DNA from: Saccoglossus kowalevskii
Taxonomy: Eukaryota > Hemichordata > Enteropneusta > Harrimaniidae
DNA length: 56,577 bases
Reading direction: 5' to 3'
NCBI RefSeq assembly: GCF_000003605.2
Contig: NW_003128576.1
Span: forward strand, 1 to 56,577
Under the pieces are notes generated by a model. That model was not told where the DNA came from and searched no databases. It saw only the letters and a program-made list of their open reading frames with translations. Positions within the stretch are counted from its first letter, which is position 1. Each line of letters begins with the position of its first letter. Positions 1-56,577 of the stretch are shown here, piece by piece. The translations under genes were made by a program, and so were the position numbers.

Positions 1-2
1 CA

Positions 3-599
3 GTGGTGGGTCAATAAATGGTTTGAAAATCAATTGTATCCTTAAATATTTGGTGGGTATTCGATGAATGGTTTGAAAATCAATTGTATCCTTAAGTATT
101 TGGTGGGTATTCGATGAATGGTTTGAAAATCAATTGTATTCTTAAATAATTAGTGGTGGGTGTTCAATGAATGGTTTGAAAATCAAATGTATCCTTAGAT
201 ATTTGGTGGGCATTAGATGAATGGTTTGACAACCAATTGTATCCTTAAATATTTGGTGGTGGGTCAATGAATGGTTTGGAAATCAATTGTATCCTTGAAT
301 ATTTGATGAGTGTTCGATGAATGATTTGAAAGTCAATTGTATCCTTAAATATTTGGTGGCGGGTTGATGAATGGTTTGAAAATCAATTGTATTCTTAAAT
401 ATTTGGCGGGTGTTCGATGAATGGTTTGAAATTCAATTTTATCCTTAAATATTTGGTGGTGGGTCAATGAATGGTTTGAAAATCAAGTGTATTCTTAAAT
501 ATTTGGTGGTGGGTCAATGAATGGTTTGAAAATCAATTGTATCCTTAAATATTTGGTGGTGGGTCAATAAATGGTTTGAAAATCAATTGTATCCTTAAA
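3..599 (+). repeat. Duplicated segment, partner at 43078-43674
   Basis: 597 bp align without gaps to 43078-43674 (offset 43,075). I see one difference, a C at 230 (TTTGACAACC). Shared rare variants include AATAATTAGTGG, GGGCATTAGATG, a 50-bp E with GGTGGTGGGTCA and AATCAAGTG in S. The copies part at 600, where this one switches to an O-like TTAAAAATTTGG. Confidence 0.88.
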
Positions 600-1322
600 A
601 ATTTGGTGGTGGGTCAATGAATGGCTTGAAAATCAATTGTATTCCTAAATATTTGGAGGGTGTTCGATGAATGGTTTGAAAATCAAATGTATCCTTAGAT
701 ATTTGGTGGGCATTCGATGATTGGTTTGAAAACCAATTGTATCCTTAAATATTTGGTGGCGGGTCAATGAATGGTTTGAAAATCAATTGTATCCTTTGAA
801 TATTTGATGGGTGTTCGATGAATGATTTGAAAGTCAATTCTATCTTAAATATTGGTGGCGGGTTGATGAATGGTTTGAAAATCAATTGTATCTTTAAATA
901 TTGGTGGGTGCTCAATGAATGGTTTGAAAATCAATTGTATCCTTAAATATTTGGTGGGTATTCGATGAATGGTTTGAAAATCAATTGTATTCTTAAATAT
1001 TTAGTGGTGGGTGTTCAATGAATGGTTTGAAAATCAAATGTATCCTTAAATATTTGGTGGGTGTTCGATGAATGGTTTGAAAATCAATTATATTCTTAAA
1101 TATTTGGTGGTGGGTCAATGAATGGTTTGAAAATCAATTGTATCCTTAAATATTTGGTGGCGGGTTGATGAATAGTTTGAAAGTCAATTCTATCCTTAAA
1201 TATTTGGTGGCGGGTTGATGAATGGTTTGAAAATCAATTGTATCCTTAAATATTTGGTGGTGGGTCAATGAATGGTTTGAAAATCAATTGTATTCTTAAA
1301 TATTTTGCGGGTGTTCGATGAA
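600..1322 (+). repeat. Mosaic satellite block
   Basis: It opens with an A/O hybrid (ATAAATGG with TTAAAAATTTGG), then P, a jump to D, then E, F, G, an H unit with GTGCTCAATG, B, C and J to N up to the O at 1323. Single-base losses (AATATTGGTGG) occur near 848 and 900. No other feature is seen. Confidence 0.75.
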
Positions 1323-1807
1323 TGGTTTCAAAATCAATTGTATCCTTAAAAATTTGGTGGTGGGTCAATGAATGGCTTGAAAATCAATTGTATTCTTAAA
1401 TATTTGGAGGGTGTTCGATGAATGGTTTGAAAATCAATTGTATTCTTAAATATTTGGCGGGTGTTCGATGAATGGTTTGAAATTCAATTTTATCCTTAAA
1501 TATTTGGTGGTGGGTCAATGAATGGTTTGAAAATCAAATGTATTCTTAAATATTTGGTGGTGGGTCAATGAATGGTTTGAAATTCAATTGTATCCTTAAA
1601 TATTTGGTGGTGGGTCAATAAATGGTTTGAAAATCAATTGTATCCTTAAATATTTGGTGGGTATTCGATGAATGGTTTGAAAATCAATTGTATCCTTAAA
1701 TATTTGGTGGGTATTCGATGAATGGTTTGAAAATCAATTGTATTCTTAAATATTTGGTGGTGGGTCAATCAATTGTATCCTTAAATATTTGGTGGTGGGT
1801 CAATAAA

Positions 1808-2515
1808 TGGTTTGAAAATCAATTGTATCCTTAAATATTTGGTTGGTATTTGATGAATGGTTTGAAAATCAATTGTATCCTTAAATATTTGGTGGGTATT
1901 CGATGAATGGTTTGAAAATCAATTGTATTCTTAAATATTTAGTGGTGGGTGTTGATTGAATGGTTTGAAAATCGAATGTATCCTTAGATATTTGGTGGGC
2001 ATTCGATGAATGGTTTGAAAACCAATTGTATCCTTAAATATTTGGTGGGCGGGTCAATGAATGGTTTGAAAATCAATTGTATCCTTGAATATTTGATGGG
2101 TGTTCGATGAATGATTTGGAAGTCAATTCTATCCTTAAATATTTGGTGGTGGGTCAATAAATGGTTTGAAAATCAATTGTATCCTTAAATATTTGGTGGG
2201 TATTCGATGAATGGTTTGAAAATCAATTGTATCCTTAAATATTTGGTGGGTATTCGATGAATGGTTTGAAAATCAATTGTATTCTTAAATATTTAGTGGT
2301 GGGTGTTCAATGAATGGTTTGAAAATCAAATGTATCCTTAGATATTTGGTGGGCATTCGATGAATGGTTTGAAAACCAATTGTATCCTTAAATATTTGGT
2401 GGGCGGGTCAATGAATGGTTTGAAAATCAATTGTATCCTTGAATATTTGATGGGTGTTCGATGAATGATTTGAAAGTCAATTCTATCCTTAAATATTTGG
2501 TGGCGGGTTGATGAA
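1808..2515 (+). repeat. Tandem duplication of the 7-monomer A-G module, 2 x 354 bp
   Basis: A-B-C-D-E-F-G at 1808-2161 is followed directly by another A-B-C-D-E-F-G at 2162-2515. The 354-bp period equals five 50-bp units plus C (53) and E (51). The first copy has GTGTTGATTGAATGG after C, TCGAATG in D and TTGGAAGTC in G; the second has the usual forms. The first G ends in GGTGGTGGGTCA rather than GGTGGCGGGTTG, marking the joint. Confidence 0.85.
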
Positions 2516-2865
2516 TGGTTTGAAAATCAATTGTATCCTTAAATATTTGGTGGGTGTTCAATGAATGGTTTGAAAATCAATTATATCCTTAAATATTTGG
2601 TGGGTGTTCGATGAATGGTTTGAAACTCAATTATATTCTTAAATATTTGGTGGTGGGTCAATGAATGGTTTGAAAATCAATTGTATCCTTAAATATTTGG
2701 TGGCGGGTTGATGAATAGTTTGAAAGTCAATTCTATCCTTAAATATTTGGTGGCGGGTTGATGAATGATTTGAAAATCAATTGTATCCTTAAATATTTGG
2801 TGGTGGGTCAATGAATGGTTTGAAAATCAATTGTATTCTTAAATATTTGGCGGGTGTTCGATGAA

Positions 2866-4209
2866 TGGTTTCAAAATCAATTGTATCCTTAAAAATTTGG
2901 TGGTGGGTCAATGAATGGCTTGAAAATCAATTGTATTCTTAAATATTTGGAGGGTGTTCGATGAATGGTTTGAAAATCAATTGTATTCTTAAATATTTGG
3001 TGGTGGGTCAATGAATGGTTTGAAAATCAATTGTATTCTTAAATATTTGGAGGGTGTTCGATGAATGGTTTGAAAATCAATTGTATTCTTAAATATTTGG
3101 TGGTAGGTCAATGAATGGTTTGAAAATCAATTGTATTCTTAAATATTTGGCGGGTGTTCGATGAATGGTTTGAAATTCAATTTTATCCTTAAATATTTGG
3201 TGGTGGGTCAATGAATGGTTTGAAAATCAAATGTATTCTTAAATATTTGGTGGTGGGTCAATGAATGGTTTGAAAATCAATTGTATCCTTAAATATTTGG
3301 TGGTGGGTCAATAAATGGTTTGAAAATCAATTGTATCCTTAAATATTTGGTGGGTATTCGATGAATGGTTTGAAAATCAATTGTATCCTTAAATATTTGG
3401 TGGGTATTCGATGAATGGTTTGAAAATCAATTGTATTCTTAAATATTTGGTGGTGGGTCAATCAATTGTATCCTTAAATATTTGGCGGTGGGTCAATAAA
3501 TGGTTTGAAAATCAATTGTATCCTTAAAAAATTGGTGGGTATTCGATGAATGGTTTGAAAATCAATTGTATCCTTAAATATTTGGTGGGTATTCGATGAA
3601 TGGTTTGAAAATCAATTGTATTCTTAAATATTTAGTGGTGGGTGTTCAATGAATGGTTTGAAAATCAAATGTATCCTTAGATATTTGGTGGGCATTCGAT
3701 GAATGGTTTGAAAACCAATTGTATCCTTAAATATTTGGTGGGCAGGTCAATGAATGGTTTGAAAATCAATTGTATCCTTGAATATTTGATGGATGGGTGT
3801 TCGATGAATGATTTGAAAGTCAATTCTATCCTTAAATATTTGGTGGCGGGTTGATGAATGGTTTGAAAATCAATTGTATCCTTAAATATTTGGTGGGTGT
3901 TCAATGAATGGTTTGAAAATCAATTATATCCTTAAATATTTGGTGGGTGTTCGGTGAATGGTTTGAAAATCAATTATATTCTTAAATATTTGGTGGTGGG
4001 TCAATGAATGGTTTGAAAATCAATTGTATCCTTAAATATTTGGTGGCGGGTTGATGAATAGTTTGAAAGTCAATTCTATCCTTAAATATTTGGTGGCGGG
4101 TTGATGAATGATTTGAAAATCAATTGTATCCTTAAATATTTGGTGGTGGGTCAATGAATGGTTTGAAAATCAATTGTATTCTTAAATATTTTGGCGGGTG
4201 TTCGATGAA
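2866..4209 (+). repeat. 27-monomer HOR copy, 1,344 bp
   Basis: The same O to N order as the reference copy, including the q1-q3 units and the A-B-B'-U insertion (U junction at 3462/3463). The extra 5 bp are fully explained by a 4-bp GGAT-type expansion in the F linker near 3788-3796 and one extra T before GGCGGG near 4190. It lies about 21.7 kb from the tandem pair at 24541-27218. Confidence 0.9.
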
Positions 4210-5820
4210 TGGTTTCAAAATCAATTGTATCCTTAAAAATTTGGTGGTGGGTCAATGAATGGCTTGAAAATCAATTGTATTCTTAAATATTTGGAGGGTG
4301 TTCGATGAATGGTTTGAAAATCAATTGTATTCTTAAATATTTGGCGGGTGTTCGATGAATGGTTTGAAATTCAATTTTATCCTTAAATATTTGGTGGTGG
4401 GTCAATGAATGGTTTGAAAATCAAATGTATTCTTAAATATTTGGTGGCGGGTCAATGAATGGTTTGAAAATCAATTGTATCCTTAAATATTTGGTGGTGG
4501 GTCAATAAATGGTTTGAAAATCAATTGTATCCTTAAATATTTGGTGGGTATTCGATGAATGGTTTGAAAATCAATTGTATCCTTAAATATTTGGTGGGTA
4601 TTCTATGAATGGTTTGAAAATCAATTGTATTCTTAAATATTTAGTGGTGGGTGTTCAATGAATGGTTTGAAAATCAAATGTATCCTTAGATATTTGGTGG
4701 GCATTCGATGAATGGTTTGAAAACCAATTGTATCCTTAAATATTTGGTGGGCGGATCAATGAATGGTTTGAAAATCAATTGTATCCTTGAATATTTGATG
4801 GGTGTTCGATGAATGATTTGAAAGTCAATTCTATCCTTAAATATTTGGTGGCGGGTTGATGAATGGTTTGAAAATCAATTGTATTCTTAAATATTTGGTG
4901 GTGGGTCAATGAATGGTTTGAAAATCAATTGTATCCTTAAATATTTGGTGGTGGGTCAATGAATGGTTTGAAAATCAATTGTATTCTTAAATATTTGGTG
5001 GTGGGTCAATGAATGGTTTGAAAATCAATTGTATCCTTAAATATTTGGTGGTGGGTCAATAAATGGTTTGAAAATCAATTGTATCCTTAAATTTTTGGTG
5101 GGTATTCGATGAATGGTTTGAAAATCAATTGTATCCTTAAGTATTTGGTGGGTATTCGATGAATGGTTTGAAAATCAATTGTATTCTTAAATATTTAGTG
5201 GTGGGTGTTCAATGAATGGTTTGAAAATCAAATGTATCCTTAAATATTTGGTGGGCGGGTCAATGAATGGTTTGGAAATCAATTGTATCCTTGAATATTT
5301 GATGAGTGTTCGATGAATGATTTGAAAGTCAATTCTATCCTTAAATATTTGGTGGCGGGTTGATGAATGGTTTGAAAATCAATTGTATTCTTAAATATTT
5401 GGCGGGTGTTCGATGAATGGTTTGAAATTCAATTTTATCCTTAAATATTTGGTGGTGGGTCAATGAATGGTTTGAAAATCAAATGTATTCTTAAATATTT
5501 GGTGGTGGGTCAATGAATGGTTTGAAAATCAATTGTATCCTTAAATATTTGGTGCTGGGTCAATAAATGGTTTGAAAATCAATTGTATCCTTAAATATTT
5601 GGTGGGTATTCGATGAATGGTTTGAAAATCAATTGTATCCTTACATATTAGTGGGTATTCGATGAATGGTTTGAAAATCAATTGTATTCTTAAATATTTG
5701 GTGGTGGGACAATCAATTGTATCCTTAAATATTTGGCGGTGGGTCATAAATGGTTTGAAAATCAATTGTATCCTTAAATAATTGGTGGGTATTCGATGAA
5801 TGGTTTGAAAATCAATTGTA
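4210..5820 (+). repeat. Mosaic satellite block with alternative A-G module
   Basis: A partial 20-mer O to G is followed by extra GGTGGTGGGTCA units, then the alternative module (AAATTTTTGG near 5090, AAGTATTTGG near 5142, GATGAGTGTTCG near 5303) with a D/E fusion near 5225-5265. Next come Q-R-S-T with GGTGCTGGG near 5553, TTACATATTAGTGGG near 5642 and a U junction at 5713. GGTGCTGGG and the acatatta form recur at 53057-53155. Confidence 0.75.
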
Positions 5821-7320
5821 TTCTTAAATATTTGGTGGTGGGTCATTGAATGGTTTGAAAATCAATTGTATCCTTAAATATTTGGTGGCGGGTTGATGAA
5901 TAGTTTGAAAGTCAATTCTATCCTTAAATATTTGGTGGCGGGTTGATGAATGATTTGAAAATCAATTGTATCCTTAAATATTTGGTGGTGGGTCAATGAA
6001 TGGTTTGAAAATCAATTGTATTCTTAAATATTTGGCGGGTGTTCGATGAATGGTTTCAAAATCAATTGTATCCTTAAAAATTTGGTGGTGGGTCAATGAA
6101 TGGCTTGAAAATCAATTGTATTCTTAAATATTTGGAGGGTGTTCGATGAATGATTTGAAAGTCAATTCTATCCTTAAATATTTGGTGGCGGGTTGATGAA
6201 TGGTTTGAAAATCAATTGTATTCTTAAATATTTGGTGGTGGGTCAATGAATGGTTTGAAAATCAATTGTATCCTTAAATATTTGGTGGTGGGTCAATGAA
6301 TGGTTTGAAAATCAATTGTATCCTTAAATATTTGGTGGTGGGTCAATGAATGGTTTGAAAATCAATTGTATCCTTGAATATTTGATGGGTGTTCGATGAA
6401 TGATTTGAAAGTCAATTCTATCCTTAAATATTTGGTGGCGGGTTGATGAATGGTTTGAAAATCAATTGTATCCTTAAATATTTGGTGGGTGCTCAATGAA
6501 TGGTTTGAAAATCAATTATATCCTTAAATATTTGGTGGGTGTTCGATGAATGGTTTGAAAATCAATTATATTCTTAAATATTTGGTGGTGGGTCAATGAA
6601 TGGTTCGAAAATCAATTGTATCCTTAAATATTTGGTGGCGGGTTGATGAATAGTTTGAAAGTCAATTCTATCCTTAAATATTTGGTGGCGGGTTGATGAA
6701 TGATTTGAAAATCAATTGTATCCTTAAATATTTGGTGGTGGGTCAATGAATGGTTTGAAAATCAATTGTATTCTTAAATATTTGGCGGGTGTTCGATGAA
6801 TGGTTTCAAAATCAATTGTATCCTTAAAAATTTGGTGGTGGGTCAATGAATGGCTTGAAAATCAATTGTATTCTTAAATATTTGGAGGGTGTTCGATGAA
6901 TGATTTGAAAGTCAATTCTATCCTTAAATATTTGGTGGCGGGTTGATGAATGGTTTGAAAATCAATTGTATTCTTAAATATTTGGTGGTGGGTCAATGAA
7001 TGGTTTGAAAATCAATTGTATCCTTAAATATTTGGTGGTGGGTCAATGAATGGTTTGAAAATCAATTGTATTCTTAAATATTTGGTGGTGGGTCAATGAA
7101 TGGTTTGAAAATCAATTGTATCCTTAAATATTTGGTGGTGGGTCAATGAATGGTTTGAAAATCATTTGTATCCTTAAATTTTTGGTGGGTATTCGATGAA
7201 TGGTTTGAAAATCAATTGTATTCTTAAATATTTAGTGGTGGGTGTTCAATGAATGGTTTGAAAATCAAATGTATCCTTAGATATTTGGTGGGCATTCGAT
7301 GAATGGTTTGAAAACCAATT
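5821..7320 (+). repeat. Tandem 15-monomer repeat, period 750 bp
   Basis: O markers at 6051 and 6801 are exactly 750 bp apart. The flanking order K-L-M-N-O-P is the same in both, and in both P is followed straight by G (GGAGGGTGTTCG then ATGAATGATTTG), a junction that skips Q to F. Identity is best over about 5821-6320 against 6571-7070; beyond that the copies differ by monomer content. The same P-G junction recurs near 15005 and 54807. Confidence 0.82.
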
Positions 7321-8910
7321 GTATCCTTAAATATTTGGTGGGCGGGTCAATGAATGGTTTGGAAATCAATTGTATCCTTGAATATTTGATGAGTGTTCGA
7401 TGAATGATTTGAAAGTCAATTCTATCCTTAAATATTTGGTGGCGGGTTGATGAATGGTTTGAAAATCAATTGTATCCTTAAATATTTGGTGGGTGTTCAA
7501 TGAATGGTTTGAAAATCAATTATATCCTTAAATATTTGGTGGGTGTTCGATGAATGGTTTGAAAATCAATTATATTCTTGAATATTTGGTGGTGGGTCAA
7601 TGAATGGTTTGAAAATCAATTGTATCCTTAAATATTTGGTGGCGGGTTGATGAATGGTTTGAAAGTCAATTCTATCCTTAAATATTTGGTGGCGGGTTGA
7701 TGAATGGTTTGAAAATCAATTGTATCCTTGAATATTTGGTGGGCATTCGATGAATGGTTTGAAAACCAATTGTATCCTTAAATATTTGGTGGGCGGGTCA
7801 ATGAATGGTTTGAAAATCAATTGTATCCTTGAATATTTGATGGGTGTTCGATGAATGATTTGAAAGTCAATTCTATCCTTAAATATTTGGTGGCGGGTTG
7901 ATGAATGGTTTGAAAATCAATTGTATCCTTAAATATTTGGTGGGTGTTCAATGAATGGTTTGAAAATCAATTATATCCTTAAATATTTGGTGGGTGTTCG
8001 ATGAATGGTTTGAAACTCAATTATATTCTTAAATATTTGGTGGTGGGTCAATGAATGGTTTGAAAATCAATTGTATCCTTAAATATTTGGTGGCGGGTTG
8101 ATGAATAGTTTGAAAGTCAATTCTATCCTTAAATATTTGGTGGTGGGTCAATGAATGGTTTGAAAATCAATTGTATTCTTAAATATTTGGCGGGTGTTCG
8201 ATGAATGGTTTCAAAATCAATTGTATCCTTAAAAATTTGGTGGTGGGTCAATGAATGGCTTGAAAATCAATTGTATTCCTATATATTTGGAGGGTGTTCG
8301 ATGAATGGTTTGAAAATCAATTGTATTCTTAAATATTTGGTGGGCAGGTCAATGAATGGTTTGAAAATCAATTGTATCCTTAAATATTTGATGGGTGTTC
8401 GATGAATGATTTGAAAGTCAATTGTATCCTCAAATATTTGGTGGCGGGTTGATGAATGGTTTGAAAATCAATTGTATTCTTAAATATTTGGTGGTGGGTC
8501 AATGAATGGTTTGAAAATCAATTGTATCCTTAAATATTTGGTGGTGGGTCAATGAAAGGTTTGAAAATCAATTGTATTCTTAAATATTTGGTGGTGGGTC
8601 AATGAATGGTTTGAAAATCAATTGTATCCTTAAATATTTGGTGGTGGGTCAATAAATGGTTTGAAAATCAATTGTATCCTTAAATATTTGGTGGGTATTC
8701 GATGAATGGTTTGAAAATCAATTGTATCCTTAAATATTTGGTGGGTATTCGATGAATGGTTTGAAAATCAATTGTATTCTTAAATATTTAGTGGTGGGTG
8801 TTCAATGAATGGTTTGAAAATCAAATGTATCCTTAGATATTTGGTGGGCATTCGATGAATGGTTTGAAAACCAATTGTATCCTTAAATATTTGGTGGGCG
8901 GGTCAATGAA
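7321..8910 (+). repeat. Mosaic satellite block
   Basis: It holds two passes through E-F-G-H-I-J-K-L, the first with TTATATTCTTGAATATT in J and an L with ATGAATGG. An O-P pair at 8206 follows with TTCCTATATATTT, then several GGTGGTGGGTCA units, A, B, C and D. L joins straight to N near 8130-8160. No non-repeat sequence is present. Confidence 0.75.
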
Positions 8911-9819
8911 TGGTTTGGAAATCAATTGTATCCTTGAATATTTGATGAGTGTTCGATGAATGATTTGAAAGTCAATTCTATCTTTAAATATTTGGTGGCG
9001 GGTTGATGAATGGTTTGAAAATCAATTGTATCCTTAAATATTTGGTGGGTGTTCAATGAATGGTTTGAAAATCAATTATATCCTTAAATATTTGGTGGGT
9101 GTTCGATGAATGGTTTGAAAATCAATTATATTCTTGAATATTTGGTGGTGGGTCAATGAATGGTTTGAAAATCAATTGTATCCTTAAATATTTGGTGGCG
9201 GGTTGATGAATGGTTTGAAAGTCAATTCTATCTTTAAATATTTGGTGGCGGGTTGATGAATGGTTTGAAAATCAATTGTATCCTTGAATATTTGGTGGGC
9301 ATTCGATGAATGGTTTGAAAACCAATTGTATCCTTAAATATTTGGTGGGCGGGTCAATGAATGGTTTGAAAATCAATTGTATCCTTGAATATTTGATGGG
9401 TGTTCGATGAATGATTTGAAAGTCAATTCTATCCTTAAATATTTGGTGGCGGGTTGATGAATGGTTTGAAAATCAATTGTATCCTTAAATATTTGGTGGG
9501 TATTCAATGAATGGTTTGAAAATCAATTATATCCTTAAATATTTGGTGGGTGTTCGATGAATGGTTTGAAAATCAATTATATTCTTAAATATTTGGTGGT
9601 GGGTCAATGAATGGTTTGAAAATCAATTGTATCCTTAAATATTTGGTGGCGGGTTGATGAATAGTTTGAAAGTCAATTCTATCCTTAAATATTTGGTGGC
9701 GGGTTGATGAATGGTTTGAAAATCAATTGTATCCTTAAATATTTGGTGGTGGGTCAATGAATGGTTTGAAAATCAATTGTATTCTTAAATATTTTGCGGG
9801 TGTTCGATGAATGGTTTCA
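8911..9819 (+). repeat. Duplicated segment, partner at 47980-48888
   Basis: About 909 bp align at offset 39,069 with only a few substitutions (TATCTTTAAAT here where the partner has TATCCTTAAAT, twice, plus one or two at the left edge). Shared markers are TTATATTCTTGAATATT, CCTTGAATATTTGGTGGGC, GGTGGGTATTCAATG and ATATTTTGCGGG. The alignment breaks at 9820, where the indel-rich patch begins. Confidence 0.85.
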
Positions 9820-11551
9820 AATCAATTGTATCCTTTAAAATTTGGTGGTGGGTCAATGAATGGCTTGAAAATCATTGTATTCTAAATATTTGGAAGGGTG
9901 TTCGATGAATGGTTTGAAAATCAATTGTATTCTTAATATTTGGCGGGTGATCGATGATGGTTTGAAATTCAATTTATCTTTAATATTTGGTGGTGGGTCA
10001 ATGAATGGTTTGAAAATCAAATGTATTCTTAAATATTGGTGGTGGGTCAATGAAATGGTTGAAATTCAATTGTATCCTTAAAATATTTGGTGGTGGGTCA
10101 ATTAAATGGTTTGAAAATCAATTGTATCCTTAAATATTTGGTGGGTATTCGATGAAATGGTTTGAAAATCAATTGTATCCTTAAATATTTGGTGGGTATT
10201 CGATGAATGGTTTGAAAATCAATTGTATTCTTAAAATATTTAGTGGTGGGTGTTCAATGAATGGTTTGAAAATCAAATGTATCCTTAGATATTTGGTGGG
10301 CATTCGATGAATGGTTTGAAAACCAATTGTATCCTTAAATATTTGGTGGGCGGATCAATGAATGGTTTGAAAATCAATTGTATCCTTGAATATTTGATGG
10401 GTGTTCGATGAATGATTTGAAAGTCAATTCTATCCTTAAATATTTGGTGGCGGGTTGATGAATGGTTTGAAAATCAATTGTATTTTTAAATATTTGGTGG
10501 TGGGTCAATGAATGGTTTGAAAATCAATTGTATCCTTAAATATTTGGTGGTGGGTCAATGAATGGTTTGAAAATCAATTGTATCCTTAAGTATTTGGTGG
10601 GTATTCGATGAATGGTTTGAAAATCAATTGTATTCTTAAATATTTAGTGGTGGGTGTTCAATGAATGGTTTGAAAATCAAATGTATCCTTAGATATTTGG
10701 TGGGCATTCGATGATTGGTTTGAAAACCAATTGTATCCTTAAATATTTGGTGGGCGGGTCAATGAATGGTTTGGAAATCAATTGTATCCTTGAATATTTG
10801 ATGAGTGTTCGATGAATGATTTGAAAGTCAATTCTATCCTTAAATATTTGGTGGCGGGTTGATGAATGGTTTGAAAATCAATTGTATTCTTAAATATTTG
10901 GCGGGTGTTCGATGAATGGTTTGAAATTCAATTTTATCCTTAAAAATTTGGTGGTGGGTCAATGAATGGTTTGAAAATCAAATGTATTCTTAAATATTTG
11001 GTGGTGGGTCAATGAATGGTTTGAAAATCAATTGTATCCTTAAATATTTGGTGGTGGGTCAATAAATGGTTTGAAAATCAATTGTATCCTTAAATATTTG
11101 GTGGGTATTCGATGAATGGTTTGAAAATCAATTGTATCCTTACATATTAGGTGGGTATTCGATGAATGGTTTGAAAATCAATTGTATTCTTAAATATTTG
11201 GTGGTGGGTCAATCAATTGTATCCTTAAATATTTGGTGGGTATTCGATGAATGGTTTGAAAATCAATTGTATTCTTAAATATTTAGTGGTGGGTGTTCAA
11301 TGAATGGTTTGAAAATCAAATGTATCCTTAGATATTTGGTGGGCATTTGATGAATGGTTTGAAAACCAATTGTATCCTTAAATATTTGGTGGGCGGGTCA
11401 ATGAATGGTTTGAAAATCAATTGTATCCTTGAATATTTGATGGGTGTTCGATGATGATTTGAAAGTCATTTCTATCCTTAAATATTTGGTGGCGGTTGAT
11501 GATGGTTTGAAATCAATTGTATTCTTAAATATTTGGCGGGTGTTCGATGAA
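9820..11551 (+). repeat. Mosaic satellite block with indel-rich patches
   Basis: 9813-10240 carries many one-base losses and gains in runs of A, T and G. After that, normal satellite resumes with E, F and G, the AAGTATTTGG / GATGAGTG module at about 10585-10810, R-S-T-A, TTACATATTAGG near 11150 and a U junction at 11213/11214 that runs straight into GGTGGGTATTCG. A second small noisy patch is at about 11450-11520. Confidence 0.75.
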
Positions 11552-12840
11552 TGGTTTCAAAATCAATTGTATCCTTAAAAATTTGGTGGTGGGTCAATGA
11601 ATGGCTTGAAAATCAATTGTATTCTTAAATATTTGGAGGGTGTTCGATGAATGGTTTGAAAATCAATTGTATTCTTAAATATTTGGTGGTGGGTCAATGA
11701 ATGGTTTGAAAATCAATTGTATTCTTAAATATTTGGAGGGTGTTCGATGAATGGTTTGAGAATCAATTGTATTCTTAAATATTTGGTGGTAGGTCAATGA
11801 ATGGTTTGAAAATCAATTGTATTCTTAAATATTTGGCGGGTGTTCGATGAATGGTTTGAAATTCAATTTTATCCTTAAATATTTGGTGGTGGGTCAATGA
11901 ATGGTTTGAAAATCAAATGTATCCTTAAATATTTGGTGGTGGGTCAATGAATGGTTTGAAAATCAAATGTATCCTTAAATATTTGGTGGGTATTCGATGA
12001 ATGGTTTGAAAATCAATTGTATCCTTAAATATTTGGTGGGTATTCGATGAATGGTTTGAAAATCAATTGTATTCTTAAATATTTGGTGGTGGGTCAATCA
12101 ATTGTATCCTTAAATATTTGGTGGTGGGTCAATAAATGGTTTGAAAATCAATTGTATCCTTAAATATTTGGTGGGTATTCGATGAATGGTTTGAAAATCA
12201 ATTGTATCCTTAAATATTTGGTGGGTATTCGATGAATGGTTTGAAAATCAATTGTATTCTTAAATATTTAGTGGTGGGTGTTCAATGAATGGTTTGAAAA
12301 TCAAATGTATCCTTAGATATTTGGTGGGCATTCGATGAATGGTTTGAAAACCAATTGTATCCTTAAATATTTGGTGGGCGGGTCAATGAATGGTTTGAAA
12401 ATCAATTGTATCCTTGAATATTTGATGGGTGTTCGATGAATGATTTGAAAGTCAATTCTATCCTTAAATATTTGGTGGCGGGTTGATGAATGGTTTGAAA
12501 ATCAATTGTATCCTTAAATATTTGGTGGGTGTTCAATGAATGGTTTGAAAATCAATTATATCCTTAAATATTTGGTGGGTGTTCGATGAATGGTTTGAAA
12601 ATCAATTATATTCTTAAATATTTGGTGGTGGGTCAATGAATGGTTTGAAAATCAATTGTATCCTTAAATATTTGGTGGCGGGTTGATGAATAGTTTGAAA
12701 GTCAATTCTATCCTTAAATATTTGGTGGCGGGTTGATGAATGGTTTGAAAATCAATTGTATCCTTAAATATTTGGTGGTGGGTCAATGAATGGTTTGAAA
12801 ATCAATTGTATTCTTAAATATTTGGCGGGTGTTCGATGAA
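11552..12840 (+). repeat. 26-monomer HOR, 27-mer lacking one unit, 1,289 bp
   Basis: The length is 1,339 minus 50. Around 11930-11990 two S-like units (TCAAATGTATCC) are followed directly by a GGTGGGTATTCG linker, so one monomer of the T-A step is gone. The q1-q3 units and U (junction 12098/12099) are present, and the rest follows reference order. Confidence 0.85.
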
Positions 12841-14724
12841 TGGTTTCAAAATCAATTGTATCCTTAAAAATTTGGTGGTGGGTCAATGAATGGCTTGAAA
12901 ATCAATTGTATTCTTAAATATTTGGAGGGTGTTCGATGAATGGTTTGAAAATCAATTGTATTCTTAAATATTTGGCGGGTGTTCGATGAATGGTTTGAAA
13001 TTCAATTTTATCCTTAAATATTTGGTGGTGGGTCAATGAATGGTTTGAAAACCAAATGTATTCTTAAATATTTGGTGGTGGGTCAATGAATGGTTTGAAA
13101 ATCAATTGTATCCTTAAATATTTGGTGGTGGGTCAATCAATTGTATCCTTAAATATTTGGCGGTGGGTCAATAAATGGTTTGAAAATCAATTGTATCCTT
13201 AAAAAATTGGTGGGTATTCGATGAATGGTTTGAAAATCAATTGTATCCTTAAATATTTGGTGGGTATTCGATGAATGGTTTGAAAATCAATTGTATTCTT
13301 AAATATTTAGTGGTGGGTGTTCAATGAATGGTTTGAAAATCAAATGTATCCTTAGATATTTGGTGGGCATTCGATGAATGGTTTGAAAACCAATTGTATC
13401 CTTAAATATTTGGTGGGCAGGTCAATGAATGGTTTGAAAATCAATTGTATCCTTGAATATTTGATGGGTGTTCGATGAATGATTTGAAAGTCAATTCTAT
13501 CCTTAAATATTTGGTGGCGGGTTGATGAATGGTTTGAAAATCAATTGTATCCTTAAATATTTGGTGGGTGTTCAATGAATGGTTTGAAAATCAATTATAT
13601 CCTTAAATATTTGGTGGGTGTTCGATGAATGGTTTGAAAATCAATTATATTCTTAAATATTTGGTGGTGGGTCAATGAATGGTTTGAAAATCAATTGTAT
13701 CCTTAAATATTTGGTGGCGGGTTGATGAATAGTTTGAAAGTCAATTCTATCCTTAAATATTTGGTGGCGGGTTGATGAATGATTTGAAAATCAATTTGTA
13801 TCCTTAAATATTTGGTGGTGGGTCAATGAATGGTTTGAAAATCAATTGTATTCTTAAATATTTGGCGGGTGTTCGATGAATGGTTTGAAATTCAATTTTA
13901 TCCTTAAATATTTGGTGGTGGGTCAATGAATGGTTTGAAAATCAAATGTATCCTTAAATATTTGGTGGTGGGCCAATGAATGGTTTGAAAATCAATTGTA
14001 TCCTTAAATATTTGGTGGTGGGTCAATAAATGGTTTGAAAATCAATTGTATCCTTAAATATTTGGTGGGTATTCGATGAATGGTTTGAAAATCAATTGTA
14101 TCCTTAAATATTTGGTGGGTATTCGATGAATGGTTTGAAAATCAATTGTATTCTTAAATATTTGGTTGTGGGTCAATCAATTGTATCCTTAAATATTTGG
14201 TGGTGGGTCAATAAATGGTTTGAAAATCAATTGTATCCTTAAAAATTTGGTGGGTATTCGATGAATGGTTTGAAAATCAATTGTATCCTTAAATATTTGG
14301 TGGGTATTCGATGAATGGTTTGAAAATCAATTGTATTCTTAAATATTTAGTGGTGGGTGTTCAATGAATGGTTTGAATATCAAATGTATCCTTAGATATT
14401 TGGTGGGCATTCGATGAATGGTTTGAAAACCAATTGTATCCTTAAATATTTGGTGGACGGGTCAATGAATGGTTTGAAAATCAATTGTATCCTTGAATAT
14501 TTGATGGGTGTTCGATGAATGATTTGAAAGTCAATTCTATCCTTAAATATTTGGTGGCGGGTTGATGAATGGTTTGAAAATCAATTGTATCCTTAAATAT
14601 TTGGTGGGTGCTCAATGAATGGTTTGAAAATCAATTATATCCTTAAATATTTGGTGGGTGTTCGATGAATGGTTTGAAAATCAATTATATTCTTAAATAT
14701 TTGGTGGTGGGTCAATGAATGGTT
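12841..14724 (+). repeat. Mosaic satellite block with two U units
   Basis: From O at 12841 the order is O-P-Q-R-S-T-U (13137)-A-B-C and so on to N. N then joins straight to R near 13870, skipping O-P-Q; a second U lies at 14177/14178. TTGAATATCAAATG and GGTGGACGGGTCA first appear near 14376 and 14452 and link this block to 15573-17699. Confidence 0.76.
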
Positions 14725-15590
14725 CGAAAATCAATTGTATCCTTAAATATTTGGTGGCGGGTTGATGAATAGTTTGAAAGTCAATTCTATCCTTAAATAT
14801 TTGGTGGCGGGTTGATGAATGATTTGAAAATCAATTGTATCCTTAAATATTTGGTGGTGGGTCAATGAATGGTTTGAAAATCAATTGTATTCTTAAATAT
14901 TTGGCGGGTGTTCGATGAATGGTTTCAAAATCAATTGTATCCTTAAAAATTTGGTGGTGGGTCAATGAATGGCTTGAAAATCAATTGTATTCTTAAATAT
15001 TTGGAGGGTGTTCGATGAATGATTTGAAAGTCAATTCTATCCTTAAATATTTGGTGGCGGGTTGATGAATGGTTTGAAAATCAATTGTATTCTTAAATAT
15101 TTGGTGGTGGGTCAATGAATGGTTTGAAAATCAATTGTATCCTTAAATATTTGGTGGTGGGTCAATGAATGGTTTGAAAATCAATTGTATCCTTAAATAT
15201 TTGGTGGTGGGTCAATGAATGGTTTGAAAATCAATTGTATCCTTAAGTATTTGGTGGGTATTCGATGAATGGTTTGAAAATCAATTGTATTCTTAAATAT
15301 TTAGTGGTGGGTGTTCAATGAATGGTTTGAAAATCAAATGTATCCTTAGATATTTGGTGGGCATTCGATGAATGGTTTGAAAACCAATTGTATCCTTAAA
15401 TATTTGGTGGGCGGGTCAATGAATGGTTTGGAAATCAATTGTATCCTTGAATATTTGATGAGTGTTCGATGAATGATTTGAAAGTCAATTCTATCCTTAA
15501 ATATTTGGTGGCGGGTTGATGAATGGTTTGAAAATCAATTGTATCCTTAAATATTTGGTGGGTGTTCAATGAATGGTTTGAAAATCAATT
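14725..15590 (+). repeat. Duplicated segment, partner at 54528-55392
   Basis: 866 bp match 54528-55392 with a single 1-bp gap, the missing A in TGGTTTCAAATC near 54730. It includes L-M-N-O-P, the P-to-G junction, three GGTGGTGGGTCA units, AAGTATTTGG, C, D, E, the GGAAATC / GATGAGTG form of F, G and H. Confidence 0.88.
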
Positions 15591-16341
15591 GTATTCTTAA
15601 ATATTTGGCGGGTGTTCGATGAATGGTTTCAAAATCAATTGTATCCTTAAAAATTTGGTGGTGGGTCAATGAATGGCTTGAAAATCAATTGTATTCCTAT
15701 ATATTTGGAGGGTGTTCGATGAATGGTTTGAAAATCAATTGTATTCTTAAATATTTGGCGGGTGTTCGATGAATGGTTTGAAATTCAATTTATCCTTAAA
15801 TATTTGGTGGTGGGTCAATGAATGGTTTGAAAATCAAATGTATTCTTAAATATTTGGTGGTGGGTCAATGAATGGTTTGAAATTCAATTGTATCCTTAAA
15901 TATTTGGTGGTGGGTCAATAAATGGTTTGAAAATCAATTGTATCCTTAAATATTTGGTGGGTATTCGATGAATGGTTTGAAAATCAATTGTATCCTTAAA
16001 TATTTGGTGGGTATTCGATGAATGGTTTGAAAATCAATTGTATTCTTAAATATTTAGTGGTGGGTGTTCAATGAATGGTTTGAATATCAAATGTATCCTT
16101 AGATATTTGGTGGGCATTCGATGAATGGTTTGAAAACCAATTGTATCCTTAAATATTTGGTGGACGGGTCAATGAATGGTTTGAAAATCAATTGTATCCT
16201 TGAATATTTGATGGGTGTTCGATGAATGATTTGAAAGTCAATTCTATCCTTAAATATTTGGTGGCGGGTTGATGAATGGTTTGAAAATCAATTGTATCCT
16301 TAAATATTTGGTGGGTGCTCAATGAATGGTTTGAAAATCAA
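15573..16341 (+). repeat. Duplicated segment, partner at 16930-17699
   Basis: About 770 bp repeated about 1,357 bp further on, with one difference seen (a T missing in AATTTATCC near 15790). Both hold N-O-P-Q-R-S-T-A-B-C-D-E-F-G-H with TTCCTATATATTT, TTGAATATCAAATG and GGTGGACGGGTCA. Confidence 0.85.
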
Positions 16342-16929
16342 TTGTATCCTTAAATATTTGGTGGGTATTCGATGAATGGTTTGAAAATCAATTGTATTCT
16401 TAAATATTTAGTGGTGGGTGTTCAATGAATGGTTTGAAAATCAAATGTATCCTTAGATATTTGGTGGGCATTTGATGAATGGTTTGAAAACCAATTGTAT
16501 CCTTAAATATTTGGTGGGCGGGTCAATGAATGGTTTGAAAATCAATTGTATCCTTGAATATTTGATGGGTGTTCGATGAATGATTTGAAAGTCATTTCTA
16601 TCCTTAAATATTTGGTGTCGGGTTGATGAATGGTTTGAAAATCAATTGTATCCTTAAATATTTGGTGGGTGTTCAATGAATGGTTTGAAAATCAATTATA
16701 TCCTTAAATATTTGGTGGGTGTTCGATGAATGGTTTGAAAATCAATTATATTCTTAAATATTTGGTGGTGGGTCAATGAATGGTTTGAAAATCAATTGTA
16801 TCCTTAAATATTTGGTGGCGGGTTGATGAATAGTTTGAAAGTCAATTCTATCCTTAAATATTTGGTGGGTATTCGATGAATGGTTTGAAAATCAATTGTA
16901 TCCTTAAATATTTGGTGGTGGGTCAATGA

Positions 16930-17699
16930 ATGGTTTGAAAATCAATTGTATTCTTAAATATTTGGCGGGTGTTCGATGAATGGTTTCAAAATCAATTGTA
17001 TCCTTAAAAATTTGGTGGTGGGTCAATGAATGGCTTGAAAATCAATTGTATTCCTATATATTTGGAGGGTGTTCGATGAATGGTTTGAAAATCAATTGTA
17101 TTCTTAAATATTTGGCGGGTGTTCGATGAATGGTTTGAAATTCAATTTTATCCTTAAATATTTGGTGGTGGGTCAATGAATGGTTTGAAAATCAAATGTA
17201 TTCTTAAATATTTGGTGGTGGGTCAATGAATGGTTTGAAATTCAATTGTATCCTTAAATATTTGGTGGTGGGTCAATAAATGGTTTGAAAATCAATTGTA
17301 TCCTTAAATATTTGGTGGGTATTCGATGAATGGTTTGAAAATCAATTGTATCCTTAAATATTTGGTGGGTATTCGATGAATGGTTTGAAAATCAATTGTA
17401 TTCTTAAATATTTAGTGGTGGGTGTTCAATGAATGGTTTGAATATCAAATGTATCCTTAGATATTTGGTGGGCATTCGATGAATGGTTTGAAAACCAATT
17501 GTATCCTTAAATATTTGGTGGACGGGTCAATGAATGGTTTGAAAATCAATTGTATCCTTGAATATTTGATGGGTGTTCGATGAATGATTTGAAAGTCAAT
17601 TCTATCCTTAAATATTTGGTGGCGGGTTGATGAATGGTTTGAAAATCAATTGTATCCTTAAATATTTGGTGGGTGCTCAATGAATGGTTTGAAAATCAA
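16930..17699 (+). repeat. Duplicated segment, partner at 15573-16341
   Basis: Second copy of the 1,357-bp offset pair. It lies largely inside the 20-mer HOR at 16981-17985. The copies part after GTGCTCAATG, where this one keeps I (CAATTATATCC) and the first jumps to B (TTGTATCC). Confidence 0.84.
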
Positions 17700-17985
17700 T
17701 TATATCCTTAAATATTTGGTGGGTGTTCGATGAATGGTTTGAAAATCAATTATATTCTTAAATATTTGGTGGTGGGTCAATGAATGGTTCGAAAATCAAT
17801 TGTATCCTTAAATATTTGGTGGCGGGTTGATGAATAGTTTGAAAGTCAATTCTATCCTTAAATATTTGGTGGCGGGTTGATGAATGATTTGAAAATCAAT
17901 TGTATCCTTAAATATTTGGTGGTGGGTCAATGAATGGTTTGAAATTCAATTGTATTTCTTAATATTTTGGCGGGTGTTCGATGAA
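16981..17985 (+). repeat. 20-monomer HOR, ~1,005 bp
   Basis: The same 20-monomer order as 28624-29627. P again has TTCCTATATATTTGG and the unit after C reads TTGAATATC. E has the linker GGTGGACGGGTCA and J/K carries TGGTTCGAAAATC near 17788. Its last monomers run into the indel-rich patch at about 17935-18060, which accounts for the 1-bp length excess. Confidence 0.87.
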
Positions 17986-20900
17986 TGGTTTCAAAATCAA
18001 TTTGTATCCTTTAAAAATTTTGGTGTTGGGTCAATGAATGGCTTTGAAATTCATTGTATTCTTAAATATTTGGAGGGTGTTCGATGAATGGTTTGAAAAT
18101 CAATTGTATTCTTAAATATTTGGCGGGTGTTCGATGAATGGTTTGAAATTCAATTTTATCCTTAAATATTTGGTGGTGGGTCAATGAATGGTTTGAAAAC
18201 CAAATGTATTCTTAAATATTTGGTGGTGGGTCAATGAATGGTTTGAAAATCAATTGTATCCTTAAATATTTGGTGGTGGGTCAATAAATGGTTTGAAAAT
18301 CAATTGTATCCTTAAATATTTGGTGGGTATTCGATGAATGGTTTGAAAATCAATTGTATCCTTAAATATTTGGTGGGTATTCGATGAATGGTTTGAAAAT
18401 CAATTGTATTCTTAAATATTTAGTGGTGGGTGTTCAATGAATGGTTTGAAAATCAAATGTATCCTTAGATATTTGGTGGGCATTCGATGAATGGTTTGAA
18501 AACCAATTGTATCCTTAAATATTTGGTGGGCGGATCAATGAATGGTTTGAAAATCAATTGTATCCTTGAATATTTGATGGGTGTTCGATGAATGATTTGA
18601 AAGTCAATTCTATCCTTAAATATTTGGAGGGTGTTCGATAAATGGTTTGAAAATCAATTGTATTCTTAAATATATGGCGGGTGTTCGATGAATGGTTTGA
18701 AATTCAATTTTATCCTTAAATATTTGGTGGTGGGTCAATGAATGGTTTGAAAACCAAATGTATTCTTAAATATTTGGTGGTGGGTCAACGAATGTTTTGA
18801 AAATCATCTGTATCCTTAAATATTTGGTGGTGGGTATTCGATGAATGGTTTGAAAATCAATTGTATCCTTAAATATTTGGTGGGTATTCGATGAATGGTT
18901 TGAAAATCAATTGTATCCTTAAATATTTGGTGGGTGTTCAATGAATGGTTTGAAAATCAATTATATCCTTAAATATTTGGTGGGTGTTCGATGAATGGTT
19001 TGAAAATCAATTATATTCTTAAATATTTGGTGGTGGGTCATTGAATGGTTTGAAAATCAATTGTATCCTTAAATATTTGGTGGCGGGTTGATGAATAGTT
19101 TGAAAGTCAATTCTATCCTTAAATATTTGGTGGCGGGTTGATGAATGATTTGAAAATCAATTGTATCCTTAAATATTTGGTGGTGGGTCAATGAATGGTT
19201 TGAAAATCAATTGTATTCTTAAATATTTGGCGGGTGTTCGATGAATGGTTTGAAAGTCAATTCTATCCTTAAATATTTGGTGGCGGGTCAATGAATGGTT
19301 TGAAAATCAATTGTATCCTTGAATATTTGATGGGTGTTCGATGAATGATTTGAAAGTCAATTCTATCCTTAAATATTTGGTGGCGGGTTGATGAATGGTT
19401 TGAAAAATCAATTGTATCCTTAAATATTTGGTGGGTGTTCAATGAATGGTTTGAAAATCAATTATATCCTTAAATATTTGGTGGGTGTTCGATGAATGGT
19501 TTGAAAATCAATTATATTCTTAAATATTTGGTGGTGGGTCAATGAATGGTTTGAAAATCAATTGTATCCTTAAATATTTGGTGGCGGGTTGATGAATAGT
19601 TTGAAAGTCAATTCTATCCTTAAATATTTGGTGGCGGGTTGATGAATGGTTTGAAAATCAATTGTATCCTTAAATATTTGGTGGTGGGTCAATGAATGGT
19701 TTGAAAATCAATTGTATTCTTAAATATTTTGCGGGTGTTCGATGAATGGTTTCAAAATCAATTGTATCCTTAAAAATTTGGTGGTGGGTCAATGAATGGC
19801 TTGAAAATCAATTGTATTCTTAAATATTTGGAGGGTGTTCGATGAATGGTTTGAAAATCAATTGTATTCTTAAATATTTGGCGGGTGTTCGATGAATGGT
19901 TTGAAATTCAATTTTATCCTTAAATATTTGGTGGTGGGTCAATGAATGGTTTGAAAATCAAATGTATTCTTAAATATTTGGTGGTGGGTCAATGAATGGT
20001 TTGAAATTCAATTGTATCCTTAAATATTTGGTGGTGGGTCAATAAATGGTTTGAAAATCAATTGTATCCTTAAATATTTGGTGGGTATTCGATGAATGGT
20101 TTGAAAATCAATTGTATCCTTAAATATTTGGTGGGTATTCGATGAATGGTTTGGAAATCAATTGTATTCTTAAATATTTAGTGGTGGGTGTTCAATGAAT
20201 GGTTTGAAAATCAAATGTATCCTTAGATATTTGGTGGGCATTCGATGAATGGTTTGAAAACCAATTGTATCCTTAAATATTTGGTGGGCGGATCAATGAA
20301 TGGTTTGAAAATCAATTGTATCCTTGAATATTTGATGGGTGTTCGATGAATGATTTGAAAGTCAATTCTATCCTTAAATATTTGGTGGCGGGTTGATGAA
20401 TGGTTTGAAAATCAATTGTATTCTTAAATATTTGGTGGTGGGTCAATGAATGGTTTGAAAATCAATTGTATCCTTAAATATTTGGTGGTGGGTCAATGAA
20501 TGGTTTGAAAATCAATTGTATTCTTAAATATTTGGTGGTGGGTCAATGAATGGTTTGAAAATCAATTGTATCCTTAAATATTTGGTGGTGGGTCAATAAA
20601 TGGTTTGAAAATCAATTGTATCCTTAAATTTTTGGTGGGTATTCGATGAATGGTTTGAAAATCAATTGTATCCTTAAGTATTTGGTGGGTATTCGATGAA
20701 TGGTTTGAAAATCAATTGTATTCTTAAATATTTAGTGGTGGGTGTTCAATGAATGGTTTGAAAATCAAATGTATCCTTAGATATTTGGTGGGCATTCGAT
20801 GAATGGTTTGAAAACCAATTGTATCCTTAAATATTTGGTGGCGGGTTGATGAATGGTTTGAAAATCAATTGTATTCTTAAATATTTGGCGGGTGTTCGAT

Positions 20901-21508
20901 GAATGGTTTGAAATTCAATTTTATCCTTAAATATTTGGTGGTGGGTCAATGAATGGTTTGAAAATCAAATGTATTCTTAAATATTTGGTGGTGGGTCAAT
21001 GAATGGTTTGAAAATCAATTGTATCCTTAAATATTTGGTGGTGGGTCAATAAATGGTTTGAAAATCAATTGTATCCTTAAATATTTGGTGGGTATTCGAT
21101 GAATGGTTTGAAAATCAATTGTATCCTTACATATTAGGTGGGTATTCGATGAATGGTTTGAAAATCAATTGTATTCTTAAATATTTGGTGGTGGGTCAAT
21201 CAATTGTATCCTTAAATATTTGGTGGTGGGTCAATAAATGGTTTGAAAATCAATTGTATCCTTAAATATTTGGTGGGTATTCGATGAATGGTTTGAAAAT
21301 CAATTGTATCCTTAAATATTTGGTGGGTATTCGATGAATGGTTTGAAAATCAATTGTATTCTTAAATATTTAGTGGTGGGTGTTCAATGAATGGATTGAA
21401 AATCAAATGTATCCTTAGATATTTGGTGGGCATTCGATGAATGGTTTGAAAACCAATTGTATCCTTAAATATTTGGTGGGCGGGTCAATGAATGGTTTGG
21501 AAATCAAT
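17986..21508 (+). repeat. Mosaic satellite block
   Basis: It begins in the noisy patch at about 17935-18060. It contains P to G, a P/Q-like run near 18625-18790 with GTTCGATAAATGG, TATATGGCGGG and AATCATCTGTATCC as private changes, two passes of H to N, an O at 19747, the alternative module at 20625-20680 and U at 21200/21201. TTTGGAAATC before C near 20150 is shared with 36130, 41590, 52069 and 53477. Confidence 0.74.
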
Positions 21509-23088
21509 TGTATCCTTGAATATTTGATGAGTGTTCGATGAATGATTTGAAAGTCAATTCTATCCTTAAATATTTGGTGGCGGGTTGATGAATGGTTTGA
21601 AAATCAATTGTATTCTTAAATATTTGGCGGGTGTTCGATGAATGGTTTGAAATTCAATTTTATCCTTAAATATTTGGTGGTGGGTCAATGAATGGTTTGA
21701 AAATCAAATGTATTCTTAAATATTTGGTGGTGGGTCAATGAATGGTTTGAAAATCAATTGTATCCTTAAATATTTGGTGGTGGGTCAATAAATGGTTTGA
21801 AAATCAATTGTATCCTTAAATATTTGGTGGGTATTCGATGAATGGTTTGAAAATCAATTGTATCCTTACATATTAGGTGGGTATTCGATGAATGGTTTGA
21901 AAATCAATTGTATTCTTAAATATTTGGTGGTGGGTCAATCAATTGTATCCTTAAATATTTGGTGGTGGGTCAATAAATGGTTTGAAAATCAATTGTATCC
22001 TTAAAAATTTGGTGAGTATTCGATGAATGGTTTGAAAATCAATTGTATCCTTAAATATTTGGTGGGTATTCGATGAATGGTTTGAAAATCAATTGTATTC
22101 TTAAATATTTAGTGGTGGGTGTTCAATGAATGGTTTGAAAATCAAATGTATCCTTAGATATTTGGTGGGCATTTGATGAATGGTTTGAAAACCAATTGTA
22201 TCCTTAAATATTTGGTGGGCGGGTCAATGAATGGTTTGAAAATCAATTGTATCCTTGGATATTTGATGGGTGTTCGATGAATGATTTGAAAGTCATTTCT
22301 ATCCTTAAATATTTGGTGTCGGGTTGATGAATGGTTTGAAAATCAATTGTATCCTTAAATATTTGGTGGGTGTTCAACGAATGGTTTGAAAATCAATTAT
22401 ATCCTTAAATATTTGGTGGGTGTTCGATGAATGGTTTGAAAATCAATTATATTCTTAAATATTTGGTGGTGGGTCAATGAATGGTTTGAAAATCAATTGT
22501 ATCCTTAAATATTTGGTGGCGGGTTGATGAATAGTTTGAAAGTCAATTCTATCCTTAAATATTTGGTGGGTATTCGATGAATGGTTTGAAAATCAATTGT
22601 ATCCTTAAATATTTGGTGGTGGGTCAATGAATGGTTTGAAAATCAATTGTATTCTTAAATATTTGGCGGGTGTTCGATGAATGGTTTCAAAATCAATTGT
22701 ATCCTTAAAAATTTGGTGGTGGGTCAATGAATGGCTTGAAAATCAATTGTATTCCTATATATTTGGAGGGTGTTCGATGAATGGTTTGAAAATCAATTGT
22801 ATTCTTAAATATTTGGCGGGTGTTCGATGAATGGTTTGAAATACAATTTTATCCTTAAATATTTGGTGGTGGGTCAATGAATGGTTTGAAAATCAAATGT
22901 ATTCTTAAATATTTGGTGGTGGGTCAATGAATGGTTTGAAATTCAATTGTATCCTTAAATATTTGGTGGTGGGTCAATAAATGGTTTGAAAATCAATTGT
23001 ATCCTTAAATATTTGGTGGGTATTCGATGAATGGTTTGAAAATCAATTGTATCCTTAAATATTTGGTGGGTATTCGATGAATGGTTTG
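21509..23088 (+). repeat. Long duplicated segment, partner at 50489-52068
   Basis: 1,580 bp align gap-free at an offset of exactly 28,980. I see three substitutions, in TTAAAAATTTGGTGAG near 22005, CCTTGGATATT near 22257 and GTTCAACGAATGG near 22378. Rare variants shared by both include TTACATATTAGGTGGG, GGTGAGTATTCG, GGGCATTTGATG, GTCATTTCTATCC, GGTGTCGGGTTG, TTCCTATATATTT and AAATACAATTTTATCC. Confidence 0.9.
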
Positions 23089-24540
23089 AAAATCAATTGT
23101 ATTCTTAAATATTTAGTGGTGGGTGTTCAATGAATGGTTTGAATATCAAATGTATCCTTAGATATTTGGTGGGCATTCGATGAATGGTTTGAAAACCAAT
23201 TGTATCCTTACATATTTGGTGGACGGGTCAATGAATGGTTTGAAAATCAATTGTATCCTTGAATATTTGATGGGTGTTCGATGAATGATTTGAAAGTCAA
23301 TTCTATCCTTAAATATTTGGTGGCGGGTTGATGAATGGTTTGAAAATCAATTGTATCCTTAAATATTTGGTGGGTGCTCAATGAATGGTTTGAAAATCAA
23401 TTGTATCCTTAAATATTTGGTGGGTATTCGATGAATGGTTTGAAAATCAATTGTATTCTTAAATATTTAGTGGCGGGTGTTCAATGAATGGTTTGAAAAT
23501 CAAATGTATCCTTAGATATTTGGTGGGCATTCGATGAATGGTTTGAAAACCAATTGTATCCTTGAATATTTGATGAGTGTTCGATGAATGATTTGAAAGT
23601 CAATTCTATCCTTAAATATTTGGTGGCGGGTTGATGAATGGTTTGAAAATCAATTGTATCCTTAAATATTTGGTGGGTGTTCAATGAATGGTTTGAAAAT
23701 CAATTATATCCTTAAATATTTGGTGGGTGTTCGATGAATGGTTTGAAAATCAATTATATTCTTGAATATTTGGTGGTGGGTCAATGAATGGTTTGAAAAT
23801 CAATTGTATCCTTAAATATTTGGTGGCGGGTTGATGAATGGTTTGAAAGTCAATTCTATCCTTAAATATTTGGTGGCGGGTTGATGAATGGTTTGAAAAT
23901 CAATTGTATCCTTGAATATTTGGTGGGCATTCGATGAATGGTTTGAAAACCAATTGTATCCTTAAATATTTGGTGGGCGGGTCAATGAATGGTTTGAAAA
24001 TCAATTGTATCCTTGAATATTTGATGGGTGTTCGATGAATGATTTGAAAGTCAATTCTATCCTTAAATATTTGGTGGCGGGTTGATGAATGGTTTGAAAA
24101 TCAATTGTATCCTTGAATATTTGATGGGTGTTCGATGAATGATTTGAAAGTCAATTCTATCCTTAAATATTTTGGTGGCGGGTTGATGAATGGTTTGAAA
24201 ATCAATTGTATCCTTAAATATTTGGTGGGTGTTCAATGAATGGTTTGAAAATCAATTATATCCTTAAATATTTGGTGGGTGTTCGATGAATGGTTTGAAA
24301 ATCAATTATATTCTTAAATATTTGGTGGTGGGTCAATGAATGGTTTGAAAATCAATTGTATCCTTAAATATTTGGTGGCGGGTTGATGAATAGTTTGAAA
24401 GTCAATTCTATCCTTAAATATTTGGTGGCGGGTTGATGAATGATTTGAAAATCAATTGTATCCTTAAATATTTGGTGGTGGGTCAATGAATGGTTTGAAA
24501 ATCAATTGTATTCTTAAATATTTGGCGGGTGTTCGATGAA
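23089..24540 (+). repeat. Mosaic satellite block
   Basis: It holds C with TTGAATATC, E with TTACATATTTGG and GGTGGACGGG, a second B-C-D near 23400-23550, then a D-to-F joint with GATGAGTG, and two F-G units in succession near 24000-24170. There is one extra T in ATATTTTGGTGGCGGG near 24170. It ends at O 24541. Confidence 0.74.
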
Positions 24541-24590
24541 TGGTTTCAAAATCAATTGTATCCTTAAAAATTTGGTGGTGGGTCAATGAA
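24541..24590 (+). repeat. Monomer O, register marker of the HOR
   Basis: O is unique in having TGGTTTCAAAATC and TTAAAAATTTGG. I find it starting at 1323, 2866, 4210, 6051, 6801, 8206, 9812, 11552, 12841, 14920, 15624, 16981, 17986, 19747, 22682, 24541, 25880, 27219, 28624, 29628, 30631, 31972, 34118, 35824, 37331, 38281, 38681, 40594, 41235, 42794, 44682, 47429, 48881, 49835, 51662 and 54723 (36 copies). Spacings range from 400 to about 3,060 bp and cluster at about 1,004, 1,339-1,344 and 1,405, which shows a mosaic rather than a regular HOR. Confidence 0.9.
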
Positions 24591-25137
24591 TGGCTTGAAA
24601 ATCAATTGTATTCTTAAATATTTGGAGGGTGTTCGATGAATGGTTTGAAAATCAATTGTATTCTTAAATATTTGGTGGTGGGTCAATGAATGGTTTGAAA
24701 ATCAATTGTATTCTTAAATATTTGGAGGGTGTTCGATGAATGGTTTGAAAATCAATTGTATTCTTAAATATTTGGTGGTAGGTCAATGAATGGTTTGAAA
24801 ATCAATTGTATTCTTAAATATTTGGCGGGTGTTCGATGAATGGTTTGAAATTCAATTTTATCCTTAAATATTTGGTGGTGGGTCAATGAATGGTTTGAAA
24901 ATCAAATGTATCCTTAAATATTTGGTGGTGGGTCAATGAATGGTTTGAAAATCAATTGTATCCTTAAATATTTGGTGGTGGGTCAATAAATGGTTTGAAA
25001 ATCAATTGTATCCTTAAATATTTGGTGGGTATTCGATGAATGGTTTGAAAATCAATTGTATCCTTAAATATTTGGTGGGTATTCGATGAATGGTTTGAAA
25101 ATCAATTGTATTCTTAAATATTTGGTGGTGGGTCAAT

Positions 25138-25175
25138 CAATTGTATCCTTAAATATTTGGTGGTGGGTCAATAAA
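25138..25175 (+). repeat. Unit U, 35-bp truncated monomer
   Basis: GGGTCAAT is joined straight to CAATTG, so 15 bp including TGGTTTG are missing. The ends of the lost piece share AAT, as in a slippage or microhomology deletion. The same junction occurs at 1769/1770, 3462/3463, 5713/5714, 11213/11214, 12098/12099, 13137/13138, 14177/14178, 21200/21201, 21939/21940, 25137/25138, 26476/26477, 31229/31230, 33476/33477, 43792/43793, 46636/46637, 50281/50282 and 50919/50920. Almost all sit between B' and A. Confidence 0.92.
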
Positions 25176-25275
25176 TGGTTTGAAAATCAATTGTATCCTT
25201 AAATATTTGGTGGGTATTCGATGAATGGTTTGAAAATCAATTGTATCCTTAAATATTTGGTGGGTATTCGATGAA

Positions 25276-25328
25276 TGGTTTGAAAATCAATTGTATTCTT
25301 AAATATTTAGTGGTGGGTGTTCAATGAA
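25276..25328 (+). repeat. Monomer C, 53-bp length variant
   Basis: The linker is AGTGGTGGGTGTTCA, 15 bp instead of 12. It looks like the GGTGGTGGG start of one linker class joined to the TGTTCA end of another. About 55 copies occur across the window, nearly always between a B-type unit with TTGTATTC and a D unit with TCAAATG. The reference copy is given here; others start near 119, 1909, 12236, 36118 and 55073. Its 3-bp gain shifts reading frame and nucleosome spacing relative to 50-bp units. Confidence 0.85.
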
Positions 25329-25378
25329 TGGTTTGAAAATCAAATGTATCCTTAGATATTTGGTGGGCATTCGATGAA

Positions 25379-25429
25379 TGGTTTGAAAACCAATTGTATC
25401 CTTAAATATTTGGTGGGCGGGTCAATGAA
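25379..25429 (+). repeat. Monomer E, 51-bp length variant
   Basis: E starts TGGTTTGAAAACC and has the 13-bp linker GGTGGGCGGGTCA, one base longer than usual. Linker alleles include GGTGGGCGGATCA, GGTGGGCAGGTCA and GGTGGACGGGTCA, each shared by groups of copies. A few copies have fallen back to 12 bp (GGTGGTGGGTCA near 258). Confidence 0.82.
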
Positions 25430-25879
25430 TGGTTTGAAAATCAATTGTATCCTTGAATATTTGATGGGTGTTCGATGAATGATTTGAAAGTCAATTCTAT
25501 CCTTAAATATTTGGTGGCGGGTTGATGAATGGTTTGAAAATCAATTGTATCCTTAAATATTTGGTGGGTGTTCAATGAATGGTTTGAAAATCAATTATAT
25601 CCTTAAATATTTGGTGGGTGTTCGGTGAATGGTTTGAAAATCAATTATATTCTTAAATATTTGGTGGTGGGTCAATGAATGGTTTGAAAATCAATTGTAT
25701 CCTTAAATATTTGGTGGCGGGTTGATGAATAGTTTGAAAGTCAATTCTATCCTTAAATATTTGGTGGCGGGTTGATGAATGATTTGAAAATCAATTGTAT
25801 CCTTAAATATTTGGTGGTGGGTCAATGAATGGTTTGAAAATCAATTGTATTCTTAAATATTTGGCGGGTGTTCGATGAA

Positions 25880-27218
25880 TGGTTTCAAAATCAATTGTAT
25901 CCTTAAAAATTTGGTGGTGGGTCAATGAATGGCTTGAAAATCAATTGTATTCTTAAATATTTGGAGGGTGTTCGATGAATGGTTTGAAAATCAATTGTAT
26001 TCTTAAATATTTGGTGGTGGGTCAATGAATGGTTTGAAAATCAATTGTATTCTTAAATATTTGGAGGGTGTTCGATGAATGGTTTGAAAATCAATTGTAT
26101 TCTTAAATATTTGGTGGTAGGTCAATGAATGGTTTGAAAATCAATTGCATTCTTAAATATTTGGCGGGTGTTCGATGAATGGTTTGAAATTCAATTTTAT
26201 CCTTAAATATTTGGTGGTGGGTCAATGAATGGTTTGAAAATCAAATGTATTCTTAAATATTTGGTGGTGGGTCAATGAATGGTTTGAAAATCAATTGTAT
26301 CCTTAAATATTTGGTGGTGGGTCAATAAATGATTTGAAAATCAATTGTATCCTTAAATATTTGGTGGGTATTCGATGAATGGTTTGAAAATCAATTGTAT
26401 CCTTAAATATTTGGTGGGTATTCGATGAATGGTTTGAAAATCAATTGTATTATTAAATATTTGGTGGTGGGTCAATCAATTGTATCCTTAAATATTTGCT
26501 GGTGGGTCAATAAATGGTTTGAAAATCAATTGTATCCTTAAATATTTGGTGGGTATTCGATGAATGGTTTGAAAATCAATTGTATTCTTAAATATTTGGT
26601 GGGTATTCGATGAATGGTTTGAAAATCAATTGTATTCTTAAATATTTAGTGGTGGGTGTTCAATGAATGGTTTGAAAATCAAATGTATCCTTAGATATTT
26701 GGTGGGCATTCGATGAATGGTTTGAAAACCAATTGTATCCTTAAATATTTGGTGGGCGGGTCAATGAATGGTTTGAAAATCAATTGTATCCTTGAATATT
26801 TGATGGGTGTTCGATGAATGATTTGAAAGTCAATTCTATTCTTAAATATTTGGTGGCGGGTTGATGAATGGTTTGAAAATCAATTCTATCCTTAAATATT
26901 TGGTGGGTGTTCAATGAATGGTTTGAAAATCAATTATATCCTTAAATATTTGGTGGGTGTTCGATAAATGGTTTGAAAATCAATTATATTCTTAAATATT
27001 TGGTGGTGGGTCAATGAATGGTTTGAAAATCAATTGTATCCTTAAATATTTGGTGGCGGGTTGATGAATAGTTTGAAAGTCAATTCTATCCTTAAATATT
27101 TGGTGGCGGGTTGATGAATGGTTTGAAAATCAATTGTATCCTTAAATATTTGGTGGTGGGTCAATGAATGGTTTGAAAATCAATTGTATTCTTAAATATT
27201 TGGCGGGTGTTCGATGAA
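25880..27218 (+). repeat. 27-monomer HOR, second tandem copy, 1,339 bp
   Basis: It follows the reference copy directly, with the same 27 monomers in the same order and the same length. By eye I count about 11 substitutions and no indels against 24541-25879, about 0.8%. Private changes include TGCATTC in Q, ATAAATGATTTG at the first A, TTATTAAAT in B', TTGCTGG in U and TTCGATAAAT where the reference has TTCGGTGAAT. This is the only place in the window where two full 27-mers are adjacent. Confidence 0.92.
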
Positions 27219-28340
27219 TGGTTTCAAAATCAATTGTATTCTTAAAAATTTGGTGGTGGGTCAATGAATGGCTTGAAAATCAATTGTATTCTTAAATATT
27301 TGGAGGGTGTTCGATGAATGGTTTGAAAATCAATTGTATTCTTAAATATTTGGCGGGTGTTCGATGAATGGTTTGAAATTCAATTTTATCCTTAAATATT
27401 TGGTGGTGGGTCAATGAATGGTTTGAAAACCAAATGTATTCTTAAATATTTGGTGGGCGGATCAATGAATGGTTTGAAAATCAATTGTATCCTTGAATAT
27501 TTGATGGGTGTTCGATGAATGATTTGAAAGTCAATTCTATCCTTAAATATTTGGTGGCGGGTTGATGAATGGTTTGAAAATCAATTGTATTCTTAAATAT
27601 TTGGTGGTGGGTCAATGAATGGTTTGAAAATCAATTGTATCCTTAAATATTTGGTGGTGGGTCAATGAATGGTTTGAAAATCAATTGTTTTCTTAAATAT
27701 TTGGTGGTGGGTCAATGAATGGTTTGAAAATCAATTGTATCCTTAAATATTTGGTGGTGGGTTAATGAATGGTTTGAAAATCAATTATATCCTTAAATTT
27801 TTGGTGGGTATTCGATGAATGGTTTGAAAATCAATTGTATCCTTAAGTATTTGGTGGGTATTCGATGAATGGTTTGAAAATCAATTGTATTCTTAAATAT
27901 TTAGTGGTGGGTGTTCAATGAATGGTTTGAAAATCAAATGTATCCTTAGATATTTGGTGGGCATTCGATGAATGGTTTGAAAACCAATTGTATCCTTAAA
28001 TATTTGGTGAGCGGGTCAATGAATGGTTTGGAAATCAATTGTATCCTTGAATATTTGATGAGTGTTCGATGAATGATTTGAAAGTCAATTCTATCCTTAA
28101 ATATTTGGTGGCGGGTTGATGAATGGTTTGAAAATCAATTGTATCCTTAAATATTTGGTGGGTGTTCAATGAATGGTTTGAAAATCAATTATATCCTTAA
28201 ATATTTGGTGGGTGTTCGATGAATGGTTTGAAAATCAATTATATTCTTGAATATTTGGTGGTGGGTCAATGAATGGTTTGAAAATCAATTGTATCCTTAA
28301 ATATTTGGTGGCGGGTTGATGAATGGTTTGAAAGTCAATT
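26841..28340 (+). repeat. 1,500-bp duplicated segment, partner at 33740-35239
   Basis: Gap-free alignment at offset 6,899 with about four substitutions. Both copies have the unusual O form with TTGTATTCTTAAAAATTTGG, the S-to-E junction (AACCAAATGTATTC followed by GGTGGGCGGATCA), TTGTTTTCTTAAAT, GGTGGTGGGTTAATG, AAATTTTTGG and AAGTATTTGG. They part at 28341/35240, where this copy joins GTCAATTG to an H-like unit. Confidence 0.9.
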
Positions 28341-28623
28341 GTATCCTTAAATATTTGGTGGGTGTTCAATGAATGGTTTGAAAATCAATTATATCCTTAA
28401 ATATTTGGTGGGTGTTCGATGAATGGTTTGAAACTCAATTATATTCTTAAATATTTGGTGGTGGGTCAATGAATGGTTTGAAAATCAATTGTATCCTTAA
28501 ATATTTGGTGGCGGGTTGATGAATAGTTTGAAAGTCAATTCTATCCTTAAATATTTGGTGGTGGGTCAATGAATGGTTTGAAAATCAATTGTATTCTTAA
28601 ATATTTGGCGGGTGTTCGATGAA

Positions 28624-29627
28624 TGGTTTCAAAATCAATTGTATCCTTAAAAATTTGGTGGTGGGTCAATGAATGGCTTGAAAATCAATTGTATTCCTAT
28701 ATATTTGGAGGGTGTTCGATGAATGGTTTGAAAATCAATTGTATTCTTAAATATTTGGCGGGTGTTCGATGAATGGTTTGAAATTCAATTTTATCCTTAA
28801 ATATTTGGTGGTGGGTCAATGAATGGTTTGAAAATCAAATGTATTCTTAAATATTTGGTGGTGGGTCAATGAATGGTTTGAAATTCAATTGTATCCTTAA
28901 ATATTTGGTGGTGGGTCAATAAATGGTTTGAAAATCAATTGTATCCTTAAATATTTGGTGGGTATTCGATGAATGGTTTGAAAATCAATTGTATCCTTAA
29001 ATATTTGGTGGGTATTCGATGAATGGTTTGAAAATCAATTGTATTCTTAAATATTTAGTGGTGGGTGTTCAATGAATGGTTTGAATATCAAATGTATCCT
29101 TAGATATTTGGTGGGCATTTGATGAATGGTTTGAAAACCAATTGTATCCTTAAATATTTGGTGGGCGGGTCAATGAATGGTTTGAAAATCAATTGTATCC
29201 TTGAATATTTGATGGGTGTTCGATGAATGATTTGAAAGTCATTTCTATCCTTAAATATTTGGTGTCGGGTTGATGAATGGTTTGAAAATCAATTGTATCC
29301 TTAAATATTTGGTGGGTGTTCAATGAATGGTTTGAAAATCAATTATATCCTTAAATATTTGGTGGGTGTTCGATGAATGGTTTGAAAATCAATTATATTC
29401 TTAAATATTTGGTGGTGGGTCAATGAATGGTTTGAAAATCAATTGTATCCTTAAATATTTGGTGGCGGGTTGATGAATAGTTTGAAAGTCAATTCTATCC
29501 TTAAATATTTGGTGGGTATTCGATGAATGGTTTGAAAATCAATTGTATCCTTAAATATTTGGTGGTGGGTCAATGAATGGTTTGAAAATCAATTGTATTC
29601 TTAAATATTTGGCGGGTGTTCGATGAA
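28624..29627 (+). repeat. 20-monomer HOR, 1,004 bp
   Basis: O-P-Q-R-S-T-A-B-C-D-E-F-G-H-I-J-K-L-M-N without the q1-q3 or B'-U additions. The length equals 20 x 50 plus 3 (C) plus 1 (E). P carries TTCCTATATATTTGG, C is followed by TTGAATATCAAATG, D ends GGCATTTGATG and G carries GTCATTTCTATCC: a set of rare variants that recurs in other copies and allows subfamilies to be traced. Confidence 0.9.
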
Positions 29628-30630
29628 TGGTTTCAAAATCAATTGTATCCTTAAAAATTTGGTGGTGGGTCAATGAATGGCTTGAAAATCAATTGTATTC
29701 CTATATATTTGGAGGGTGTTCGATGAATGGTTTGAAAATCAATTGTATTCTTAAATATTTGGCGGGTGTTCGATGAATGGTTTGAAATACAATTTTATCC
29801 TTAAATATTTGGTGGTGGGTCAATGAATGGTTTGAAAATCAAATGTATTCTTAAATATTTGGTGGTGGGTCAATGAATGGTTTGAAAATCAATTGTTTTC
29901 TTAAATATTTGGTGGTGGGTCAATGAATGGTTTGAAAATCAACTGTATCCTTAAATATTTGGTGGTGGGTTAATGAATGGTTTGAAAATCAATTATATCC
30001 TTAAATTTTTGGTGGCGGAGTCGATGAATGGTTTGAAAATCAATTGTATTCTTAAATATTTATGTGGTGGGTGTTCAATGAATGGTTTGAAAATCAAATG
30101 TATCAGATATTTGGTGGGCATTCGATGAATGGTTTGAAAACCAATTGTATCCTTAAATATTTGGTGGGCGGGTCAATGAATGGTTTGAAAATCAATTGTA
30201 TCCTTGAATATTTGATGGGTGTTCGATGAATGATTTGAAAGTCAATTCTATCCTTAAATATTTGGTGGCGGGTTGATGAATGGTTTGAAAATCAATTGTA
30301 TCCTTAAATATTTGGTGGGTGCTCAATGAATGGTTTGAAAATCAATTATATCCTTAAATATTTGGTGGGTGTTCGATGAATGGTTTGAAAATCAATTATC
30401 TTCTTAAATATTTGGTGGTGGGTCAATGAATAGTTTGAAAATCAATTGTATCCTTAAATATTTGGTGGCGGGTTGATGAATAGTTTGAAAGTCAATTATA
30501 TCCTTAAATATTTGGTGGCGGGTTGATGAATGATTTGAAAATCAATTGTATCCTTAAATATTTGGTGGTGGGTCAATGAATGGTTTGAAAATCAATTGTA
30601 TTCTTAAATATTTGGCGGGTGTTCGATGAA
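29628..30630 (+). repeat. Chimeric 20-monomer HOR, 1,003 bp
   Basis: It begins as O-P-Q-R-S with TTCCTATATATTTGG and AAATACAATTTTATCC, then switches to three units of the alternative module (TTGTTTTCTTAAAT, CAACTGTATCC, AAATTTTTGG) in place of T-A-B, and resumes at C. C has an extra base (TTTATGTGG), the linker before it reads GGTGGCGGAGTCG, and D has lost three bases (TGTATCAGATATTT). These indels explain 1,003 bp. It looks like a recombinant of two HOR subfamilies. Confidence 0.85.
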
Positions 30631-31971
30631 TGGTTTCAAAATCAATTGTATCCTTAAAAATTTGGTGGTGGGTCAATGAATGGCTTGAAAATCAATTGTA
30701 TTCTTAAATATTTGGAGGGTGTTCGATGAATGGTTTGAAAATCAATTGTATTCTTAAATATTTGGTGGTGGGTCAATGAATGGTTTGAAAATCAATTGTA
30801 TTCTTAAATATTTGGAGGGTGTTCGATATGAATGGTTTGAAAATCAATTGTATTCTTAAATATTTGGTGGTAGGTCAATGAATGGTGTGAAAATCAATTG
30901 TATTCTTAAATATTTGGCGGGTGTTCGATGAATGGTTTGAAATTCAATTTTATCCTTAAATATTTGGTGGTGGGTCAATGAATGGTTTGAAAATCAAATG
31001 TATTCTTAAATATTTGGTGGTGGGTCAATGAATGGTTTGAAAATCAATTGTATCCTTAAATATTTGGTGGTGGGTCAATAAATGGTTTGAAAATCAATTG
31101 TATCCTTAAATATTTGGTGGGTATTCGATGAATGGTTTGAAAATCAATTGTATCCTTAAATATTTGGTGGGTATTCGATGAATGGTTTGAAAATCAATTG
31201 TATTCTTAAATATTTTGTGGTGGGTCAATCAATTGTATCCTTAAATATTTGGTGGTGGGTCAATAAATGGTTTGAAAATCAATTGTATCCTTAAATATTT
31301 GGTGGGTATTCGATGAATGGTTTGAAAATCAATTGTATCCTTAACTATTTGGTGGGTATTCGATGAATGGTTTGAAAATCAATTGTATTCTTAAATATTT
31401 AGTGGTGGGTGTTCAATGAATGGTTTGAAAATCAAATGTATCCTTAGATATTTGGTGGGCATTCGATGAATGGTTTGAAAACCAATTGTATCCTTAAATA
31501 TTTGGTGGGCGGGTCAATGAATGGTTTGAAAATCAATTGTATCCTTGAATATTTGATGGGTGTTCGATGAATGATTTGAAAGTCAATTCTATCCTTAAAT
31601 ATTTGGTGGCGGGTTGATGAATGGTTTGAAAATCAATTGTATCCTTAAATATTTGGTGGGTGTTCAATGAATGGTTTGAAAATCAATTATATCCTTAAAT
31701 ATTTGGTGGGTGTTCGATGAATGGTTTGAAAATCAATTATATTCTTAAATATTTGGTGGTGGGTCAATGAATGGTTTGAAAATCAATTGTATCCTTAAAT
31801 ATTTGGTGGCGGGTTGATGAATAGTTTGAAAGTCAATTCTATCCTTAAATATTTGGTGGCGGGTTGATGAATGGTTTGAAAATCAATTGTATCCTTAAAT
31901 ATTTGGTGGTGGGTCAATGAATGGTTTGAAAATCAATTGTATTCTTAAATATTTGGCGGGTGTTCGATGAA
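30631..31971 (+). repeat. 27-monomer HOR copy, 1,341 bp
   Basis: Full O to N order with q1-q3 and the U unit (junction 31229/31230). The 2-bp excess over 1,339 is an AT insertion in TTCGATATGAATGG near 30825-30832. It contains TGGTGTGAAAATC near 30883 as a private change. Confidence 0.9.
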
Positions 31972-33739
31972 TGGTTTCAAAATCAATTGTATCCTTAAAA
32001 ATTTGGTGGTGGGTCAATGAATGGCTTGAAAATCAATCGTATTCTTAAATATTTGGAGGGTGTTCGATGAATGGTTTGAAAATCAATTGTATTCTTAAAT
32101 ATTTGGCGGGTGTTCGATGAATGGTTTGAAATTCAATTTTATCCTTAAATATTTGGTGGTGGGTCAATGAATGGTTTGAAAATCAAATGTATTCTTAAAT
32201 ATTTGGTGGTGGGTCAATGAATGGTTTGAAAATCAATTGTATCCTTAAATATTTGGTGGTGGGTCAATAAATGGTTTGAAAATCAATTGTATCCTTAAAT
32301 ATTTGGTGGGTATTCGATGAATGGTTTGAAAATCAATTGTATACTTAAATATTTGGTGGGTATTCGATGAATGGTTTGAAAATCAATTGTATTCTTAAAT
32401 ATTTAGTGGTGGGTGTTCAATGAATGGTTTGAAAATCAAATGTATCCTTAGATATTTGGTGGGCATTCGACGAATGGTTTGAAAACCAATTGTATCCTTA
32501 AATATTTGGTGGGCGGATCAATGAATGGTTTGAAAATCAATTGTATCCTTGAATATTTGATGGGTGTTCGATGAATGATTTGAAAGTCAATTCTATCCTT
32601 AAATATTTGGTGGCGGGTTGATGAATGGTTTGAAAATCAATTGTATTCTTAAATATTTGGTGGTGGGTCAATGAATGGTTTGAAAATCAATTGTATCCTT
32701 AAATATTTGGTGGTGGGTCAATGAATGGTTTGAAAATCAATTGTATCCTTAAATATTTGGTGGTGGGTCAATAAATGGTTTGAAAATCAATTGTATCCTT
32801 AAATTTTGGGTGGGTATTCGATGAATGGTTTGAAAATCAATTGTATCCTTAAGTATTTGGTGGGTATTCGATGAATGGTTTGAAAATCAATTGTATTCTT
32901 AAATAATTAGTGGTGGGTGTTCAATGAATGGTTTGAAAATCAAATGTATCCTTAGATATTTGGTGGGCATTCGATGAATGGTTTGAAAACCAATTGTATC
33001 CTTAAATATTTGGTGGGCGGGTCAATGAATGGTTTGGAAATCAATTGTATCCTTGAATATTTGATGAATGTTCGATGAATGATTTGAAAGTCAATTCTAT
33101 CCTTAAATATTTGGTGGCGGGTTGATGAATGGTTTGAAAATCAATTGTATTCTTAAATATTTGGCGGGTGTTCGATGAATGGTTTGAAATTCAATTTTAT
33201 CTTTAAATATTTGGTGGTGGGTCAATGAATGGTTTGAAAATCAAATGTATTCTTAAATATTTGGTGGTGGGTCAATGAATGGTTTGAAAATCAATTGTAT
33301 CCTTAAATATTTGGTGGTGGGTCAATAAATGGTTTGAAAATCAATTGTATCCTTAAATATTTGGTGGGTATTCGATGAATGGTTTGAAAATCAATTGTAT
33401 CCTTAAATATTTGGTGGGTATTCGATGAATGGTTTGAAAATCAATTGTATTCTTAAATATTTGGTGGTGGGTCAATCAATTGTATCCTTAAATATTTGGT
33501 GGTGGGTCAATAAATGGTTTGAAAATCAATTGTATCCTTAAATATTTGGTGGGTATTCGATGAATGGTTTGAAAATCAATTGTATCCTTAAATATTTGGT
33601 GGGTATTCGATGAATGGTTTGAAAATCAATTGTATTCTTAAATATGTAGTGGTGGGTGTTCAATGAATGGTTTGAAAATCAAATGTATCCTTAGATATTT
33701 GTTGGGCATTCGATGAATGGTTTGAAAACCAATTGTATC
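31972..33739 (+). repeat. Mosaic satellite block
   Basis: O-P-Q-R-S-T-A-B-C-D-E-F-G is followed by the alternative module (ATTTTGGGTGGG near 32803, AAGTATTTGG near 32851, AATAATTAGTGG near 32904, GATGAATGTTCG near 33062). R-S-T-A-B-B'-U (33476), A-B-C (TATGTAGTGG) and D (TTTGTTGGGC) come next. The AATAATTAGTGG allele of C is shared with 141 and 43220. Confidence 0.75.
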
Positions 33740-35239
33740 CTTAAATATTTGGTGGCGGGTTGATGAATGGTTTGAAAATCAATTGTATCCTTAAATATTT
33801 GGTGGGTGTTCAATGAATGGTTTGAAAATCAATTATATCCTTAAATATTTGGTGGGTGTTCGATGAATGGTTTGAAAATCAATTATATTCTTAAATATTT
33901 GGTGGTGGGTCAATGAATGGTTTGAAAATCAATTGTATCCTTAAATATTTGGTGGCGGGTTGATGAATAGTTTGAAAGTCAATTCTATCCTTAAATATTT
34001 GGTGGCGGGTTGATGAATGGTTTGAAAATCAATTGTATCCTTAAATATTTGGTGGTGGGTCAATGAATGGTTTGAAAATCAATTGTATTCTTAAATATTT
34101 GGCGGGTGTTCGATGAATGGTTTCAAAATCAATTGTATTCTTAAAAATTTGGTGGTGGGTCAATGAATGGCTTGAAAATCAATTGTATTCTTAAATATTT
34201 GGAGGGTGTTCGATGAATGGTTTGAAAATCAATTGTATTCTTAAATATTTGGCGGGTGTTCGATGAATGGTTTGAAATTCAATTTTATCCTTAAATATTT
34301 GGTGGTGGGTCAATGAATGGTTTGAAAACCAAATGTATTCTTAAATATTTGGTGGGCGGATCAATGAATGGTTTGAAAATCAATTGTATCCTTGAATATT
34401 TGATGGGTGTTCGATGAATGATTTGAAAGTCAATTCTATCCTTAAATATTTGGTGGCGGGTTGATGAATGGTTTGAAAATCAATTGTATTCTTAAATATT
34501 TGGTGGTGGGTCAATGAATGGTTTGAAAATCAATTGTATCCTTAAATATTTGGTGGTGGGTCAATGAATGGTTTGAAAATCAATTGTTTTCTTAAATATT
34601 TGGTGGTGGGTCAATGAATGGTTTGAAAATCAACTGTATCCTTAAATATTTGGTGGTGGGTTAATGAATGGTTTGAAAATCAATTATATCCTTAAATTTT
34701 TGGTGGGTATTCGATGAATGGTTTGAAAATCAATTGTATCCTTAAGTATTTGGTGGGTATTCGATGAATGGTTTGAAAATCAATTGTATTCTTAAATATT
34801 TAGTGGTGGGTGTTCAATGAATGGTTTGAAAATCAAATGTATCCTTAGATATTTGGTGGGCATTCGATGAATGGTTTGAAAACCAATTGTATCCTTAAAT
34901 ATTTGGTGGGCGGGTCAATGAATGGTTTGGAAATCAATTGTATCCTTGAATATTTGATGAGTGTTCGATGAATGATTTGAAAGTCAATTCTATCCTTAAA
35001 TATTTGGTGGCGGGTTGATGAATGGTTTGAAAATCAATTGTATCCTTAAATATTTGGTGGGTGTTCAATGAATGGTTTGAAAATCAATTATATCCTTAAA
35101 TATTTGGTGGGTGTTCGATGAATGGTTTGAAAATCAATTATATTCTTGAATATTTGGTGGTGGGTCAATGAATGGTTTGAAAATCAATTGTATCCTTAAA
35201 TATTTGGTGGCGGGTTGATGAATGGTTTGAAAGTCAATT
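33740..35239 (+). repeat. 1,500-bp duplicated segment, partner at 26841-28340
   Basis: It differs from the partner by CAACTGTATCC near 34632 and by the consensus state at three sites. The left edge follows a junction that joins D (GTTGGGCATTCG) to an H-type unit, also seen at about 37864-37960. The first part therefore has a third relative at about 37853-38418 (offset about 4,163). Confidence 0.88.
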
Positions 35240-37330
35240 CTATCCTTAAATATTTGGTGGCGGGTTGATGAATGGTTTGAAAATCAATTGTATCCTTGAA
35301 TATTTGGTGGGCATTCGATGAATGGTTTGAAAACCAATTGTATCCTTAAATATTTGGTGGGCGGGTCAATGAATGGTTTGAAAATCAATTGTATCCTTGA
35401 ATATTTGATGGGTGTTCGATGAATGATTTGAAAGTCAATTCTATCCTTAAATATTTGGTGGCGGGTTGATGAATGGTTTGAAAATCAATTGTATCCTTAA
35501 ATATTTGGTGGGTGTTCAATGAATGGTTTGAAAATCAATTATATCCTTAAATATTTGGTGGGTGTTCGATGAATGGTTTGAAAATCAATTATATTCTTAA
35601 ATATTTGGTGGTGGGTCAATGAATGGTTTGAAAATCAATTGTATCCTTAAATATTTGGTGGCGGGTTGATGAATAGTTTGAAAGTCAATTCTATCCTTAA
35701 ATATTTGGTGGCGGGTTGATGAATGGTTTGAAAATCAATTGTATCCTTAAATATTTGGTGGTGGGTCAATGAATGGTTTGAAAATCAATTGTATTCTTAA
35801 ATATTTTGCGGGTGTTCGATGAATGGTTTCAAAATCAATTGTATCCTTAAAAATTTGGTGGTGGGTCAATGAATGGCTTGAAAATCAATTGTATTCTTAA
35901 ATATTTGGAGGGTGTTCGATGAATGGTTTGAAAATCAAATGTATTCTTAAATATTTGGTGGTGGGTCAATGAATGGTTTGAAATTCAATTGTATCCTTAA
36001 ATATTTGGTGGTGGGTCAATAAATGGTTTGAAAATCAATTGTATCCTTAAATATTTGGTGGGTATTCGATGAATGGTTTGAAAATCAATTGTATCCTTAA
36101 ATATTTGGTGGGTATTCGATGAATGGTTTGGAAATCAATTGTATTCTTAAATATTTAGTGGTGGGTGTTCAATGAATGGTTTGAAAATCAAATGTATCCT
36201 TAGATATTTGGTGGGCATTCGATGAATGGTTTGAAAACCAATTGTATCCTTGAATATTTGATGGGTGTTCGATGAATGATTTGAAAGTCAATTCTATCCT
36301 TAAATATTTGGTGGCGGGTTGATGAATGGTTTGAAAATCAATTGTATTCTTAAATATTTGGTGGTGGGTCAATGAATGGTTTGAAAATCAATTGTATCCT
36401 TAAATATTTGGTGGTGGGTCAATGAATGGTTTGAAAATCAATTGTATTCTTAAATATTTGGTGGTGGGTCAATGAATGGTTTGAAAATCAATTGTATCCT
36501 TAAATATTTGGTGGTGGGTCAATAAATGGTTTGAAAATCAATTGTATCCTTAAATTTTTGGTGGGTATTCGATGAATGGTTTGAAAATCAATTGTATCCT
36601 TAAGTATTTGGTGGGTATTCGATGAATGGTTTGAAAATCAATTGTATTCTTAAATATTTAGTGGTGGGTGTTCGATGAATGGTTTGAAAATCAAATGTAT
36701 CCTTAAATATTTGGTGGGTGTTCGATGAATGGTTTGAAAACCAATTGTATTCTTAAATATTTGGCGGGTGTTCGATGAATGGTTTGGAAATCAATTTTAT
36801 CCTTAAATATTTGATGAGTGGGTCAATGAATGGTTTGAAAACCAAATGTATTCTTAAATATTTGGTGGTGGGTCAACGAATGGTTTGAAAATCAATTGTA
36901 TCCTTAAATATTTGGTGGTGGGTCAATAAATGGTTTGAAAATCAATTGTATCCTTAAATATTTGGTGGGTATTTGATGAATGGTTTGAAAATCAATTGTA
37001 TCCTTAAATATTTGGTGGGTATTCGATGAATGGTTTGAAAATCAATTGTATCCTTAAATATTTGGTGGGTGTTCGATGAATGGTTTGAAAATCAATTATA
37101 TTCTTAAATATTTGGTGGTGGGTCAATGAATGGTTTGAAAATCAATTGTATCCTTAAATATTTGGTGGCGGGTTGATGAATAGTTTGAAAGTCAATTCTA
37201 TCCTTAAATATTTGGTGGCGGGTTGATGAATGATTTGAAAATCAATTGTATCCTTAAATATTTGGTGGTGGGTCAATGAATGGTTTGAAAATCAATTGTA
37301 TTCTTAAATATTTGGCGGGTGTTCGATGAA
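35240..37330 (+). repeat. Mosaic satellite block
   Basis: It continues with L-like, M, D/E, F to N with ATATTTTGCGGG, O at 35824 and P. P is followed by S directly near 35930 (Q-R missing). T-A-B-C-D comes next, then D joined to F near 36250. The alternative module at 36550-36610 has a C whose linker ends TTCGATG rather than TTCAATG, and an F/R hybrid with GATGAGTGGGTCAATG near 36812. Confidence 0.74.
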
Positions 37331-40300
37331 TGGTTTCAAAATCAATTGTATCCTTAAAAATTTGGTGGTGGGTCAATGAATGGCTTGAAAATCAATTGTA
37401 TTCTTAAATATTTGGAGGGTGTTCGATGAATGGTTTGAAAATCAATTGTATTCTTAAATATTTGGTGGTGGGTCAATGAATGGTTTGAAAATCAATTGTA
37501 TTCTTAAATATTTGGAGGGTGTTCGATGAATGGTTTGAAAATCAATTGTATTCTTAAATATTTGGTGGTAGGTCAATGAATGGTTTGAAAATCAATTGTA
37601 TTCTTAAATATTTGGCGGGTGTTCGATGAATGGTTTGAAATTCAATTTTATCCTTAAATATTTGGTGGTGGGTCAATGAATGGTTTGAAAATCAAATGTA
37701 TTCTTAAATATTTGGTGGTGGGTCAATGAATGGTTTGAAAATCAATTGTATCCTTAAATATTTGGTGGTGGGTCAATAAATGGTTTGAAAATCAATTGTA
37801 TCCTTAAATATTTGGTGGGTATTCGATGAATGGTTTGAAAATCAATTGTATTCTTAGATATTTGTTGGGCATTCGATGAATGGTTTGAAAACCAATTGTA
37901 TACTTAAATATTTGGTGGCGGGTTGATGAATGGTTTGAAAATCAATTGTATCCTTAAATATTTGGTGGGTGTTCAATGAATGGTTTGAAAATCAATTATA
38001 TCCTTAAATATTTGGTGGGTGTTCGATGAATGGTTTGAAAATCAATTATATTCTTAAATATTTGGTGGTGGGTCAATGAATGGTTTGAAAATCAATTGTA
38101 TCCTTAAATATTTGGTGGCGGGTTGATGAATAGTTTGAAAGTCAATTCTATCCTTAAATATTTGGTGGCGGGTTGATGAATGGTTTGAAAATCAATTGTA
38201 TCCTTAAATATTTGGTGGTGGGTCAATGAATGGTTTGAAAATCAATTGTATTCTTAAATATTTGGCGGGTGTTCGATGAATGGTTTCAAAATCAATTGTA
38301 TTCTTAAAAATTTGGTGGTGGGTCAATGAATGGCTTGAAAATCAATTGTATTCTTAAATATTTGGAGGGTGTTCGATGAATGGTTTGAAAATCAATTGTA
38401 TTCTTAAATATTTGGCGGGTGTTCGATGAATGGTTTGAAAATCAATTATATTCTTAAATATTTGGTGGTGGGTCAATGAATGGTTTGAAAATCAATTGTA
38501 TCCTTAAATATTTGGTGGCGGGTTGATGAATAGTTTGAAAGTCATTTCTATCCTTAAATATTTGGTGGCGGGTTGATGAATGGTTTGAAAATCAATTGTA
38601 TCCTTAAATATTTGGTGGTGGGTCAATGAATGGTTTGAAAATCAATTGTATTCTTAAATATTTGGCGGGTGTTCGATGAATGGTTTCAAAATCAATTGTA
38701 TCCTTAAAAATTTGGTGGTGGGTCAATGAATGGCTTGAAAATCAATTGTATTCTTAAATATTTGGAGGGTGTTCGATGAATGGTTTGAAAATCAATTGTA
38801 TTCTTAAATATTTGGCGCGTGTTCGATGAATGGTTTGAAATTCAATTTTATCCTTAAATATTTGGTGGTGGGTCAATGAATGGTTTGAAAATCAAATGTA
38901 TTCTTAAATATTTGGTGGTGGGTCAATGAATGGTTTGAAAATCAATTGTATCCTTAAATATTTGGTGGTGGGTCAATAAATGGTTTGAAAAATCAATTGT
39001 ATCCTTAAATATTTGGTGGGTATTCGATGAATGGTTTGAAAATCAATTGTATCCTTAAATATTTGGTGGGTATTCGATGAATGGTTTGAAAATCAATTGT
39101 ATTCTTAAATATTTAGTGGTGGGTGTTCAATGAATGGTTTGAAAATCAAATGTATCCTTAGATATTTGGTGGGCATTCGATGAATGGTTTGAAAACCAAT
39201 TGTATCCTTAAATATTTGGTGGGCGGATCAATGAATGGTTTGAAAATCAATTGTATCATTGAATATTTGATGGGTGTTCGATGAATGATTTGAAAGTCAA
39301 TTCTATCCTTAAATATTTGGTGGCGGGTAGATGAATGGTTTGAAAATCAATTGTATTCTTAAATATTTGGTGGTGGGTCAATGAATGGTTTGAAAATCAA
39401 TTGTATCCTTAAATATTTGGTGGTGGGTCAATGCATGGTTTGAAAATCAATTGTATTTTTAAATATTTGGTGGTGGGTCAATGAATGGTTTGAAAATCAA
39501 TTGTATGCTTAAATATTTGGTGGTGGGTCAATAAATGGTTTGAAAATCAGTTGTATCCTTAAATTTTTGGTGGGTATTCGATGAATGGTTTGAAAATCAA
39601 TTGTATCCTTAAGTATTTGGTGGGTATTCGATGAATGGTTTGAAAATCAATTGTATTCTTAAATATTTAGTGGTGGGTGTTCAATGAATGGTTTGAAAAT
39701 CAAATGTATCCTTAGATATTTGGTGGGCATTCGATGAATGGTTTGAAAACCAATTGTATCCTTAAATATTTGGTGGGCGGGTCAATGAATAGTTTGGAAA
39801 TCAATTGTATCCTTGAATATTTGATGAGTGTTCGATGAATGATTTGAAAGTCAATTCTATCCTTAAATATTTGGTGGCGGGTTGATGAATGGTTTGAAAA
39901 TCAATTGTATCCTTAAATATTTGGTGGGTGTTCAATGAATGGTTTGAAAATCAATTATATCCTTAAATATTTGGTGGGTGTTCGATGAATGGTTTGAAAA
40001 TCAATTATATTCTTGAATATTTGGTGGTGGGTCAATGAATGGTTTGAAAATCAATTGTATCCTTAAATATTTGGTGGCAGGTGTTCAATGAATGGTTTGA
40101 AAGTCAATTCTATCCTTAAATATTTGGTGGGCATTCGATGAATGGTTTGAAAACCAATTGTATCCTTAAATATTTGGTGGGCGGGTCAATGAATGGTTTG
40201 AAAATCAATTGTATCCTTGAATATTTGATGGGTGTTCGATGAATGATTTGAAAGTCAATTCTATCCTTAAATATTTGGTGGCGGGTTGATGAATGGTTTG

Positions 40301-40593
40301 AAAATCAATTGTATCCTTAAATATTTGGTGGGTGTTCGATGAATGGTTTGAAAATCAATTATATTCTTAAATATTTGGTGGTGGGTCAATGAATGGTTTG
40401 AAAATCAATTGTATCCTTAAATATTTGGTGGCGGGTTGATGAATAGTTTGAAAGTCATTTCTATCCTTAAATATTTGGTGGCGGGTTGATGAATGGTTTG
40501 AAAATCAATTGTATCCTTAAATATTTGGTGGTGGGTCAATGAATGGTTTGAAAATCAATTGTATTCTTAAATATTTGGCGGGTGTTCGATGAA
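37331..40593 (+). repeat. Mosaic satellite block with 8-monomer repeat
   Basis: O markers at 37331, 38281 and 38681 give periods of 950 and 400 bp. The 400-bp step arises because Q joins straight to J near 38430, so only J to N separate two O units. A GGCGCGTGTTCG allele of Q appears near 38816 and again near 40730. Later come E with GGCGGATCA, the alternative module at 39565-39840 and an odd GGTGGCAGGTGTTCAATG joint near 40075. Confidence 0.74.
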
Positions 40594-40916
40594 TGGTTTC
40601 AAAATCAATTGTATCCTTAAAAATTTGGTGGTGGTCAATGAATGGCTTGAAAATCAATTGTATTCTTAAATATTTGGAGGGTGTTCGATGAATGGTTTGA
40701 AAATCAATTGTATTCTTAAATATTTGGCGCGTGTTCGATGAATGGTTTGAAATTCAATTTTATCCTTAAATATTTGGTGGTGGGTCAATGAATGGTTTGA
40801 AAATCAATGTATTCTTAAATATTTGGTGGTGGGTCATGAATGGATTGAAATCAATTGTATCCTTAATATTTGGTGTGGGTCATAATGGTTTGAAAATCAA
40901 TTGTATCCTTAATATT
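40594..40916 (+). repeat. Satellite with clustered one-base losses
   Basis: O-P-Q-R-S-T-A in order, but with GGTGGTCAATG near 40632, TCAATGTATTC near 40806, GGGTCATGAATGGATTG near 40832 and CCTTAATATTTGGTGTGGG near 40862. The order is normal; only single bases are lost, mostly in short runs. Confidence 0.76.
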
Positions 40917-41591
40917 TGGTGGGTATTCAATGAATGGTTTGAAAATCAATTATATCCTTAAATATTTGGTGGGTGTTCGATGAATGGTTTGAAAATCAAT
41001 TATATTCTTAAATATTTGGTGGTGGGTCAATGAATGGTTTGAAAATCAATTGTATCCTTAAATATTTGGTGGCGGGTTGATGAATAGTTTGAAAGTCAAT
41101 TCTATCCTTAAATATTTGGTGGCGGGTTGATGAATGGTTTGAAAATCAATTGTATCCTTAAATATTTGGTGGTGGGTCAATGAATGGTTTGAAAATCAAT
41201 TGTATTCTTAAATATTTTGCGGGTGTTCGATGAATGGTTTCAAAATCAATTGTATCCTTAAAAATTTGGTGGTGGGTCAATGAATGGCTTGAAAATCAAT
41301 TGTATTCTTAAATATTTGGCGGGTGTTCGATGAATGGTTTGAAATTCAATTTTATCCTTAAATATTTGGTGGTGGGTCAATGAATGGTTTGAAAATCAAA
41401 TGTATTCTTAAATATTTGGTGGTGGGTCAATGAATGGTTTGAAATTCAATTGTATCCTTAAATATTTGGTGGTGGGTCAATAAATGGTTTGAAAATCAAT
41501 TGTATCCTTAAATATTTGGTGGGTATTCGATGAATGGTTTGAAAATCAATTGTATCCTTAAATATTTGGTGGGTATTCGATGAATGGTTTG
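40917..41591 (+). repeat. Duplicated segment, partner at 48563-49237
   Basis: About 675 bp that I read as identical at offset 7,646. Shared markers are GGTGGGTATTCAATG, ATATTTTGCGGG and a P unit that ends in GGCGGGTGTTCG instead of GGAGGGTGTTCG (P joined to Q). It ends where this copy takes the TTTGGAAATC form. Confidence 0.86.
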
Positions 41592-43077
41592 GAAATCAAT
41601 TGTATTCTTAAATATTTAGTGGTGGGTGTTCAATGAATAGTTTGAAAATCAAATGTATCCTTAGATATTTGGTGGGCATTCGATGAATGGTTTGAAAACC
41701 AATTGTATCCTTAAATATTTGGTGGGCGGATCAATGAATGGTTTGAAAATCAATTGTATCCTTGAATATTTGATGGGTGTTCGATGAATGATTTGAAAGT
41801 CAATTCTATCCTTAAATATTTGGTGGCGGGTTGATGAATGGTTTGAAAATCAATTGTATTCTTAAATATTTGGTGGTGGGTCAATGAATGGTTTGAAAAT
41901 CAATTGTATCCTTAAATATTTGGTGGTGGGTCAATGAATGGTTTGAAAATCAATTGTATTCTTAAATATTTGGTGGTGGGTCAATGAATGGTTTGAAAAT
42001 CAATTGTATCCTTAAATATTTGGTGGTGGGTCAATGAATGGTTTGAAAATCATTTGTATCCTTAAATTTTTGGTGGGTATTCGATGAATGGTTTGAAAAT
42101 CAATTGTATTCTTAAATATTTAGTGGTGGGTGTTCAATGAATGGTTTGAAAATCAAATGTATCCTTAGATATTTGGTGGGCATTCGATGAATGGTTTGAA
42201 AACCAATTGTATCCTTAAATATTTGGTGGCGGGTCAATGAATGGTTTGGAAATCAATTGTATCCTTGAATATTTTGATGAGTGTTCGATGAATGATTTGA
42301 AAGTCAATTCTATCCTTAAATATTTGGTGGCGGGTTGATGAATGGTTTGAAAATCAATTGTATCCTTGAATATTTGGTGGGCATTCGATGAATGGTTTGA
42401 AAACCAATTGTATCCTTAAATATTTGGTGGGCGGGTCAATGAATGGTTTGAAAATCAATTGTATCCTTAAATATTTGGTGGGTGTTCAATGAATGGTTTG
42501 AAAATCAATTATATCCTTAAATATTTGGTGGGTGTTCGATGAATGGTTTGAAAATCAATTATATTCTTAAATATTTGGTGGTGGGTCAATGAATGGTTTG
42601 AAAATCAATTGTATCCTTAAATATTTGGTGGCGGGTTGATGAATAGTTTGAAAGTCAATTCTATCCTTAAATATTTGGTGGCGGGTTGATGAATGGTTTG
42701 AAAATCAATTGTATCCTTAAATATTTGGTGGTGGGTCAATGAATGGTTTGAAAATCAATTGTATTCTTAAATATTTTGCGGGTGTTCGATGAATGGTTTC
42801 AAAATCAATTGTATCCTTAAAAATTTGGTGGTGGGTCAATGAATGGCTTGAAAATCAATTGTATTCTTAAATATTTGGAGGGTGTTCGATGAATGGTTTG
42901 AAAATCAATTGTATTCTTAAATATTTGGCGGGTGTTCGATGAATGGTTTGAAATTCAATTTTATCCTTAAATAGTTGGTGGTGGGTCAATGAATGGTTTG
43001 AAAATCAAATGTATTCTTAAATATTTGGTGGTGGGTCAATGAATGGTTTGAAATTCAATTGTATCCTTAAATATTTG
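41592..43077 (+). repeat. Mosaic satellite block
   Basis: It begins with TTTGGAAATC, C, D, E, F and G, then four GGTGGTGGGTCA units including AATCATTTG and AAATTTTTGG near 42050-42070, a combination otherwise found only near 7163-7185. Then come C-D, a 50-bp E, F (GATGAGTG), G, M/E and H to T with ATATTTTGCGGG, O at 42794 and ATAGTTGG in R near 42973 (recurring near 53248). Confidence 0.75.
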
Positions 43078-43674
43078 GTGGTGGGTCAATAAATGGTTTG
43101 AAAATCAATTGTATCCTTAAATATTTGGTGGGTATTCGATGAATGGTTTGAAAATCAATTGTATCCTTAAGTATTTGGTGGGTATTCGATGAATGGTTTG
43201 AAAATCAATTGTATTCTTAAATAATTAGTGGTGGGTGTTCAATGAATGGTTTGAAAATCAAATGTATCCTTAGATATTTGGTGGGCATTAGATGAATGGT
43301 TTGAAAACCAATTGTATCCTTAAATATTTGGTGGTGGGTCAATGAATGGTTTGGAAATCAATTGTATCCTTGAATATTTGATGAGTGTTCGATGAATGAT
43401 TTGAAAGTCAATTGTATCCTTAAATATTTGGTGGCGGGTTGATGAATGGTTTGAAAATCAATTGTATTCTTAAATATTTGGCGGGTGTTCGATGAATGGT
43501 TTGAAATTCAATTTTATCCTTAAATATTTGGTGGTGGGTCAATGAATGGTTTGAAAATCAAGTGTATTCTTAAATATTTGGTGGTGGGTCAATGAATGGT
43601 TTGAAAATCAATTGTATCCTTAAATATTTGGTGGTGGGTCAATAAATGGTTTGAAAATCAATTGTATCCTTAAA
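43078..43674 (+). repeat. Duplicated segment, partner at 3-599
   Basis: Distant copy of the start of the window. It contains A, B (AAGTATTTGG), C, D, E, F (GGAAATC, GATGAGTGTTCG), G, Q, R, S and T. After 43674 it continues into B, B' and U, whereas the partner jumps to O. Confidence 0.87.
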
Positions 43675-46600
43675 TATTTGGTGGGTATTCGATGAATGGT
43701 TTGAAAATCAATTGTATCCTTAAATATTTGGTGGGTATTCGATGAATGGTTTGAAATCAATTGTATTCTTAAATATTTGGTGGTGGGTCAATCAATTGTA
43801 TCCTTAAATATTTGGTGGTGGGTCAATAAATGGTTTGAAAATCAATTGTATCCTTAAATATTTGGTGGGTATTCGATGAATGGTTTGAAAATCAATTGTA
43901 TCCTTAAATATTTGGTGGGTATTCAATGAATGGGTTTGAAAATCAATTGTATCCTTAAATATTTGGTGGGTGTTCGATGAATGGTTTGAAAATCAATTAT
44001 ATTCTTGAATATTTGGTGGTGGGTCAATGAATGGTTTGAAAATCAATTGTATCCTTAAATATTTGGTGGCGGGTTGATGAATGGTTTGAAAGTCAATTCT
44101 ATCCTTAATATTTGGTGGCGGGTTGATGAATGGTTTGAAAATCAATTGTATCCTTGAATATTTGGTGGGCATTCGATGAATGGTTTGAAAACCAATTGTA
44201 TCCTTAAATATTTGGTGGGCGGTTCAATGAATGGTTTGAAAATCAATTGTATCCTTGAATATTTGATGGGTGTTCGATGAATGATTTGAAAGTCAATTCT
44301 ATCCTTAAATATTTGGTGGCGGGTTGATGAATGGTTTGAAAATCAATTGTATCCTTAAATATTTGGTGGGTGTTCAATGAATGGTTTGAAAATCAATTAT
44401 ATCCTTAAATATTTGGTGGGTGTTCGATGAATGGTTTGAAAATCAATTATATTCTTAAATATTTGGTGGTGGGTCAATGAATGGTTTGAAAATCAATTGT
44501 ATCCTTAAATATTTGGTGGCGGGTTGATGAATAGTTTGAAAGTCAATTCTATCCTTAAATATTTGGTGGCGGGTTGATGAATGGTTTGAAAATCAATTGT
44601 ATCCTTAAATATTTGGTGGTGGGTCAATGAATGGTTTGAAAATCAATTGTATTCTTAAATATTTTGCGGGTGTTCGATGAATGGTTTCAAAATCAATTGT
44701 ATCCTTAAAAAATTGGTGGTGGGTCAATGAATGGCTTGAAAATCAATTGTATTCTTAAATATTTGGAGGGTGTTCGATGAATGGTTTGAAAATCAATTGT
44801 ATTCTTAAATATTTGGCGGGTGTTCGATGAATGGCTTGAAATTCAATTTTATCCTTAAATATTTGGTGGTGGGTCAATGAATGGTTTGAAAATCAAATGT
44901 ATTCTTAAATATTTGGTGGTGGGTCAATGAATGGTTTGAAATTCAATTGTATCCTTAAATATTTGGTGGTGGGTCAATAAATGGTTTGAAAATCAATTGT
45001 ATCCTTAAATATTTGGTGGGTATTCGATGAATGGTTTGAAAATCAATTGTATCCTTAAATATTTGGTGGGTATTCGATGAATGGTTTGAAAATCAATTGT
45101 ATTCTTAAATATTTAGTGGTGGGTGTTCAATGAATGGTTTGAAAATCAAATGTATCCTTAGATATTTGGTGGGCATTCGATGAATGGTTTGAAAACCAAT
45201 TGTATCCTTAAATATTTGGTGGGCGGATCAATGAATGGTTTGAAAATCAATTGTATCCTTGAATATTTGATGGGTGTTCGATGAATGATTTGAAAGTCAA
45301 TTCTATCCTTAAATATTTGGTGGCGGGTTGATGAATGGTTTGAAAATCAATTGTATTTTTAAATATTTGGTGGTGGGTCAATGAATGGTTTGAAAATCAA
45401 TTGTATCCTTAAATATTTGGTGGTGGGTCAATGAATGGTTTGAAAATCAATTGTATCCTTAAGTATTTGGTGGGTATTCGATGAATGGTTTGAAAATCAA
45501 TTGTATTCTTAAATATTTGGTGGTGGGTCAATGAATGGTTTGAAAATCAATTGTATCCTTAAATATTTGGTGGTGGGTCAATAAATGGTTTGAAAATCAA
45601 TTGTATCCTTAAATTTTTGGTGGGTATTCGATGAATGGTTTGAAAATCAATTGTATCCTTAAGTATTTGGTGGGTATTCGATGATTGGTTTGAAAATCAA
45701 TTGTATTCTTAAATAGTTAGTGGTGGGTGTTCAATGAATGGTTTGAAAATCAAATGTATCCTTAGATATTTGGTGGGCATTCGATGAATGGTTTGAAAAC
45801 CAATTGTATCCTTAAATATTTGGTGGGCGGGTCAATGAATGGTTTGGAAATCAATTGTATCCTTGAATATTTGATGAGTGTTCGATGAATGATTTGAAAG
45901 TCAATTCTATCCTTAAATATTTGGTGGCGGGTTGATGAATGGTTTGAAAATCAATTGTATTCTTAAATATTTGGCGGGTGTTCGATGAATGGTTTGAAAT
46001 TCAATTTTATCCTTAAATATTTGGTGGTGGGTCAATGAATGGTTTGAAAATCAAATGTATTCTTAAATATTTGGTGGTGGGTCAATGAATGGTTTGAAAA
46101 TCAATTGTATTCTTAAATATTTGGAGGGTGTTCGATGAATGGTTTGAAAATCAATTGTATTCTTAAATATTTGGTGGTGGGTCAATGAATGGTTTGAAAA
46201 TCAATTGTATTCTTAAATATTTGGAGGGTGTTCGATGAATGGTTTGAAAATCAATTGTATTCTTAAATATTTGGTGGTAGGTCAATGAATGGTTTGAAAA
46301 TCAATTGTATTCTTAAATATTTGGCGGGTGTTCGATGAATGGTTTGAAATTCAATTTTATTCTTAAATATTTGGTGGTGGGTCAATGAATGGTTTGAAAA
46401 TCAAATGTATTCTTAAATATTTGGTGGTGGGTCAATGAATGGTTTGAAAATCAATTGTATCCTTAAATATTTGGTGGTGGGTCAATAAATGGTTTGAAAA
46501 TCAATTGTATCCTTAAATATTTGGTGGGTATTCGATGAATGGTTTGAAAATCAATTGTATCCTTACATATTAGGTGGGTATTCGATGAATGGTTTGAAAA

Positions 46601-47979
46601 TCAATTGTATTCTTAAATATTTGGTGGTGGGTCAATCAATTGTATCCTTAAATATTTGGTGGTGGGTCAATAAATGGTTTGAAAATCAATTGTATCCTTA
46701 AATATTTGGTGAGTATTCGATGAATGGTTTGAAAATCAATTGTATCCTTAAATATTTGGTGGGTATTCGATGAATGGTTTGAAAATCAATTGTATTCTTA
46801 AATATTTAGTGGTGGGTGTTCAATGAATGGTTTGAAAATCAAATGTATCCTTAGATATTTGGTGGGCATTTGATGAATGGTTTGAAAACCAATTGTATCC
46901 TTAAATATTTGGTGGGCGGGTCAATGAATGGTTTGAAAATCAATTGTATCCTTGAATATTTGATGGGTGTTCGATGAATGATTTGAAAGTCATTTCTATC
47001 CTTAAATATTTGGTGTCGGGTTGATGCATGGTTTGAAAATCAATTGTATCCTTACATATTTGGTGGGTGTTCAATGAATGGTTTGAAAATCAATTATATC
47101 CTTAAATATTTGGTGGGTGTTCGATGAATGGTTTGAAAATCAATTATATTCTTAAATATTTGGTGGTGGGTCAATGAATGGTTTGAAAATCAATTGTATC
47201 CTTAAATATTTGGTGGCGGGTTGATGAATAGTTTGAAAGTCAATTCTATCCTTAAATATTTGGTGGGTATTCGATGAATGGTTTGAAAATCAATTCTATC
47301 CTTAAATATTTGGTGGCGGGTTGATGAATGGTTTGAAAATCAATTGTATCCTTAAATATTTGGTGGTGGGTCAATGAATGGTTTGAAAATCAATTGTATT
47401 CTTAAATATTTGGCGGGTGTTCGATGAATGGTTTCAAAATCAATTGTATCCTTAAAAATTTGATGGTGGGTCAATGAATGGCTTGAAAATCAATTGTATT
47501 CCTATATATTTGGAGGGTGTTCGATGAATGGTTTGAAAATCAATTGTATTCTTAAATATTTGGCGGGTGTTCGATGAATGGTTTGAAATTCAATTTTATC
47601 CTTAAATATTTGGTGGTGGGTCAATGAATGGTTTGAAAATCAAATGTATTCTTAAATATTTGGTGGTGGGTCAATGAATGGTTTGAAATTCAATTGTATC
47701 CTTAAATATTTGGTGGTGGGTCAATAAATGGTTTGAAAATCAATTGTATCCTTAAATATTTGGTGGGTATTCGATGAATGGTTTGAAAATCAATTGCATC
47801 CTTAAATATTTGGTGGGTATTCGATGAATGGTTTGAAAATCAATTGTATTCTTAAATATTTAGTGGTGGGTGTTCAATGAATGGTTTGAAAATCAAATGT
47901 ATCAGATATTTGGTGGGCATTCGATGAATGGTTTGAAAACCAATTGTATCCTTAAATATTTGGTGGGCGGGTCAATGAA
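43675..47979 (+). repeat. Mosaic satellite block
   Basis: It contains B-B'-U (43792), H to O with an O at 44682 (TTAAAAAATTGG), A to G, the alternative module twice (AAGTATTTGG near 45462 and 45662), q1-q3-type units near 46110-46320, TTACATATTAGG near 46564 and U at 46636. A third relative of the 21509-23088 segment follows, with one extra monomer inserted near 47269-47318, and O at 47429. It ends at the D unit with TGTATCAGATATTT. Confidence 0.74.
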
Positions 47980-48888
47980 TGGTTTGAAAATCAAATGTAT
48001 CCTTGAATATTTGATGAGTGTTCGATGAATGATTTGAAAGTCAATTCTATCCTTAAATATTTGGTGGCGGGTTGATGAATGGTTTGAAAATCAATTGTAT
48101 CCTTAAATATTTGGTGGGTGTTCAATGAATGGTTTGAAAATCAATTATATCCTTAAATATTTGGTGGGTGTTCGATGAATGGTTTGAAAATCAATTATAT
48201 TCTTGAATATTTGGTGGTGGGTCAATGAATGGTTTGAAAATCAATTGTATCCTTAAATATTTGGTGGCGGGTTGATGAATGGTTTGAAAGTCAATTCTAT
48301 CCTTAAATATTTGGTGGCGGGTTGATGAATGGTTTGAAAATCAATTGTATCCTTGAATATTTGGTGGGCATTCGATGAATGGTTTGAAAACCAATTGTAT
48401 CCTTAAATATTTGGTGGGCGGGTCAATGAATGGTTTGAAAATCAATTGTATCCTTGAATATTTGATGGGTGTTCGATGAATGATTTGAAAGTCAATTCTA
48501 TCCTTAAATATTTGGTGGCGGGTTGATGAATGGTTTGAAAATCAATTGTATCCTTAAATATTTGGTGGGTATTCAATGAATGGTTTGAAAATCAATTATA
48601 TCCTTAAATATTTGGTGGGTGTTCGATGAATGGTTTGAAAATCAATTATATTCTTAAATATTTGGTGGTGGGTCAATGAATGGTTTGAAAATCAATTGTA
48701 TCCTTAAATATTTGGTGGCGGGTTGATGAATAGTTTGAAAGTCAATTCTATCCTTAAATATTTGGTGGCGGGTTGATGAATGGTTTGAAAATCAATTGTA
48801 TCCTTAAATATTTGGTGGTGGGTCAATGAATGGTTTGAAAATCAATTGTATTCTTAAATATTTTGCGGGTGTTCGATGAATGGTTTCA
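47980..48888 (+). repeat. Duplicated segment, partner at 8911-9819
   Basis: Copy 39.1 kb downstream of its partner. Just to the left, D carries the three-base loss TGTATCAGATATTT near 47898-47910, otherwise seen only near 30103. Its right part overlaps the other duplication, 48563-49237. Confidence 0.85.
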
Positions 48889-49237
48889 AAATCAATTGTA
48901 TCCTTAAAAATTTGGTGGTGGGTCAATGAATGGCTTGAAAATCAATTGTATTCTTAAATATTTGGCGGGTGTTCGATGAATGGTTTGAAATTCAATTTTA
49001 TCCTTAAATATTTGGTGGTGGGTCAATGAATGGTTTGAAAATCAAATGTATTCTTAAATATTTGGTGGTGGGTCAATGAATGGTTTGAAATTCAATTGTA
49101 TCCTTAAATATTTGGTGGTGGGTCAATAAATGGTTTGAAAATCAATTGTATCCTTAAATATTTGGTGGGTATTCGATGAATGGTTTGAAAATCAATTGTA
49201 TCCTTAAATATTTGGTGGGTATTCGATGAATGGTTTG
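48563..49237 (+). repeat. Duplicated segment, partner at 40917-41591
   Basis: Partner of 40917-41591. Its left portion is also shared with 9494-9819, so three loci share the GGTGGGTATTCAATG version of H. Confidence 0.85.
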
Positions 49238-50488
49238 AAAATCAATTGTATTCTTAAATATTTAGTGGTGGGTGTTCAATGAATGGTTTGAATATCAAAT
49301 GTATCCTTAGATATTTGGTGGGCATTCGATGAATGGTTTGAAAACCAATTGTATCCTTAAATATTTGGTGGGCGGGTCAATGAATGGTTTGAAAATCAAT
49401 TGTATCCTTGAATATTTGATGGGTGTTCGATGAATGATTTGAAAGTCAATTCTATCCTTAAATATTTGGTGGCGGGTTGATGAATGGTTTGAAAATCAAT
49501 TGTATCCTTAAATATTTGGTGGGTGCTCAATGAATGGTTTGAAAATCAATTATATCCTTAAATATTTGGTGGGTGTTCGATGAATGGTTTGAAAATCAAT
49601 TATATTCTTAAATATTTGGTGGTGGGTCAATGAATGGTTTGAAAATCAATTGTATCCTTAAATATTTGGTGGCGAGTTGATGAATAGTTTGAAAGTCAAT
49701 TCTATCCTTAAATATTTGGTGGCGGGTTGATGAATGATTTGAAAATCAATTGTATCCTTAAATATTTGGTGGTGGGTCAATGAATGGTTTGAAAATCAAT
49801 TGTATTCTTAAATATTTGGCGGGTGTTCGATGAATGGTTTCAAAATCAATTGTATCCTTAAAAATTTGGTGGTGGGTCAATGAATGGCTTGAAAATCAAT
49901 TGTATTCTTAAATATTTGGAGGGTGTTCGATGAATGGTTTGAAAATCAATTGTATTCTTAAATATTTGGTGGTAGGTCAATGAATGGTTTGAAAATCAAT
50001 TGTATTCTTAAATATTTGGCGGGTGTTCGATGAATGGTTTGAAATTCAATTTTATCCTTAAATATTTGGTGGTGGGTCAATGAATGGTTTGAAAATCAAA
50101 TGTATTCTTAAATATTTGGTGGTGGGTCAATGAATGGTTTGAAAATCAATTGTATCCTTAAATATTTGGTGGTGGGTCAATAAATGGTTTGAAAATCAAT
50201 TGTATCCTTAAATATTTGGTGGGTATTCGATGAATGGTTTGAAAATCAATTGTATTCTTAAATATTTGGTGGTGGGTCAATCAATTGTATCCTTAAATAT
50301 TTGGTGGTGGGTCAATAAATGGTTTGAAAATCAATTGTATCCTTAAATATTTGGTGGGTATTCGATGAATGGTTTGAAAATCAATTGTATCCTTAAATAT
50401 TTGGTGGGTATCGATGAATGAGTTTGAAAATCAATTGTATTCTTAAATATTTAGTGGTGGGTGTTCAATGAATGGTTTGAAAATCAAA
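49238..50488 (+). repeat. Mosaic satellite block
   Basis: C with TTGAATATC, D to N (GTGCTCAATG in H, GGTGGCGAGTTG in K), O at 49835, P, then only the q3 unit (GGTGGTAGGTCA) of the q series before Q. R to B' and U follow at 50281/50282. GGGTATCGATGAATGAGTTTG near 50407 carries a loss and a gain of one base. Confidence 0.76.
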
Positions 50489-52068
50489 TGTATCCTTGAA
50501 TATTTGATGAGTGTTCGATGAATGATTTGAAAGTCAATTCTATCCTTAAATATTTGGTGGCGGGTTGATGAATGGTTTGAAAATCAATTGTATTCTTAAA
50601 TATTTGGCGGGTGTTCGATGAATGGTTTGAAATTCAATTTTATCCTTAAATATTTGGTGGTGGGTCAATGAATGGTTTGAAAATCAAATGTATTCTTAAA
50701 TATTTGGTGGTGGGTCAATGAATGGTTTGAAAATCAATTGTATCCTTAAATATTTGGTGGTGGGTCAATAAATGGTTTGAAAATCAATTGTATCCTTAAA
50801 TATTTGGTGGGTATTCGATGAATGGTTTGAAAATCAATTGTATCCTTACATATTAGGTGGGTATTCGATGAATGGTTTGAAAATCAATTGTATTCTTAAA
50901 TATTTGGTGGTGGGTCAATCAATTGTATCCTTAAATATTTGGTGGTGGGTCAATAAATGGTTTGAAAATCAATTGTATCCTTAAATATTTGGTGAGTATT
51001 CGATGAATGGTTTGAAAATCAATTGTATCCTTAAATATTTGGTGGGTATTCGATGAATGGTTTGAAAATCAATTGTATTCTTAAATATTTAGTGGTGGGT
51101 GTTCAATGAATGGTTTGAAAATCAAATGTATCCTTAGATATTTGGTGGGCATTTGATGAATGGTTTGAAAACCAATTGTATCCTTAAATATTTGGTGGGC
51201 GGGTCAATGAATGGTTTGAAAATCAATTGTATCCTTGAATATTTGATGGGTGTTCGATGAATGATTTGAAAGTCATTTCTATCCTTAAATATTTGGTGTC
51301 GGGTTGATGAATGGTTTGAAAATCAATTGTATCCTTAAATATTTGGTGGGTGTTCAATGAATGGTTTGAAAATCAATTATATCCTTAAATATTTGGTGGG
51401 TGTTCGATGAATGGTTTGAAAATCAATTATATTCTTAAATATTTGGTGGTGGGTCAATGAATGGTTTGAAAATCAATTGTATCCTTAAATATTTGGTGGC
51501 GGGTTGATGAATAGTTTGAAAGTCAATTCTATCCTTAAATATTTGGTGGGTATTCGATGAATGGTTTGAAAATCAATTGTATCCTTAAATATTTGGTGGT
51601 GGGTCAATGAATGGTTTGAAAATCAATTGTATTCTTAAATATTTGGCGGGTGTTCGATGAATGGTTTCAAAATCAATTGTATCCTTAAAAATTTGGTGGT
51701 GGGTCAATGAATGGCTTGAAAATCAATTGTATTCCTATATATTTGGAGGGTGTTCGATGAATGGTTTGAAAATCAATTGTATTCTTAAATATTTGGCGGG
51801 TGTTCGATGAATGGTTTGAAATACAATTTTATCCTTAAATATTTGGTGGTGGGTCAATGAATGGTTTGAAAATCAAATGTATTCTTAAATATTTGGTGGT
51901 GGGTCAATGAATGGTTTGAAATTCAATTGTATCCTTAAATATTTGGTGGTGGGTCAATAAATGGTTTGAAAATCAATTGTATCCTTAAATATTTGGTGGG
52001 TATTCGATGAATGGTTTGAAAATCAATTGTATCCTTAAATATTTGGTGGGTATTCGATGAATGGTTTG
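50489..52068 (+). repeat. Long duplicated segment, partner at 21509-23088
   Basis: Copy of the segment 29.0 kb upstream at about 99.8% identity by eye. At its left edge a deletion joins C/D directly to F (TCAAATG then CCTTGAATATTTGATGAG), which the partner lacks. At its right edge it switches to the TTTGGAAATC form of the B-to-C unit. Confidence 0.9.
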
Positions 52069-54527
52069 GAAATCAATTGTATTCTTAAATATTTAGTGGT
52101 GGGTGTTCAATGAATGGTTTGAAAATCAAATGTATCCTTAGATATTTGGTGGGCATTCGATGAATGGTTTGAAAACCAATTGTATCCTTAAATATTTTGT
52201 GGGCGGATCAATGAATGGTTTGAAAATCAATTGTATCCTTGAATATTTGATGGGTGTTCGATGAATGATTTGAAAGTCAATTCTATCCTTAAATATTTGG
52301 TGGCGGGTTGATGAATGGTTTGAAAATCAATTGTATTCTTAAATATTTGGTGGTGGGTCAATGAATGGTTTGAAAATCAATTGTATCCTTAAATATTTGG
52401 TGGTGGGTCAATGAATGGTTTGAAAATCAATTGTATTCTTAAATATTTGGTGGTGGGTCAATGAATGGTTTGAAAATCAATTGTATCCTTAAATATTTGG
52501 TGGTGGGTCAATAAATGGTTTGAAAATCAATTGTATCCTTAAATTTTTGGTGGGTATTCGATGAATGGTTTGAAAATCAATTGTATCCTTAAGTATTTGG
52601 TGGGTATTCGATGAATGGTTTGAAAATCAATTGTATTCTTAAATATTTAGTGGTGGGTGTTCAATGAATGGTTTGAAAATCAAATGTATCCTTAGATATT
52701 TGGTGGGCATTCGATGAATGGTTTGAAAACCAATTGTATCCTTAAATATTTGGTGGGCGGGTCAATGAATGGTTTGGAAATCAATTGTATCCTTGAATAT
52801 TTGATGAGTGTTCGATGAATGATTTGAAAGTCAATTCTATCCTTAAATATTTGGTGGCGGGTTGATGAATGGTTTGAAAATCAATTGTATTCTTAAATAT
52901 TTGGCGGGTGTTCGATGAATGGTTTGAAATTCAATTTTATCCTTAAATATTTGGTGGTGGGTCAATGAATGGTTTGAAAATCAAATGTATTCTTAAATAT
53001 TTGGTGGTGGGTCAATGAATGGTTTGAAAATCAATTGTATCCTTAAATATTTGGTGCTGGGTCAATAAATGGTTTGAAAATCAATTGTATCCTTAAATAT
53101 TTGGTGGGTATTCGATGAATGGTTTGAAAATCAATTGTATCCTTACATATTACGTGGGTATTCGATGAATGGTTTGAAAATCAATTGTATTCTTAAATAT
53201 TTGGCTGGGTGTTCGATGAATGGTTTGAAATTCAATTTTATCCTTAAATAGTTGGTGGTGGGTCAATGAATGGTTTGAAAATCAAATGTATTCTTAAATA
53301 TTTGGTGGTGGGTCAATGAATGGTTTGAAATTCAATTGTATCCTTAAATATTTGGTGGTGGGTCAATAAATGGTTTGAAAATCAATTGTATCCTTAAATA
53401 TTTGGTGGGTATTCGATGAATGGTTTGAAAATCAATTGTATCCTTAAATATTTGGTGGGTATTCGATGAATGGTTTGGAAATCAATTGTATTCTTAAATA
53501 TTTAGTGGTGGGTGTTCAATGAATGGTTTGAAAATCAAATGTATCCTTAGATATTTGGTGGGCATTCGATGAATGGTTTGAAAACCAATTGTATCCTTAA
53601 ATATTTGGTGGGCGGATCAATGAATGGTTTGAAAATCAATTGTATCCTTGAATATTTGATGGGTGTTCGATGAATGATTTGAAAGTCAATTCTATCCTTA
53701 AATATTTGGTGGCGGGTTGATGAATGGTTTGAAAATCAATTGTATTCTTAAATATTTGGTGGTGGGTCAATGAATGGTTTGAAAATCAATTGTATCCTTA
53801 AATATTTGGTGGTGGGTCAATGAATGGTTTGAAATCAATTGTATTCTTAAATATTTGGTGGTGGGTCAATGAATGGTTTGAAAATCAATTGTATCCTTAA
53901 ATATTTGGTGGTGGGTCAATAATGGTTTGAAATCAATTGTATCCTTTAATTTTGGTGGGTATTCGATGATGGTTTGAAATCAATTGTATCCTTAAGTATT
54001 TGGTGGGTATTCGATGAATGGTTTGAAAATCAATTGTATTCTTAAATATTTAGTGGTGGGTGTTCAATGAATGGTTTGAAAATCAAATGTATCCTTAGAT
54101 ATTTGGTGGGCATTCGATGAATGGTTTGAAAACCAATTGTATCCTTAAATATTTGGTGGGCGGGTCAATGAATGGTTTGGAAATCAATTGTATCCTTGAA
54201 TATTTGATGAGTGTTCGATGAATGATTTGAAAGTCAATTCTATCCTTAAATATTTGGTGGCGGGTTGATGAATGGTTTGAAAATCAATTGTATCCTTAAA
54301 TATTTGGTGGGTGTTCAATGAATGGTTTGAAAATCAATTATATCCTTAAATATTTGGTGGGTGTTCGATGAATGGTTTGAAAATCAATTATATTCTTGAA
54401 TATTTGGTGGTGGGTCAATGAATGGTTTGAAAATCAATTGTATCCTTAAATATTTGGTGGCGGGTTGATGAATGGTTTGAAAGTCAATTGTATCCTTAAA
54501 TATTTGGAGGGTGTTCGATGAATGGTT
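52069..54527 (+). repeat. Mosaic satellite block
   Basis: Two similar passes of C-D-E-F-G plus GGTGGTGGGTCA units and the alternative module (about 52069-52900 and 53477-54290). Between them is an R-S-T-A stretch with GGTGCTGGG near 53057, TTACATATTACGTGGG near 53145 and TTGGCTGGGTGTTCG near 53203. Indel noise occurs at 53830-53985. There is no O marker between 51662 and 54723, the longest such gap. Confidence 0.75.
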
Positions 54528-55392
54528 TGAAAATCAATTGTATCCTTAAATATTTGGTGGCGGGTTGATGAATAGTTTGAAAGTCAATTCTATCCTTAAA
54601 TATTTGGTGGCGGGTTGATGAATGATTTGAAAATCAATTGTATCCTTAAATATTTGGTGGTGGGTCAATGAATGGTTTGAAAATCAATTGTATTCTTAAA
54701 TATTTGGCGGGTGTTCGATGAATGGTTTCAAATCAATTGTATCCTTAAAAATTTGGTGGTGGGTCAATGAATGGCTTGAAAATCAATTGTATTCTTAAAT
54801 ATTTGGAGGGTGTTCGATGAATGATTTGAAAGTCAATTCTATCCTTAAATATTTGGTGGCGGGTTGATGAATGGTTTGAAAATCAATTGTATTCTTAAAT
54901 ATTTGGTGGTGGGTCAATGAATGGTTTGAAAATCAATTGTATCCTTAAATATTTGGTGGTGGGTCAATGAATGGTTTGAAAATCAATTGTATCCTTAAAT
55001 ATTTGGTGGTGGGTCAATGAATGGTTTGAAAATCAATTGTATCCTTAAGTATTTGGTGGGTATTCGATGAATGGTTTGAAAATCAATTGTATTCTTAAAT
55101 ATTTAGTGGTGGGTGTTCAATGAATGGTTTGAAAATCAAATGTATCCTTAGATATTTGGTGGGCATTCGATGAATGGTTTGAAAACCAATTGTATCCTTA
55201 AATATTTGGTGGGCGGGTCAATGAATGGTTTGGAAATCAATTGTATCCTTGAATATTTGATGAGTGTTCGATGAATGATTTGAAAGTCAATTCTATCCTT
55301 AAATATTTGGTGGCGGGTTGATGAATGGTTTGAAAATCAATTGTATCCTTAAATATTTGGTGGGTGTTCAATGAATGGTTTGAAAATCAATT
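54528..55392 (+). repeat. Duplicated segment, partner at 14725-15590
   Basis: Copy at 39.8 kb distance. After 55392 it continues with CAATTATATCC (I) while the partner at 15591 jumps to an N-like TTGTATTC unit, so the partner carries a deletion joint. Confidence 0.87.
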
Positions 55393-56577
55393 ATATCCTT
55401 AAATATTTGGTGGGTGTTCGATGAATGGTTTGAAAATCAATTATATTCTTGAATATTTGGTGGTGGGTCAATGAATGGTTTGAAAATCAATTGTATCCTT
55501 AAATATTTGGTGGCGGGTTGATGAATGGTTTGAAAGTCAATTCTATCCTTAAATATTTGGTGGCGGGTTGATGAATGGTTTGAAAATCAATTGTATCCTT
55601 GAATATTTGGTGGGCATTCGATGAATGGTTTGAAAACCAATTGTATCCTTAAATATTTGGTGGGCGGGTCAATGAATGGTTTGAAAATCAATTGTATCCT
55701 TGAATATTTGATGGGTGTTCGATGAATGATTTGAAAGTCAATTCTATCCTTAAATATTTGGTGGCGGGTTGATGAATGGTTTGAAAATCAATTGTATTCT
55801 TAAATATTTGGCGGGTGTTCGATGAATGGTTTGAAATTCAATTTTATCCTTAAATATTTGGTGGTGGGTCAATGAATGGTTTGAAAATCAAATGTATTCT
55901 TAAATATTTGGTGGTGGGTCAATGAATGGTTTGAAATTCAATTGTATCCTTAAATATTTGGTGGTGGGTCAATAAATGGTTTGAAAATCAATTGTATCCT
56001 TAAATATTTGGTGGGTATTCGATGAATGGTTTGAAAATCAATTGTATCCTTAAATATTTGGTGGGTATTCGATGAATGGTTTGAAAATCAATTCTATCCT
56101 TAAATATTTGGTGGCGGGTTGATGAATGGTTTGAAAATCAATTGTATCCTTAAATATTTGGTGGGTGTTCAATGAATGGTTTGAAAATCAATTATATCCT
56201 TAAATATTTGGTGGGTGTTCGATGAATGGTTTGAAAATCAATTATATTCTTGAATATTTGGTGGTGGGTCAATGAATGGTTTGAAAATCAATTGTATCCT
56301 TAAATATTTGGTGGCGGGTTGATGAATGGTTTGAAAGTCAATTCTATCCTTAAATATTTGGTGGCGGGTTGATGAATGGTTTGAAAATCAATTGTATCCT
56401 TGAATATTTGGTGGGCATTCGATGAATGGTTTGAAAACCAATTGTATCCTTAAATATTTGGTGGGCGGTTCAATGAATGGTTTGAAAATCAATTGTATCC
56501 TTGAATATTTGATGGGTGTTCGATGATGATTTGAAAGTCAATTCTATCCTTAAATATTTGGTGCGGGTTGATGATGG
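55393..56577 (+). repeat. Terminal mosaic satellite block
   Basis: I-J-K-L-M-E-F-G, then Q-R-S-T-A-B-B, then H to M/E-F-G again. Two passes (about 55360-55790 and 56150-56577) have the same order, including TTATATTCTTGAATATT and CCTTGAATATTTGGTGGGC, so a period of about 0.79 kb is visible. The final 120 bases show losses (GGCGGTTCAATG, GATGATGATTTG, GGTGCGGGTTGATGATGG). The array is cut by the window end. Confidence 0.75.

Follow-up and report, generated by a model that had tools for sequence, protein, structure and literature searches.

Near-identical stretches of about 0.5–1.5 kb recur in this satellite array a few kilobases or tens of kilobases apart with nearly equal likelihood. Such even spacing suggests that short pieces are copied across long distances, beyond mere swapping between neighbours. 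On balance, we favour short, homology-guided, out-of-register copying, with a reach of roughly at least 35 kb, as the main remodeller of the array. The relation of similarity to distance is nearly flat, the shared blocks are short, and both long collinearity and two-sided register are missing; the biochemistry of the copying and a reach past the window are what we infer.

The window – the whole stretch of 56,577 nucleotides that was analysed – is satellite DNA in the sense of a long head-to-tail run of monomers with no break (Table 1). The first recognised monomer starts at base 28, and AT content from base counts is 0.684. Monomers are exactly 50 bp long in 957 of 1,132 cases, with lengths after splitting of 35–54 bp, and comprise 220 distinct sequences, 29 of them frequent variants. 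No reverse-oriented monomer or inverted segment was found across the 1,132 monomers. Length-changed monomers cluster, for example around 9771–10266, 40603–40944 and 56487–56577, which suggests an uneven consensus. A truncated monomer carrying a 15-bp deletion occupies 17 unclustered sites across 49 kb (KS p = 0.58) and is probably the tracer of a single event, dispersed through the window.

An exact match to a 29-base consensus was absent from viral and prokaryote contigs, one 27-mer unit had no match among plasmids (low-complexity filter on), and a string search found none of nine consensus strings of the array printed in the open-access subset of the literature. PisTR-B (Pisum) is a tentative lead to the satellite's identity and no more. 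Excerpts of the relevant papers describe pea PisTR-B as an abundant, AT-rich repeat with a 50-bp monomer and circular DNA of continuous size (PMC2543021, PMC3380829, PMC2206039); the window shares the monomer length, and the AT content reported there is 0.72 against the 0.684 found here. PMC6304655 names GenBank AF300830 as the accession of PisTR-B/1; no PisTR-B sequence appears in the excerpts of that paper or of PMC13389026.

The preliminary description had spoken of higher-order-repeat segments and of two full 27-mers side by side. These adjacent copies, 24541–25879 and 25880–27218, align without gaps and with 11 mismatches in 1,339 positions, as originally estimated. As a general unit the 27-mer did not hold up, its path being followed with at most two class changes in three stretches only (2020–4418, 24049–27377 and 29937–32130), while windows of 20 monomers yield 999 distinct words among 1,113. 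The 27-mer is thus a local form, and a regular higher-order repeat of the alpha-satellite type – a fixed multimonomer unit in many tandem repeats – was not found in the window.

Table 1. Coordinates of the array, its truncated monomers and selected near-identical blocks
Feature	Position(s)	Strand	Remarks
50-bp satellite array	1–56577	+	head-to-tail, uninterrupted; 1,132 monomers of ~50 bp
35-bp truncated monomer, 17 copies	1732–50916 (span)	+	all with the same 15-bp deletion
Truncated monomer starts, copies 1–9	1732, 3425, 5676, 11176, 12061, 13100, 14140, 21163, 21902	+	
Truncated monomer starts, copies 10–17	25100, 26439, 31192, 33439, 43755, 46599, 50244, 50882	+	
Tandem pair of 27-mer units	24541–27218	+	11 differences in 1,339
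Young block, 30 monomers	21552–23040	+	3 edits vs 50532–52020, 29.0 kb off
Partner of 21552–23040	50532–52020	+	
Young block, 17 monomers	14729–15582	+	1 edit vs 54532–55384, 39.8 kb off
Partner of 14729–15582	54532–55384	+	
Word DLYUBOHZaBcSFB	7210–7914	+	14 monomers identical to 55081–55785, 47.9 kb off
Young block, 27 monomers	26978–28332	+	2 edits vs 33877–35231, 6.9 kb off

Pairwise alignment bore out the distant resemblances as well. The segments 21509–23088 and 50489–52068 differ, gap-free, by 3 mismatches in 1,580; for 14725–15590 and 54528–55392 the single gap column stood, together with one mismatch that the earlier count had missed. Parts of the block at 50532–52020 also match 16336–17339 (34.7 kb away, 1 edit in 20 monomers) and 28983–29886 (22.0 kb away, 1 edit in 18 monomers). 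The 17-monomer block and its partner have the rare monomer-type string RNQBMCCTDLYU in common, and a 16-monomer extension of the word at 7210, to 8014, is identical to 34778–35582.

That similarity does not fall with distance had been proposed from a few such pairs, and the array as a whole agrees. Pairs of 10-monomer windows with at least 98% identity occur at 47–63 per 10,000 in every lag bin between 1.5 and 50 kb, with 90 at 1.0–1.5 kb, at most 16 below 1 kb and 20 at 50–56 kb. Among in-phase pairs, edits show no significant relation to distance. In the strict set, in which all 10 of 10 classes agree (n = 262), the Spearman coefficient is 0.025, a value reached in 385 of 999 permutations; in the wider set, in which 8 of 10 agree (n = 952), it is 0.002, reached in 481 of 999. 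The 59 youngest near-identical blocks, which share families and so are not 59 independent events, lie a median of 16.2 kb apart, against 16.6 kb for random pairs (KS p = 0.998); for the 27 scoring at least 12, p is 0.34.

Distance is nonetheless not wholly without effect. Mean identity goes from 0.994 at 0–2 kb (n = 10) to 0.988 at 40–57 kb (n = 17) in the strict set and from 0.981 (n = 50) to 0.978 (n = 67) in the wider set; the farthest bin is the lowest and the nearest the highest or nearly so, so that the end bins lean in the expected direction, with the trend absent between them. For the 38 monomer variants present in 2–3 copies, pairs lie a median of 9,675 bp apart where the null mean is 16,970, and one of 500 nulls goes as low; the figures are 12,647 against 16,951 for the 46 variants in 2–5 copies (3 of 500) and 16,077 against 16,716 for the 12 variants in 4–8 copies (179 of 500). 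The closeness of the rarest variants and the lean of the end bins imply that events are not wholly distance-free, and the peak of near-identical pairs at 1.0–1.5 kb indicates that local tandem duplication acts too.

Could exchange between neighbours suffice? We simulated local exchange, large exchange, exchange of log-uniform size, one- and two-ended conversion, linear insertion, circles and mixtures on monomer-type labels, in batches of 93, 28, 42, 96, 108 and 40 runs with parameters explored by hand and unfitted. In ten initial simulations (2 + 8) the starting array was a regular repeat or had no private variation; most ended far more homogeneous than the window, and we left them out of the inference. 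Local unequal sister-chromatid exchange of 0.25–3 kb units, continued for long, yields words resembling higher-order repeats, would explain why near-identical pairs peak at 1.0–1.5 kb and why two 27-mer units lie side by side and, given time, scatters copies far. Raising the number of events from 1,000 to 30,000 brings its near/far density ratio down through 13.3, 2.5 and 1.4 to the observed 1.1, but the density of near-identical pairs climbs through 73, 330 and 506 to 1,015 per 10,000, where the window has 8.0, and at 20 monomers the collinearity is 0.17–0.50, where the window has 0.013. With mutation at equilibrium, 6–10 of 29 monomer types are left on average (five settings, six runs each), and the near/far ratio is 2.3–19.8 when a mixture includes 20% local exchange and 4.0–18.5 when it includes 40%. 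Local exchange is therefore already inconsistent with the window within the range explored, and as the main process we consider it very improbable; the earlier judgement that it is insufficient alone was sound, since it gives either a steep fall, or flatness at 60–130 times the observed density or with most monomer types lost.

Events of intermediate to large size, whether unequal exchange or block duplication, with upper limits of 10, 15 or 50 kb and later erosion, give roughly flat spacing in many settings and keep diversity: exchange up to 10 kb has a near/far ratio of 1.5 and a within-class difference of 0.82, and broad sizes up to 50 kb behave similarly. The difficulty is collinearity, which in the window is 0.013 at 20 monomers over a baseline of 0.007, and averages 0.30–0.47 for exchange up to 10 kb, 0.51–0.90 for 10–50 kb, 0.18–0.31 for 95% local plus 5% large exchange and 0.31–0.70 for broad sizes. 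Single runs with broad sizes reached 0.000 in 3 of 18 settings (20 or 60 events); in the other 15 the lowest run was at least 0.08. In each of the four lag classes of the window, collinearity of near-identical pairs has sunk to baseline within 30 monomers; near-identity ends at about 1.5 kb, and farther out collinearity is not significantly above chance. At tolerances of 4, 20 and 40 monomers, the number of collinear block pairs was equalled or exceeded in 61, 59 and 410 of 500 nulls for 54 strong blocks and in 459, 195 and 412 for 270 weaker ones, in no case a significant excess. Block duplication over tens of kilobases, one of the mechanisms put forward in the preliminary description, thus loses its footing, and we give large exchange as little credence as local exchange.

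The same limit of about 1.5 kb bears on the possibility of an assembly artefact, in which misjoined repeat reads were stitched into a mosaic. The clusters of length-changed monomers hint at such an uneven consensus, but long-read misjoins or duplicated contigs would leave collinear duplicates of read length; short-read assembly might produce kilobase-scale mosaics, though hardly a satellite contig of 56 kb. We regard an artefact as improbable.

In the settings covered by our simulations, short copying with a long reach produced both a flat density and low collinearity. The density of pairs at 30–50 kb relative to 4–15 kb is 0.87 in the window; six simulated runs each gave 0–0.08 for a reach of 10 kb, 0.04–0.49 for 20 kb, 0.09–0.99 for 35 kb and 0.79–3.36 for 65 kb. 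Tracts averaging 15 monomers left a collinearity at 20 monomers of 0.084 against the observed 0.013, so real tracts are shorter or distributed otherwise than modelled. Conversion limited to 5 kb was rejected, far pairs being absent or almost absent.

The flanks of the blocks discriminate further. The fraction still in register is 0.69, 0.47, 0.39 and 0.31 over the first four monomers beyond the block ends and 0.20 by the twelfth, against a baseline of 0.17 for any pair. Counting a flank as in register when at least five of monomers 2–7 beyond the block end lie within 3 edits, register is kept on one side in 19 of 59 blocks and on both sides in none. Of long-range gene conversion, also suggested previously, the in-register form is consequently disfavoured, for it left two-sided register in 299 of 1,331 simulated blocks, with at least one in each of 24 runs; a modest excess of change points in class-collinear runs (14 of 110 at p < 0.05, 9 of 110 at p ≤ 0.01) means that some in-register exchange may occur. 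Simulated out-of-register copying yields fractions of 0.67, 0.46, 0.34 and 0.25, with two-sided register in 4 of 446 blocks. One-ended conversion and linear insertion were set aside because too few of their flanks stay in register: at the first monomer they reach 0.45 (0.27 in another batch) and 0.30, short of the 0.69 observed.

A third earlier suggestion, excision and reinsertion of circular DNA, fits about as well as out-of-register repair copying. Small circles cut out by recombination between like monomers, then reinserted by homology elsewhere in the array, reproduce in simulation the flat density, block number, end profile (0.67, 0.53, 0.43 and 0.33; two-sided in 5 of 428) and one-sided fraction: the observed 19 of 59 exceeds the 81 of 446 of out-of-register copying and is nearer the 101 of 428 of circles. 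Circular DNA of a continuous size range is reported, in an excerpted source, from plant satellites including the 50-bp PisTR-B of pea (PMC2543021). The permutation mark that circles should leave was not seen: rotated block pairs, in swapped order, number 0 among 293 blocks, whereas 10 of 12 circle runs had at least two. This test has little power, out-of-register copying itself giving none in 6 of 18 runs and at least two in 12 of 18. We rate circles as unlikely, albeit the strongest of the alternatives.

Under the out-of-register copying that we favour, a piece of ~0.5–1.5 kb (about 10–30 monomers) would be copied from a homologous site up to at least ~35 kb off, the source possibly being any place in the larger array, or other arrays. 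The piece would enter and leave through homology of single monomers but out of step with the larger repeat order, and each event would thus also gain or lose monomers. The likeliest biochemistry is ectopic double-strand-break repair, in which a strand invades a distant repeat, makes a short copy and re-anneals to any matching monomer, by synthesis-dependent annealing or abortive break-induced replication; the marks left by small satellite circles on reinsertion would look almost the same. After many rounds, mixing would outpace the divergence that mutation brings, and distance would nearly cease to predict similarity.

Parallels in other systems, each known here from excerpts, are partial. Rice CentO (PMC2834710), an irregular plant array, likewise has segmental duplications, insertions, deletions and reshuffled variant monomers; the present array differs in its 50-bp monomer and in that no inverted segment was found. 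The Populus Palv156 centromeric satellite (PMC12046899), a plant satellite of higher-order organisation, is reported to show similarity negatively related to distance, whereas no significant relation exists here within 56 kb. In the Drosophila histone array, also tandem and evolving in concert, neighbours diverge by 0.12% and copies about 30 units apart by 0.43% (PMC12400953); here, by contrast, mean in-phase identity in the wider set is 0.981 both at 2–5 kb and at 30–40 kb. Gene conversion in maize centromeres (PMC2834711) offers non-crossover exchange and linkage without decay over distance, but there markers pass from one chromosome to another, in crosses and in inbred lines, whereas copies here lie within one array and out of register.

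The uniformity of satellite arrays is an old question, to which unequal crossing-over between neighbours is the usual answer. It is possible, if doubtful, that almost all homogenisation proceeds by short-tract, out-of-register copy-and-paste with no effective distance limit over at least 50 kb, neighbour exchange making up about a tenth of events or less; if so, the array would be 'well-mixed', with a unit of turnover (~0.5–1.5 kb) far below its reach. The array allows three measurable signatures – spacing, tract length and flank register – to be used jointly; they point to short long-range copying, and any complete satellite assembly would lend itself to the same test.

The whole window is a single, uninterrupted array of an approximately 50-bp satellite. 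Splitting with a substitution-tolerant anchor, together with gap splitting, yielded 1,132 monomers (957 of 50 bp, 69 of 51, 55 of 53, 18 of 49, 17 of 35 and the remaining 16 of various lengths). They represent 220 different sequences, of which 141 occur only once. The reverse-strand anchor, allowing up to five substitutions, had no match window-wide; the strand asymmetry is that expected from uniform monomer orientation. Clusters of length-changed monomers look like lower-accuracy consensus. PisTR-B is a candidate for the family on monomer length only; AT content is somewhat different (0.684 in the window, 0.72 in PisTR-B). When every monomer is labelled with the closest of 29 frequent variants (classes), the array becomes a readable string of words: 839 monomers match their class variant exactly, and pairs differ by a mean of 0.91 edits within classes versus 6.47 between them. 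The 27-mer is merely a local form – its path, with at most two class changes, occurs in three stretches only. Across 1,113 windows of 20 monomers, 999 different words occur, and the organisation is that of a mosaic instead of a regular higher-order repeat.

Coordinates of features in the array
Feature	Position	Remark
Side-by-side 27-mers	24541-25879; 25880-27218	27 monomers each
Monomers with 15-bp deletion	1732-50916	span of sites
L-class monomer, 3 bases shorter	30092; 47891	rare-variant tracer; 17.8 kb apart
Word with rare I-A-C junction	16336; 22037; 28983; 51017	dispersed, mutually near-identical
Length-changed monomer clusters	731-929; 9771-10266; 40603-40944; 53784-53977; 56487-56577	monomer length nearly constant elsewhere; last at the window's very end, as if a contig end
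GC skew 0.46-0.50 (2-kb steps), T > A	1-56577	strong, constant

The preliminary description had held that similarity between higher-order segments does not fall with distance, and the in-phase comparisons bear this out: edits against distance gave Spearman coefficients of 0.025 (n = 262; reached in 385 of 999 permutations) and 0.002 (n = 952; 481 of 999). Its counts were reproduced for the side-by-side 27-mers (11 differences in 1,339) and for copies 28,980 bp apart (3 in 1,580); copies 39.8 kb apart do have the single gap column it reported, but also one mismatch that it missed. The share of 10-monomer window pairs with at least 98% identity stays at 47–63 per 10,000 throughout the bins between 1.5 and 50 kb; it is 90 at 1.0–1.5 kb, at most 16 below 1 kb and 20 at 50–56 kb. 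For pairs with at most two edits per 10 monomers it is 2.8–11.6 over 1.5 to 50 kb, showing no downward trend, 14.6 at 1.0–1.5 kb and 0 at 50–56 kb. In-phase identity is at or near its maximum in the nearest bins (0.994, n = 10; 0.981, n = 50) and is lowest in the farthest ones (0.988, n = 17; 0.978, n = 67). The 59 youngest blocks (near-identical block pairs, score ≥9), which share families and are not independent, lie a median 16.2 kb apart, where random pairs give 16.6 kb (KS p = 0.998); 59% of monomers are touched by blocks like these.

A mild distance effect is likely in the youngest layer, since the 38 variants with two or three copies have a median pair distance of 9,675 bp, which 1 of 500 nulls equalled or undercut, the expectation being 16,970. 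Nearest copies within 3 kb are not significantly enriched among them (0.153 versus 0.120 expected; 127 of 500 nulls), and the 12 variants with four to eight copies show no distance effect (179 of 500). Where flanks match (26 of 56 two- to three-copy pairs), distances are not significantly off random (median 10.4 kb, KS p = 0.14); the other 30, without matching flanks, do differ (median 9.7 kb, p = 0.002). Absence of decay here means no clear decay inside 56 kb; the real scale of exchange may be longer.

Seventeen monomers (35 bp) carry an identical 15-bp deletion and spread over 49 kb with no clustering (KS p = 0.58). Because TCAAT flanks the deleted stretch on both sides in the full-length sequence, one microhomology deletion followed by about 16 copyings would be a simple reading.

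Mechanisms were simulated from real class transition statistics plus private variation, later sets also using real between-class distances, with parameters hand-explored rather than fitted. The window has a near/far ratio of 1.1 at a density of 8.0 near-identical pairs per 10,000. Simulated local exchange gave 13.3 and reached 1.1 only at a density of 1,015 per 10,000; with mutation, at equilibrium, it left on average 6–10 monomer types. Exchange of intermediate to large blocks, which we consider very improbable, keeps diversity together with flat spacing at intermediate sizes, but these fail on collinearity and density. Against an observed collinearity of 0.013 at 20 monomers, exchange up to 10 kb gave 0.30–0.47 (near/far 1.2–1.5), exchange of 10–50 kb gave 0.51–0.90, and broad-size exchange gave setting means of 0.31–0.70, with single runs at 0.000 in 3 of 18 settings.

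In each of the four lag classes, collinearity of the ≥98% pairs has fallen to baseline within 30 monomers, and the two best blocks extend over 30 and 27 monomers. At tolerances of 4, 20 and 40 monomers, 54 strong blocks (lag ≥60) formed 13, 40 and 75 collinear pairs (null means 10.3, 35.1 and 80.7), and 270 weaker blocks 251, 1,062 and 2,045 (265, 1,054 and 2,088). A monomer class change marks 64 of the 118 ends of the youngest blocks. Outward from block ends the in-register fraction (≤3 edits per monomer) runs 0.69, 0.47, 0.39, 0.31, then 0.18–0.34, with 0.20 at the twelfth monomer and a baseline of 0.17 for any monomer pair. Register is kept on one side in 19 of the 59 youngest blocks and on both sides in none. 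Simulated in-register conversion produced two-sided blocks in 299 of 1,331 cases, and none of its 24 runs lacked one. The observation is matched both by out-of-register copying (4 of 446) and by reinsertion of circles (5 of 428).

Excision and reinsertion of circles strikes us as unlikely. Circular satellite DNA is documented in plants; for a 50-bp pea satellite, circles are reported to vary continuously in size (PMC2543021). Circles would be expected to leave rotated block pairs. There are 0 of these among 293 blocks, a test that cannot tell circles from copying, since at least two such pairs are common under both models (10 of 12 circle runs, 12 of 18 out-of-register copying runs). The best explanation, and on balance a probable one, is short-tract, long-reach, out-of-register copying. 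Simulated reaches of 10 or 20 kb gave too few far pairs, and local shares of 20% or 40% gave an excess of near pairs in every run (near/far at least 2.3); ratios were 0.5–4.5 at 10%, 1.8–5.0 at 5% and 0.4–2.4 with none. Two misfits attach to the model: at 20 monomers the simulations leave more collinearity (about 0.08) than is observed, and the observed one-sided register fraction lies above the model's.

Among known systems, published accounts report distance decay in Populus Palv156 HORs (PMC12046899) and the Drosophila histone array (PMC12400953), non-crossover exchange with linkage that does not decay by distance in maize centromeres (PMC2834711), satellite arrays with reshuffling (PMC2834710), and, in pea CEN6, patchy dot plots with large portions of two satellites segmentally duplicated (PMC10027222). 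Given these prior reports of decay, its absence and reshuffling, we count the array as a variant within a known kind, in which the combination of signatures is clear.
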